Assembly (NCBI GenBank): GCA_022495995.1
Contig: JAFEMH010001290.1
Span: forward strand, 248,001 to 312,000
From: Adenophora triphylla var. japonica
Taxonomy: Eukaryota > Streptophyta > Magnoliopsida > Asterales > Campanulaceae
Reading direction: 5' to 3'
Length of the DNA stretch: 64,000 bases
The notes beneath the pieces are model-generated. The model was not told where the DNA came from, ran no database searches, and saw only the letters and a program-made list of their open reading frames with translations. Shown here one piece after another: positions 1 through 64,000 of this stretch. Made by a program: the position numbers and the translations under genes. Numbering within the stretch: position 1 is the first letter of the stretch; every line of letters starts with the position of its first letter.

Positions 1-408
1 TCCGTTCCTAAAAGATTGTTCTGTTGTACATTTTGCAATTACTTCCTCCGTCCCAAAATGTTTGGCCAATTTGACTTTTTAGTTGAACTTTGACCACAAA
101 TATATGACAATTTAATTATGTTCATGAAATTCTAAAAATTCCTATTGATTCACCATTAATAATATTATCAACACTAACTTTTAGAATTTCATGAACATGA
201 TTAATCTCTCATAAATTTGTAGTCAAAATTTAACAAAAAAGTCAAATGGGACAAACATTTTGGGACGGAGGGAGTATTAAGTAAGAGATTCACCTTCTTG
301 TACCTTAGTAGATATGCACTAACATTCATGCCTAAGTTTAGAAATGGGACATACTTTTTTGAACAAGTCAAAATAGCAAATTAGACAATCTTTCATGGAC
401 TGAGGAAG
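1..408. mobile_element. Outer Stowaway-like MITE, left end cut by the window
   Basis: The first bases (TCCGTTCCTAAAAGATTGT) match, in inverted orientation, the bases just before 408 (ACAATCTTTCATGGACTGAG), and a TA follows at 409-410. This is the layout of a Stowaway-type foldback element with a TA target duplication; its left terminus lies outside the window. A second MITE is nested inside it at 42-274. Non-coding and non-autonomous. The outer boundary is less certain than the inner one because only the right terminus is visible. Confidence 0.6.
42..274. mobile_element. Stowaway-type MITE (Tc1/mariner foldback)
   Basis: The element starts CTTCCTCCGTCCCAAAATG, and the reverse complement of its right end starts CTCCCTCCGTCCCAAAATG, the classic Stowaway terminus. 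TA dinucleotides flank it at 40-41 and 275-276. The terminal inverted repeat continues for about 65 bp, and an inner inverted repeat around ATTTCATGAACAT makes the whole 233 bp a foldback. There is no coding capacity. It sits inside another MITE (1-408). Confidence 0.85.
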
Positions 409-763
409 TACCTGATATCACTTTCTTTAAGAAAAAATAAAGTTACTTGATATCACTTATTTAAAAAAAGAAGAAGAAGAAGAAAGTACTTGATAACGCT
501 CAGTGGTCACATATAAAATACTCATCTTCATAATAATAGTAAGTATTGTAGTTAATTTGTCTCATTTTTTTTTTTAACAGAATATGTAATTTATTTATTT
601 ATTGCTTGCACCATAACGAAATTGCATTAAAAATATTTTTTTTATTTAGCACAACAACACTTATTTTGAAATTTGAATTTGCTTAAATCCTACGGTCGCT
701 CCATTCCTCAAGCAAATGATCTATTATTGGCCACGTCCCTGCTAGTGGGTGGGTAGACGAATA
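409..763. other. AT-rich spacer, no gene seen
   Basis: Low-complexity AT-rich DNA with a GAA-rich run near 470-485 and T-rich tracts near 565-580. I see no coding frame, structural RNA or element terminus here. Confidence 0.6.
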
Positions 764-1042
764 CTCCTTCCGTCCCAATAGTAGCTTCCCATTTTATTAT
801 TTTGGGTGTCCCGTTAATAGCTTTCACTTTCTTTTTTTGGTAAAGAAATCTTTACTATTTCCTTCACTCATTCTCTCTCCTATATTATTTTAATACTCAC
901 AACACAATTATAATTTACTATTCTCTCCACTCATTCTCTCTCCTATTTTTAAATTACACTCACAATATTTTTTCTTTTCCCCAAATTTTCTAAATTTGCG
1001 TGCTTGACAAAAAATGAGAAGCAATTGTTGGGGCAGAGGGAG
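764..1042. mobile_element. Stowaway-like MITE with diverged termini
   Basis: The left end CTCCTTCCGTCCCAATAGT and the reverse complement of the right end CTCCCTCTGCCCCAACAAT are imperfect inverted repeats with the Stowaway signature. TA duplications lie at 762-763 and 1043-1044. The interior repeats the phrase 'actcattctctctcctat' at about 867 and 928. No coding capacity. Older than the 42-274 copy, judging by its terminal mismatches. Confidence 0.75.
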
Positions 1043-1395
1043 TATGATTTATTTGACCCCCCGCTCGTAGGAAAGAACAAATTTTGATTTAAGCGCTGCT
1101 TTCAGATTCTTTATTTTTAATGGGGAAAAACTAAAATAAATGCACAACAACTCGGTGACATCAACTTCCACACTTTATCTCCCACTTCTAAAGTAGTATG
1201 TTAAATTCTCAATACTTATCCTCATTGTTTTTTGACCAGGGAACTTTACACTGTTAGATGTGGATCATAACATCAACAAGTAAAGTTTTTTCTTGTGCTA
1301 TGATATCAAAGGTTGGCCTTGTGCGCTGCATGGCTGTAATTCAATTATCATAAAATGGTGGTGCCATAAATTAAGTACAATTTTGTGTTTAGGGT
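1043..1395. other. AT-rich spacer left of element 0
   Basis: AT-rich DNA without a recognisable gene. AGGGT at 1391-1395 is the candidate target duplication of element 0, whose other end is outside the window. Confidence 0.5.
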
Positions 1396-1848
1396 TGTCT
1401 CACTGACGTAGCGGAAGACTTGGATAAAGATTAATCGATGAATTTTGCTCGAGAAATTCAACAATCAATCAACAATTTTCGCTCGAGAAAATTGAAAGAG
1501 AATGAATTCATTCATAAAACGGCAAAACTGCCTCTCAAACCCTAGAACAAAGTAGGTCTGCCAAAAGCCATAATTCGAAAAACCCTAAAATAGTTCAAAA
1601 GACGAAAATATCCAAAAACTAAAGAAAGCTGTCAGAAAACTTCTTCGGGCCTTTTGAGGCCTTTAGAAGCAATTTTCGGCCTTTTTTAGGCCTGCTCATG
1701 GGACATAGCCCATGAATCTTGTTCCTCTCGAAAAGACGGTCGTTTTGATATGCTGTGCGTCCCGTAACTCCTCCGGAATCAAAAGTTACGCCCGTTTCCG
1801 CGTTGACGCTCAAACGACTCCAAAAACGACTCCGCAATTATGTCCGCA
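1396..1848 (-). repeat. 3' LTR of element 0 (approximate ends)
   Basis: On the minus strand the proposed LTR starts TGCGGACATAATTGC (1848 downward) and ends GTCAGTGAGACA at 1396, with TG...CA termini. Immediately upstream is a purine tract (GGGGAGAATGA, 1849-1859) suitable as a PPT, which also encodes the tail of pol. The pol frame therefore continues about 70 bp into the LTR and stops at 1779-1781. The second LTR is not in the window, so the boundaries rest on the termini and PPT only. Confidence 0.55.
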
Positions 1849-2649
1849 TCATTCTCCCCAGGCTGAGAAAAATTCGACCGCGAATTCGTGCCGGTGTCCT
1901 CGTCCGAAGAAGCATCGCCTGTAAATGGAATCAAGTGCTTCACGTTGAAGACATCTGCAGTACGAATATGGCTCGGAAGCTTCAACCGGTACGCATTCGG
2001 ATTAATCTTCTCCACGATCTCCACTGGTCCAATCTTCTTGGCTGACAATTTGTTGTATGCTCCAACCGAAAAACGTTCCTTCGTCAGTACTGCCCACACA
2101 TAATCTCCAACATCGAACTCAACCCTCCTCCGCTTCTGATCTGCAAGCTGCTTGTATTTGTTGTTGGCATCCTGTAGGCGATCATAGACAGTCTTGTGCA
2201 CTTCCTGTAATCCAGACACCAAATCAGCAGCTTTGTGATGGACTTTCTTGTTGTTGGGCAAAGCAATCAAGTCCAATGGTCCCTTAGGCTGAACTGCATA
2301 CACCACCTGGAAAGGACTGAACCCGGTACTGCGATTAACTGCATGATTATGAGCAAACTCCGCCTGGCACAATTTCTGATCCCACGCCTTAATATGTTCC
2401 CCGACCAAGCAGCGCAAAAGATTGCCCAACGAACGATTGACCACCTCTGTCTGTCCGTCGGTCTGGGGATGATAGGCACTACTAAAGTTTAGCTGTGTGT
2501 TAGCCATCTTCCACAAGCTGTGCCAAAAGTGGCTCAGAAAACGGGTGTCACGGTCAGAGACAATAGAAGCAGGCAACCCATGAAGACGATAGACCTCCCG
2601 AAAGAATAACTGAGCGACATTAACTGCGTCGGTGGTCTTCTTGCACGGG
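1779..2649 (-). pseudogene. pol (fragment): Element 0 integrase, C-terminal half
   Basis: About 290 residues of Ty3/gypsy integrase that would insert element cDNA into the host genome. Visible landmarks are the second catalytic Asp in IVSDRDTRF, the catalytic Glu in DGQTEVVNRSLGNLL, and a GPY/F-like module (KKIGPVEIVEKINPNAYRLK) followed by VFNVKHLIPF. No chromodomain is evident between that module and the stop. The frame is open to the Tat1 boundary, where it is interrupted; the zinc finger and first catalytic Asp are at 21337-21820. The break comes from insertion rather than decay. Confidence 0.9.
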
Positions 2650-2947
2650 TGTAAGTGCTCCAATTTGAGCTTGTTAGAATTTTCGTTAGAAAATTAACGA
2701 AAGTTATAACATTTCTAACAATTCCTAACAATCCTAACTTTTCTAACAAAGTGAGGGTAAAATGGGCATTGTTATTTAAGGTTAAACCTTAAAAAGAATC
2801 TCAAAAAGCAAAACAAAAGAAGAAAACCAAAAATGGCAATGGCTGGAAACACAAAAAACTGGCTGTTAATTTGAATTTTGAAAAGAAATATTCTTCTTGT
2901 CCAAAGCTGGAGCTGCATTTAATGAACAGTGCACGCTGACTGGATCC

Positions 2948-2989
2948 ATCCGCGCGGATATGTTTGTAATTTCCAGAGGGCTATAAATT
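2948..2989 (+). promoter_or_regulatory. Tat1 LTR promoter: palindromic box plus TATA
   Basis: The perfect palindrome ATCCGCGCGGAT (2948-2959) is followed 22 bp later by TATAAATT (2982-2989). The TATA lies inside an inverted repeat, GAGGGCT...AGCCCTC. The same palindrome recurs in the 3' LTR (19890-19901) and in the antisense-gene promoter (14555-14566). The inferred role is Pol II promoter of the genomic RNA; the box is a candidate binding site for a dimeric protein. Confidence 0.7.
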
Positions 2990-4173
2990 GAGCCCTCCAG
3001 TCACAAAAATAAGGAAGAAGAACACATTTTGCACCGAACCTCTGGCGAAATATAGAGAGAAAACAGTGAGAATTCACTTGAATTGTCACCTTTTTCTCTC
3101 CAATCTTTCCCAACTCATACTCATCCACTCACTCTCATATTAAAGTCCTAAACACTCATACACTCAAGTCAAACACTCAAGAACTCTTCCTAACCCTAAA
3201 TCTCATCCATGCATGCATCTTCAAACTACAAAATGTAGTTCTTTCATCTTCTTGCTCTAGATCTAAGAAGATCACCATGGAAGACCATCTCCATGGATGA
3301 TCTTCTACCAAGATCAACATTATTCTCAAAGTTTTTTCTTGTTTACTTGCAAAAACACACTTTCAAAACCCTAAAAAACCATTTTCAAGCACTAAATCTT
3401 GATTTCAAAGGATAAAAATCCCCTTCCCAAGCAAATGAAATGCTTAGTCCTAATGTACGCCAAGGATGGTTTGGTATAGTTGATTCACCACTAAAATGTC
3501 TAGTGATCACTAACCAAAACCTAGGGAAATGGGGACAAGCATGGATGCAAAACCCCCTTTAAAATCATATTTTCTTTCTTGAGAAGTTGCTGTCCAGTAG
3601 CAATTTTCTCAGACCTCAGTCCATGGTCTTAATTTTTGGACACAGATGAACTTGGAATTTGGTGTTGACTACAAAATACTTTTTGTAGCCAACATCCAGA
3701 GATTTCCAGACATATTTTTACTTTATTTTTTGGGTGAGTAAAACTCCTCTTTTCAAATTTTCTTTCAGAGGCTAGTTCATCAGCTTCTGGGAATCCAGAT
3801 CTCATATCTGAGGTTTCCAGAAGGTTTTGACCCCTCAAATCTTCTCCAAAATGGAAAATTCCTTCGCACAAACTTTATTTAAGGTGTCTAGAACAACTTT
3901 CATTCTCTGAGTTTATCCAGATTATGAAGTTTTAAGACCCTTGAATCCATTTCAAAATCAAAGGTCCACTGCCTTTTTCATTCTGGCAGAAATGGCTCTC
4001 AACTTCAAAAGGTCTTTTGAGTACCAAATCTCAATCCAAAAATCTTCCAAAAAATCATGGGATCAGTTTAAAGTCTTAAAAAGAGTTCCCAATTTTTACT
4101 TCTCTGAGTTTCAACTTATTTTGGCCAAAACACACACACACACACACACACACAAATGATTTTCAGCTTGGAA

Positions 4174-4241
4174 GACTCGTTTTACGAGGCGCGTCGGGTG
4201 CACACTAACGTCCTTCCCGACGCGTAACATGACCTCCGAAC
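4174..4241 (+). promoter_or_regulatory. Conserved double hairpin near the LTR 3' end (Tat1)
   Basis: Hairpin 1 is CTCGT-TTT-ACGAG (4176-4188). Hairpin 2 is CGCGTCGGG (4190-4198) with CCCGACGCG (4216-4224). They are followed by the conserved string GACCTCCGAAC (4231-4241). The same arrangement with different but mostly complementary stems is found in two other Tat LTRs of this window. It would lie in the transcribed R/U5 part of the RNA. The identical 3' LTR copy is at 21142-21190. Confidence 0.65.
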
Positions 4242-4298
4242 CTAAATCTCTGATCTCGGGCTTTTTTCAAAGTTTTGGCCCTCAAAATTAAAATGGCG

Positions 4299-4309
4299 TG
4301 GCGACTCCG
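4299..4309 (+). other. tRNA-Arg-complementary motif inside the LTR
   Basis: TGGCGACTCCG repeats the first 11 bases of the true PBS, which starts 74 bp downstream at 4373. It is preceded by ATGGCG. The same motif sits near the end of the other two Tat LTRs (21940-21950 minus strand; 31237-31245). It could be an auxiliary primer contact or a relic of PBS capture. Confidence 0.7.
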
Positions 4310-4372
4310 TTTTCGTTGATTTTTTTCAAACACAAAAATGGGAAAATTTTCGGATACACACATTCATCACAG

Positions 4373-4391
4373 TGGCGACTCCGCTGGGGAC
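4373..4391 (+). promoter_or_regulatory. Primer binding site for tRNA-Arg
   Basis: TGGCGACTCCGCTGGGGAC begins one base after the LTR. It is complementary to the 3' end of plant tRNA-Arg(ACG) as I recall it, the primer known for Ogre/Tat elements. It starts minus-strand cDNA synthesis. Confidence 0.9.
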
Positions 4392-6779
4392 TAAGCTTTT
4401 AAAAAAAATGGTATTTGGTATATTGGTGGAAACCACTAAATTTCCCGTTATCGCCTCCTAACACGAGTCGGGGATAAATTGTGGTCTAACAATCCCACGT
4501 ACCGGTATCACCGTTTTAAAAAAAAAAAGCTTTTGAGGGTCAAGCTTCCGTCCCGGCTTTGAAAATCATTTTTGTGTGTGTGTTGATTTTTTTTGTACAG
4601 TTTTCATGTTGTTTTGGCCGCCTCGGAGAAAGTCAAAATTTTGACTGTCGGAATAATGTCCCTAACTGTCGGAATTTTCGTGCTTACGTGCTTATGTGCT
4701 TATAAAAAAATCAAAAAAAAAGGATTTCAAAAAAAGAAGAAAATTCTCAAAAAAAAATCATGCATCATATTTTTAAGACACATAAAAAAATCTCTATTTT
4801 ACTCGGAAAAAGAATATAGGCTGCTTGCACACTACGCGCACGTGACCGTACACGCACACTACGTCCTTAACCCGGGAAAATCCTTGTCGCGGTCCGTTTG
4901 GTCTTATTACGCCTCTCGGATGAGCACAGGACTACCCAAACATCCCATGGAGCCTCGTGTCGACCATGCACTTGTCCGTGACACACTTTGTCCGAGACCC
5001 GGTTGGTTTTTAGTCCGGTCTCTGTGTCATGCCACCGTCCGTGTATAGACCTTTCCTTTCAAGCCTTTGTCGGCATACCGACTCAATATCTTTCGGGTCC
5101 CTAATCGGTCGAAGTTGCCGGTTTTCCGCCGCAGCATTTTGACCAAGATATTGACTCGCGCCTTGACTTCGGCTCGGCGGCACAAATTATACACCGACTC
5201 CCGGCATTGACACGAGTCATCAAGGATTAATGACTATTCCATGCCTAATTACTACTTTTAACCGACGACAAGTCAAGATCAATCGTGGACGCTTATCGGT
5301 CAAATCATGCCGAGCTTTTGTCGAGCCCTCGGACATGATCTTGACTTTCGACGTCGGCTTTGTCCGTAATTTACATCGAATGCTCGTTAAGACTCGATTA
5401 CCCGCCGACTTTTAGGATCGTTTTCTTTCGGTCGGTGGGACCCGCTTGCCCTATAGGACCCTCGCCGGGTGTCCGCCCACCCCGGGAAGTCGAAATACGG
5501 GTGGAATACGAGGGGCTTATAGACGTAGTGACGGGGCCCACCGATCCAGAATCGAGTAGTTTGCGAAAAAGAAGAGCAATCTTTTCCAACCGATTAGGTT
5601 AATAAAACATGTTTTAAGTAAACGTGAACAAATAAGCTGCATGTTGCATGAGCCAAAAACCCAAACACCTACCCCCTTCCATTCCCAGACATCCGAACCT
5701 TCATGTCCTTTCCCCATGACTCCGCACAAAGCTTGGTTTCGGGCACCGGTCACCGTTTGATCGGTTGGGAAGAGTCAAGCGCATCGTCGGCTTCACCGTT
5801 TGTTCCGACTCCGGGTTTGAGAATGTACGCATCGGCCAGTAATGATGGGGATAACGTCACTCCGCCTCCAGGGACCCCTCGGACAGAGCAACGGTGGAAT
5901 CGGTTAGCGAGAACGAGATGAGGTTACGACAGAAGCACGGCTAAACGGCCTTATGGATGCTATTAAGAGTCACGGTGCGGCCGCCGGCCTCAATCCAGAT
6001 GGCACCTTCACCGTGGAAGAAGACGAGGATGCCAACCCCACTCTCGGTCGCCACGATTACACCAGATGCCGCCACCCACCTCCTATGGTGCCATTACGAG
6101 AACCCGTGCTCCTCGATTTTCGGGTCGACCCGGCTCCCAACCACGAGACCACCGGATCCATGCGGCAGACGACACAAATCGGTGGGGGCAAAATCGCACG
6201 GAATGTCTTCTCATGGTTGGGGCTATCTCGGAATGCCACGGCTAATCGGGATCTCGCCTCGGTTCGGAACCGATCAATCCGGACCTTCACAGCCAGCTGC
6301 AGCGACTTGGAATGCCGCCGCAACTTGGTTACGGGCCGCGATCAGAGCCCTCACCGAACAGCACTAGTTCATTGCTCCTCACACAAATCCATTCCTCACT
6401 CGCACTTCTATGGGTTACCAAGCCTCCATCCCGGTGTCATCCGAATCACCAGGACCGCAGTACCCCGGAGCTACACACCTTCACCATGGCGGCCATGCAA
6501 TTCAACAATACGGGACGGCGGCCCGCACTCAAGCCTACTTACGGGCCCCACTCTGGAAATCCAAGTTATCCGGCTACATCGGGCTGCCCCCACCTACTTT
6601 GCCGGTTGAAAATCAACAGCAAGCCGCAAGGTTCTACCCTTTTGCTCGAGGCTCCTACTCATGCTCCCCAGGGTAACTCGGCCCGGGACGGGTTTTCACC
6701 TACGTCCCCGGATCGGCCGTTCCCTCCACCGATCTGCCTCCAGTGGTAGCTCCTCTCTCTAGCTCGGCCACTAGCTTGA
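4392..6779 (+). other. Tat1 leader, no intact frame
   Basis: Untranslated leader and decayed 5' coding sequence. The first 400 bp are A-rich; the part after about 4800 is CG-rich. Several short overlapping frames exist, but none has a recognisable domain or extends across the region. Ogre-type elements often carry an extra ORF here; none can be supported. Confidence 0.5.
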
Positions 6780-7680
6780 ATGCCATGGTTCCACCACAAG
6801 ACCCTCATCGGCCTGGTTCATGGAACAACACAAGGAAATGAAAGCACGTATCGCCGAACCGATCGCCAAGAAGTGTGCCTTCCGCCTACGAGACCGGACT
6901 CCATTGTTCCTCTGCCCCACAAATTCGTGATGCCTAATCTGGATCTCTTTGATGGGACCGCATGCCCCGAAACCCATTTGGACACATATACCTTGGCGAT
7001 GAAAGCCAAAGGATGTACCAATCGGCCGTGGCCGACTATTTGATGGGCCTATCCTTGAAGTCCGAGTGCCTTAAAGTGGTTCTTCCGTTTGAAACACGAA
7101 GCCAGGGCCACATGGGACCAGATTACCAATGCCTTCACGAGAAAAATATAAGGCCAACTTGGAATGGGAAACAAATAGAGTTGACCTACAAACAACGGTG
7201 CGGCGCCACGATGAGAATGTTGGGGACTTTTACAAGCGGTGGAATCGAAACTCGGTGAAATGGCCATCCCCCTTCGAAGAGGAACAACTGGACATCTTCC
7301 GGTCATGCTTGAAACCACATCGAGAGCCTCCTCGGTCACTTCCCATACTCGGACTTACGGGCCATGGTTAACTCTGCGGCTAAGTTTGAAAAGGCCTACA
7401 ATCGGCAAGAAGGTTCTTTGCACACCTACGAGATATCGGGCTCCTCCTGCAAACACCGCCCCTTTGCTCTGCTAAAGGCAAAGAGATGATTAACTATGCG
7501 GGACAGAATGTAATAACACGACTCCTTTTGCTCCCAGGGAAAGCAGTAGAGCCTGCCCGGACCAAGCGGGTCATAAATCTCGAAAACTTTGGAATGCCCC
7601 TGAATGACATCTTTAGGGGGCTGGTGAAAGAAGGCTTGCTTTGCGGCCTTTGGATAATTTCCAACCCGTGAAATCCGAAT
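6780..7680 (+). pseudogene. gag (pseudo): Tat1 gag remnant
   Basis: Frameshifted pieces resemble the Tat gag retroelement domain that builds the capsid. One piece reads LPHKFVMPNLDLFDGTACP then ETHLDTYTLAMKAKG, matching the usual 'P.f..fdGt.dP..HL..y' start. Another, near 7150-7300, reads DENVGDFYKRWNR then PFEEEQLDIF. A stretch near 7560-7630 (LENFGMPLNDIFRGLVKEGLL) resembles the gag-protease linker of Ogre polyproteins. At least three frame changes separate the pieces, so no capsid protein can be made. Confidence 0.65.
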
Positions 7681-7847
7681 GCTCCCCGGATACTACAAAG
7701 TATTGTGCTTTTCATCAAGCTCACGGACATCGGCGACAGTTTGCTTTACTCGAAAAAAAGGCAATCCAGGGCTAATAGAGCAAGGAAAATTGGAAGGCCC
7801 AGGGGCCTAACACGATCAAAAATCCGCTGCCAAGGAACCATAATCAG

Positions 7848-8567
7848 GTGAATATGATTGAATGCGGAGAATCTTCGCATGACCATGAAGATGCTGATAA
7901 AGGTCCCCAAATACCCGTGGCCAACCTCGTCGAGGATCCTGAATTCGGATTCCCCCTCAGCCTCGAGGATATCGAACGAATCAACCCATCTTGGTCTCAT
8001 GTCAGAGACTCCTTGCAAGAATACGAGGCCCGCTATTTCTCGGATGAAGGGAAAACCGATACCGAAGAACTGGGGCTGTTCCGCTCAGAACATGAGAGAA
8101 CCATTTACACAAGATGGTTAGAACAATCGAGAAGAATCGAACAAGAAAGTTTCCGGCGAACACCCGTACTGGGGCTTATCAGCAAAGAGGCCGAAGAGCG
8201 TCTGGAGCTAATACACTTCTGCAAATTGGCTTTGGGAGAGCCCGAATATGATCCCGAGAACAGTGAAGAATCGGAAGAGGAGGATTCCTTCTATATCCTA
8301 CCTGGTGTCAAATACGTGCCACCCCCTCTCACTCTTCCCCCGCAATTTCTGGGAGGAGAAGCTAAGTCACAATTGCCACTTCCGGGAATGGGAACATATG
8401 ACAATTTTTGCGGCTGCACGCACCCATATTCCCCCAACGGGTTTGATCGGCGTTCCCTCTCAGCCGAAATCCCGGTAGTATGGGAAGAAGATTCCCGACG
8501 GCTGGCGATGATGATGATGATGACGAGAGTGAAGAGTCAACCGAGGCCCCGATCCGGAAACAACTGA
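7848..8567 (+). pseudogene. Acidic gag-pol linker frame, 239 codons
   Basis: The longest sense frame in Tat1. It is acidic (for example NSEESEEEDSF) with no motif I recognise. It lies between the gag linker and the protease remnant, so it is probably an inter-domain part of the old polyprotein rather than a separate gene. No start context or promoter of its own is seen. The flanking frames up to 9829 (for example 8706-9296) are likewise unassigned. Confidence 0.4.
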
Positions 8568-9829
8568 ACAATCATGCCGGAAATGAGCCCACGGGAGCCA
8601 GGCACAATGGTTGGTGGTCGGCAAGCAACGACGAAGGACCGCCAGAAATGCGGATCGATACCAATGGAGACAGACCCTACGAGGTGTCACTTGTAAGATG
8701 CATTTGTGCCAATGCCCGATACTCCAGAGGATGAGGGACAAGAAAGCCCGCGCCCGCATCCGTACATATCCGAAATCCTAGAACACAACGTTCCTTATAA
8801 GAACCCGACCGGTGAACGGAAAGGGTTTATTGAAGCACCGGTCGAGAATGGAGGGTTTCAGCCACCAGAAGATGAAGAATTCGTAAACGTTATCGGATCT
8901 TTTTCTTCTTTCCCGAGAGCGGATGGCATAACAACCGTAAGGGTCACAAATGCCGCTCGAGCGCAGCCGAGTGCCCGCAATCACCGAAAAGGGTTGTCGA
9001 TCTCGAACGTCTCCCAGGCCTTCATACCTACGAATCCACATGACGCCTTCCTAATTGCTCCAGCGCCCGACAATGGACCCCGGTGCTCCTTATTTGGACA
9101 CAGCATCTATCGAGCCGCTACATCAAACTCCGAAAGGGAACGTTGCCTATCCTTCACTAAGGCCGCCCTACTTGCAAGATTGAAAGAAAAAGGATATATG
9201 ATGAAATGGAGGCTGATAGCCATAACTCTGTGGGCCATCCAAGGGATGAAATCGAAAATCCGCCGAGTCCCGACAATAGCAACTCTTGTTGCATGATAAC
9301 AATGAGCAAGGCCGGCCATGAGAGTGAATCGGAGGATGCCCTAGCTCGCGTGGACCATCCAAGGGGCAACAACACAACCCCAAACCCGAGAGGCTCGTGA
9401 CTTGGGAAGCGCTATAAGGGCCGCCCAGAAGGAGCCAAGATAAATTTCAACTCACTGGTCACTAGACTCCGTCAGAACCAAGCGGCTAATAGCCAAAAGG
9501 GCTCCCCGTTGACCTTGGCAAGATCAAGAAATCCACCAAGAGACGATCATGAGGAAGTTAATGCTGACCCGCTCCCGCGCATCTTCCAAGGAAATCCCAA
9601 GGCGTATAAGAAGGCCACGTATCAAGCACCAAAAGAAGATCGCCGCCCTACGCTAAGACAACCGAAATCCCGCATCCCGAAAAGAGGATCCCGTGCTCAC
9701 CCTTGAAGCAAACACACAGCCAACATTTCCTCTCGGTCTCTACTCACTTCGTCCTATCCCCATAAGCCGAAGCCGGAAGAAAGCCCGGCTCGCACTCGTG
9801 CCTATTGATGCTACTCCCGATGATGTGGT
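8568..9829 (+). other. Unassigned Tat1 polyprotein DNA
   Basis: CG-rich sequence with medium frames (8706-9296 the longest) lacking recognisable domains. From its position it should derive from the gag-to-protease linker. CG dinucleotides remain frequent despite the broken frames, so indels rather than methylation-driven C-to-T change seem to have destroyed the coding capacity. Confidence 0.4.
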
Positions 9830-10290
9830 ACAAATTGATTGGAAACATCCACTACGGGAACATAATCACTTTCACGTATCTCGACCTCCCTCAATTTGGG
9901 GTCGATCATAATGAGCCTCTCTTCATCACAAATTCAGTGGATGAACGACGCCTCCCTCGGGTCCTGTGACAATGGGTCCGAATGAACATTCTTCCAGCAA
10001 AGATCATGAGCTTGCTTGATATCAAGACTACGTACTTGAAGCCTTCTTCTCTCACGCCAAAGCTTACGACTCAACATCCCGAGCAAATTCCCTGAGTTGC
10101 TACTTTAGACCTCTGGTTTGGACGAGTAAATTGATACCCGTGGAATTCCAGTTATCGACATCCCGATTACTTTCAATGCCCCGCCGGGAAGACCTTGGCT
10201 CCATCAAGTCAAAGTGGGTCGCCTCAAGCCTCCACCAAGTGTGTGAAATTCGCCTCGAATGGGAATCGACGACCATTTACTTGAGAGATT
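9830..10290 (+). pseudogene. pro (pseudo): Tat1 aspartic protease remnant
   Basis: Retroviral-type protease that would process the polyprotein. Across frames one can read HNEPLFIT and SVDERRLPR, then a DNGS-type active site encoded near 9969-9978, and a C-terminal GRPWLHQVK-like segment near 10190-10215 followed by a VKFALNG-like tail. Order and motifs match Tat-clade proteases. Frameshifts make it inactive. Confidence 0.6.
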
Positions 10291-10439
10291 TAGTCACTTT
10301 AGAGGGCACAGATACGGGCGGAATACCTATTCTGAAATCAAACATGACGAGGAAGGTCACATGCTAACGGGCTTCACTGGCCGAGCCTCCCAAGGCCCAA
10401 GTGTGCAACATAGATCCGACGGTCACTCGGGATAAAATC

Positions 10440-10590
10440 CCACCGGCCTTGAAAATGATGAGAAAATGAGCTATCTACCCGGCCTCTGGGCCTGGGAAGC
10501 GCCAACAAGGAACTTTCAAACTCATCGAGGTGAAAGGACGTAATACTCGCCACGGCCCGGGATATGAGGCCTCCTCAAATGACACCGCAA
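10440..10590 (+). pseudogene. G-patch-like segment after the protease
   Basis: Read with one stop and a frame change, this encodes an MMRKMSYLPG-type start, then GLGKRQQG, and later GPGYEA. It resembles the glycine-rich D111/G-patch-like segment found between protease and RT in Tat polyproteins. Function in retrotransposons is unclear; RNA binding is the usual suggestion. Confidence 0.5.
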
Positions 10591-11661
10591 AAGGAAAAAT
10601 ATTTGAAGCCGCCACAGAAAGGTCCCGCCGACAACCCTAAATCTCTCCCCTTCGCCCTAATTTGGCCGACTACTTTGTAAAGGGTCCCACACAACCAGAA
10701 ACATCACAGAGCCCACTCCTACGGCAGATGGCTAAAACTACAGGATAGCCTCAACAAGTTTGTGAGGAACCAAGGCTAACCCGGTCCGTAGAATGTTCCT
10801 AGACCTACCCAAGATACTCCGGGGATACCACTACCATGAAGAGTGAGTATACCTTCGTAGGCGTGCCTCGACCTCGGTGGAACACCGAAAAGCTCACAAC
10901 CACTATTCCTACGCCTCAGAAGATCCGAAACCCGAATTCGAGTTGACAAAGGCCAAAAGCTAAGGCCACGGAATTTCCTCGATGATTGGGATGGTCTCGT
11001 TATGCAAAGCAATTGTTCGAAGAAGAAGTCCAGTGCCGACTGATTGATCTCGGCTCGGTCCAAAAGATGATAGCGGCAATTGAGAAAGGAAAACAAAAAC
11101 AAAGACAGCTTCCCGAGTCATGAGGCCACCAACAGCGATGCCGCTAAAGAATTGGGAAACTCTCTCAGCCCGTCCGCGACCAAGGAGGAAATGATCACCA
11201 AGCTTGGATTGGTCCCCCGTCCCTTTGTGTCAATCTAGGACAAGTCCTCCCAGCCTCTCTCTTAAGATCGAGTCTCTAGGGTCGTCCAGATGGCCTTACG
11301 CCCGAAGACTACGAGTCCGTAGCAAGCACCGTATCCCCTTTCGTTTTCAATGAAATGACGAACCTTTCGAGTATCCCTTGATTGCCACTTTAACTAATGA
11401 TGAATTAATTAATAAAAATTTTTTTAATAATAATTCATTAGATAAAGAAGGCATACATTAAACAAAAAAAAATCAAACAACAAAAAAAAAAAAGCAAAGT
11501 TGTCCTGAAGAGGAAAATCGAGCCCAAGCCGCCGAAGAGATTTTGACGAGTGTGAATTTGGGAACCTGCGGAAGAGCCTAAAGAGACGCAGACTTGTGAT
11601 TTCTTCGAAGGAATCGAAAAGGATGCTCGCAAAGTCCTACAAAATCCTCAATTCAAAGAAA
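10591..11661 (+). other. Deleted RT region of Tat1
   Basis: No RT motif (such as a YVDD/FMDD core) or RNase H motif is visible on the sense strand. A short segment near 11510-11590 resembles the pre-RT linker (AAEEILTSVNLGT), and the sequence then passes within about 80 bp into integrase at 11662. The simplest reading is a deletion of RT, RNase H and the integrase zinc finger with a junction near 11600-11662. AT-rich and A-rich filler lies at 11390-11500. Confidence 0.6.
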
Positions 11662-12372
11662 GTTGCCCTCTTCATCAAAGAAAACATCATGTGCAGATAC
11701 GGGTTGCCACCAAATCATCTCGTATAATGGATCCCACTTCGAAGGGGAATGTGAAAATCACCGCGGAATTCCGAATAACCCGTCACAAGTCATCTCCCTA
11801 CAGTGCCCCAAACCAACGGAGCCGTCAAGCAAAGAAACAAGACTCTGGAAAATATCATCCGGAAAATGGCCGCCCAAGGCGTAGATTGGCCCGAGAAGTT
11901 ACACTGGCACTGCGGGGCTACGTAACATCGATCGAACGGCAACCGGGAAACACCTTTTGCCCTCACATACGGAATGGAAGCCGTACTCCCAATCGAGCCG
12001 GAAATCCTCGCTCCGTATACCGCCGGAAAGCCGGATCAACGAGGTCGAATGGCTCCGCGAGTCGCCATGATGAATTGGCCCTACTAGACGAACGCCGATC
12101 GAAGGCCATGGAACACATCCGAGCCTACCAAGGAAGAATGGCTAGAGCCTTCGACAAGAAAGTAAAGCATCGGGAAATCCGAGAAGGTGATCTCGTTCTA
12201 AAAGAAAAGCCCCGGTCGTATCAACCCCTCGGCAAATGGGAGCCTCGTATGGGTCGGGCCATATGTAGTCCAAGATCTTCTCCTGAGGAGCCATGCAACT
12301 TGCGCACCTCGACGGGAATCCCTTTGTACACCCAAAGTGAATGGTGACAAGCCTGCGCAGATACTACGCGTA
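11662..12372 (+). pseudogene. int (pseudo): Tat1 integrase remnant
   Basis: It begins with a segment homologous to Tat2 integrase residues 398-414 (VALFIKENIMCRYGLP) and continues in several frames through the catalytic-core and C-terminal parts (QTNGAV; NKTLENIIRKMAAQG; NEVEWLRE). It ends just before the A-rich block, where Tat2 has its RRYYV terminus. The N-terminal zinc finger and first catalytic Asp are missing. Non-functional. Confidence 0.8.
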
Positions 12373-12393
12373 ACAAAAAAACAACAAAAAAAA

Positions 12394-12592
12394 GAGTGCT
12401 AAAAGAGTAATACCCAACTAGGTTAGAAACCCGAAAAGGGCGGCCTAGGTAAAAACAGGTTGCACCAAAAAAACAAAAAAAAACAAAAAAAAAAAAAAAA
12501 AAAAAAAAACAAAAAAAAAGAGTGCTAAAAGAGTAATACCCAACTAGGTTAGAAACCCGAGAAGGGCGGCCTAGGTAAAAAACAGGTTGCAC
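12394..12592 (+). repeat. Duplicated post-pol hairpin motif (Tat1)
   Basis: Two about 73-bp copies (12394-12465 and 12519-12592), separated by an A tract, each start AGAGTGCTAAAAGAGTAAT. Each can fold with ACTAGG/CCTAGGT outside and CCC/GGG inside. Tat2 has the same motif in two copies at the same place (46163-46313), despite little nucleotide identity around it. Confidence 0.7.
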
Positions 12593-12633
12593 AAAAAAAA
12601 CAACAAAAAAAAACAAAAAAGAGTTCATCGGTT

Positions 12634-12678
12634 GAACTACGAAGACCCGAGCTCCTCAAAATGAGGGGAACGTAGGCA
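12634..12678 (+). promoter_or_regulatory. CTACG/CGTAG RNA element, copy A (Tat1, after pol)
   Basis: CTACG (12637-12641) pairs with CGTAG (12671-12675). Between them are GACCCGAGC and the inner hairpin CCTC-AAAAT-GAGG, then GGGGAA. The sequence framework matches copies in Tat2 (46066-46119) and Athila (36743-36805), whose inner hairpins have different paired bases. A GGTTCGGTC string follows, as in Tat2. Likely a cis-acting RNA structure. Confidence 0.65.
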
Positions 12679-13185
12679 AATGGAAACGGTTCGGTCTAAA
12701 ACACAAATAAAAGTCATACTTTGGCATCAATACAATTGATCGGTACCATGAAAGCGTCTCGAAAAACTCTAAAGCAATTCAAATATTCATTACAAGTTAA
12801 AAAGCTCTTTGATGAGTCTAAGCCCGATTCATTCCTACAACCGGCAACTTGCTAAAAGAAAACTAAGATACATAATCAAATTAATGTGTCTCGCCATGAC
12901 AAGAAAGGGATACTCGGAAACCTCGTAGTCACTCCAAGCCACTCGTATCGGCCTCTCCCCTCTTCTTCCCCTTCGAGTCTTCTTTTTCCGAACAGAAAAA
13001 TGTCGGTGTTCCTCCTACCAAGCTCCGGTATAGGGACAGTGGTCTATCAAACCAGCCTCCGTCGTGGCCTTAGTAGCCCTAGCGTCATCTCTCATCTCCC
13101 GTAGCCTAGCCGGTAGCATAGGAGCCCTCCTCTCCCGTCTCTTGACGTAAGCCTCATAGTCGGTCACGCGGCGTCTCCGCTCCCG
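12679..13185 (+). other. Spacer between RNA element A and the antisense gene
   Basis: AT-rich then CG-rich DNA. It would be the 3' untranslated region of the antisense DUF7745-like gene. No other feature is seen. Confidence 0.4.
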
Positions 13186-14463
13186 TCATGAGGGTTGGCC
13201 TCGCCTCGGCCCTCCTCCTCTCGAAACAGTCGGGACCTCCGCACCCACAATGGCCTCACGCCGTCCGAAAATAGCCACCTGAGTCTCTCCTGCATGCCTC
13301 TCATACCAATCCAGTACCAAGTGGTCAGAACACCGGTCTCGGACGCCCGAGAATGACCCGAGGAGGAAAGGCATCATACCTCCATGCTCGGGAAAGAAAT
13401 GGAAACACCGAGGGATCATCCATGGAAACAGAGCCACCACCCCGGTGGCTATATCATCAAAACCCTCCAAAGGAACTCCGCTCCAAGCCAAACTGTCTCG
13501 TGACCGCAGCCGGAATGTAGAAACCGGACCGAGAAAGCCCCGGAAGCATAACCACACGGGACCCGTCCTAAGCACTCTGCGAGTCTCCACCCGCCAATGA
13601 GGCACCAACCATCTCGATATCTTCTGGGCCCGACGACCCGCCATCCAACGCGCCCACGAGCCCCGATCATCAAAATCTACATCGACACCTCTCCCGGCAA
13701 AAGTCCAAGGCTCGATCATATCGTAGGTTTCCCGAAGAACCCCCAAACGCTCCATCGCCCACAGGTCAAGAGGAACGGGCTGCCCCCGCGCATATACCGC
13801 CGTCCGGTAGCTAATCTGTCAAGAGCATGAAAAGTCTCCCCGAATCAAAGGAACGACATCTCTCGCCTGTGCGACAGTGAACGACAACATCCAAGCAGAG
13901 ATCGATGATGCATCCCAAAGGAATAGACCATGAACAGGGTGCCAAACATGCAAAGTGCAAAGGCATCCCAATAGGCATCATCTACCAAACCTAGGCCCCT
14001 AAATCTGTCGGGAAGACCGGAAATATCGAAATGATCGGGACCGCGGATCATACCTTGCGCTTCCTCCGGGGAAAGATGAAGGAGGACGCACAATCTTTCG
14101 GCAAAAGAAGCCCCTCCGGGCAAAGGAACCGCTATCTCTTCCACCTCCGGACCTCCAAGTAAGGCCCGAAATTCTTCGACAGTCGGAACAATCTCGTTGA
14201 AGGAAAGGCAAAAGACATGCCTTCTAGTATCCCAAAATGATGAAGAAGCTCTTAAAAGCTCATAATCCGGAATCAATTCCTTGAGAGACCATAAGCACTT
14301 CACCTTGTATCTTTCTTCAAAGAAGAACCTCCTCTCATGCATGATTTCCTGGGACCAATCCTTGAACTTTTCAAAGAACAACATTTGCCTTTCTTTGGAC
14401 AATTTTGGAGAATTTTCGGCCATTTCCATGGTTTTTCTCTCTTTCTCCCCGAAAATGGTCATT
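13186..14463 (-). pseudogene. Tat1 antisense ORF 1, DUF7745-like protein
   Basis: Antisense to the element, downstream of pol. I chose the ATG at 14463 (MTIFGEKERKT), about 60 bp downstream of a box-plus-TATA promoter. The protein contains DYELLRASSSFWDTRRHVF, NEIVPTVEEFRALLGGPEVE, then HLSPEEAQGMI; after a frameshift near 13800 it continues with WLVPHWRVETRR and VLDWYERHAGETQV. These match the Tat2 gene at 44242-45743 along the whole length and resemble the plant DUF7745 family, which is related in style to plant mobile domains (from memory). Function unknown; a nuclear or DNA-associated role is inferred. One frameshift disables it. Confidence 0.75.
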
Positions 14464-14523
14464 TTGAATTTGGAGGTTGAAGAGGATATTTGAATTTGAA
14501 ATAAAGCAAGACCAGGTCGAACC

Positions 14524-14566
14524 AAAATTAAAGGACAGTGTCGGATGCGGTCCCATCCGCGCGGAT
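14524..14566 (-). promoter_or_regulatory. Antisense promoter of Tat1 ORF 1
   Basis: On the minus strand the palindrome ATCCGCGCGGAT (14555-14566) is followed after 22 bp by the TATA-like TTTAATTTT (14524-14532). This repeats the LTR promoter's box and spacing. The ORF's ATG lies about 60 bp further on. Confidence 0.65.
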
Positions 14567-14905
14567 AGGATTGCTTTCCATCGAGAAAAAATGCCAACGG
14601 TCAAAGCCGCTACACCAAAAGAGGAATATTCCGTCCCGGTTGCTCGAAACTTGTGCAAAAACCTCCCCAAATCAGTCCATATATCAAACACCCTTGCAAA
14701 AAAAAAAATCAAGGCTCATGCAACACTGCATTCATACTGCATTGCATTCATCAATAAAATCCTAAATTATTACATTCCAAAAAAAAAGAGTGTGCGTAAA
14801 AAAAAAAAAACAAACAAACATCAATAAAATCCTAAATTATTACATCAAAAAAAAAATGTGCATAAGCTGTACAAATCTAAATCTCAATCTCAAATCTCAA
14901 AAAAA

Positions 14906-17759
14906 TCAATCGGAGTCTCCAGCACCCGATGTCTCCCCCCGGCCCCTCTTGCGACTCGGGCCCGCCTCCTCAGGAGCCCTTAAAATCTCGGGCTCAGAAT
15001 CGTCCTCGTCTCCAGAAAGAGGTTCATCAGGACCAACCGGCACGCTCTGATAGGGCAAGCCGAGATCTGCGAAAAATCGTACCCGAAGGTGAAGGCGTCG
15101 GACTCCTGCACGTACGAAGACGACCCGCCATGCTGCCATACGTGTCCCTGCCCGTGTGGATCCCCGAGAATGACGTGATCCGAAGGCAACACCGCGCGGG
15201 GATCAAGCGAGAGGAGACAAAGGAGTCTCGAAGAAGTCTACGAGCGAATAGGGGAAGCCTCCGTCGACGGGCGCCGGCCGTGGTCGCCTCGCTCTAGCAC
15301 GAGGAGCCCCGCAAGCGACCATCCTCCCGATGAATCTCTTGGCCCCGATCACTTGCTTCGTCGGCTTCTCGACGACCACCTCCGAAAACCGCACAAAAGC
15401 AAAAGCGTCAAAAAAAAAAAAAGAAAAGAAAAAGGAAGTGATGCTAAAGATGATGAAACAAAAGAAAGAAGGGAAGAGGCAGAAGCGTAAAAAGCCATAC
15501 CTTCATACCCGGACGAGGCCGGAAAGCTCGTGGAAGTCGCTCGGGCTGAGGGATCTGCACCCTCAATCGGACCCCATCCTGGATATAGGAAAAATCCGTC
15601 CGAGGGTACCGCGGGATCCCAAGCCCCTCCCTATTCAGAACACGAGGCATCCTCGGCCTCCTCAAGACGAATGTCGCATATGGCTCAATCGCCACGAAAT
15701 CCGAGAAGTGCGCCGGCTCGTAATCATCCCAGTCACGGACCGATCACTCGGGTGCATCATATCGGCGGGAGGCTCCACCGGTGTCCTCAAAGGCGAGTTC
15801 ACGCCATGCTTTGGCGCGTCACCCTCTCTCCCGGATAATAGGCATCGCAGTCGGACCTCTCGTAATCCTCCGCCGCACGGCCCAAATCTCGCCGCCCTTC
15901 ACCGCGCCACCTCAAAGCGATCCCAGGGAAGAATATCATCTCCTCATCTGTCTCGGCCTCCGTCAAAGGAAGGCAATCCGCGTACCCGAGAGTCGTACAC
16001 CCCCTGGAGCTTATCTTCTCCCGGGCATGCTTGGACCAAGACCGCATGGCCGGATACGCCCGACGTACTCCGCCGCCGCCACATCGTGACGTGGAAAAAC
16101 TCCAACGCCCATACTGCGAAAGGTAAAAAATCCAATCAATCCAAAGGTCTGAAAAGAAAAGTGTGTGCTCAAAAAAAAAAAAAAAAGAGGAAAGCAAGAA
16201 GAGAGCTTATACCTCCGGGGCAAACTCAAAGCGGTACAAAGAGCTCACAGCCTTCCTACTGCACCTATCAAGAGCAAAATAAAGCTCTACCAGCCGGCCT
16301 CTCCCCACGAGACATCTCCGGCCGTCTCCATGTCCTCCAAGGACCTCGGCAAGGCAAAGGCGCCGTCCCTCAGCATGCCCAAAGAGGGTGCTCGAGAAAG
16401 CAAACCACAAGAAGGCCCTAGCGATCTGCTCAGCGCCTATCCTCTCCTCCCCAGCCTCGTAACTCACGATGGTCTCCACGATCTTCCCGTAGACCACCGC
16501 ATACTCCATCCCCATCCCCTTTTTGGGAATAGGGGAAAATCCTGTAAGAGCTCGCAGACAGCATCGCCGTAGCCATCCCGCCACTCAATGCTGCGTCCAT
16601 TAAAGGACAGGCCCGTAATCGCAGCATAGTCGGAGGGCGTAACCGTAGCCTCGCCCCATAAGAAGTGGAAGGTGTGGGTCGCGTCCCACCAATGCTGCGC
16701 CAGAGCAAACATCAAGCCCTTGCTCTTAGGGAACTTGACCAGTCCCCTCAAGAGCTCGACAAACTCCCAAAGCCCCGTCTCGACAACAATCTGTCTCGGA
16801 CTCGGCAAAGCTCCTCGGCCCGCATTCGGAAGCCGGTCCCACAAGTCAATCACGGACTCCACCGATCCTCGAGTCTTCATTTTGTTCAGCTGCTCCGTCA
16901 CAAAACGGTTTCCGCCCTGCAAAAAAAAAAAAAGAGAAAATGTCAAAAATTTTTTTTTTGCATTTGCATTTAAAAAAAAAAAAATTTCGACAGCATAACA
17001 GCATACAATGAGCATAGCCCCATTTTTCTCACAGAAAAGACAATTTTCAGCAAATCCCAATGCATTCAAAAAAAAAAGATGCATTCCTACGGAAGTAAAA
17101 ACTCCGTCCCATTTTCATAAAATAACATGCATACCATCCATCATCTCAAAAAAAAAAAAAATTTGCATACATGCATATCATCCATCTTACATGCAACGGG
17201 AGGAAAAATCCGTCCCACTTTTCAAAGAAAAAAAAATATATCCTAAACATACATACATCCCATATTGGCAAAATGCCCATTCTTTCAAAAACAAAATGCA
17301 TGCATTGCATCATCACAATTCACAATATTCCAAAAAAAAAATGTGGCAAAAATGCCAATTCTTTTCCCAAGCAAAATGCACATTTTGGGATACCCACAAA
17401 TTCATTGCAACATGCATATCATCAAGATCAATATTCAATAAAAAAATCATCATCAACATGCATAGCATCAAAATCAAAATCCAAGGCCAAGAACATGGTC
17501 ATTTTCGAAATTACCAAAAAAAAAAAATCAAATCACCCAAAATTCAAATTTCAAACAAGAAATCAACAAAGGGATCAAAGGGTTTCAAAGTATACCGTTC
17601 GGAGATTCGAATCCGAAGCCCAATGTTGCCAAGCATCGGGGTAATGCTCCTCCGCAACCGATTGCGAAAGATTGTAATGCCTCCTCATCCGGACGAGCTC
17701 CACCGCCTCTCCGCTACCGGGCCACGTCCTTGGCCTTGAAAAGCGCCTTCCCGTGTTCC
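14906..17759 (-). pseudogene. Tat1 antisense ORF 2, spliced Plant Mobile Domain protein
   Basis: Antisense gene with four inferred exons. Intron 1 is 16917-17595, intron 2 is 16114-16212, and intron 3 starts at 15500; all begin GT, and introns 1 and 2 end in CAG. Exon 2 encodes the PMD hallmark SKGLMFALAQHWWDATHTF, then WGEATVTPSDYAAITGLSF. Exon 3 includes EPYATFVLRRPRMP. The C-terminus is acidic (SGDEDDSEPEI) with a KRGRG patch. The Tat2 copy (25034-31538) has the same exon order and near-equal intron 2 length. Cellular PMD proteins (MAIN, MAIL1) affect transposon silencing in Arabidopsis; a regulatory role here is inferred. Several stops and frameshifts are present. A 30-bp direct repeat lies just beyond its 3' end (14750-14850). 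Confidence 0.7.
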
Positions 17760-17896
17760 ATTGCTCAAAAAATCGAAGAAATCGGAAGATTTTTGAAGCT
17801 TTTTGGCCAAAATGGCGGATTTGCGAGAATTTTCTCTCTCTCTCTCGTAATTTTCTCGTAAAAACGGAATGGGGAAGAGGAAGGGCGCGTTGGCCC

Positions 17897-17936
17897 TAAT
17901 TAATACCCACGATTTTCAAGTCCTCTCCGCTACGGA
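17897..17936 (-). promoter_or_regulatory. Antisense promoter of Tat1 PMD gene
   Basis: The near-palindrome TCCGCTACGGA (17926-17936), a variant of the Tat1 box, is followed on the minus strand after 20 bp by TATTAATTA (17897-17905). A pyrimidine/GA-rich stretch (17826-17848) lies between it and the ATG at 17759, typical of plant 5' leaders. Confidence 0.5.
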
Positions 17937-18034
17937 CAGATTGCAAGGGTCAAAATGACCCTTTTGCCCCTTAAAATTCCAGGACTCTGCAATTCAGCCC
18001 CCAACTTGACAAGGTCAACCCCTTTCAAGCAAAT

Positions 18035-18720
18035 TACCCCCGGCAGTCAAACGTAAGACCGAGTGCCCCGAGAAAGATAACGGATCCCGTATCTTTCATC
18101 AAAATCACCCCTAGTCAAACGTAAGACCGAGTGCCCCGAGAAAGATAACGGATCCCGTATCTTTCATCAAAATCATCCCCGGCAGTAAAACGTAAGACCG
18201 AGTGCCCCGAGAAAGATAACGGATCCCGTATATTTCATCAAAATCCTTCCCGGCAGTAAAACGTAAGACCGAGTGCCCCGAGAAAGATAGCGGATCCCGT
18301 ATCTTTCATCAAAATCATCCCCCGGCAGTAAAACGTAAGACCGAGTGCCCCGAGAAAGATAGCGGATCCCGTATCTTTCATCAAAATCATCCCCCGGCAG
18401 TCAAACGTAAGACCGAGTGCCCCGAGAAAGATAACAGATCCCGTATCTTTCATCAAAAATTACCCCCGGCAGTCAAACGTAAGACCGAGTGCCCTGAGAA
18501 AGATAACGAGATCTCGTATCTTTCATCAAAATCATCCCCCGGCAGTCAAACGTAAGACCGATTTCCCCGAGAAAGATAACGAGATCCCGTATCTTTCATC
18601 AAAATCATCAAACGGCAGTCAAACGTAAGACCGAGTGCCCCGAGAAAGATAACGGATCCCGTATCTTTCATCAAAATCACCCCTAGATAGAAACGTAAGA
18701 CCGATCTCCCAGACGAATAT
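18035..18720 (+). repeat. Tandem array of about 72-bp units (Tat1 3' region)
   Basis: About nine full units plus a degraded tenth, each containing AACGTAAGACCGAGTGCC, then GAGAAAGATAAC and GATCCCGTATCTTTCATC. GAAAGATA...TATCTTTC can pair within the unit. Hypervariable 3' tandem repeats are known in Tat/Ogre elements and can seed satellites. Confidence 0.9.
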
Positions 18721-18804
18721 ATCTGATTTTCCCCAGCAAAGGCTAACAAAATCCCCAGCAAAGTTAACGGAATCCCAAAAGCCAACGGAATCTCGAGTAG
18801 TACT

Positions 18805-18890
18805 CGAACTACGAAAGGGCTTGATTCCCCGCCAGGGATACGTAGGTAGCCTATCATTAGGTCCAGCCCCTCGACCAAAACGGTCACCCT
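18805..18890 (+). promoter_or_regulatory. CTACG/CGTAG RNA element, copy D (Tat1 3')
   Basis: CTACG (18809-18813) pairs with CGTAG (18841-18845). Inside are GGGCTTGATTCCC and a TCCC/GGGA hairpin. Downstream are CCTA-TCAT-TAGG and GACC-AAAAC-GGTC hairpins. Copies E, F and G share this three-stem layout. Confidence 0.65.
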
Positions 18891-18934
18891 ATCCTTCGGC
18901 AGCAGACGAAGTCCACCGAAAGGCCATTTCACAA

Positions 18935-19250
18935 TTAAGGTCCGAGGCGCCTAAAAAGCCATCATCATCAAGGTCCGAGGCACCTAAAAAGCCATCATCA
19001 TCAAGGTCCGAGGCACCTAAAACGCCATCTCCAAGGTCCGAGGCACCTAAAAAGCCATCTTCACAAGGTCCGAGGCGCCTAAAAAGCCCTCATCATCAAG
19101 GTTCGAGGCACCTAAAACGCCATCATCAAGGTCCGAGGCACCTAAAAAGCCATCTTCAAGGTTCGAGGCACATAAAACGCCATCTCCAAGGTTCGAGGCA
19201 CCTAAAACGCCATCTTCAAGGTTCGAGGCACCTAAGACGCTATCACTAGA
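18935..19250 (+). repeat. Tandem array of about 30-bp units (Tat1 3' region)
   Basis: Ten units of the type AAGGTCCGAGGCACCTAAAA followed by GCCATCATCATC. A lone copy lies at 19397-19428, directly before RNA element E. Read as protein it gives SEAPKKPSS repeats, but nothing suggests translation. Confidence 0.9.
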
Positions 19251-19435
19251 AAGCGATAAATCGCAATCATCCCCAGCAGAGACCGAAAATGGTCATCCCT
19301 ATCCCCAGCAGAATGATACCCATCAGACCGAAAATGGTCATCTCTTATCCCCAAGAAGTTTCTTTTCAGCAACCGATCGTAGAACTCGCTCATCGGGTTC
19401 GAGGCACCTAAAACGCCATCATCTCCGTGGTCAAA

Positions 19436-19520
19436 GACCCGAACTACGATCGGCTTGATTCCCATTCGGGATACGTAGGTAGCCTATCGCTAGGTTCAGC
19501 CACCCGATCACTCGATCATC
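19436..19520 (+). promoter_or_regulatory. CTACG/CGTAG RNA element, copy E (Tat1 3', next to PPT)
   Basis: CTACG (19444-19448) with CGTAG (19474-19478), inner TTCCC-ATTC-GGGA, then CCTA-TCGC-TAGG and GATC-ACTC-GATC. The third stem changes both sides relative to copy D (GACC/GGTC to GATC/GATC), keeping pairing. It lies about 70 bp before the PPT. Confidence 0.65.
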
Positions 19521-19581
19521 CCGCCAAATATGGAGCCTTACTCTTATCGACGACCCCGCTTCCTTCGAAAGCGCCGTCGCC

Positions 19582-19591
19582 GAGGGGCTAC
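19582..19591 (+). promoter_or_regulatory. Polypurine tract of Tat1
   Basis: GAGGGGCTAC directly precedes the 3' LTR. The same GCCGAGGGGCT context is found before the Tat2 LTR, supporting its use as primer for plus-strand DNA. Confidence 0.75.
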
Positions 19592-21336
19592 TGTAAGTGC
19601 TCCAATTTGAGCTTGTTAGAATTTTCGTTAGAAAATTAACGAAAGTTATAACATTTCTAACAATTCCTAACAATCCTAACTTTTCTAACAAAGTGAGGGT
19701 AAAATGGGCATTGTTATTTAAGGTTAAACCTTAAAAAGAATCTCAAAAAGCAAAACAAAAGAAGAAAACCAAAAATGGCAATGGCTGGAAACACAAAAAA
19801 CTGGCTGTTAATTTGAATTTTGAAAAGAAATATTCTTCTTGTCCAAAGCTGGAGCTGCATTTAATGAACAGTGCACGCTGACTGGATCCATCCGCGCGGA
19901 TATGTTTGTAATTTCCAGAGGGCTATAAATTGAGCCCTCCAGTCACAAAAATAAGGAAGAAGAACACATTTTGCACCGAACCTCTGGCGAAATATAGAGA
20001 GAAAACAGTGAGAATTCACTTGAATTGTCACCTTTTTCTCTCCAATCTTTCCCAACTCATACTCATCCACTCACTCTCATATTAAAGCCCTAAACACTCA
20101 TACACTCAAGTCAAACACTCAAGAACACAAGGAAGATTGGTAAACCCTCCTCTTCCTAACCCTAAATCTCATCCATGCATGCATCTTCAAACTACAAAAT
20201 GTAGTTCTTTCATCTTCTTGCTCTAGATCTAAGAAGATCACCATGGAAGACCATCTCCATGGATGATCTTCTACCAAGATCAACATTATTCTCAAAGTTT
20301 TTTCTTGTTTACTTGCAAAAACACACTTTCAAAACCCTAAAAAACCATTTTCAAGCACTAAATCTTGATTTCAAAGGATAAAAATCCCCTTCCCAAGCAA
20401 ATGAAATGCTTAGTCCTAATGTACCCCAAGGATGGTTTGGTATAGTTGATTCACCACTAAAATGTCTAGTGATCACTAACCAAAACCTAGGGAAATGGGG
20501 ACAAGCATGGATGCAAAACCCCCTTTAAAATCATATTTTCTTTCTTGAGAAGTTGCTGTCCAGTAGCAATTTTCTCAGACCTCAGTCCATGGTCTTAATT
20601 TTTGGACACAGATGAACTTGGAATTTGGTGTTGACTACAAAATACTTTTTGTAGCCATCATACAGAGATTTCCATACATATTTTTACTTTATTTTTTGGG
20701 TGAGTAAAACTCCTCTTTTCAAATTTTCTTTCAGAGGCTAGTTCATCAGCTTCTGGGAATCCAGATCTCATATCTGAGGTTTCCAGAAGGTTTTGACCCC
20801 TCAAATCTTCTCCAAAATGGAAAATTCCTTCGCACAAACTTTATTTAAGGTGTCTAGAACAACTTTCATTCTCTGAGTTTATCCAGATTATGAAGTTTTA
20901 AGACCCTTGAATCCATTTCAAAATCAAAGGTTCACTGCCTTTTTCATTCTGGCAGAAATGGCTCTCAACTTCAAAAGGTCTTTTGAGTACCAAATCTCAA
21001 TCCAAAAATCTTCCAAAAAATCATGGGATCAGTTTAAAGTCTTAAAAAGAGTTCCCAATTTTTACTTCTCTGAGTTTCAACTTATTTTGGCCAAATCACA
21101 CACACACACACACACACACAAATGATTTTCAGCTTGGAAGACTCGTTTTACGAGGCGCGTCGGGTGCACACTAACGTCCTTCCCGACGCGTAACATGACC
21201 TCCGAACCTAAATCTCTGATCTCGGGCTTTTTTCAAAGTTTTGGCCCTCAAAATTAAAATGGCGTGGCGACTCCGTTTTCGTTGATTTTTTTCAAACACA
21301 AAAATGGGAAAATTTTCGGATACACACATCATCACA
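19592..21336 (+). repeat. Tat1 3' LTR
   Basis: 1,745 bp, nearly identical to the 5' LTR: about seven substitutions, one 24-bp insertion near 20127 and small indels. The palindromic box is at 19890-19901, the double hairpin at 21142-21190. Ends CATCATCACA followed by the target copy ACGGG. Confidence 0.95.
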
Positions 21337-21853
21337 ACGGGATGAAATGCACCATTTTAGAAAACCTGTCCACCACCACATAGATAGAATCATGACCCAT
21401 CTGCGTGCGTGGAAACCCGACCATGAAATCCATACTCACGTCCACCCAAGGCTGTGTTGGAACAGGCAATGGCATATACAAGCCAGCATTAGTAGCTGTC
21501 CCCTTTGCTGCGTGACAAATCCGGCAACGCTGCACAAACTTCTCAACCTCCTTACACATACTAGGCCAGAAATAAGATGACTGCACTAATTGTAACGTGC
21601 GATCCCGTCCCACATGCCCCTCACCATGGAGCTCCTGAATACTCTGCAAGCGAAGACTGCAATCCGGAATGCACAACTGATTACCCTTAAATAAGAACCC
21701 CTCCTGCAGCAAGAAATCAGTCTTCTCACCCGCAATCACCCTGTCAATAATACTAGAGAAATACGGATCACCTGCAAGTATATTGCGAAAAGAATCAAAT
21801 CCTGGTACCTCCACACGCATGGTACTCAGTAGTCCGCGACGACGGCTCAGTGC
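21337..21853 (-). pseudogene. pol (fragment): Element 0 integrase, N-terminal part
   Basis: Gypsy integrase zinc finger and start of the catalytic core: HGEGHVGRDRTLQLV with the CRICH cysteines, then the first catalytic Asp in SMDFMVGFPR. It stops at the Tat1 boundary in the middle of the core; the rest is at 1779-2649. Upstream (21821-21853) an ALSRR-type end of RNase H is read before the Tat2 LTR cuts the frame at 21854. Confidence 0.9.
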
Positions 21854-21939
21854 TGTGAATGTGTGCCCAAATTCTAATTTTTGTTTTTTTTTAGGTTGGA
21901 TTCACGCGAGTTTGAAAACATCCGATTTAATTTGAAAAA

Positions 21940-21950
21940 CGGAGTCGCCA
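21940..21950 (-). other. tRNA-Arg-complementary motif inside the Tat2 LTR
   Basis: Minus-strand TGGCGACTCCG preceded by ATGGCG, as in Tat1. It lies about 90 bp from the LTR end. This is not the PBS, since PPT and LTR orientation place the PBS beyond the window. Confidence 0.65.
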
Positions 21951-22003
21951 CGCCATTTTGATTTCCTCAAAACTTTGAAAAAAAGGATTTTTAGGGTTCG
22001 GAG

Positions 22004-22068
22004 GTTAAGTTACCCCTTGGGAAGAACGGATCGTCGTTCACCCAAGGTGCCTTGCCGTAGCAAGTCTC
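22004..22068 (-). promoter_or_regulatory. Conserved double hairpin near the LTR 3' end (Tat2)
   Basis: On the minus strand, hairpin 1 is CTTGC-TACG-GCAAG (22051-22064). Hairpin 2 is CCTTGGG/CCCAAGG (22015-22047). ACCTCCGAAC follows. Relative to Tat1, both sides of both stems have changed while pairing and the inner GGGTG...CTTCCC borders are kept. Confidence 0.65.
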
Positions 22069-22539
22069 CCTAGATTTCATTTTTCGTGCTTGCTTGCGTG
22101 CTTTCTTGTGTGCATGTGTTGAAAAGAGGGGGGGAATGTCCCAAGTTGTCTTCCGGACGTACAAACCATTTAGTTGGTTGTCGCTCGGAATTCCTTGGAT
22201 TTTTATGTGTTCGGGATTTTGATCCCGTCCTCATCTTGGACTTGTGATCATTGCTATTTGACCTTGGGTCTTGCGTGATCGAGAGAAGGACTCTCTTTTA
22301 TAGTCCAAAATGGGGTTCTTTAGGAAAGGAGTGTCCTTAGCCCATCAATCATACGCCTTGAGACGATTGAGCTTATATGGGAGCTATCATGCTCGTCTCA
22401 AGCGATAATCGGAGATATAGGTTCAAGGTTTTATCCCTTTCTAAAGAGATTGTGGCACCTTTAATGGAAGAAACGATATAAAGATAGGATCTTTACACCG
22501 GTCCGTTTCGAAGGTTGCTAATGGGGACATGGGAGAATG

Positions 22540-22960
22540 CATGTAAAAATGACATTTTTAGTGAAAAGATGACATTTTTGGGTACAAAGGATGCTCTTTG
22601 ATTTGCAAATGATGCTTTTTGATGTAAAGAAAGGATTTTTATGCAAAGGATGCATTTTTATGTGGAAAAATAGTGTTTCATATGCAAAGGATGCATCTTT
22701 GATGTGAAGAAATGATCTTTTATGCAAAGGAATAATTTTTAATGCAAAGGATGCATTTTTATGTGTGAAAATGAGTTTTAGGGTACAAAGGATGCAATTT
22801 GAATATAAAAATTACATCTTTATATGCAAAGGATGCATAAAAATATCATTTTTATGTAAAAAAAGGGATTTTTAGGTGCAAAGGATGCACCTTTAACGCA
22901 AAGATTACATTTTTATGGGCAAAGAATGCTTATTTCATGCAAAGGATGCAAAGGGGGAGG
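22540..22960. repeat. Degenerate ATGCAAAGGATGCAT repeats in the Tat2 LTR
   Basis: Ten or more imperfect repeats built on GCAAAGGATGCATTTTTATG at irregular spacing. No coding frame fits. Similar ATGCAT-rich DNA occurs in intron 1 of both PMD genes. Confidence 0.65.
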
Positions 22961-23288
22961 GGGTATGATTTATATGAATAAAGATAGGATCTTTAACAAC
23001 AAATACCAAGTTCCAAGCAAGATAATAGTAATATATGAATGCAAGGAGCAATTATATCACATAAACAAGCATAATGCAAGGTAAAGGGGTGAGAGGTTAC
23101 CAATGGTGGTGACCTCTTCTTCTTTGGATCTTGCCTAGTGGATGGACCAACTTGAAAGGCTTCAAGGAGGAGGGAGGTGGCTTCTTGGCACTCTTCAACT
23201 TCTTGGATTTTCGCAGCAGGGCTTGAACAGAGCTTTTGGTGCTGAATGTGGTATGTTGTTGTGTGTCAAAATGGGTAGAGGAGGACTC

Positions 23289-23361
23289 TATTTATAGGCA
23301 GTCTGGATAAGGCTAATGAGGCCGTGCGGCTAGGAGTCTTCTCCTAATGCAGCCGTGCGAC
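23289..23361 (-). promoter_or_regulatory. Tat2 LTR promoter: two palindromic boxes plus TATA
   Basis: Minus strand: a degenerate box GTCGCACGGC (23352-23361), then 31 bp downstream the perfect box GCCGCACGGC (23321-23330), then 24 bp, then TATAAATA (23289-23296). The same two-box pattern precedes both antisense genes of this element. Confidence 0.7.
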
Positions 23362-23580
23362 ATTATCATGTATGACTCAGCATGTTTCTAGAATCATGCA
23401 AGGTGGCACTTCTAGAAGGTTTTCCATATTAAGGAAAACGTGCCCTTTTAATTTAAATCAGTCCCTTCATTCCTCGGAAGGTTCGAAACAGTTCCGGAAT
23501 TGCTCCCGGACTTTAGGAAAGTCCGGGAAATTGCCGGAAAGCTTAATCGGAAGGCATGAGCCAGATTTGGGTACTTACAG

Positions 23581-23593
23581 AAGCCCCTCGGCA
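23581..23593 (-). promoter_or_regulatory. Polypurine tract of Tat2
   Basis: Minus-strand GCCGAGGGGCTTC abuts the LTR start at 23580; matches the Tat1 PPT context. Confidence 0.75.
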
Positions 23594-23659
23594 ATGTCAC
23601 TTACAGGGCGAGTGGGGTTGTCGATAGAAAAGGATCCGATCTGGCGAATGCCGAGACGG

Positions 23660-23743
23660 ATTAGGTGACCAAGGTGGTCGAGTGGCTGAACCTTTGGAAG
23701 GCTACCTACGTATCCCGGAGGAATCAAGCCAGGCCGTAGTTCA
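23660..23743 (-). promoter_or_regulatory. CTACG/CGTAG RNA element, copy F (Tat2 3')
   Basis: Minus strand: CTACG (23735-23739) with CGTAG (23706-23710). Inside is GGCTTGATTCC. Downstream are CCTT-CC-AAAGG and GACC-ACCTT-GGTC. The second stem (CCTT/AAGG) differs from Tat1 (CCTA/TAGG) on both sides. Confidence 0.65.
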
Positions 23744-23856
23744 GAAAAGATCCACAGGGGAATGGCGGAGAGAAACTAGTCTCTTGCTAGGAAAATAGAA
23801 GAGAAAGTGACCTAGGAGGTCAGGCGATTGATCCTACTGGGGATATGCTAGAAGTG

Positions 23857-24084
23857 ACCGATGTGGTTGGATATCTGGACCTCTATGAGGGGCTACTTCA
23901 CCACTGAGGAGTGATGAATGACAAAGGGGTGACCAATGTGGTCTGATGGCTGGACCTTTATGAAAGGCTGCCTCACCACTGAGGAGCGGTGATGGAAAAT
24001 GGTGACCACTGCGGTCGGATGGCTGGACCTTTTATGAAAGGCTACCTACGTATCTCGGAGGAATCAAGCCTTGGTCGTAGTTCA
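23857..24084 (-). promoter_or_regulatory. RNA element copy G plus partial copies (Tat2 3')
   Basis: Full copy at 24002-24084: CTACG (24076-24080) with CGTAG (24046-24050), then CCTTTTCATAAAAGG-type and GACC/GGTC stems. Two further partial copies (about 23857-23900 and 23926-23975) keep the second and third stems but replace the first by a CACT...AGTG foldback. Confidence 0.6.
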
Positions 24085-24179
24085 AGTATCACTAGATAGT
24101 TAGAAACGATGTCTAGGATCCTTGAGGTTTTGACAATTAATGGAGGTTGTCACCTGAGGTGACTAAATCTTACGTCACT

Positions 24180-24650
24180 ATCGAGGAGATAGAGGTAGCT
24201 GAAGTTTGGAAAACTTGAGCGTACTTCTCAATCTGTGATAGAGGTAGCTTAAGTATGGAGAACTTGAGCGTACTTCTCTATTCGTGATAGAGGTAGCTTA
24301 AGTTTGGAGAACTTGAGCGTATTTCTCTATTCGTGATAGAGGTAGCTTAAGTTTGGAGAACTTGAGCGTACTTATCTATAGAGGTAGCTTAAGTTTGGAG
24401 AACTTGAGCGTACTTCTCAATCTGTGATAGAGGTAGCTTAAGTTTGGAGAACTTGAGCGTACTTCTCTATTCGTGATAGAGGTAGCTTAAGTTTGGAGAA
24501 CTTGATCGTACTTCTCTATTCGTGATAGAGGTAGCTTAAGTTTGGAGAACTTGAGCGTACTTCTCTATTCGTGATAGAGGTAGCTTAAGTTTGGAGAACT
24601 TGAGCGTACTTCTCAATCTGTGATAGAGGTAGCTTAAGTTTAGAGTTCTG
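24180..24650. repeat. Tandem array of about 49-bp units (Tat2 3' region)
   Basis: About ten units of GATAGAGGTAGCTTAAGTTT then GGAGAACTTGAGCGTACTTC and TCTATTCGT. AAGTT-TGGAG-AACTT can pair in each unit. It stands where Tat1 has its 72-bp array, beside the PMD gene promoter, but the sequence is unrelated. Confidence 0.9.
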
Positions 24651-24848
24651 ACAATTCGGAGGTTGTCACCTAGCGTGATTCCGTTATAACGGAAGTAACG
24701 AAGGCGACTGGGAAGGAAAGTCTATTTTCTTAGGAGATAACGGATATCTTTTGGAAAACGAAGTTATCCTAGTTAAAGGATAACAGGAATTATATGTCAA
24801 AGTGGGAAGTCCAGGGGCAAAACTGTAATTTCTGCTCAGGGCAAAAGA

Positions 24849-24919
24849 AGCCGCCCGACGTGAGACGGGGGCAAAAGAAGCCGCACGGCTATAAGTCTGA
24901 TTTTTCCAGATTATTTAAA
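24849..24919 (+). promoter_or_regulatory. Promoter of Tat2 PMD gene: two boxes plus TATA
   Basis: A degenerate box AGCCGCCCGACG (24849-24860), the perfect palindrome AGCCGCACGGCT (24879-24890) 30 bp later, then 21 bp, then TATTTAAA (24912-24919). Box and spacing match the LTR promoter of the same element. The ATG is at 25034. Confidence 0.7.
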
Positions 24920-26015
24920 ACAGATTTGAACGAGCATTGGGCATTGTTGCCGCCCATCTACTGCCGAGAAAGAGAGAGAGGATGGAGAGAATTTCTTCAA
25001 AATTCTTCAATTCCCTTGCTTCTATTGATTAAGATGGATCCGGAGGGGAATCCTATGCCAAGGCAAGCAAGAAGGAACATCTCCGAGGCCGCTCGAAGGA
25101 GGAGGAAGGAGCTCATCCGCACGGAGAGGAAGTATGACTTCCTTACGCCTCCATCGGAGCTCTATCCGGGCAGGAGGGAGCACAAATCGATGAATCCTCA
25201 ATCGGTTGGGGTAAGCATTCTTAATTTGCTCAATTCCGTCGATTTTGATTGGATTTTGATTGATTCTAGGGCTTGACTCGAGTTTTAGGAATTTCTCGAA
25301 TTTTCCTAGGATTTTTTATGATGATTTTGGAATATTAATGATTAACCTATGAGGCTAAGAAGATGCATGTGCAATTTTCTTGAGAAATAATGAGAATGAC
25401 CCATTTTTCGAAAATAAATTGAGAAAATAATTGTCTAAGATGTGACGGAGTCCTTGCATGTGCTAGAACTAGGTCAATTTTTTGATCATGGATGCTAAAA
25501 CGGGATTTTGGATGATGGAAAGGATTCATGCATGCCATTTTTGAGAAAAAATTAATGCTTATGTGCAAATAATTTTGAAAATTGTGATTTTGTGCTTAGG
25601 AGAGCAATGTGCTTGACACGATGCGTTTCAAGTGATGAAAAACACGTTTTTCTATGCATAGGATGCTAGAAAAATTTTATGAATGCTTTTCTTTTGAAAA
25701 CATGTGCACTTTTGAATATATGCTTGCTTTTGAAATGAGGTGAAGGACTGACACGTTTCTTTTGCTGTGCTTGTCTACAGGAGAACAAGTCTAGGGGGCC
25801 TTCCGAGATTGCAGTGAGGCTGTGGAAGAGGATGCCCGATTTTGCGAAGGATGGGGTGAACCCCAAGCAGCTAGTGAGGGCTACCGGCCTGGATTTATTT
25901 ATTTAGGCTATCGTCAGAGGTATTCACATTACCTCGAAGAGCAAGGGCTTGATCCAGGCCCTCTCGGAGTTCTGGTGGGACACCACCCACAGCTTTCATC
26001 TTAGCTGGGGGGAGC

Positions 26016-28501
26016 TGTAACGACCCTAAACCTAGGCACTAATTTAACATCATATTGGTGCTTTTAATATTATTGTTAATATTATGTGTTCATTTTTATA
26101 TATTTTTGATTTCTTATATTAGGATGAGATAATTGAGAAAATTAAATAAAGTCCATGGGGAAAGTATAATAATTGACAATAAATAAAATGTGAGTAGTTA
26201 GGCTTTAGTTTGTGTAGGGGAAAGAAGTAAAAGGTTGAAAGCCTTTAATCATTGGTATGAGGGGACCATACCTTTCTTCCCTTTTTCCCTCACTCTCCCC
26301 CTTCAAGATCCGCCCCCCCCATACCTCCTTTACCATTCTTATACTCCATCTTCCTTCTTCTTCTCCTTCATTTTTATTTTCTTTTACAAATCTCCATGGA
26401 AGCTACATTATGAAAGCCTTACTTTCCAAGAGCCTACTAAGTTCAATTCTACTCCATTTTCAAATCCAATGGTACTTTTGAGCTTGGAGCAACTAGGGGA
26501 ATCTATCAACCTAAGAAGATCATTATTTCATCCTAAAATCCTAAGGTGAGTTATTATGACCTTTTTCCTTCATTAAATGTTCATGAACTAATGAATGTTG
26601 TTGTTATTGTTGTATTGATTTGGTTGAGGGCTTTGAAACTCTCTTGAAGTTGGGATTTGATAAATGACCTAGAATGGTACTCATTGTTCATGAAAGTTGA
26701 TTTAGAGTGTAGGAATGGATGGAGTAAGTTATAGAATTAAAACTTGGAAGGGGGTAGTAAAATGGGTGAAGATTCATGTAGTAAAGGATCTAAGTTCAAA
26801 TCATTTTTAGTTACATTGTTGGTATGAAAGGAATGAGGATAGAGAGCCTTCTAAGTGCAAAATTTGTATTCTTGGGTTTAGATTGGTTCAGCAGCTGCCT
26901 GGGAAGAAAAACGCTTCGTGGGCTGTCGCCCATGTGGGATGGGCGGTCGCCCATGTCCACAGAAAATACCCTCCTCTTAACCTTGTTTTGGGCGGTCGCC
27001 CATACCCCTTTGAGCGGTCGCCCATGTTGACAGAATTTGGCCCAGTTTCCTGTTTCGCTGAATTTTCACTAGTAACCTCCTAGCATGATCCTTAACCAAT
27101 ATAAAGTTTGGAACCTAACCTTTACGGATATGAATTAATCCTTTTAACCTGAGGTTATACTTAGAACAATTGTATCACTTAATGACACCTTAATTGGGTT
27201 ACTATGGAACTACGGAAGCACGTTAAGTCTGAATCAGAAATTGTTTGGCAATCTTATCTGGCTTTATCAAATGTGACCCCAACTTGATAAATTTAGCATG
27301 AATTCCTATAGAGACCTTGTAATACAGAATATTGTCCGGAAATTGATTATTAAGCTTGATTCGTACTTCACCAATGTAGTTCGAACTTGGGAGGTAGATC
27401 ATGAACTCTTATTGAGGTTATCCGAGGTTGTGTAATGACTGCGTAGGAATTGTTTATGAGATGATGTTATATTGCTTATCCCCTTTGTGGATTATTTAGC
27501 ATGTTATTATATTATCCCAAGTGTGGATTATCCGGTTGTATTGTTACCTCATTTGATTACATATTCATTGATTATGTTATGCATAGTGTATTACTTAAAT
27601 GTTGCACTATGATGTTGGTTGAGCATGAGTATATTTTACCATGTGGCTATGTTGCTTATCCCCTTTGTGGATTATATTTCAAGTAACTATTATGTGCTTG
27701 ATAATGTGTTTAATCAGCTGATATTGGGGGTATAACATAATACGATCAATTATGGAAGTGTGACCTAATGTGATCGGATTATGTTATACCTGTGACCGTC
27801 CCCTCCTGTGGCCACAGGTTGGGGTATAGCATCTGTAGTGAGCCAAAAGCCTTACAGAGTTGCTACTATCTTATTTGGTTCCCTGAAAAATGGGTCTTAT
27901 AAGATGTGAGTATTGCTTAAGCAGCTCACCTAAGATTGGAGTATTATTATACCCAATGTTTTACGACTATTGTTCAGACGGGAAAAGGTAAACCAAGGTA
28001 ATGTAAGGTGTTTACAGCTTTTTCAATGTGTTATATGCAACTTGTTATGTGTTGCATTTTACTTGGCATATTGTTGCATTCATAATAGCTTGCTGAGATT
28101 TATTCTCACCCCTCTCCCTTTAATGTTTTTAGATTCCGAGACAGGCCGACCGGCCAAGTAAGGGCGGTGAGGAGTTTGGAAGTGATTTTGAGAATTGTCG
28201 GGGTATGAATAGGTTGGCATAGAAAGTATAATTTGGGTATAATTCATTTATGGAGTTGTATTTATAAACCTTAATTTTATGTTATAACCTATGTCTTTTT
28301 GTAACTAAAACAGTTTCTTGCTTTCAAAGTTGGTCAACTCTTTCTCCATTGTGGAAAGGTGTAGAGTTATTTTGAAATGGTTATGAAAATTATGTTTATA
28401 TTTGAAAGTTAAATCAAAGTTTTAAAAGTTAAGGAAATCTGGGTTAGTTTGAGGATGCTCCGGCTCGTGACACGTGTAGGTCCCGGGTCGGGGTCCTCAC
28501 A
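26016..28501 (+). mobile_element. Solo LTR A (Tekay/Del-like gypsy)
   Basis: 2,486 bp, TGTAACGACCC...GGGTCCTCACA, flanked by GGAGC (26011-26015 and 28502-28506), with no internal region. Homologous to the LTRs of the Tekay-like element at 49521. Its last about 900 bp (from about 27590) are nearly identical to that element, whereas the first 1.5 kb are much more diverged and carry a different palindromic box. It disrupts the PMD gene. A solo LTR arises by recombination between two LTRs. Confidence 0.92.
26920..27023 (+). promoter_or_regulatory. GGGCGGTCGCCC palindrome cluster in solo LTR A
   Basis: Perfect copies at 26941-26952 and 26990-27001, and variants at 26920-26931 and 27012-27023, each followed by CAT. 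No clear TATA follows closely. The related Tekay LTR has a different palindrome in the equivalent zone. Confidence 0.6.
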
Positions 28502-30124
28502 GGAGCTGACAGTGACACCTGCAGATCTCACTGCTATTACTGGCCTGCAGTTCACCGGGAGGCCTGTGACCTGGAGGAACCATATTACGGCGGAGGAGTT
28601 TAGAGCTTTGGTTGAATTTGAGCTTATTCCTAAGGGTCTCGGTATGGAGACTAGGAATGTCGAGGTGACAGTCCAGAACTGCATGCATGAATTTGCTGCT
28701 AATGAGGTGACTGCCTACCAGCTTGCGAGGGCCTTTGTGTGGTTGATGCTGTCAGTCACCATTTTTGCTAATTCTTGGACGCTGGCTATGACTTGCCTTC
28801 TTGACTCCTTGGAGGATGTTGATGGGATTGGGACGGTCTCTTGGGGCCCGACCGGATTGGTGGAGCTTTACTTCTCCCTAGACATGTACAGCCGGAATAA
28901 GGCTGCTTCGATGGATTGCTTCTCCTTTGCTCTTGAGGTATTCTCACCTTCTTTCCTTTCTCTTTTCTTTTCTGTCTTTGAGACTTTTAAGAGAGAAAAT
29001 GACCCTTTTGATGTTTTGAACATGCAGGTCTGGTTTTGCGAGGTGATCGGGTTCTTTCCGTGGAACCAACAGAGCGATGCTACCATCTTTCCCGCTATGA
29101 TCCGCTGGAGGGGAGATGCGAGGGATAAGTTCACCGGGAAGACCCAGATCACTTTTGATTACAAGATGGTGAGGCCAGTCATCAACAGGGATGGGCACGA
29201 CGGAGTGGACTTTTACCCTTGGGGGAGATATCCAGAGATTTTGCTAGGAGAGGCCGTGGAGGCGACGAGACAGAGACGGTGGTTGACCGGGCTGACATGT
29301 GATGTCATCTATCTGGGGGACCGCTTCTCTAGGCAGCATGGCCATATCCCTCCATTGGATGCCATTACCCCTCATGATCCTCCAGCACGGATGCTGCAAC
29401 CCAGGGATTGGTCGCGGATGACATAGAGAAATATCAGGCAGGAGTAGCAGCTGAGGAGTATTTTGACATGGCTACCCCTTATGCTACTTTTGTGGAGCAG
29501 CGACTGAGGACGCCACAGAAGCTAGTGAAGCTGGCTGTCACTCAGGGGTATGGGGAGGCCGAGCCTACTGACCCGCCGATGCCTCCTGCTCATCTTTCTT
29601 ATGTAGTCAATGGGGTACCGAGGAGGTTCAGGATACCTGTCCCCGACACTAGGGAGCCCCAGTATACTCTGCCACCAGACATCACTGTAAGTACACTTTA
29701 GGGTCTTTTCCCTTTTTTTTAGACTTCTTTGCTTTTTGCAATTTCAAGATTTTCTGAGATTTCCTTTTCTTTTTCTCAGGTTCCAGCTCGTACTTAGGAT
29801 GGCTTGGTCAGGCAGAATAGGGGCTGGAAAGATGTATGTCGGTCCCTTTTGAAGAAGCTGGCTTGCGCTTCAAAGGCTGCAGCGAATGTGCAGGAGCCTG
29901 TGCGCAAAAGGAGGCATGTAGGGGGCACGGCTGTAAGTACCCCAATCTGGATCACCCCCTTTCAAACACACGGGAAACACCGCAGACTCATCAACGTAGT
30001 CTCGGAGACCTCTCTCACTCAAAACCCTCTCAAACCCCCAACCAAACCAAGGGAGGAGCCTTCCTGGGATAAAAAGGGACAAAAGGACCTTTTGGGAATT
30101 TTCAGGAAATCAGAAAAGCAATTA

Positions 30125-30405
30125 AGGTCCGTACGGACCTCTTTGTGTCAATGATTACTAAATCCCCTTAAAGTCCACAATATTCCCTCAAATCCCGGAA
30201 GAAATGATTACTCCCCTGCAGAGTTGGTCCGTACGGACCTCTTTGCATGCAAGATGGTCCGTACGGACCTTATTACTCAGGGGACACCATCATTCCAGAA
30301 TATTCACCATCATTGCAGATTCCCTCAAATCGAGGAAATCCAAAATTACGGATAACCAAGAAGGTCCGTACGGACCTCTTTGCTCCGAAATTTTTACTAT
30401 AAATA
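30125..30405 (+). promoter_or_regulatory. Promoter of solo LTR B: four palindromes plus TATA
   Basis: AGGTCCGTACGGACCT is perfect at 30125-30140 and 30362-30377; the 14-bp core is at 30226-30239 and 30256-30269 (30 bp apart). CTTTG follows three of the four. TATAAATA (30398-30405) lies 20 bp after the last box, the same spacing as in Tat1 and Tat2. Confidence 0.7.
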
Positions 30406-30689
30406 GAGGGCTCCCCCTCCTCATTTTCACACACCTCCCTCTTCTCTCTTCCTCCCTTAGCCTTCTGGCTCCCCTCTAAGTCCTCTCGAGGGACTCCCGG
30501 CCCCTTTCGGATCCTTCCGAGGCCTTCCGAGCTCCCTTGTGGTGCTCCGAAGCCTCTCCGAGCGCTCCCGAGACGCTCCCGCGCTGCCCCGAGGCACTCT
30601 CGAGGTACTCTGAGGCCCCTAGTGGTACTCCGAGGCCTTGCCTGGTCTTTCCACGGTGTCCCGGCTCTTTTCGAGTCAAACCGACGATC

Positions 30690-30840
30690 CCAAACCACGC
30701 CGAAACTCTGCCCGAGTGACTCCTGCCACCACAACGCACGCCGAAACTCTGCCCGAGTGATCCCGACGATCCCCACGCACGCCGAACCTCTGCCCGAACG
30801 CAGCCAGCAACCTCAACTCACGCCGAAACTCTGTCCGCAG
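30690..30840 (+). repeat. Four spaced repeats in the leader of solo LTR B
   Basis: CGCCGAAACTCTGCCCGAG-type units recur about every 42-49 bp, downstream of the TATA. The preceding 30480-30660 is rich in TCCGAGG-like strings. Function unknown. Confidence 0.6.
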
Positions 30841-31074
30841 ACAACCGGCATCTCCCGAAGCAATCCCGATCCGTACCGGAACGCTACTCCGACCTCAAAC
30901 ACCATTCCCCAGCGGAAGACAGACACGAACCAACATTGGTAAGGCTTCCTTCCTATACTATTTCAATACATTTTCATACATAGCATACAATGTAGACATC
31001 CGATACAGCATGCATTTTTAAAAGCACACACACACACACACAACATTTAAAGGATATTAGGGGTATCCGAAAGA

Positions 31075-31134
31075 CTCGTTTTACGAGGCTACTCGGGTGA
31101 GCTCTAATATTCTAATATTCTCTTCCCGGGGAGT
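31075..31134 (+). promoter_or_regulatory. Conserved double hairpin (solo LTR B)
   Basis: Hairpin 1 is CTCGT-TTT-ACGAG (31075-31087). Hairpin 2 has ACTCGGG (31091-31097) against CCCGGGGAGT (31125-31134), pairing as ACTC/GAGT and GGG/CCC with a 3-nt bulge. ACCTCCGAAC follows at 31141. Confidence 0.55.
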
Positions 31135-31624
31135 CATCTGACCTCCGAACTCAAAATCTCATCACACAAAAAATAGTTTAAAATTATCTTTAAACTGATG
31201 CCCTTTTTCAATGTTTTGGGCTTAATAAAAACGGCGTGGCGACTCTACAAATGCGAAAACAAACGGCGAGACACATCGCTCCATCGCGAAAGATGCCAGA
31301 TGCCGGGGCGCGAGCCTCTCGGATCCGGGTAATTTCAACGGCATCCACCTCATCGGCTTCAGAGTACTCCTCTAGCGCCATGCCTCGGGGACGGGGACCC
31401 AATGCCGGCATCCTGGAGCATCTGGCGGAGTATGAACATGTGAATGTTCATCTTTCTGATGTGAGCGACAGTGAGGACTTGATGAGAGAGGCGAGTTTTT
31501 ATGAGTTGAGCAGTGATGAGGAGGAATCGGAGGCCTAGGAGGTCTCTAGAATCAATTTATTAGGAAAAACAAACAATGAACAATTTTATGCACACTTTGT
31601 TTATTTTTTGCTTTATTTGGGCGC

Positions 31625-32943
31625 TGATGGAGAAAAATTCCTCTAGTAATAAAAACCGAGCAAGTGTACTCACTACCGGTGTAGCAGTATGCACGAGCAG
31701 GGGTCGAACCACAGAAACTTGTTGGTAAACAAACGCAGTAAAAGTAATGAATATAGTAACCACAGATTTTTGATTTGAGAGTAATAATCTAATCCTAAAA
31801 CAGAAATAACAGATTAAAACTAAAGAACGCGATTTAAACAGAACGAATTAACTCAGATAAACACGGAGATTCACGGATTGGATTCACAATTACTTTCACC
31901 CTATGCTATTTTTATTGCTGAAAACATTAATCTCAAACTATGATTCATTCACAAAAGTAAGGATTGGGACGGTGTGGTGCCCGGATTGCAACCCTTTTAA
32001 TTATTATCAAGCTGCGTTTTCTGTTACGGCCACACAACAATCAAATAATTAATCAACACAATAGAATGTTAAATCTAAACCCTTTTGATTTCTATTATGG
32101 CCTCAATTAGGTTTAATCTTCAAAACAGTGTTCAATTGTATCAATCCCCAAATTAATGGCAGAATCAATACCCAAATAATTAAAAGATTAATGTTTTGAA
32201 GAACTAGAAAGAGATCAATTGGGAAGAATTAAATCAATAGCATAAAGATCTAGTAATCGCTACAACCAATCCGCAAATCTAAAGAACTTAGCTACGCAAA
32301 GACATAACGAAAACAATACTGATCATAAAATAAAAGAACATCAAAACCTGAGAGATCCGGAATTGATGAGCAATAATTGTCTACGAAAACTCAAAACCTA
32401 GAACAATAATAATATCCAAGATTGTTTTTAAAAACTGCTGTTGAAGTATAAATACTCTAGGGCAAAATACAAGGGAAAAATGTGCGAAAAGTCGAGACTG
32501 CCCATCATAAGTTGCCGAAATCTGGTACTGAAAACGGGACAAGCGCGGCCGCTCTGTGTTGAGCGCGCCCGCGCACTTTGGCAGTAACCCTGGCCTTCAA
32601 AACGACGTCACTTGAGCGCGGCCGCTCTGGGTTGAGCGCGCCCGCGCTTGTTGGCCGAGAATTGGTCTTCAAAATCTTCAATGGAGCGCGGCCGCTCTTA
32701 GGTAGAGCGCGGCCGCTCTGGTGCCTGGAACTGCATCTCGAATTATTTTCCAATTTCCTTGCTCTGCTCCGCTCCAACTTGGTTTCCTTGCCATTTTATT
32801 GACCAAAATCAACACTTAATCATCCTTTTCCCCTGTACTCATAAACACTCAACAACAATATTAAAACAACATAAAACTCGGGATTTTTAGCCTAGAATAG
32901 GTTCGTAAACATGTAAAATGGGTGTGTAAAAACACATCCATCA
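31625..32943 (-). repeat. Athila 3' LTR
   Basis: TGATGGAG...CATCCATCA; 1,319 bp, same length as the 5' LTR. On the minus strand a TATTTATA candidate TATA lies near 32444-32451, downstream of the palindrome cluster at 32542-32718. Confidence 0.95.
32542..32718 (-). promoter_or_regulatory. GAGCGCGGCCGCTC palindrome cluster in the Athila LTR
   Basis: Perfect 14-bp palindromes at 32614-32627, 32684-32697 and 32705-32718, and the 12-bp core at 32542-32553, interleaved with GAGCGCGCCCGCGC variants (32561, 32634). The 5' LTR carries the same set at 43392-43567. The same boxes precede the ORF in env position (36297-36475). Confidence 0.75.
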
Positions 32944-33636
32944 AACACCCACAAACTATCCTTTGCTCGTCCCGAGTAAAACAGAACAAAACTAAGCTAT
33001 CGAACAACCATAAAACTACACTACGAAAACGAAACACAATATTTTTGGGATGTTCTCTTCAAAACGGGAATCATGTCGGCCAGACGGAGGTCTCGAATCC
33101 TTACACAATATAATCACAAACATGCTATCATGAATTATCAACTAACATTACATTAAAGCAAAAACCCACAATTTTCCACCGCGGCATGAATAATGGAGTG
33201 AAGTCTGGTAGATCATTGTCACACTCTAAGATTATTTATGGATTCACTAAATGATGCTCTAACATAATATGTATCAAATACAATCACAAAGGGACACTCA
33301 TATGCATGTTTACACAATTGTCAACCCGGCTACTTGATAACGAAATGAAGATATGACTCTAAGCGTTATGGTGCGAAGGATCGCATGGCTCGGTTCACGG
33401 TTACAAATGAAGGCAAGGACATACAAATCGGGAAGCGAAACTAAGAAGTCTTCTTTTTATGTATACATCCTCACTATGATAATTCACTCCGCTCACCCTT
33501 TTTCTTCCCAATGTGCCAACCCACAAACTAAAGCTTTTGCATACATACACAACATCGGGTTGAGCACATTCCCTTATTTCTGGGGCTTTTTCTAATTTCC
33601 AACTTTTGACACAATGGAGGGGCAAGAATTTTTTCA

Positions 33637-33678
<42 letters not shown>

Positions 33679-33721
33679 CTTTTTCATTTGAAAGAACATA
33701 TATACAAACACATACTCTTTC

Positions 33722-33763
<42 letters not shown>

Positions 33764-34437
33764 CTCTTTTTTTTCTATGCCCCTCTTCATTGTATTTCAC
33801 ACCCCATTTTGCATTTTTGACCCCAAATTGTGCATTTAATTCCACTCACCCAAATTCAACCCCAAATTCCCATTCATTCCCTAGTTCACTTCCCAAAAGG
33901 TAAGACATCCTAAAACTAAGTGAAACGGGTAGGAACATAGGCATCAAACGAAGGCGAATGGTGGTCCAAATTTCCATTCTTTTCTATTAAAGCTCAACAA
34001 GTGTTCTAGCGAAAATTATTATTTACTGGGGTAGAAAGCTGAAGGCACACAAAAGGGTTGAAAGAATAAGCCATAAGTATCAAAATAGCCTAATAACGTG
34101 TTATTGACAATCATGCAAACCATGTTCTAGGGACCCCGAGAATGCACAAGTGATCCCATAAAGGGCACCTAGAGTGACAACAATGATCAATGATAAATGG
34201 AAGTGAGAGGTGGTGCAATCGTGGTTTATTGTTTCAATGTAACCCTAGTTCTCAAATCCAAGATAGCATAATGATCAACACATAACACTCAATCATCATG
34301 GACGCAGGCCAACATATCCCAAAATAAAGAGAAATTTTTTTTTTTTTTTTTAAATTTTTACTAAACTAAAAACAAATAACAACCTAAACTAACATGGTGA
34401 TAAGCAGAATGAAGCACAGATACCCCCCACCCACAAA
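32944..34437 (-). other. Athila 3' non-coding region
   Basis: No credible gene. It contains two long A tracts on the sense strand (T tracts at 33647-33679 and 33729-33763), and the PPT-like string TAGTTTGTGGG next to the LTR (32948-32958) and again at 33520-33530. Frames across the homopolymers are low-complexity artefacts. Confidence 0.6.
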
Positions 34438-34470
34438 CTAAAAGATAGCATTGTCCCCAATGCAATTAAC
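34421..34470 (-). promoter_or_regulatory. Post-ORF block 2 of Athila (hairpin plus PPT-like tract)
   Basis: Sense strand: hairpin GCATTG-GGGA-CAATGC, then TAGTTTGTGGGTGGGGGGTA. It lies at the end of the env-position ORF and matches the block after pol (36871-36917). Confidence 0.55.
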
Positions 34471-34526
34471 TATAAACTCAGGGTAGGGATACCTCAACCG
34501 ATCACTGTGGCGGATAACCCCATTGG

Positions 34527-35816
34527 CTAGAAGAGCCTCCAGGGAACTGCTGCTGCCTTTGCCACGCTCTCCTTGTCCAGGATGAGCCACTGGAAATTGT
34601 TCTTCTTCTTCTTTGATGCTACTGGCGGGTACTGTGGCGGGAACTGTGGCCATGTGTAACCAGTAGGAGGCAACCGACCAAGAATTTGGTCCAACCTACT
34701 ATCGTGCTGGGCCCGCCATACTTGGTTCGCCTCGATCTCACCCCGTACTCTGTCGTCAATAGCTCTCACCCTATCATCATTCGCAGCCTGACTCTGCTCT
34801 AGGGCGGTAAATCTCTGATCAAATCGTAGCTCCATCGCCTCTAACTGATGTGACAGATAGTACAACCCCGCAGTTGGGTCCGCTCTCCAGTCGCCAACCA
34901 TATCATCCTCTTGTTCTTCCTCTTCTTCCTCCTCCTGTTCCTCCTCTTGTTCCTCCTCTTGCTCCGGCTCCACTACATTTACCCCCTTGGGGTGGCTCTT
35001 GTCCCTAATCTTTCTCTCGGTAATTGTAGGCTCCAAGCCTATGTCCCTAGGGATATTTGTGAAATTAACACCCGAGAACCCCATCAAACCCGTGATCATT
35101 AAGGGGTAATTATAGCTATTCTTCGCCATCTGCTGATATGTCCTGTTAATTTCATGGGCAATGATTGACCCGGTGTCAATTTGTTGCCCTGACAGGATGA
35201 CATGCATTAATGCAGCTCTACGCCATCCAACCTCGTGGGGTCGGGAAGATGGGAGCACCCTCTCACAGATAATCCTATGAAGGTACTTCATGTGTGGTGG
35301 AAGAAATTTAGAAGCAATTAACACCCCCTTATGCACAGTTGGGTCAAAGGGAAGACCACCAAATGTTCCGTCAATTAGGTGTAGGTTACCTTTGGGGTTG
35401 TTCATCATTTGTTTTTCAAGTTGCAAGAAGGCACAGGTATTGGCTTGCACATGTCTAGGGAGGTTGTAATATGATATAATTCTCTCCCGGGTATATCCCA
35501 CCTCCCTACCCCGCACATACGAAGTGTTATGTAGCCCTTTTCTAGCGGCTGCATTAGCATAAAATTCACGCACCAACTCGCGATTCCCTCCTTCGGCTGG
35601 GGCAACCAATAAGTTTTGCCAACCATACTCCGCTACAATATTATCTAGCCCCATATCCGTAATGTCTATCCCTTTCTCTACGTTAAAACTTCGTCCGGAA
35701 TAAGCATTAAAAAATTTTAACGCATCAACACCCACAAATCTATTTTCATCAAACAATGGAGGTGGAACCGGGGTTTTCTTTGTAACTCTTTTACGCTTAG
35801 GATTAGAGGTAGACAT
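34527..35816 (-). CDS. Athila ORF in env position, nuclear-looking protein
   Basis: About 429 residues from the ATG at 35816 (MSTSNPKRKRVTKK); an upstream in-frame ATG at 35975 is possible but adds only low-quality sequence. The N-terminus has an NLS-like KRKR. The middle (FDENRFVGVDALKFFNAYSG; RHVQANTCAFLQLEKQMM) resembles the 'putative plant transposon protein' domain of Athila second ORFs. An acidic run (EEEQEEEQEEEEEEEQEDD) and a coiled-coil C-terminus follow. I see no signal peptide or transmembrane segment, so 'envelope' is a positional name only. A shift in an A-rich stretch near 34620 may have replaced a longer C-terminus ending at 34438. Confidence 0.75.
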   Translation of the reverse strand: MSTSNPKRKRVTKKTPVPPPLFDENRFVGVDALKFFNAYSGRSFNVEKGIDITDMGLDNIVAEYGWQNLLVAPAEGGNRELVREFYANAAARKGLHNTSYVRGREVGYTRERIISYYNLPRHVQANTCAFLQLEKQMMNNPKGNLHLIDGTFGGLPFDPTVHKGVLIASKFLPPHMKYLHRIICERVLPSSRPHEVGWRRAALMHVILSGQQIDTGSIIAHEINRTYQQMAKNSYNYPLMITGLMGFSGVNFTNIPRDIGLEPTITERKIRDKSHPKGVNVVEPEQEEEQEEEQEEEEEEEQEDDMVGDWRADPTAGLYYLSHQLEAMELRFDQRFTALEQSQAANDDRVRAIDDRVRGEIEANQVWRAQHDSRLDQILGRLPPTGYTWPQFPPQYPPVASKKKKNNFQWLILDKESVAKAAAVPWRLF

Positions 35817-36174
35817 TGTATTGACACAATTGAGTAGGACAATGCAACAAAATTCAAATATTCTTACCCCTTTAAAGCTCGCCGGAAAACTCGCCGGAGT
35901 ATGCCGGAATTTGTCGCCGGACTTTGGGAAGGAGACCGGAAAATCAACCCCAATTCTTTGCAAACAAGCACCCACTTCAACTCAAGCTTAATCCCACTTG
36001 CTTCAACCGGAAAGCTCTCAAGAACACCCTTCTTCAAAACTTCAAAATTTCTCAATCTCCGCCGGAATTAATGGTTTTTGGATAGATGAATCGGCTAAGG
36101 CTTGAGGATTTATGATGGGTAAGGTAATTTTTGGGGTTAGGAGGGGAGATAATTGGGTTTGGGTGAGGGATTTT

Positions 36175-36475
36175 TAGAGAGAGAGAGAAGAGAACTCGGT
36201 TTTTTTAGAGAGAGGAATGGAGAGGCGGCGGTTTTTTATGAAAGAAGAGGGGCAGCAGATTAGGTTTTATTCAAATTATGCCCGTAATTTCCGTTGGAGC
36301 GCGGCCGCTCTGCCTTAGAAAGCGCCGCGCGGCTGGATAAACCGATCTTTTTTTGATTTTTAATGAGCGCGGCCGCTCTGCCTTGGAGCGCGCCCGCGCA
36401 GCCTGGCCGAGAGTGATGCTCCTTTTTCCCTTAATCAAGCGCGGCCGCTCTGTTTCCGAGCGCGCCCGCGCACGC
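36175..36475 (-). promoter_or_regulatory. Internal promoter region before the Athila extra ORF
   Basis: GAGCGCGGCCGCTC boxes lie at 36297-36310 and 36365-36378, with a third (AAGCGCGGCCGCTC) at 36437-36450 and GAGCGCGCCCGCGC variants between, the same set as in the LTR. AT-rich candidates for a TATA follow at about 36265-36285, then a CT-rich patch (36175-36200 region) typical of plant core promoters, then the ORF at 35816. Confidence 0.6.
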
Positions 36476-36742
36476 TGACAGCGAGATTTCAACAGTTTTC
36501 TTCTCCTTTTTACTGCCTTAAGGTCCACAGCTTCAACCTTGCTCGATTGTGTGCTATCCTGCACATCACCACAAACACACACAAGCATAATATCTATTGA
36601 CAAAACTTTAAAAGTAAATATTTTTGGAGGGTGACAACTATTTACACTCCCCTATAAACCCACAAACTCGGAGAGACCCATAAAGGGTGACACGAAACTT
36701 TTGTTTGACAAAAATATGTCAAACATTTGACCGCACTTTCGC

Positions 36743-36805
36743 TGCCTACGTCCCCATTAATGTGAGCGGACTACCCACATTAATAGGCTCAGGTCACCGT
36801 AGTTC
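36743..36805 (-). promoter_or_regulatory. CTACG/CGTAG RNA element, copy C (Athila, after pol)
   Basis: Sense strand: GAACTACG (CTACG at 36798-36802) with CGTAGGCAGC (CGTAG at 36746-36750). GACCTGAGCC follows the first arm, and the inner hairpin is ATTAATGTG/CACATTAAT. Same framework as Tat copies A and B, in the same post-pol position, in a sister lineage. Confidence 0.7.
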
Positions 36806-36870
36806 GACACGTTCTATACTACGACTCGAAAACGGTAAATAACAGTCTATTTTTTTTTTTTTTTTATGAA

Positions 36871-36917
36871 TACCCCCACCCACAAACTAAGAATTTGCGA
36901 TGTCCTCATTGCATAAA
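36871..36917 (-). promoter_or_regulatory. Post-ORF block 1 of Athila (hairpin plus PPT-like tract)
   Basis: Sense strand: GCAATG-AGGA-CATCGC hairpin, then TTAGTTTGTGGGTGGGGGTA, directly downstream of pol. Compared with block 2 the stem keeps pairing through a G-U type change. Confidence 0.55.
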
Positions 36918-37029
36918 CAGATTCCAACGCGAATTCAAAGCTAACAAGTAGTGGTAAACTGAACATAAAGACGAAAGCGTTAAAAGTTACCTACGGTTGG
37001 GTTGCCTCCCAACTAGCGCCTTTGTTTTA

Positions 37030-38579
37030 AGTCTTTGGCTCGACGTGATGCTCATGATTTCTCATTTAATTTTCGGTGCATCCACCAACACCACCACATC
37101 AATTTCCTCCAAGATAGACACCCCTTCGTGATAGGGCTTGACTCGATGCCCATTCACCTTGAATGTACTTCCGTTTTCAAATCTTTGAGCTCGACCGCTC
37201 CATGTGGAAATACTTTCACCAACTCATAAGGGCCCGACCATTTGGAGCACAATTTGCAGGGACCAAGTCTCAATCGAGAATTGAACAATAAGACCTTCAT
37301 ACCCGGACTTAAGAATTTTGGCTTCAAGTGCGATCATGGTATCTCTTGGTTCTTTCTTTATACAGCTTGGCACTTTGGTAGCTGTCTTGCCTCAACTCCT
37401 CAATCTCATCCAAATCAAGCATCCGTTTCTCACCCGCCTTCGTCAAATCCAAGTTGAGTTCCTTCACAGCCCAATATGCTTTGTGTTCCATCTCAACCGG
37501 AAGGTGACACTCTTTGCCATACACAATTCTGTACGGACTCATCCCAATGGGAGTTTTGTAGCGATCAGATATGCCCATAATGCATCATTGAGCTTCAAAG
37601 CCCAATCTTTTCTGTTTGGCCGGACTGTCTTCTCAAGAACCCCCTTGATTTGGCGGTTGCTCACTTCCACTTGCCCCGATGTTTGGGGATGGTAGGCTGT
37701 GGCTAGCTTGTGAACAACCCCATATTTCTTTAGGACTTGGTTGAAGAGCCTGTTTGTGAAGTGAGTTCCTTGATCACTAATGATTGCACGAGGCACCCGT
37801 GCACACCAAAATATATTCTCACACACAAACTTTGAAACGACATTAGCATCATTAGTCCGAGTGGCAATAGCTTCCACCCATTTAGATACATAGTCAACAG
37901 CAACCAATATATACACAAAACCATGGGACGAGGGGAAAGGGCCCATGAAATCAATGCCCCATACATCAAATATGTCAACAACTAAATTATAATTTTGGGG
38001 CATCTCATCACGCTTACCTATCCCTCCCGTTCTTTGGCATTTATCACACTTTTTGCAAAAGTCTTGCGCATCTTTAAATATGGTGGGCCAATATAAGCCA
38101 CTTTGAAGGATTTTCCTAGCAGTCTTTTGACCACTGAAATGCCCACCACATTGTAAATCATGACAAAAGCGCAAGACACTCAATTGTTCATATTCCGGAA
38201 CACATCTCCTCACCATCTTATCCGGACAAATTTTCCACAAGTAAGGGTTATCCCAAATGTAGTGCTTAACATCAGATTTAAATTTCCTCTTTTGATCATA
38301 AGTAAAGTGAGGAGGAATCATGTCACATGCAAGATAATTAACAAGATCCGCATACCAAGGCTCTTGAACATGTAGAGCAAGTAGTTGTTCATCCGGGAAA
38401 TTTTCATTCACCGGAATCACTCCTTCATTGCTATTCTGAAACGAGAAATCCTCAAGCCTTGATAAGTGATCTGCCACTACATTCTCGGACCCCTTTTTGT
38501 CCCTTATTTCCAAATCAAATTCTTGCAACAAAAGCATCCACCTAAGCAGTCTAGGTTTTGCATCCTTTTTATTCAACAA
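37030..38579 (-). pseudogene. int (pseudo): Athila integrase and end of RNase H
   Basis: The frame begins with the RNase H tail ([12 protein letters not shown]). Next comes the zinc finger ([14 protein letters not shown] with [11 protein letters not shown]) and the catalytic core: Asp in WGIDFMGPF, Asp in [12 protein letters not shown], Glu in [13 protein letters not shown] frameshift near 37560 moves the C-terminal part ([18 protein letters not shown]) to another frame, and the tail continues to about 37030. All catalytic residues are present; only the frame breaks. Confidence 0.88.
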
Positions 38580-39863
38580 ATATTTTAAAGCAAAGCATGA
38601 TCGAATAGATTATTACCTTCGACCCAAGCAAATATGAACGGAACTTCTCAAGTGCAAACACAATGACTAAAAATTCTTTTTCAAGAGTGGTATAATTAAG
38701 CCGTGCATCATTAAGAGTTCTACTTGCATAATGGATTACATGCGGTAATTTATCTATCTTTTGGCCTAAAACAGCCCCAATAGCAAAATCAGATGCATCA
38801 CACATGATCTCAAAAGGGTGAGACCAATCAGGGCTAGAAAGAATGGGAGTGCAAGTAAGTTTTTCTTTTAATAAAGTGAAAGCATCTAGACAGTCTTGGT
38901 CAAAGATGAACTCGGTATCTTTAGCTAGCAAGTTACTTAACGGCTTACAAATTTGTGAAAAATCCTTAATAAATCGCCGATAAAAACCCGCATGGCCTAA
39001 GAAACTTCGAACACCCTTAACTGAGACCGGGGGAGGCAGCTTAGAAATCACATCTATCTTAGCTTTATCGACCTCAATCCCCCTACTAGACACTATGTGG
39101 CCCAAGACAATCCCCTGCCTAACAAGAAAGTGACACTTCTCCCAACTAAGTGTCAAATTGGTCTCACAACATCTCCTCAAGACCATAGTCAAATTATTAA
39201 GACACCCCTCAAAGCTATCTCCAACCACAGAAAAATCATCCATAAACACCTCTACACACTTCTCTATCATATCCGAGAAGATGGAGGTCATGCACCTTTG
39301 AAAAGTAGCGGGTGCATTGCAAAGCCCAAAGGGCATCCTCCTATAGGCAAAAGTACCAAAGGGGCATGTGAAAGTGGTCTTTGATTGGTCCTCGGGTGCA
39401 ATTGTGATTTGATTATATCCCGAGAATCCATCAAGAAAGCGATAATAAGCATGACCCGCCAACCTCTCTAGGATTTGGTCAATGAAAGGCAAAGGAAAGT
39501 GATCCTTTTTGGTGGCGGCATTCAGCTTTCTCAAATCTATACACATCCTATACCCGGTCACCTCTCTAGTGGGCACATCCTCATTTTTATCATTTTTCAC
39601 AACGGAATGCCCGACCTCTTAGGAACCACTTGAACCGGGCTCACCCACTCACTGTCCGCAATTGGGAATATAATTCCCGCATCTAATAATTTCAGGACCT
39701 CTTTCCTTACTGCTTCCTCCATGTGAGGATTCAATCTCCTTTGTCTCTCCCTTGAAGGTTTAGCCCCCTCTACAAGATTAATTTTATGCATACACATTGA
39801 GGGGCTAATACCTTTAATATCCGCCAAAGTCCACCCTATGGCCGATTTGTGCTCACAAAGCAC
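38569..39863 (-). pseudogene. rt (pseudo): Athila reverse transcriptase and RNase H
   Basis: RNA-dependent DNA polymerase, well preserved: YRMCIDLRKLNAATKKDHF, FGLCNAPATFQRCM, and the catalytic FMDD in VEVFMDDFSVVGDSF. RNase H follows with FEIMCDASDFAIGAVLG and YTTLEKEFLVIVFALEKFR. The N-terminal part (39597-39863) is in another frame; a further shift near 38580 separates it from integrase. Thus nearly intact apart from two frameshifts. Confidence 0.9.
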
Positions 39864-40600
39864 AAAGAATTAATTTGGCCTCTTGTTCTAGGGTCAAATC
39901 TCGAGGCAACTATCACAGGTAAAGTCTCGCCCTCCCCTAGAAAAGCATATTTTAAATTAGAGGGGAGGGGTTTTAGTTCAAGAACCGGTGGAACCACAAC
40001 TGATGGCGCATACTTCTCATTGAAGTAGCCTAGGGAGTGAGACGGACCATTAACAGAATAATGTTCCTCGGCCTTATTTTCAATGGCCATAACTTCGAAA
40101 CCCGCATTATCCCTAGTTTTCTCACTGCCATTCAACAACATCTCAAGTTCATCACATGCTCTATCATGCCACAGATACTCATGCACACAATCATCTACTC
40201 TCTCCACAAAGTTACAAGAATTCCCATTGTCCATTGGATTTTTCATAATATCATGCACAGAAATTTCAATAGTTTCGTTGGCCACAGTCATGGAAAGAGT
40301 TCCATTGCCAACATTAATAATAGTGTTTGTCGTCGCCATGAATGGTCGCCCAAGTAGAATTGGGGAATCACGACGACTACACTCACTATTAGGCATCTCA
40401 AGCACAACAAAATCCACAGGTATGATCAATGAGTCCACCGAACCAAAACATCTTCCACAATCCCCAACGGTCTTTTAATAGATCGATCCGCTAGTTGAAG
40501 AGCCATGGATGTAGGTTTCAATTCAGCAAACCCATATCAAGATACATATAATGGGGTAACAAATTAATACTAGCACCTAGGTCCAACATCGCCTTCACCT
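39836..40600 (-). pseudogene. pro (pseudo): Athila protease region
   Basis: Protease C-terminal half is visible: IIPVDFVVLEMP and PILLGRPFMATTNTIINV, the usual 'LGRPFL.T....id' motif. The active-site region upstream (about 40480-40600) is frame-broken but still reads like a protease start. Followed by the protease-RT linker. Confidence 0.75.
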
Positions 40601-42415
40601 TATTCGAGTTCCCCATATTGATAGAAATTATAATACTTCCGGGTCCTTTTGTTTTGGTGGGAGGAGGTGTTGTGCCACTGCACTAGCATTCTCTCCAAGA
40701 AAAGCTTTCTCATCCTTGCCATACTTTGGTTTCTTGGAATTAATTTCTTTGAAAAACTTGGCATAAGCCGGAATATTTTTTATCACATTCAACAAAGGGA
40801 GATTGATGTTCACTTTAGAGAACATGTCCATCAACTCCGACATTTGTTGATCCATTTTATTTCTCATAAATCTTCCAGAAACGGCATACTGTACATATGG
40901 ATTGGGGGCTGGAGAGTCAACTTTAGATTTTTCCCCCAATTCATTAGTACCTTCTTCCTCATTAACAATCTCAACAACAGGAGGGGGAGTAGAAGATGAA
41001 GAAGAAATTACCTCGCTACCTACCTGTTTACCATTCCTGAGTGTGGTAATGGCTTTTGCTTGGTGACCTTGACTCGGGAAGGTCCCCGACTTGTGCCCCC
41101 GCATTGCTTGAACAGCCTTCACCATTTGCCCTATTTGGGTCTCCAATTTTTTCATAAAGCCTTCATGATTCTTTGCCGCCTCGTTGTCGTTCGCCTCTCA
41201 TCTGCTCTACTGCTTCCTCCCAAGGCTCCTTCCTTCTTTCAAATGGTCCTGGTGGAGGTGGAGGATGGAGAGGCTTATTTTGTGGATTCTGATTACCTCC
41301 CCACGAGAAATTAGGATGATTCCTCCACCCTGGATTATAAGTGTTGCCATAGGGCATGTTACGTGGATGCCTTGGGGCCGTCCATACATAGCATTTAATT
41401 GTTCAGATCACAACCAAACCGCACACCACTTGGACACATATTAGTAGCATGAGAATTTAAACCACAGTAAGCACATAAATCATTTAACACATTGGCACTA
41501 GAGGAGGTGCCTTGAGCAAATAACTTGTCAAACTTACTATTTAAAACAAAGAATTTGCTTGGATAAATTATCAGCTTAGTCAAATCCAATACCCCCTTGT
41601 TTTCCCCTAGAACTCTTTTGTTGAGAATTAGCACTCAACATTTCAAATAAGGCCTTAGTCTCCTCAGGGGTCTTGACTCCTATAGAGCCTCCGCCGCATT
41701 ATCCACTACAGACCGAGTGGAATCATTCAAGCCATCATAGAAAGCTTGATTCGAGAGGGTAAAGAAAAATTATGCCGAGGACATTGAATAAGCATCATAT
41801 TAAATCTCTCCCAAGCTTCATGGAAAGGTTCCCCCACATCTTGTGTGAAAGTCATTAATTTCTACGTCTAAAAGTAGACTGCAGATGATGTGGGTAATAC
41901 CTCCCGAGAAAAATATCTTGCATCTCGGTCCATGTGCTTTGATGCTTTGGGATGGAAGCATCATTAACCAAGTTTTCGCCGCCTTTTAGAGTGTAAGGGA
42001 AGCACTTAAGTCTAATCTGAACTTCAGTCACTCCCTCTCTTAATAGAAACTGGGCTACCGTCATAATGTATTCTTTCAAGAAAGTCAAGGCATCCTCGCC
42101 TGGTAGCCCCTGAAAACTAGGTAACATAGCAAAATATTGACCCTTGACCTCTAAATTCTTTGCTGCTTCGGACAGCACTATGCATGAGGTAGAAGTGTCT
42201 ACCCTAGGTCTCAGGTAATCATTCATTGTTTGAGCCGGTGGTTCTGCCATCTCGACTTTTTCTTCCTCTACCTCGGTGGTGGAGGGTTCAGACTCGATGT
42301 CCGAATCTGAAAAGAGAGGATTAAAGAGGGGATCGCCCTCAAATGTTTCCTCAAGTCTATTGATGTTATCGTCCAATGGAACCAATGTAGGCTTCAAAGA
42401 ACGACGACCTTGCAT
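40600..42415 (-). pseudogene. gag (pseudo): Athila gag
   Basis: Capsid polyprotein starting at 42415 (MQGRRSLKPTLVPLDDN). The Athila gag signature is present: MNDYLRP, then EVKGQYFAMLPSFQGLPGED. A CCHC-like knuckle is read near 41430-41480 (CAYCGLNSHATNMCPSG). Frameshifts occur near 41855, 41640, 41390 and 41160, so several pieces are needed to cover the protein. The 5' end lies 35 bp downstream of the PBS. Confidence 0.85.
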
Positions 42416-42450
42416 TCACTACCTAACTTACTTGTTTACTTGCAACAAGT

Positions 42451-42467
42451 TCCCGGCAACGGCGCCA
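42451..42467 (-). promoter_or_regulatory. Primer binding site for tRNA-Asp (Athila)
   Basis: Minus-strand TGGCGCCGTTGCCGGGA, complementary to the 3' end of tRNA-Asp, the known Athila primer. It lies six bases inside the LTR. Confidence 0.85.
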
Positions 42468-42473
42468 AAAACT

Positions 42474-43792
42474 TGATGGAGAAAAATTCCTCTAGTAATA
42501 AAAACCGAGCAAGTGTACTCACTACCGGTGTAGCAGTATGCACGAGCAGGGGTCGAACCACAGAAACTTGTTGGTAAACAAACGCAGTAAAAGTAATGAA
42601 TATAGTAACCACAGATTTTTGATTTGAGAGTAATAATCTAATCCTAAAACAGAAATAACAGATTAAAACTAAAGAACGCGATTTAAACAGAACGAATTAA
42701 CTCAGATAAACACGGAGATTCACGGATTGGATTCACAATTACTTTCACCCTATGCTATTTTTATTGCTGAAAACATTAATCTCAAACTATGATTCATTCA
42801 CAAAAGTAAGGATTGGGACGGTGTGGTGCCCGGATTGCAACCCTTTTAATTATTATCAAGTCGCGTTTCTGCATTACGGCCACACAACAATCAAATAATT
42901 AATCAACACAATAGAATGTTAAATCTAAACCCTTTTGATTTCTATTATGGCCTCAATTAGGTTTAATCTTCAAAATGTTGTTCAATTGTATCAATCCCCA
43001 AATTAATGGCGTAATCAATACCCAAATAATTAAAAGATTAATGTTTTGAAGAACTAGAAAGAGATCAATTGGGAAGAATTAAATCAATAGCATAAAGATC
43101 TAGTAATCGCTACAACCAATCCGCAAATCTAAAGAACTTAGCTACGCAAAGACATAACGAAAACAATACTCGATCATAAAATAAAAGAACATCAAAACCC
43201 GAGAGATCCGGAATTGATGAGCAATAATTGTCTACGAAAACTCAAAACCTAGAACAATAATAATATCCAAGATTGTTTTTAAAAACTGCCGTTGAAGTAT
43301 AAATACTCTAGGGCAAAATACAAGGGAAAAATGTGCGAAAAGTCGAGACCGCCCATCATAAGTTGCCGAAATGCAGTGCGAAAACGGGACAAGCGCGGCC
43401 GCTCAGGTTGAGCGCGCCCGCGCACTTTGGCAGTAACCCTGGCCTTCAAAACGACGTCACTTGAGCGCGGCCGCTCTGGGTTGAGCGCGCCCGCGCTTGT
43501 TGGCCGAGAATTGGTCTTCAAAATCTTCAATGGAGCGCGGCCGCTCTTAGGTAGAGCGCGGCCGCTCTGGTGCCTGGAACTGCATCTCGAATTATTTTCC
43601 AATTTCCTTGCTCTGCTCCGCTCCAACTTGGTTTCCTTGCCATTTTATTGACCAAAATCAACACTTAATCATCCTTTTCCCCTGTACTCATAAACACTCA
43701 ACAACAATATTAAAACAACATAAAACCCGGGATTTTTAGCCTAGAATAGGTTCGTAAACATGTAAAATGGGTGTGTAAAAACACATCCATCA
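42474..43792 (-). repeat. Athila 5' LTR
   Basis: 1,319 bp, TGATGGAG...CATCCATCA. Palindromic boxes at 43392-43403, 43463-43476, 43533-43546 and 43554-43567. Followed by target copy GGCGC. Confidence 0.95.
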
Positions 43793-43797
43793 GGCGC

Positions 43798-44060
43798 CGA
43801 TGGGGCGAAAACAATGTATTAATGTTTTATTTGCTTTTTAAATTTATGCTTTGTGAATTTACATATTACTTGAGCCTCGGGGCAGTTTTTTGCTTGGAAT
43901 TGGGGCTGAAACTGGGCCAAAATAATTTGTGATGACACATAACTGCATGGTTAGTGTTTGGATATGTTTTTATACATGTTTTTGTTGGAAAAGTGGGGTG
44001 AAAACTCCCTTTGGGCAGCAACTTGGTTGCTGCAGATTTTTTCTCACATCAGGCAAATGA
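43798..44060 (+). other. Tat2 spacer between the two antisense genes
   Basis: Continues the Tat2 sequence interrupted at 31619 by Athila. AT-rich, no frame. Together with 31539-31619 it is the 3' untranslated region of the PMD gene and the upstream DNA of the DUF7745-like gene. Confidence 0.5.
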
Positions 44061-44132
44061 AGCCGTGCGGTCTGGTCTCTGAAGTAAATGAAGCCGTGCG
44101 GCTCACAGTTCTGTCTGGACTGGTTATTTTTA
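44061..44132 (+). promoter_or_regulatory. Promoter of Tat2 DUF7745-like gene: two boxes plus TATA
   Basis: A degenerate box AGCCGTGCGGT (44061-44071), the perfect palindrome-type box AGCCGTGCGGCT (44092-44103) 31 bp later, then 21 bp, then TATTTTTA (44125-44132). Both boxes are preceded by AAATGA. ATG at 44242. Confidence 0.7.
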
Positions 44133-44241
44133 GAATAAAATCAAGGCTTGACCATTTCATTTCATTTTCACTCATAGACTTGTCCCAACTGTTCCCAAAA
44201 CACATATTTGACCTAAAGACATCAACTTTGATCATTTTGCA

Positions 44242-45743
44242 ATGGAGAAGCCCGTTAGATTGCAAAGGGAGAAAAGAGACCGCTTTCTGTCCGATCTTCA
44301 ATCTTGGGTGAGATATAACTTTCAATATCACAAGGGGATGTTTGATTCTTCTTTCAAGATCAAATCTTTATGTCATTTGAGGGATCTCCCGCCCGATTGG
44401 GACCTTTTGAGAGCAGCAACAAGGTTTTGGGACGTCCGGAGACACGTTTACTGCTTTTCTTACAATGAGATTGTCCCAACCTATGAAGACTTCCGAGCCT
44501 TGATTGGGGGTCCAGAAATTGAGGCTATATCGATTCCTCTGATCGAAGATGTGCCGGTGGCGGCAAAGTTGGCATCTTTTCTGCACATATCTCTAGGAGA
44601 GGCTGAGGGGATGATGATAGCTCCGGACAGGATTGACCTTTCTGATATCCCGGGAAGGTTTGGGTCTCCGGATATGGCTACTACCACGATGTCTATGGAT
44701 GCATTTATCCTCTGCATATTCTCTTCTCTGTTCACCGCTGAGTCCGTGGGGATCTGTCATGGTGGTCTCTTGGACATGGTTAGGGATTGCAGGGCTGGGA
44801 AGGACATTGTCCCATTGGTTTTGGGTGAGACCTTGCATGGTATTGATAGGATGGCTAGAGGAGACCATTTCATGAGGTCTGGGAGTCTGGCCGTGTTGAC
44901 TTTGTGGCTGCAGGAGAGACTCGGGGCTTTGCCAGGGGCTTTACCGACTCAGTGCCCTTGGGTGATTTCCCGGAGGGGTTTACCTCGACAATGAGGACCG
45001 GGGTGACTGGGAGCTGATGATGGCTAGATTATCCACTTCGGATATTCGCTGGTGGGTACCTCACTGGAGGTTACAGACCAGGAGGACATTTCAGGAGTCC
45101 TATATAGTGAGGGTTCCAGGGTTCTGCTGGTCATCCTTCTACATACCCTGCTTGGTATCCAGGCAGTTCGGGGCCTTACAGGAGCCATTGGGCGATTGGG
45201 AGGACATCCGTACCATGGAGGTGGTGCCATTAGATATGAGGGATCCGACCAGCTTCTCGTTCTTCTTGAGGGCTTGGACATACACCGTTTTCCCACCCAG
45301 GGCTATCCTCAGGAGCAGGAAGAGTACCATCTTGACTACGGTCTACTTGGATTGGTACGAGAGGGAGATGGGAGCGACTCAGTTCATATTGGGAGAGAGG
45401 CGTCGGAGCTTTATTGGGGGCCGACTGCGACTCGAGCAGACTACGAGGAGATCGAGCTAAGGCGAGTCACCATAACTAGTCGGGTGACCTTATCAGAGAT
45501 ATGGAGGCTCGATATAAGAGGCTTTCTGAAGTCGCTCCCTTGACTGAGGCTCAGAGGGAGGAAGTGCGGACTCGTGCCCGAATTGAGAGGGCACTTATTG
45601 ACACCGGTTTGATGGAGGCTCCAGTGAGGATATCGGAGATCGGGATGAGGGAGACCGACATCTTGGAGAAGAAGAGAAAGAAAACTCGACGGGGTCGAGG
45701 TAAAGGGAAGAAGACCAAAGAAGACTCAGTGAATGACGACTGA
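44242..45743 (+). pseudogene. Tat2 antisense ORF 1, DUF7745-like protein
   Basis: Starts MEKPVRLQREKRDRF. The first frame (to 44994) has DWDLLRAATRFWDVRRHVY and NEIVPTYEDFRALIGGPEIE, colinear with the Tat1 gene. After a frameshift it continues with IRWWVPHWRLQTRRTF and VYLDWYEREMGATQF (45017-45460), and after another with a coiled, highly basic tail ending KKRKKTRRGRGKGKKTK (45501-45743). The basic tail suggests nucleic-acid binding or nuclear import. No enzyme motif is seen. Antisense to Tat2, just downstream of pol, as in Tat1. Confidence 0.75.
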
Positions 45744-46062
45744 CAGATCTTTTCTTAGGATTCCCTTATTGCCATTTTGCAAACACAGTAGCTTATTAGG
45801 CATTTTATTGTATTTTAGATCTTTGTAGCAAGTTAGCAGAGTCAAGAGTAGACCGTGCTTGTACTCATCAAGAAGTTTTTAACTTGTAATGAACAAGAGA
45901 TATTATCTTAGAAATTAATCAAGACACAATTTCATAGAAATTTCAAATATCTTATTGATTAGGACCCGTTTTATGAAAACTTGAATGCCCTTTATTTATT
46001 GTTTAGGACGCATTTCATGAAGACTTAATCGCCCTTTTTATTGTTTAGACCGAACCATAAAT
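45744..46062 (+). other. 3' flank of the Tat2 DUF7745-like gene
   Basis: AT-rich untranslated DNA between the antisense gene and the post-pol block; contains two similar strings near 45963-45980 and 46006-46025 (GGACCCGTTTTATGAA / GGACGCATTTCATGAA). No gene. Confidence 0.5.
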
Positions 46063-46065
46063 GGC

Positions 46066-46119
46066 TGCCTACATTCCCCTTTTACAAGAAAGACTAAGGG
46101 GCTCAGGTCTTCGTAGTTC
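46066..46119 (-). promoter_or_regulatory. CTACG/CGTAG RNA element, copy B (Tat2, after pol)
   Basis: Sense strand: GAACTACGAAGACCTGAGCC, inner hairpin CCCCTT/AAGGGG, then GGAATGTAGGCAGCC. CTACG (46112-46116) pairs with TGTAG (46069-46073) with one G-U. Inner stem differs from copy A (CCTC/GAGG) and from Athila. GGTTCGGTC follows, as in Tat1. Confidence 0.65.
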
Positions 46120-46162
46120 ATTCTGGTGAACTCTCTTTTTTTTTTCTCTCTTTTTTTTATGG

Positions 46163-46313
46163 GCAGCCCTGTTTTTTGCCTAGACCGCCCTTTTTGGGTT
46201 TTCAGCCTAGCTGGGCATTACTCTTTTTGCACTTTTTTTTATGTGCAACCTTATTTTTTGCCTAGACCGCCCTTTTTGGGTTTTCGGCCTAGTTTGGGTA
46301 TTACTCTTTTGCA
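46163..46313 (-). repeat. Duplicated post-pol hairpin motif (Tat2)
   Basis: Two copies (46163-46232, 46245-46313). Sense strand reads GAGTAAT.CCCA..CTAGGC, then AACCCAAAAAGGGCGGTCTAG. Pairs CTAGG/TCTAG and CCC/GGG. Equivalent to 12394-12592 in Tat1. Confidence 0.7.
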
Positions 46314-46373
46314 CTAAGATTTTTTTCTTTTTTTTTATTTATTTTCCTTTTTTTTTTTTTTTTTTTTTATTTC

Positions 46374-48284
46374 TTAGACATAGTACCTTCGAAGCTTATC
46401 ACCGTTGACTGGGTAGACAAAGGGATTGTCGTCCAGGTCTGCAAGTTTCATGGCTCCTCCCGATAGTATCTTCTGCACCACGTACGGGTCGATCCAAACG
46501 GGTTTCCATTTTCCCAGGGGGTTGTCTCTGGTAGGGGGCTTCACTTTCAACACTAAGTCACCCTCTTTGATGTCCCTGGCCTTGACCTTTTTGTCAAATG
46601 CTCTAGCCATTTGCCTCTGGTAGGCTCGGGTGTGCTCCATGGCTTTTAGCCTTCTTTCATCGAGCAGGGCCAACTCATCATGCCGGCTGCGTAGCCATTC
46701 TACTTCGTTGACACTGTTTTCCAGGAGGACCCGTAATGACGGGATTTCCAACTCCACTGATAACACTGCTTCCATCCCGTAGGTTAGGGCAAAAGGAGTT
46801 TCTCCTGTGGCTTTTCTGACAGACGTTCTGTAGCCCCAGAGTGCCAGGTGCAGCTTTTTGGGCCAATCACGACCACGGGTGGCCATTTTCCGGATGATCC
46901 GTTCGAGCGTCTTATTAGCAGCTTCCACGACTCCGTTAGTCTGAGGTCTGTATGGGGATGACTTATAGCGAGTGATTCTGAATTCTGACAGTAACCTATC
47001 GCATTCTCCTTCAAAGTGCGACCCATTATCAGAAATGATCTCATTGGGCACCCCATATCTACACATTATGTTTTCCTTGATAAACTGGGCCACCTTCTTG
47101 GAAGTGAGGACCTTGTAGGACTTGACCTCTACCCACTTGGTGAAGTAGTCGACGGCTACTAACACAAATTCATGCCCATTGCTTCCTGTCGGAGCTATCT
47201 TCCCTATCACGTCAATACCCCAAGTTGCAAACGGCCAAGGAGTCGTCATGCAGTACAGGTCATGAGGTGGGAGATGGTTGAGGTTGGCAAACCGTTTGCA
47301 TTTGTCGCACGCTCGGACATGCTGGACACAGTCTGTCTCCATGGAAATCCAGTAGTAACCCATTCTGAGGATCACTTGCATTAGGGCTCTAGCATTCATA
47401 TGAGGACCACAGGGACCATTGTGGACTTCAGTCATCAACTCTCTGGCCCTTTCTTGAGTGACGCACAAGAGGAGTGGTCCTTGGTACCGTTTCTTGTACA
47501 AGCTGCCTCCTAAAATGACATAATGGGAGGCCAACCTTTTCAGGGCTTGCAAGCTCTTGGCTTTGACACCTTCTTTTGGTCTACCTTCTTCGTCTCTGAA
47601 AGCTAACTCTCCATCTTTGAGGAACTGGTAAATTTGATTGTACCAAGGTTCCTTGATAGGCTCAGGTCCCAAGTCTACTTCACAACAGAAAGCTGGGGCT
47701 TCTCTTCTACCTACTCTGAAGGGTTTTATGGCTTTTCCCTCGGGGATCTCTACCAGTGAGGCTAGAGTAGCTAGGGCATCTGCGAATCTATTCTTTTCCC
47801 TTGGCAAGTAGTGGAAAGTCACTTCTCTGAACTGTCCAGTCAACTCCTCCATATGGGCATGATACCGCTGAAGATTAGGGTCCACATTCTTCCATTTGTT
47901 GGAGACCTGGTTGATGATCAGGGCTGAGTCTCCATAAACTTCGAGCTCCTTGACATTCCTTTCTAAGGCAGCTTCTAAACCAGCAATGCAGGCCTCGTAC
48001 TCGACAACATTGTTCGTGGCAGGGAAGTTCAACTTAAGGGCTATGGGCGTGTGCTCATCTTTCGGGTCAACCAGTAGCATCCCTATGCCATTTCCTCTTT
48101 TGTTAGCGGCTCCATCAAAGAAAAGCTGCCATCGGTTCTCAGGCTCGACTACAAAGATCCCTTCATCTGGGAATTGGGGTTCAGGCCCACGGTCCTCATT
48201 ACTGGGAAAATTTGCCAGATGGTCTGACAATGCTTGACCCTTGATGGCTTTTCTGGTCACGTAGTTGATGTCGTATTCAGCCAA
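46374..48284 (-). CDS. pol: Tat2 pol: archaeal-type RNase H and integrase
   Basis: An open frame of 636 residues, the best preserved in the window. Residues 1-25 are the tail of the first RNase H. A second, archaeal-type RNase H typical of Tat elements follows, with likely catalytic D57 (FFDGAA), E97, D119 (YGDSAL) and D169 (FADALA). Integrase comes next: zinc finger H288, H295, C326, C329; catalytic D358 (WGIDVIG), D419 (ISDNGSHFEG) and E454 (GVVEAANKTLE). It ends LRRYYV. The first ATG is probably internal, because RT coding (48285-49520) is fused upstream in the ancestral polyprotein. It removes RNA from hybrids and integrates cDNA. Confidence 0.9.
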   Translation of the reverse strand: MAEYDINYVTRKAIKGQALSDHLANFPSNEDRGPEPQFPDEGIFVVEPENRWQLFFDGAANKRGNGIGMLLVDPKDEHTPIALKLNFPATNNVVEYEACIAGLEAALERNVKELEVYGDSALIINQVSNKWKNVDPNLQRYHAHMEELTGQFREVTFHYLPREKNRFADALATLASLVEIPEGKAIKPFRVGRREAPAFCCEVDLGPEPIKEPWYNQIYQFLKDGELAFRDEEGRPKEGVKAKSLQALKRLASHYVILGGSLYKKRYQGPLLLCVTQERARELMTEVHNGPCGPHMNARALMQVILRMGYYWISMETDCVQHVRACDKCKRFANLNHLPPHDLYCMTTPWPFATWGIDVIGKIAPTGSNGHEFVLVAVDYFTKWVEVKSYKVLTSKKVAQFIKENIMCRYGVPNEIISDNGSHFEGECDRLLSEFRITRYKSSPYRPQTNGVVEAANKTLERIIRKMATRGRDWPKKLHLALWGYRTSVRKATGETPFALTYGMEAVLSVELEIPSLRVLLENSVNEVEWLRSRHDELALLDERRLKAMEHTRAYQRQMARAFDKKVKARDIKEGDLVLKVKPPTRDNPLGKWKPVWIDPYVVQKILSGGAMKLADLDDNPFVYPVNGDKLRRYYV

Positions 48285-49520
48285 GAAGAAGGATCATTTT
48301 GCTAGACGCATCGAGAGGGAAGGCTTATCGAAGATGTACTTGATGGGGTCCATTTTCAAGACCAAGTTCACAGGGTGGGCTTGCATATAATGCTTCAGCT
48401 TACCGACTACCCAGACCAGTCCTGCACAAGTCTTTTCACATGCTTTGAGTAATTGAGCTCACTTCCCTGTAGCTTCCAGTGACAAAGTAAATGGCATTTT
48501 CTACCCGAGAGTCTTTCTTCTCCTGAGCAAGCATAGCCCCAAGCGCCGTATCGGTGACAGGTGAGATAGAGCAGAAGAGGTTTCGTCTATGTAGAGGGGC
48601 ATAGTACCGCAGGATGTACTAAGTACGCCTTGATGCAGTCAAAGGCATCCTGGCATTCTTCGGTCCATTCTCGTGTCTACATTCTTCTTCATGAGCTTGA
48701 AGATGGGCTCGCATATAGTGGTCAACCGGTTGGACGAAACGGTGATGTACTCGGTTTGCCCATAAAGCTTTTGACTTAATGCAGGTTTGAGGTGGCCTCA
48801 TGTCCATAATGGCTTTGATCTTTCGGGGTCGACTTCGATACCTCGCTCCGTAACCATATACCCAAGCACTTTTCCCCTTGTCACTCCGAAGGTGCATTTT
48901 AGCAGGTTTAGTCTCATGGAATGTTGTCTCGGCCTCTCAAAGAACTTTCGCAGTCAATAAAGTACCGTCCATCCTCGCCTTTGGAGTGAATTATCATGTC
49001 GTCGACGTAGACCTCAATCTCCTTGTGGATCATGTCATGAAAAAGAGCGGTCGCTGCCCTTTGATAAGTAGCCCCGGCGTTCTTAAGCCCAAATGGCATT
49101 ACTGTATAGCAGTAAGTTCCCACGGTGTGGTGAAGGCTGTCTTTTCTTGGTCTTCTTCGGCCATCTTGATGCGGTTGTAGCACAGAAGCCGTCAACGAAG
49201 GATTTGACTTCGTAGTTGGCGGTGGAGTCCACCGGGATGTCTATGTTTGGCAAGGGGTAATCGTCTTTGGGGCGGCCTTGTTCGGATCCCGGAAATCTAC
49301 ACAAAGAAACAGTACCTTCCCATTGGCCTTAGTTACGGTCACAATATAGGACAACCATGTCGGATATTCGATGACTCTGATGAATCCTACCCACAGTAGC
49401 TTCTCAATTTCTTCTTTGACCTGTAGAGACCATTTTGGTTTGATTTTTCTCAGTCCCTGCTTCACTGGCTTAGCATCTGGTGCTAGAGGGATTCTGTGCT
49501 CTACTATTGAACTGTCTAGC
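48285..49520 (-). pseudogene. rt (pseudo): Tat2 reverse transcriptase, frameshifted and truncated by Tekay insertion
   Basis: RT start segment VEHRIPLAPDAKPVKQ (49241-49520 frame), palm segment YTVMPFGLKNAGATYQRA and catalytic YVDDMIIHS (48914-49195 frame), thumb segment KIKAIMDMRPP (48619-48897). At least four frameshifts. The 5' side is cut at 49521 by a Tekay-like LTR, so protease and gag are outside the window. Confidence 0.85.
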
Positions 49521-51974
49521 TGTAAAGACCCTAACCCTAGGCACAATTTTAGTATAATATTATATGCTTTTAATATTAATGTTAACTTTATGTGCTTATT
49601 CTATGCCTTTAATATTTATGTTAAGTTGAAATGGTTAGGAGATAATTCAAAAGCCTAGGGATAAAATGAAAGTAAGTTAAAGTATTTGGTTAAATCAAAA
49701 TAATTGGAAATAAATAAAATAATAGAATGGAGTGGTAATAAAATGGACAAATAAAATGTTATGGGTTGGGAGGGTTATTTTAAAATGATTGAAAGAATTT
49801 TATTATGGAAGCATGGGGTGGGGGACCATTTCCCTAAATTCCTCTTCTTTCCCCTCAATAGTCAAAGACTACCCATACCCCCATACTTCCCCCTTACTCT
49901 TCCCATACTCCCTCTACCCTCCTCCATCATCCTCCTTCAATTTTCTTCTTACAATTTTCCATGGAAACTCCATTTGAAAGCCTCACCTTCCAAGACTTCT
50001 AGCAAGCTCATTTCTTCTCCATTTTCAAATCAAGTTGTACTTTTGTGCTTGGTGCATCTAGGGGAGTTCATCAAACCAAGAAAATCATCATTCCATCTTG
50101 TATTTGCTAATGTGAGTTACTATGACCTATTCCTTCATTAAATGCTCATGAACTCTTTAATGTTATTCTTGTTAAAACGATGTTTGTTTAATGCCTTGAA
50201 ATTATTATTGGAGTTGAGAAATTGGTAAATGATATAGAAGGATGATAGTGTTCTTTGAGGTTGATCAAAATGTAGGAAAATGGGTTGAAGAGATTTAAAA
50301 GGGGTAAATCTTGAAATAGTATAGTAAAATGGGTGGAAAATTAAATGACAAATGATCTAGGGTTAGGATATGTTGTATTGGGGTTAGATGGTTTAAGATG
50401 AAGTTAACAAAGTTAGAAATTCCCTTTAGGATCACAAATTAGTAGAAGCTTGGCACAAGTCTTGGATTTTGGGTATTTCTAATGAATTCTGCTGCTGATG
50501 CCTGTTTTTGGCCGTGGCACGAGTCGTGCCCCTAGGCACGAGTCGTGCCCATGGCCAACTCGTGATAACGACTCGTGGATAGAAGGCCAAATCGTTCTGA
50601 GTAGTTGTGTGGAAAATTGGCACGAGTCGTGCTCTCAGGCACGAGTCGTGCCAAGGGGAAGTCACGAGTCGTGCTTGCCTTGGAACGCATGATTATGAGT
50701 GAGGCCAAAAGGGCACGAGTCGTGCCCTGGCTTGGTTACATTGCACCAACTTTAGAGCTGTTCAAACCTAATCAAACTAGAACCAAAATGAAATATCTTT
50801 AACTTAGATTAAAGTAGAATACTTTGGCTACACAATGACATCTTAAGTGATAAAAATGAAATTGGGAAAGTACTTTAAATATTGCTTGGAAAACGCTAAG
50901 TAGCCTAGTTTGGTAACTTGGCAAATGTTATTCTAACTTGGTAAAAGTAACTTGGATCTTCATAGAGACCACGTATTAGTATATAATGACTATGTATGGT
51001 GGATTGATGATATCTCAATGCTTTACTTGAGTTCATATTCGTTAATTATATTATGCATAGTAAGTTGAATAAATGTTGCACTATGATATTGGTTGAACAT
51101 GAGTATATTTTACCATGTGGCTATGTTGCTTATCCCCTTTGTGGATTATATTTCAAGTAACTATTATGTGCTTGATAATTTGTTAATCAGCTGATGTTGG
51201 GGGTATAACATAATACGATCAATTATGGAAGTGTGACCTAATGTGATCGGATTATGTTATATCTGTGACCGTCCCCTCCTGTGGCCACAGGTCGGGGTTA
51301 TAGCATCTGTATTGAGCCAAAAGCCTTACAGAGTTGCTACTATCTTATATGGTTCCCTGAAAAATGGGTCTTATAAGATGTGAGTATTGCTTAAGCAGCT
51401 CACCTAAGATTGGAGTATTATGCCCAATGTTGTACGACTACTGTTCAGACGCGAAAAGGTAAACCAAGGTAATGGAAGGTGTTTACAGCTTTTTCAATGT
51501 GTTGTATGCAACTTGTTATGTGTTCATTTTATTTGGCATATTGCTTCATTCATAATAACTTGCTGAGATTTATTCTCACCCCTCTCCCTTTAATGTTTTT
51601 AGATCCTGAGACAGGCAGAACGGCCAAGTGAGGACGGAAAGGAGTTCGGATGTGGTATTTTGGGTTTGTCGGGGTTCGTATAGGTTGGCGTAGGAAATGT
51701 ATTTTGGTATAATTCCTTTGTGGAGTTGGTGTGTATAAAACTTAGTTTCTACATTATAACTAAAGTCTTTTGTAATTAAAGCAGGTTGTTACTTTTAAAA
51801 GTTATTCAACTCTTCCTTCCATGTAGAGAGGAATGAAGTTATTTGAGAATGGTTTTGTTAAGTATGTTTAAGTTGTAAGTTAAATCAAAGTTTTAAAAAG
51901 TTTAGGTGGTTTGAGTTCTATTGGGGACGCTTTAACTCGGAACACGGGTTAGGTTCCGGGTTGGGGTCCTCACA
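49521..51974 (+). repeat. Tekay-like 5' LTR
   Basis: 2,454 bp, TGTAAAGACCC...GGGTCCTCACA. Contains the palindrome cluster 50516-50726 and a separate perfect palindrome CCTGTGGCCACAGG (51278-51291) shared with solo LTR A (27805-27818). The 126-codon frame at 49761-50141 is repeated in the 3' LTR but is just LTR sequence. Confidence 0.9.
50516..50726 (+). promoter_or_regulatory. GGCACGAGTCGTGCC palindrome cluster (Tekay-like LTR)
   Basis: Six copies, full or nearly so, at 50516, 50535, 50619, 50638, 50663 and 50712. The 3' LTR has seven (56960-57189), having duplicated the last unit and mutated one. Each is a 7-bp inverted repeat around one central base with two symmetric CpGs. Confidence 0.7.
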
Positions 51975-51976
51975 GT

Positions 51977-51988
51977 TGGTATCAGAGC
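51977..51988 (+). promoter_or_regulatory. Primer binding site for initiator tRNA-Met
   Basis: TGGTATCAGAGC two bases after the LTR; the commonest plant PBS. Confidence 0.9.
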
Positions 51989-52072
51989 TCGGTTAGAATT
52001 CTCGGGTAGAGTCTAGCTGAGTGAGAGTGTGCGATAACTGACGTCGAGTGTTTAATGCAGGAGTTTGTTCTA

Positions 52073-52520
52073 ATGGCGGAAAATGGTAACGATCACCCAA
52101 GGAATCAAGGAAATGTGAGTAGTATGGGAACAGGATGAGACTGAATGGAGAGATAGACTCCTCCGCAGTTATTAGAGGTATATTACCTGTCTCAGGAGTT
52201 AGGGGTCATAATTTTATGGATCCCAGTTCATCTTATTCTTATGTGGCATTGAATATTTTTGCTTTCATTTGCATAAACTGCCCAAGAATTTGCATTATAT
52301 GCTGGAGGTTTCTACTCCTATGGGAGAGTACCTCGAATCATACTTGATTATCATGGTAGTCATGATCATGTGGGTATGTATTGCCAGTGGATGTGATAGA
52401 TATGCCAATCCGTGATTATTGTTATACTTGACCTGAATTGGTTGAGTAGTTGTTGTGTTGGGATAGACTGTCGCAAGAAGCGAGTCTCCTTATCTATGTT
52501 GATTTGCCTCTGTGTGTGGT
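52073..52520 (+). pseudogene. gag-pro (pseudo): Tekay-like gag start fused to protease remnant
   Basis: The gag ATG at 52073 (MAENGNDHPRNQG) is followed by a stop within about 20 codons. A protease-like segment then appears (GILPVSGVRGHNFMDPSSSY, with DPSS in place of DPGA/DSGA). The protease-RT linker LNWLSSCCVGIDCRKKRVSL is at about 52435-52500. Nearly all of gag is deleted. Confidence 0.7.
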
Positions 52521-52689
52521 TGAGGCGGATAAGTCGTTATTTGATATTATGTCATACATGCCTTAAAGATCAAAAGTATGGTCTAAAGAATGTGGGGGTT
52601 ATTTGGTTTATGTAATAGACGTGAGTAACGGTCACTCAAAATATCTCATGTATCGGGGTAAATGAACTAGTAAAGTGTTCTCATCAGAG

Positions 52690-53500
52690 TATTTCTTGCC
52701 GCCAGTTAGGGCGATAGAATTTCATATGGATCTAATGTCAGGGTTATGTCCTTTATCCAAAAAAAAAAAAAAAAACCTGAGTTTGATATTTTGTGGTAAT
52801 CTTGATGGATGTGAAAACTTGTGATTAGCCATAACTTATTCATTTTAAACCGGATTCAAGTGATTTTTGAGTCTAAATCGATTAGCTTTTGAGAGCTTTC
52901 CGTTTGATTAATTTTTGTGATTTTTGAGATGAGTGGAATTGCCCAGTAACTCGGTTTTTGTGCTATAGAATGGGTTGCAGTTTTGGAAATTTGTAAATTT
53001 AATTGATCGTAAGTTATTATGTTTTCCTTCGATGCTTGATCATATGAAGTTTTATGATGAAATTGATGACATATAATTATTGGTTGTTAATTTTAGATAT
53101 TTTATTTGGCTTTGGAATTGGGTGAGATGAGTTTTGGTTTTGGATGAATAGAAATGGGTTTTCATCAGGTATCATGCCAAGATATTGAGGCTTTGAGTTG
53201 AGATAAGGTATTATTTTGGTATTCGGATTCATATATAGAGGACACTAATTGGGATAATGGAATTGATGATTCAACTTGGGAAATTATTTGATAAAGAAGA
53301 TAATAAGCTTAGCGAATCTCCGTAAAGATAAATTGTTACCATAGTTAGAAAGGATGGTACTTGGTAGTTATGTATAGATTATAGAGATCTTAAATTGGTA
53401 ACTGTGAAGAATAAGTATTCGTTATCACTTGTTGATGATTTGTATGACTGATTTCAGGAACTAGTAGAATACTCAATGGTTATCAGTTGAATTTTCGGGG
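52690..53500 (+). pseudogene. rt (pseudo): Tekay-like reverse transcriptase remnant
   Basis: A PPVRAIEFHMDLMSG start is read at 52690-52740. About 500 bp of AT-rich DNA follows, then VRKDGTW, then a CIDYRDLKLVTVKNKYSL-like segment near 53370-53420, with several stops. The catalytic YxDD part is not found. Confidence 0.7.
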
Positions 53501-55089
53501 TGTTACAATTTCAGTGAATATTTGTTTTAAGGATATACTTAAGACAACATTTGTATCTAGAATGAACTTTATGATTTGTGGTTGTGTGTTGGTTATGGAA
53601 AAGTAAATAGGGTAAATGTGAAGAAGTATAATAGATGTAGTTATTGGTGACTTGTATGATCAACTTCATGAATTGGTGATATATGTATATGGTTGTTTTG
53701 AGAAATGATTATCATTAGTTGAGAATATAAAATGAGGATAAATCTCATTGGAAGGCAGGATACTTGAGGATAATGACACCCTATATGTTGACTTAGTTGC
53801 GTAACTCATATGAGAGATGGGTGTGATGCTTGGGGAAGTATTGACGTTATACAGATTTTGAGTTTGTTGATGGTTATCGAGAGGTAAGTTAGTTTGCACT
53901 GTTAAAGTTAAATTGCAATTTGGGGAGGATTGATATATGTGAGTTCCAATTATATTTTCTTATTAGGAAATCATGGTATTTGATCGAAAATTTGATGCTT
54001 GCAATACGTTGTTTCTAAGTACGATACCAATATCAAAAGTAGTAAATGGATGGACCAAATTAAATAAAAGTGTTGAATATTCAACTTGAGGAATTATTGA
54101 ATTGAGAATGATCTACCAAGTTTATTATCTTACTGAATGTTTTAGTGTTATTTATCAAAGATAGTGATAGTATTACGAGGTTGTGTTTTCTTAGAGAATT
54201 TAACTAAGTATAAATATTATGGGTGGTGGCTACACTATAAATAGATGTCAAACAAGAATATTATGTTAGAATTGTTTAAATGTGTTTTAAAACTTTGGAT
54301 TGTATACTGAACCTCTGTATGAGCATTTGTGCCCTTCGGGGATAGTTGATTCAATAAGGTCAGTGAACCCTTTTTGTGCACATTAATATCTGTGAGTAAT
54401 TTGATTATCTACCGCTGGTATGGGACGGTTGTAGATAATTAGATCACTCGAGTTAGTTTTGTTTAGCTTATCAATTTTTTGAAATTTCTTAAATTTGTGA
54501 GTGGTTTAGTTAATTAAAACTGGTATGGGACGGTTTTAAATAAATAAACCATTCGAGTCTCATTGAATCTCTTTTTATCTATTCTTTGGAATTCTGAAAG
54601 ATGTTGTAAATATTAGAAAGACATGTTATTCTAAAGATATAAGTTGTACAGAAGCAAGTAGAAAGGCAACCTAGTTCCCCTATAGTGATTAATTATATTA
54701 AAGTTTTGATCCGAGAAATAATTTGATAAATTGTGAGGTTATTAATGTGACGGTCGCAGTAGACTCGGTTTTTGTATTGGAGTTGGATCGGCTCCGTTGT
54801 GGGCGGCCAACCATTTGATTCGGATATTGATCTGTCACTGGACCTGAACATAATTGGAACATTGAACTGTGAAATATGGTCGATTAATATTCCGTTTATG
54901 GAATCAGGGTCTTATTAGCATGTCCATATTTATTATTCCATGGGCAGTTGTTTAACGTTTGTATTATGAGAATTGCGGACGAGATAATTGAAATAACTCG
55001 TTTCAAGTGAGTCAAGACATAAGGTGGTTTGGTCACAAATGTGAAAATAGAATATTAACGTTAGAAGATTTATTAAAATATTTAGAGTT
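53501..55089 (+). other. Decayed Tekay-like interior
   Basis: AT-rich DNA with no usable frame. From its position it should be RT palm, RNase H and integrase N-terminus, but I cannot recognise them. A duplicated motif (GATTATCTACCGCTGGTATGG / GTTAATTAAAACTGGTATGG, 54405-54535) is present. Confidence 0.5.
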
Positions 55090-55620
55090 CTAGATTGAAC
55101 TTGAGAGTATTATCAAGATGGATTTTGTGATTGGGTTACCTTGGAAGTAAAAAGGAGTATGTTGTTTTGTTTATAGGAAGTTGATTGTATTTTCTACTCA
55201 TTATATATGTATATAGTGATGAGATTCTTTGATCAAGTCCTCATATATGTTAGGGGATAGTTTGATTGTATAAACCCCATAGTATTAATGGATTGGATAG
55301 ACATCATTTGGGGAAGGTCCTTTTGGAATGTATGAATGCTATTAAGTTTAACCTTGTGAAAATTTGAGGAATCATTACTTATTGTTGAGGATATGCTACG
55401 GGCATGTACAATGGATGTTAGTAGTCGATAGGACGTATGGTTACCAGTGGTTGGGTGCGTATAATAGCAGTTATCATTCTAGCATTGAGATAAAACCGTA
55501 TGAGGCGTGGTTCGGGAAGAAAATATCGATCTCCAATTTGTTGGGGTGTGGTTGGTGAAGCAAGGCCTAAGGTAAATTGGCGCCAAAGTTGTTAATCCAT
55601 TTGAAGCTTTAGAAAAGGTT
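55090..55620 (+). pseudogene. int (pseudo): Tekay-like integrase remnant
   Basis: MDFVIGLPWK (first catalytic Asp) is read near 55119. Later frames give YNSSYHSSIEIKPYEAWFGK and RSPICWGVVGEA, the 'YN.SyHsSI...PyE.LYGr..rsP..W' motif of Tekay/Del integrases. Multiple stops and frameshifts. Confidence 0.75.
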
Positions 55621-55951
55621 GGTGATTTGACTGATAGACTGGCTTGGAGCAGCTTATAGAGTATTTGAAGTTTTTAATGTAATATTGTAATGTATTTGGT
55701 GACATAAGTTGTAATACTTTTATTTATTTATATTTTTATTGAGGTCGTGAAAATTCGGGTTAGTGCTATTTGTATGGTATTTTGAAACATTAAGTTGTAA
55801 TACCGTATTATTAATGGAATTAGAAATCTTGGGGAAGAATCACAACATTGAAGAGACTATTTGGGGAATTGGAGTCTGAGGTATACATAAGTAACCGAGG
55901 CGAGTTGAATATTTAGGTAAGTGACAGTCAAATTCGGGACGGATTTTCTTT

Positions 55952-55964
55952 AAGGGGGAGTGAG
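55952..55964 (+). promoter_or_regulatory. Polypurine tract (Tekay-like)
   Basis: AAGGGGGAGTGAG immediately before the 3' LTR. Confidence 0.85.
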
Positions 55965-57587
55965 TGTAACGACCCTAACCCTAGACACAATTTTAGTATA
56001 ATATTATATGCTTTTAATATTAATGTTAACTTTATGTGCTTATTCTATGCCTTTAATATTTATGTTAAGTTGAAATGGTTAGGAGATAATTCAAAAGCCT
56101 AGGGATAAAATGAAAGTAAGTTAAAGTATTTGGTTAAATCAAAATAATTGGAAATAAATAAAATAATAGAATGGAGTGGTAATAAAATGGACAAATAAAA
56201 TGTTATGGGTTGGGAGGGTTATTTTAAAATGATTGAAAGAATTTTATTATGGAAGCATGGGGTGGGGGACCATTTCCCTAAATTCCTCTTCTTTCCCCTA
56301 AATAGTCAAAGACTACCCATACCCCCATACTTCCCCCTTACTCTTCCCATACTCCCTCTACCCTCCTCCATCATTCTCCTTCAATTTTCTTCTTACAATT
56401 TTCCATGGAAACTCCATTTGAAAGCCTCACCTTCCAAGACTTCTAGCAAGCTCATTTCTTCTCCATTTTCAAATCAAGTTGTACTTTTGTGCTTGGTGCA
56501 TCTAGGGGAGTTCATCAAACCAAGAAAATCATCATTCCATCTTGTATTTGCTAATGTGAGTTACTATGACCTTTTCCTTCATTAAATGCTCATGAACTCT
56601 TTAATGTTGTTCTTGTTAAAATGATATTTGTTTAATGCCTTGAAATTATTATTGGAGTTGAGAAATTGGTAAATGATATAGAAGGATGATAGTGTTCTTG
56701 GAGGTTGATCAAAATGTAGGAAAATGGGTTGAAGAGATTTAAAAGGGGTAAATCTTGAAATAGTATAGTAAAATGGGTGGAAAATTAAATGACAAATGAT
56801 CTAGGGTTAGGATATGTTGTATTGGGGTTAGATGGTTTAAGATGAAGTTAACAAAGTTAGAAATTCCCTTTAGGATCACAAATTAGTAGAAGCTTGGCAC
56901 AAGTCTTGGATTTTGGGTATTTCTAATGAATTCTGCTGTTGATGCCTGTTTTTGGCCGTGGCACGAGTCGTGCCCCTAGGCACGAGTCGTGCCCATGGCC
57001 AACTCGTGATAACGACTCGTGGATAGAAGGCCAAATCGTTCTGAGTAGTTGTGTGGAAAATTGGCACGAGTCGTGCTCTCAGGCACGAGTTGTGCCAAGG
57101 GGAAGTCACGAGTCGTGCTTGCCTTGGGACGCATGATTCTGAGTGAGGCCAAAAGGGCACGAGTCGTGCCCTGGGGCACGAGTCGTGCCCTGGCTTGGTT
57201 ACATTGCACCAACTTTAGAGCTGTTCAAACCTAATCAAACTAGAACCAAAATGAAATCTCTTTAACTTAGATTAAAGTAGAATACTTTGGCTACACAATG
57301 ACATCTTAAGTGATAAAAATGAAATTGGGAAAGTACTTTAAATATTGCTTGGAAAACACTAAGTAGCCTAGTTTGGTAACTTGGCAAATGTGATTCTAAC
57401 TTGGTAAAAGTAACTTGGATCTTCATAGAGACCACGTATTAGTATATAATGACTATGTATGGTGGATTGATGATATCTCAATGCTTTACTTGAGTTCATA
57501 TTCGTTAATTATATTATGCATAGTAAGTTGAATAAATGTTGCACTGTGATATTGGTTGAACATGAGTATATTTTACCATGTGGCTAT
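55965..57587 (+). repeat. Tekay-like 3' LTR, interrupted
   Basis: Matches the 5' LTR from TGTAACGACCC to GTGGCTAT, where the Retand-like LTR begins. In the 5' LTR the sequence continues GTTGCTTATCCCC, so GCTAT (57583-57587) is the target duplication of the inserted element. Carries seven palindromes (56960-57189). Confidence 0.9.
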
Positions 57588-58190
57588 TGTTTTGGTAGAA
57601 AAAACAATTTAGTTGAATCTTAACTTTGACTAGTGTGTGGATTAAACAATAAGAAGGGGACTGTGGAATTCGATTATATGGAATAAAAGCAAGAAAAGAA
57701 ACAATAACACCACGATTTGTTAACGAGGAAAACCTTAGAGGTGATAACCTCTTTGGAAAAAACCCTGGGAGTTAGGTCTCCAACCTTAAAAGTTTCACTA
57801 TGATGATCACGAATACAACTTTGGAAGATAATGGAGAGGATTACAAGTAGCTTGTGTGTAAAGTGTGTGCGTATATGGGAGTGAGTGTGTTCCGTCTCCA
57901 TTTCCCCTTAAATATAAGTAAGTATGAATAAGTCAAATACGGTTCCTACAATCTCGGGATAGAAGCTTATCCTCCTCAACCTCCGTGAGACCAATTCGTC
58001 CTTGCCGTTGAAGATGTGTTGAACTTGAGTGGAAAATATCCCGTATTTTTCTCTTAATTACTGGAAAATAAGAATACAGATATTAGGAAATATTAAATAA
58101 ATAAATATTAAAACGATACTTACAGTGGAATGACATCTTGATATGCAGGATCAACTGAAGATGTCACCATGCTGAAAAATACCCACAACA
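57588..58190 (-). repeat. Retand-like 3' LTR
   Basis: Minus strand starts TGTTGTGGGTATTTTTCAGC and ends TTCTACCAAAACA; 603 bp. A TATATTTAAG candidate TATA lies on the minus strand at about 57906-57915, and an inverted repeat GGATA...TATCC at 57957-57972 is upstream of it. Boundaries rest on TG...CA, the PPT and the exact junction in the Tekay-like LTR. Confidence 0.8.
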
Positions 58191-58206
58191 ATTTGTCCCC
58201 AAAAAC
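58191..58206 (-). promoter_or_regulatory. Polypurine tract (Retand-like)
   Basis: Minus-strand GTTTTTGGGGACAAAT directly upstream of the LTR start. Confidence 0.7.
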
Positions 58207-58559
58207 ATTTGGCTATGTAGGCAACTGAAGAGGCAAAATGTTTTTCTCTCCAATTAAATGCTCAACCACCAGCTTTACTTGATAGGACGGTTTAGGGATA
58301 CAAGGCGGTTAGAAAGGAAGAGTCTTTATAGGAACTAGTAACCGTAATTCTGGATAACCATCAAATCTTCTCCCAATTCTTATCTAAATCTGACGTCTCC
58401 TACTATATTACGGTGAGAGTAGCCCCAAAGAGCGCAGTTGTTATCCCTCCTCCTCCAATACATAGTTGCGACGTTCTCCAAAAAAGTGAGCCAGAATCAA
58501 TATGTTTATTGAATTTGCGACTCTATAAAATCCTTGCTAACATATATCCTTACATGCAG

Positions 58560-59073
58560 TGACTCGATCCGGCTTCACGACGAGTGATATTGTAGCCAAA
58601 TACAAAGGCAAGATGAAAGCGGAAGAGAACATACCAGAGACGGATAAGATTACTCCGAAAGAAAAAGGGTAGAACAGATCTCGGTGTGGAGAATCAAATT
58701 TGGAAAGAAGACGTGTTGGAGAATCAGGTAAGAATTAATTTGGGTCATTGGTACATTGATCCTCTTTCATTTTAGTAAAATGCCTCTTTTTGTTTGTTGA
58801 TGACAGATTGTCTCGATGGCTAAGTTAATGTCCAAAGAAATCAGGATATGGAGGGAAAAATGCGATACGTTTGATATGAGTAGGGTTGAATATGAGAAGG
58901 ATTTGAAAGAAGCTGCAAGGATAATAAGGGAAAAGGGTTTGGAAATCAGAGACAAGAATGAAGAGATACTAAAATGGCGGTCCAGGCTTGCGAGTGTCGA
59001 CATCAGTCATGAAAGGGAAATGGAAGCATTTCGGGATGACCAAAAGCAGTTTTCGAAACTAGGATCCAAATGA
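58560..59073 (+). pseudogene. Antisense coiled-coil ORF of the Retand-like element
   Basis: Plus strand, hence antisense to the element, between pol and the 3' LTR. Exon-like 58590-58727 contains KGKMKAEENIPETDKITPKE and one stop. An intron 58728-58806 (GTAAGA...ACAG) follows. The last exon encodes MAKLMSKEIRIWREKCD and about 85 heptad-like charged residues (REKGLEIRDKNEEILKWRSR), ending at 59073. No domain I recognise; only the C-terminal half of the gene may remain. Placement and splicing resemble the antisense genes of Tat1 and Tat2. Confidence 0.55.
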
Positions 59074-60151
59074 TTGAAGAATATCAGGCGGGAGAGCATG
59101 TGAATTGGAACCTGAATGATGAGAAACAGCTTTGTAGCGGATCCATGACGAAAAGGCGAACGAAGCCTCCAAGGATCTTGAGCAGATTGATGATGATCAT
59201 GACAGCGACATGGGATGACTCTTAGGATGGGAAAAGAGTAGGATGCTTAATAAGAAAGAGCAGAAGTTTGGAGAAGTTACTCCTAATGCAACACCTGCGG
59301 CGGATGCTACCTGAAAAAGGTAAAATAAATTTGTTCTGGTTTTTGAATGGTTTTACTGGGGTGGAATCCCCAAAGACAATTTTAATTTTAGTTTGGTTAT
59401 GTAATAGGTCCATAAGGACCAAAGACAATTTCTTTTACATGTTGGGTTGGTCCAACACTTTTGCACTTTAATGTTGGTAGCTTGGATATTTTTATGGTTA
59501 CTTTAATCTAGTTAAAGTTTAGTAGTTTTCAAGCATGTCAAGGCTTGTTTCTTTTGGATGAAATTTCTCTTTGTATTATTCGTTATGCTCGTAAGGTGAC
59601 ATGATAATATGTCAAAACGGTAGGTACTTAAGATGACATGTATATGCCATAACCCGTAGATACTTTAGATGACACGTATATGTCATAACCATAAGAATAA
59701 TACGTTAGATCAATCATTTAACTGAGTGGGAATGGGTAAGCTATATGAGTTTACCCATATAGGCCCACCCCACACCTCAATTAAAGAGATATCTTGCGCT
59801 TCAGGCGAAGGTGTGGTAACCTAACATCTTAAGAAAGAAGTAATTAACTCTTTAAACCTTAGAAGGGATTGTGTACCTTTACTTGAGAAGAGATGGCCAG
59901 TCTCTAACGGAGGAGAATTCGTTGTTCCTTGTGTACTCTCGACATGTCTCCACGTATGTATGTCAACACCTCATAAGATAAAAACATGTTAATAATGGAC
60001 GTCAACTAATGTTGACGCCTCTCCACAAGGTGCGTTAGTGACATCTTGATTTGCAATAAAGTAATGAAAGAGTACATAGAAAAATAAAAGGTTATAAATA
60101 AATAAAAGTTTGTCCATACCTGGGAAGAGATGAATTCAAGGGGGGTTTCGT
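59074..60151 (-). other. Non-coding block between antisense ORF and pol (Retand-like)
   Basis: AT-rich DNA with short direct repeats at 59600-59695 (two to three 'GATGACATGTATATGCCATAAC' -like units of about 36 bp), a possible pseudoknot at 59734-59762, and a CACACCT/AGGTGTG foldback at 59769-59815. No gene. Confidence 0.5.
59734..59762 (-). promoter_or_regulatory. Possible H-type pseudoknot in the Retand-like post-pol region
   Basis: Plus strand GGGTAAG-CTATATG-AG-TTTACC-CATATAG: the first and third blocks pair, and the second and fourth pair, in crossing order. On the sense (minus) strand the same crossing pairing exists. Single copy, so unsupported by covariation. Confidence 0.35.
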
Positions 60152-61244
60152 TCAGATGTAATACCTTTTAAGGTGAATGGCGTTCCAACTTCGTGGTATC
60201 ATTTGGCCATCCAAGGTTGCCAGGCGGTATGCTCCTTTCCCGGCCTGTGCATCTATTAGGTAGGGTCCTTCCCATTTTGGGGCGAGCTTGCCTGCATTGA
60301 GCTCCTTTGTATTTTGGAATGCCTTTCGTAGGACTAAGTCTCCTACTTGAAACCTTCTAATCCTTACATTTTTGTTGTAAGATCTGGCTACCCTTTGTTG
60401 ATATGCTGCCATGCGAACTTTGGCCATGTACCTCAGTTCATCTACGGTATCTAAGTCATGTGTCAAGATGTCTTTATTATGTTCAGATGTCAACAAACTG
60501 TATCGGGCCGTAGGTACAAGGACTTCTGCTGGAATAACTGATTCTGTTCCAAATACAAGTGAGTAGGGGGTTTGCTCAGTAGCGTTCTTAAATGTCATCC
60601 TATCAGCTCATAGAACCATTGGTAACTCTTCTGCCCATCGCCCTTTCTTCTGGTTCAGTCTCTTTTTCAAGTTGCTTATGATTATTTTATTGCTAGATTA
60701 TGCCTGTCCATTGGCTTGAGGGTGAACGGGTGAAGATGTCACCATCTTGACTCCCCAAGATGTCAAGAAATCTTGGGTTCTCTTACTAATGAATTGAGAG
60801 CCGTTGTCACAAATTATCTCTGATGGTATTCCAAATCGTACTAATATGTTTCTTTTGATAAAAGATATAACTTCTTTGTCACGAACTTGTACGTATGCCT
60901 CAGCTTCTACCCATTTAGAAAAGTAGTCTGTCATAGCCAGTAAAAATACTCTTCCACCTGGTGCCCTGGGTAATTTTCCTACAATGTCCATTCCCCAAAC
61001 CATAAACGGCCATGGAGACAGAATAGGATGTAGCAATTCAGTTTGGTTGGTGTAGGATGTCCCCATGTCGTTGACAGGAATCACATTTCTTTGCGTAGTC
61101 GACGGCGTCTTTTCTCATTGTGGGCCAAAAATAGCCCATTCTAAGAGCCTTGGTATGCGGACTTACGCCCCGGTATGATTTCCACATTGTCCTTCATGCA
61201 GGCTCCTTGAGAACCCGATGGGCTCTATCTCGCTTCTAGACATC
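60152..61244 (-). pseudogene. int (pseudo): Retand-like integrase
   Basis: Core at 60698-61084: first catalytic Asp in WGMDIVGKLPRA, second in ICDNGSQFISKRT, then HPQANGQA where a stop replaces the next codon near the catalytic Glu. The C-terminal frame 60152-60598 reads TPYSLVFGTESVIPAE, VGDLVLRKAF, KWEGPYLIDAQAGKGAY and ends LKRYYI. About 100 bp between the frames (60599-60697) is frame-broken. Zinc finger region (61085-61244) is also broken. Confidence 0.85.
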
Positions 61245-61990
61245 TTAAGTAGTGACTGCACATTTTCTAAACAAGAGGTTATCAATAAGTAAATATTTAG
61301 ATACTCTTACCACTGAAGGCTCTAGCATTTTTCTTCTCATAGGGATCGTATCATCTAAGAGATACTTGATAATAGGAGCCGTCCCAAGAGGTTGCTTCTT
61401 TGGAGAGGAAGGTACGTCGACATCTAGAGCGAACATCTCAAGATGGTCAATTCTTTGGGATGTCAATATGCACAATTGGAATACTTGTTTGTGAAATGCT
61501 TTTGAAGGCCGAACCCAAGTTTGCCAAAGCGTACGCTTGAGAATTTTCTTCTCGTGGGATTTGGTCCAAAGAAAATAATTTGAATTTTGCCGAAAGAATT
61601 TTTACGATTTCCAAATATGTCGTCATCTTAGCATTTTTCGCCGTGTAGGATCCGTTGTAATGGTTAACAATTAGCAGAGAATCCATAAACACCGGATATG
61701 CTTGACATCTAGGTCTGGTTGCCGTTAAACCCGCAATTAATGCCTCATATTCTCGCTTCATTATTAGTGGCCTTAAAGCTGCAACCGATGGATTGTGTTA
61801 TTATGTCCCCTTGTGGCGATTTTAGTACAACTCCAAGACCCGTACCTCTCATGTTAGAGGCACCATCTCGTGTAGAGAGTCCAAATTTTCGGGATGTCAT
61901 CATCTTGAAGTTGCTTTGTACTTCCAATTCCACCTCTTGTTGCATGGTTGGACTAAAATCGCCCACAAAATCAGCTAGGGCTTGAGATTT
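61245..61990 (-). pseudogene. Retand-like archaeal-type RNase H
   Basis: Two frames meet near 61750: LSTRDGASNMRGTGLGVVLK with DIITQSIGCSFKATNNEA, then EYEALIAGLTATRPRC, FMDSLLIVNHYNG and SQAYALANLGS. Catalytic D, E, D positions are visible; at the last site AYALAN stands where ADALAN is usual, so the fourth acidic residue seems lost. A linker toward integrase follows (61245-61475). Confidence 0.75.
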
Positions 61991-63400
61991 TATTGCGGTT
62001 AAGGCTCATATTTGATGTCGTACGTGCTTAATTGTACGGACCATTTAGCCATTCGACCCGACATCTCTGGTTTTCTCATAACATTCTTAATAGGATAGTT
62101 AGTGCGTACAATTATAGTATGTGTTTCAAAATAGTGCCTTAATTTAATAGAAGCAGTTATCAAAGCTAAAATTAACTTCGTAAATGAGAATACCTGGTCT
62201 CCGCATCTAAGAGTGTCTTACTTATATAGTAGATGGGTTGCCGACTACCATCTCGTTACGTCACCAAGACTACGCTTACGGCGCCTTCGATATTGCTAAG
62301 TAGATGTAAAGATGTTCCTCCTCCCGAGGTTTGGCCAATAACGGAGGTGTCGACAGTAAGTTTTGAGTTCTTGAAAGGCTTCTTCATGTTGGTTCTCCCA
62401 CCGGAACTTCTTGTTCTTCCTTAGGATATCATAGAAAGGTTTGCATCGATCCGAGGATTTTGAAATGAATCTCGGTGAGTGCAGCAATCTTTCCGTCAAT
62501 CTTTGGACGTCCTTGACAGATTGAGGTGACGACAGATTGATAATAGCACGTATCCGTTGCAGGGCAGCTTCAATGCCTCTTTTAGTAACCATATAGCCCG
62601 AAACTTCCCCGCCCTCATTGCAAAGTTGCATTTAGTCGGGTTAAGCTTCATATTGAAACAATCCAAGATGTCAAAGGCCCGGGATAAGTTGCTTATGTGA
62701 TCTTCGGTTTTCTTGGATTTTACTACCATGTCGTCGATGTATACTTCCATTGTGTCCCCAATCCGATCTTTGAACATTTTGTTGACGAGCCTCGATATGT
62801 TGCACCCGCATTTTTTAGACCAAAAGGCATAGCAATATAACAATAAATACATGTGGGTGTTATGAAGGCGGTGTCCTCTTGGTCGATGGTTCCATCTCGG
62901 ATTTGTTGAAATCCCGAGGATGCGTCCATGAATGTGAGGAGCTCATGTCCGGAAGTGGCATCAACCAACGAGTCTATGTGTGGCAAAGGGAAAGGATCTT
63001 TTGGACAAGCTTTATTCAGTCCGTGAAGTCGACACGAGACTCGCCATTTCCCGTTTCTCTTCTCTACCACAACCACGTTTGCTAACCATCTTGGATAATC
63101 GACCTCTCGTATCATGTTGGCTTTGAGTAGGCGCTCTACCTCTTCCTTGATGATCCGTTTTCTGGTTTCTCGCAAACTTCCTACGTTTACGGTGTACCGG
63201 TTTAAAGCTAGGATCTACGTTAAGTTTGTGAGTGATGACATCTTTACTGATGCCTGTCATGTCATAATGTTTCCAAGCAAAACTCTTTATTCTGCTTCTT
63301 AATAGGTCCACAAGCTTCTCTTCTATTTCTGGTGGGATGTCAGTGCCTATAAGTACTTTCATGTCCGGGTTGGAAGGGTCTAGCAATACTTCTTTCACAT
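61991..63400 (-). pseudogene. rt (pseudo): Retand-like RT and first RNase H
   Basis: RT start VHRKRRKF with VERLLKANMIREVDYPRWLA and RNGKWRVSCRLHGLNKACPK (63012-63398 and 62723-63175 frames). Palm: IAMPFGLKNAGATY; catalytic YIDDMVVKSKKTEDH in the 62496-62852 frame. Thumb and connection: MVTKRGIEAALQRIRAI (62296-62631). RNase H (about 61991-62300) is in broken frames. Three or more frameshifts. Confidence 0.85.
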
Positions 63401-64000
63401 CATCCTCCCTGGCTTCCAGGACTTCACGTACTTTCTTCGGTAATTGCTATGCTTGTTTTGGAGATGTCGACGCCTTCATTGAAGTTTTGTAACATTCCTT
63501 GGCCACCGTTGATCATCCGTAAATCTTAGCGACACCCCAAGGTGTTGGGAACTTCACACACTGATGGTAAGTGGAGGGTACGGCCTTCATTCCATGAATC
63601 CACGGTCTTCCAAGAATGACATTGTAAGATGTTGCGCAATCAATTACGCAAAATTGTTCCATGGTATTGAGACCCTTCGAGTATATTGGAAGCTTTATCT
63701 CCTCCACCATTTCTTTGACTTCACCGCTGAAGCCTACCAGCACTGAGGATTTCTTAATGATCTCCGATTCTAGGATGTTCATTTCCTTAAGGGTGCCCAA
63801 CATGATAAGATTAACAGAGCTACGCCCATCAACTAGGATGCGCCGGATTGTACAGTTGGCGATCTGCAAGGAAATAACTAGACCATCGTGATGGGGTTCC
63901 AGCAAGTTATCTCGATCGCTTTCATCAAAGGTGATTGGATCCTGGCAAGATGTCGGCATCCCGGGTCAGTCTTCTCGGTTTCTCCTCTTTTGACTCCTGA
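63401..64000 (-). pseudogene. pro (pseudo): Retand-like protease, cut by the window
   Basis: Frame 63513-63959: ITFDESDRDNLLEPHHDGL, then the active-site region LVDGRSSVNLIMLGTLKEM, where Arg replaces the second Gly of the usual DGGSS. It ends VILGRPWIHGMKAVPSTYHQ, a typical Tat protease tail. Gag and the 5' LTR lie beyond 64000. Confidence 0.8.

Follow-up and report, generated by a model that had tools for sequence, protein, structure and literature searches.

Do the sense and antisense promoters of a Tat retrotransposon carry a common short palindrome, and what might read it? The question is raised by the window analysed here, the whole 64-kb stretch of Adenophora triphylla var. japonica DNA, in which a first-pass annotation had noted such palindromes in two Tat elements and a solo long terminal repeat (LTR). 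Tat elements carry antisense accessory genes, which include gene23 of Grande, TRP28 of Retand and PMD in Ogre. A promoter of its own and a nuclear product are reported for gene23, DNA binding is predicted for TRP28, and PMD is reported in 57% of Ogre elements (PMC7264820, PMC11963269, PMC6317226). The role of the Tat-type antisense genes is given as unknown (PMC7264820, PMC11963269). A family-private box that is found at the sense promoter and at the antisense ones as well provides a concrete and testable target for these genes. No report of a box shared by the LTR and antisense promoters, and no mention of DUF7745, was found in the open-licence literature.

A family-private box at three predicted promoters

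Four related retrotransposon families, Tat1, Tat2, B and Tat3, each have their own short symmetric sign at all three predicted promoters. The comparison covers these four families, the fourth of which, Tat3, was found in this analysis. The box is ATCCGCGCGGAT in Tat1, RGCCGYRCGGCY in Tat2, GGTCCGTACGGACC in B and TCTCGYRCGAGA in Tat3, and in each family it is found in the LTR promoter, upstream of the DUF7745 or DUF7745-like gene and upstream of the PMD gene. The core YCGYRCGR is common to the four boxes, the flanks vary symmetrically between families, and symmetric flank changes are also seen within families. Symmetric CpGs are present in every full box. Within an element the boxes lie in one orientation, with one to four at each promoter.

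The elements have features of the Tat clade (Ogre/Retand type, Ty3/gypsy). The Tat2 pol piece has the additional RNase H before the integrase, antisense genes lie between pol and the 3' LTR in Tat1, Tat2, B and Tat3, and the sequences show both of these genes in each of the four families. The features of the window are as follows.

Tat1
2650-4371, plus strand: 5' LTR, beginning TGTAAG, with target duplication ACGGG at 2645-2649; 98.2% identical to 19592-21336
2948-2959, plus strand: 5' LTR box, ATCCGCGCGGAT, 22 bp upstream of TATAAAT
13186-14597, minus strand: antisense DUF7745-like gene, divided between two open frames at 13845-14597 and 13186-13755
14555-14566, minus strand: DUF7745-like promoter box, ATCCGCGCGGAT; L033 and L034 carry it at the corresponding position
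16464-17084, minus strand: antisense PMD gene, open part; Pfam PMD 45.2 bits (cut-off 34.9)
17926-17936, minus strand: PMD promoter box, TCCGCTACGGA, with an odd centre
19592-21336, plus strand: 3' LTR, with ACGGG at 21337-21341
19890-19901, plus strand: 3' LTR box, ATCCGCGCGGAT

Tat2
23320-23331, minus strand: 3' LTR box, AGCCGCACGGCC, one outer mismatch, 23 bp upstream of TATAAAT; GGCCGCACGGCT in L035
24879-24890, plus strand: PMD promoter box, AGCCGCACGGCT; GGCCGTACGGCC in L035 and AGCCGTGCGGCT in L036
28449-29426, plus strand: antisense PMD gene, open part; Pfam PMD 53.3 bits
44092-44103, plus strand: DUF7745 promoter box, AGCCGTGCGGCT, with a second, imperfect copy 31 bp off
44242-44994, plus strand: antisense DUF7745 gene, open part; Pfam DUF7745 E 5.4e-5, 22.9 bits, under the cut-off of 26
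46374-48284, minus strand: pol piece, additional RNase H then integrase (Pfam RVT_3, Integrase_H2C2, rve)

Family B
29932-31337, plus strand: solo LTR inside Tat2, 96% match to the L038 LTR; right end inferred
30125-30140, plus strand: box 1, AGGTCCGTACGGACCT
30225-30240, plus strand: box 2, TGGTCCGTACGGACCT, 30 bp from box 3, with which it forms a pair
30255-30270, plus strand: box 3
30362-30377, plus strand: box 4, about 20 bp upstream of TATAAAT (distance taken from the L038 copy of this LTR)

In the window the Tat1 PMD box appears to have decayed from a fuller form, because relatives carry CTCCGCGCGGAC (L033) and GTCCGCGCGGAG (a Tat1 copy nested in L036) at this promoter. L034, a Tat1 relative with the DUF7745 and LTR boxes, was excluded from the three-promoter test, as no PMD box was seen within its 6.5 kb. 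L001, where a weaker copy lies 32 bp from a Tat1-like box, was left out; no gene was recognised in its 3 kb.

In Tat2 an insertion at about 26017-28502, recognised by alignment to L035 and L036, separates the open part of the PMD gene from the part preceding it. The box pair at the Tat2 DUF7745 promoter recurs in L035 with the same 31-bp spacing. The right end of solo LTR B is placed at 31337, since Tat2 resumes at 31338 in L035 and L036.

The first-pass annotation had held that the box differs between families and is common to the promoters within a family, and this held in both Tat3 and a full-length B element, two sets of elements beyond those on which the annotation was based. For the B element a written prediction of the antisense boxes preceded any view of the internal region, and the boxes were then found there. 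Among 20 Tat3 copies the box is in place at the DUF7745 promoter in 19, at the PMD promoter in 19 and at the LTR in 15, with four more displaced. Eighteen of these copies have an extra box behind DUF7745, before no known gene, and ten Tat3-type matches lie outside the named zones. Privacy, also claimed, is seen in the four families with one exception, a Tat2-like palindrome (GCCGYGCGGC) before the 3' LTR in 12/20 Tat3 copies.

Paired boxes are frequent. Although spacings of 12-42 bp were permitted, all 50 of the listed B pairs are 30-33 bp apart and the listed Tat3 pairs are 19-20 bp apart. In Tat1, Tat2 and B a WTTG tail follows within nine bases on the element plus side of 19/23 boxes (about 7% expected), compared with 1/23 on the opposite side.

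The window contains 11 core palindromes, counted as YCGYRCGR with at least 5/6 complementary pairs, whereas 200 dinucleotide shuffles gave 0.42 on average and never more than 3. Nine of them are at Tat promoters or in LTR B, the exceptions being at 15190 and 36323; this strict count misses the Tat1 PMD box and the Tat2 LTR box. When one representative box was taken per family and promoter (the Tat1 PMD box from L033), the pairing of LTR with antisense boxes by family was the best of 576 pairings. Genome-wide, two box-plus-TATA patterns gave 5,355 matches (2646+2709) against 1+0 in the reversed control and 6,687 (3295+3392) against 0. B box pairs occur at 13,555 places and Tat3 box pairs at 703+748, with 0 in the control in each case.

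Distance to TATA

The palindromes had been described as lying 20-24 bp upstream of a TATA box at every promoter. The boxes are where that description put them and the observation extends beyond the window, but neither the spacing rule nor the antisense TATA boxes held in general. At the Tat1 LTR the 22 bp to TATAAAT is correct, whereas the DUF7745-like promoter, for which the same distance was given, has a TATA-like site matching at only 5/7 positions at 17-26 bp. The Tat2 LTR box is present, at 23 and not 24 bp. Solo LTR B, credited with one box at 20 bp, has four, one of them at about that distance from TATAAAT. In Tat3 the rule fails: counted by hand, the distance at DUF7745 is about 57 bp, and in the LTR it is about 57-60 bp (to GATAAAA) or about 150 bp (to TATAAATA).

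The antisense promoters had each been given a TATA-like box, and the sites found there are weak. A match of at least 6/7 to TATAWAW at 17-26 bp is present at three of six (B DUF7745, Tat1 PMD and Tat2 PMD), compared with 6.4% of random places (binomial p 0.0044). The Tat1 and Tat2 DUF7745 promoters reach only 5/7 in this range, and the best site at the B PMD promoter is at 36 bp. Chance pairing of palindrome and TATA, which the annotation had named as a possible refutation, was not borne out by the shuffles: 4/11 core palindromes have a TATA-like site (at least 6/7) 17-33 bp off, where the shuffles gave 0.035 on average and 2 at most.

The antisense proteins

Both antisense genes are likely to be PMD relatives, because the Tat3 DUF7745 proteins exceed the Pfam PMD (PF10536) cut-off of 34.9 bits in all three that were scanned (55.7, 45.9 and 48.2 bits). 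The Tat1 and Tat2 DUF7745 pieces have no PMD match in Pfam at E <= 0.001; the Tat1 gene has no Pfam match of any kind at that threshold and is 40% identical to the Tat2 piece. Comparison of the DUF7745 and PMD profiles gave a weak match (probability 68.6). Structure prediction for the DUF7745-like domain was poor (pLDDT 34.6, from two window sequences), and profile searches of solved structures gave nothing credible; the best match, 8vd6, covers 27 positions, no stretch of which passes alone, and was rejected. Neither approach revealed a DNA-binding fold. A protein search with the Tat2 DUF7745 piece returned 1,392 candidates, none at E <= 0.001.

What might read the box

The first-pass annotation had suggested a dimeric regulator specific to each family, which might be one of the antisense products. 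This remains plausible, and it is strengthened because the Tat3 DUF7745 proteins pass the PMD cut-off. The annotation as a whole is in part supported, through the box shared within each family, but not in its general reference to every promoter, to 20-24 bp or to clear antisense TATA boxes. We propose that the family palindrome is the putative site of a dimeric regulator made by the element's two antisense genes, which would activate or unsilence all three units; from the sequence, we judge the case for this to be evenly balanced. The two PMD-like proteins, singly or as a pair, would read the family box, and their binding would activate transcription or lift silencing both in the LTR and at the promoters of the regulator itself, giving a feed-forward loop confined to the family. 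Each family probably makes its own regulator, switching on only itself. Protein and box would diverge together, and related families in one genome would then be controlled apart. Through a shared box PMD proteins would be linked to addresses in the DNA, and the box hints at how such separate control can be achieved.

The reader could instead be a host protein. Host factor sites are common in LTRs, and each family may have acquired, at all its promoters, a site recognised by a different dimeric transcription factor of the host, while the antisense proteins do something else; the one-sided WTTG tail could then be the site of a shared host partner. Four families would, however, each have to switch factor at three promoters jointly with the core geometry unchanged, and no such dyad is present within the 1.5-kb flanks of the two presumed host PMD genes that were checked, and we regard this explanation as rather unlikely. 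Somewhat less likely again is that within each family the internal promoters were copied from the LTR, or the LTR promoter from them, by template switching, so that the boxes match by descent; such a match alone would be silent on an element-encoded regulator. Copying is favoured by the B promoters, where box pairs and spacers are alike at all three, by the CACTGTYC and A/T run that the Tat1 LTR and DUF7745 promoters have in common beyond the box, and by the WTTG tail, which lies in the same element orientation at all three promoters. Other than these short matches, though, the flanks shown differ between promoters, and the outer flanks of the Tat3 box differ symmetrically (GTG..CAC at DUF7745, ATA..TAT at PMD), a pattern that suggests that the dyad as such is under selection. 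Copying is also compatible with a regulator.

The CpG-rich dyads may also be boundary, nucleosome-excluding or methylation-sensing sites, or targets of host silencing, in place of activator sites. The symmetric CpGs of each full box and the additional Tat3 site behind DUF7745 fit this reading, as does the Tat3 DUF7745 promoter, where box CpGs are kept in 93/100 cells compared with 147/180 for other CpGs (Fisher p 0.012, kinship ignored). A purely structural dyad would nevertheless have no need of a family-private sequence, and in three families a perfect TATAAAT follows the LTR box at 20-23 bp, the arrangement expected of an activator site; we consider this explanation very improbable.

Comparison with known systems

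If a PMD-family dimer is the reader, the present case would resemble that of the VANC proteins, which act in anti-silencing on VANDAL (Mu-like) transposons through private tandem motifs (PMC5735166, PMC10398659). In both a private short motif occurs in one orientation in the non-coding regions of its own family and differs between related families, and the reader is encoded by the element, as we infer for Tat (PMC5735166, PMC10398659). The Tat host element differs in being an LTR retrotransposon with a PMD-like candidate protein (PMC5735166, PMC10398659). The Tat motif is also palindromic and CpG-centred, with one to four copies per promoter in place of dense same-orientation arrays.

Compared with Grande, Retand and Ogre, the present families have two PMD-like genes, and not TRP28. 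The passages describing the antisense genes of those elements contain no cis box common to the LTR and antisense promoters (PMC7264820, PMC11963269, PMC6317226).

The host proteins MAIN and MAIL1 with PP7L offer a further likeness, as PMD-family proteins that act together and are required for genes with a common promoter motif (PMC7156037, PMC9899485). Their DOWN motif (CATGCAGTTT in MORC1) differs from the box, and binding of a PMD protein to it is left open in these reports (PMC7156037, PMC9899485). No exact copy of the DOWN motif occurs in either the window or L038; with one mismatch it occurs six times in the window and not in L038. More tentatively, and with the balance somewhat against it, the two antisense genes of PMD-bearing Tat elements in general may give rise to DNA-binding proteins of the PMD family. 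These proteins would recognise a CpG-centred dyad, private to the family, both in the LTR and at the promoters of the genes that encode them. This would be a self-addressed, co-evolving password switch for activation and anti-silencing, and a possible root of the promoter-linked host function of MAIN/MAIL1.

The PMD-bearing element L039 stands outside the four-family count, its element class, its LTR and any DUF7745 gene not being established. It has a dyad, GGAGCGATCGCTCC, with the core CGATCG, paired upstream of PMD, and this dyad is found at 612 places genome-wide compared with 0 for the control.

Elements and antisense genes

Two Tat-type Ty3/gypsy elements lie in the window, together with a solo LTR from a third family (B):

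2650-21336, plus strand: Tat1, LTRs 98.2% identical, 5-bp duplication ACGGG
3' LTR near 22-24 kb, extending towards the right end, minus strand: Tat2, broken up by other elements
about 29932-31337: solo LTR B

The pol piece of Tat2 has an RVT_3 RNase H and then an integrase (Pfam), the same order has been described for angiosperm Tat elements (PMC6317226). In both Tat1 and Tat2, a DUF7745-like gene and a PMD gene lie between pol and the 3' LTR in antisense orientation. In the window both DUF7745-like genes are divided over two open frames and the PMD genes are incomplete; open frames are longer in other copies, for example 510-534 codons. An Rfam match to the C/D-box RNA snoR71 (41767-41869, plus strand, 47.9 bits, gathering threshold 40) lies within a nested LTR element of the opposite strand.

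Pfam finds the PMD domain in the PMD genes of both elements. The Tat2 DUF7745-like piece matches DUF7745 weakly (22.9 bits, cut-off 26), and Pfam does not recognise the Tat1 piece; the two pieces are 40% identical to each other. Another family, Tat3, was recognised in twenty 10-kb stretches around DUF7745 matches, a sample of the 118 matches listed. Its proteins are about 25-39% identical to those of the window in local matches, and the gene order is the same. Against PMD (cut-off 34.9 bits), the three Tat3 DUF7745 proteins scanned reach 55.7, 45.9 and 48.2 bits; both antisense genes are therefore likely to be PMD relatives, as judged by sequence similarity and shown for Tat3 only. Profile comparison of DUF7745 with PMD gives weak agreement (probability 68.6, E 4.6e-5).

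A box common to the promoters of each family

The first-pass annotation had proposed that a family-specific palindrome lies 20-24 bp upstream of TATA at every Tat promoter, and the boxes that it named are present. Core palindromes (core YCGYRCGR, at least 5/6 pairs complementary) number 11 in the window, whereas 200 dinucleotide shuffles average 0.42 and never exceed 3. Nine sit at Tat promoters or within LTR B and two, at 15190 and 36323, at neither; this strict count leaves out two boxes, that of the Tat1 PMD promoter and that of the Tat2 LTR. A genome-wide search for ATCCGCGCGGAT followed by TATA within 30 bp gives 5,355 matches, the reversed pattern 1. For the B box combined with CTTTG and TATAAAT the corresponding counts are 6,687 and 0.

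The Tat3 box is TCTCGYRCGAGA, searched for with one mismatch tolerated and with either C or G accepted in the third pair. Of the 20 copies, 19 have it at the DUF7745 promoter (all but L013) and 19 at the PMD promoter (all but L029). The LTR zone, named from its TGTAGA start and TATAAATA box with one LTR examined per copy, has the box in place in 15/20; four more copies have it displaced, presumably shifted by insertions, and L029 has none. A single box also lies behind DUF7745, between pol and the end of that gene (about position 170 in element orientation, L013-L032), in 18/20 copies, with no recognised gene after it. Ten matches fall beyond all named zones.

For family B it was predicted, before the internal stretch was examined, that the antisense promoters carry GGTCCGTACGGACC. 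This is what is found in L038, a family B element whose antisense genes were identified by similarity to the Tat genes of the window. GGTCCGTACGGACC or its 12-bp core has two occurrences at each antisense promoter (DUF7745 and PMD) and four in the LTR, and these eight are all the core palindromes in 9 kb (0.24 expected).

The true family pairing of LTR and antisense boxes gives the fewest mismatches among the 576 possible pairings, when each promoter of each family is represented by a single box (the Tat1 PMD box from a Tat1 relative, L033); with four families, 1/576 is the lowest value attainable by design. A box private to a family and common to its promoters thus extends beyond the window to Tat3 and L038. 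The boxes are not perfectly private, because a Tat2-like palindrome, GCCGTGCGGC (GCCGCGCGGC in L020), precedes the 3' LTR in 12/20 Tat3 copies.

Structure of the box

The outer bases vary among families yet remain complementary (AT..AT, RG..CY, TC..GA, and GGT..ACC in B). Within families, too, such bases change in pairs: AG..CT and GG..CC in Tat2, TCT..AGA or TCC..GGA and GTG..CAC or ATA..TAT in Tat3. Such changes would be the pattern expected of a dyad read by a dimer.

In the B and Tat3 listings the boxes are frequently paired. With 12-42 bp allowed in the search, the spacing among the matches listed is 30-33 bp in all 50 B pairs (100 rows, each pair on both strands) and 19-20 bp in Tat3; shared descent of the copies contributes to this narrow spacing. 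By hand count, 12 of the 50 listed B pairs have the exact LTR spacer of L038 and 8 its exact DUF7745 spacer.

Of 23 boxes in Tat1, Tat2 and B, 19 have WTTG at most 9 bases away on the plus-strand side of the element and 1 has it on the other side, as against 7% of random places. The orientation of this tail on the element is therefore constant whichever way the promoter reads. Its TG is invariant in 42 distinct Tat1 LTR tails, hand-picked among 100 matches listed. At the Tat3 DUF7745 promoter, CpG retention is 93/100 in the box and 147/180 for the other CpGs (Fisher p 0.012 with kinship of copies ignored), slight evidence for a structural or silencing role of the dyads.

Distance to the TATA box

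The proposed 20-24 bp distance applies to the LTRs of Tat1, Tat2 and B, in which the box precedes a perfect TATAAAT by 22, 23 and 20 bp, and fails in Tat3 and at three of the six antisense promoters of Tat1, Tat2 and B. The other three (B DUF7745, Tat1 PMD and Tat2 PMD) have a 6/7 TATA match at 17-26 bp, as do 6.4% of random places (p 0.0044). Hand counts in Tat3 give a distance of about 57 bp for the DUF7745 promoter; in the LTR it is about 57-60 or 150 bp. The spacing is a trait of some promoters and no general law.

An antisense A/T run, ATTAAAT, lies past the Tat1 LTR box (2960-3000), and its flank, CACTGTTC, is similar to that of the DUF7745 promoter (14520-14555). The antisense promoter may derive from the Tat1 LTR promoter, which may itself be bidirectional.

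Possible function and related systems

A private dyad at three promoters, changing in concert among families, suggests that a dimeric factor reads it. A factor whose specificity follows the element family would most economically come from the element itself. The candidates are the two PMD-like antisense proteins, which are conserved next to the boxes. By binding, the regulator would activate or unsilence the LTR as well as both of its own promoters. Structure prediction and profile searches against solved structures demonstrate no DNA-binding fold for the antisense proteins. Host factors may instead read the dyad, or the dyads may have structural roles. The module may also have been copied among promoters without a regulator, a reading which the similarity of the B box pair and spacer at all three promoters partly supports.

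A self-encoded reader of the dyad would resemble, in its mode of working, the VANC proteins, which read private tandem motifs of VANDAL transposons (PMC5735166, PMC10398659); we do not claim the box system as a member of that family. Unpublished work on VANC-target structure is mentioned in a 2026 meeting report (PMC12859917), and VANC is discussed beside LTR elements in a sunflower paper (PMC12844716). Among LTR elements, gene23 of Grande has an antisense promoter of its own (PMC7264820), and Retand carries antisense TRP28 genes for which DNA binding is predicted (PMC11963269). Genes with the common DOWN motif depend on host PMD proteins (PMC7156037, PMC9899485); neither the window nor L038 has an exact match to this motif, and the dyad was not found at two presumed host PMD loci. 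No report of a box common to LTR and antisense promoters was found in the open-licence literature searched, subscription papers lying largely outside it.

Other inverted motifs were also observed. The nested LTR element at 31625-43792 contains GCGCGCCCGCGC dyads, another CG-rich inverted motif family, which recur in its LTRs and interior (32558-32857, 36380-36470, 43407-43706). In another PMD-bearing element (L039:4461-4719), paired dyads with a CGATCG core (GGAGCGATCGCTCC) lie upstream of PMD within a tandem repeat of 128 bp, and dyads of this type occur at 612 places genome-wide versus 0 for the reversed control.
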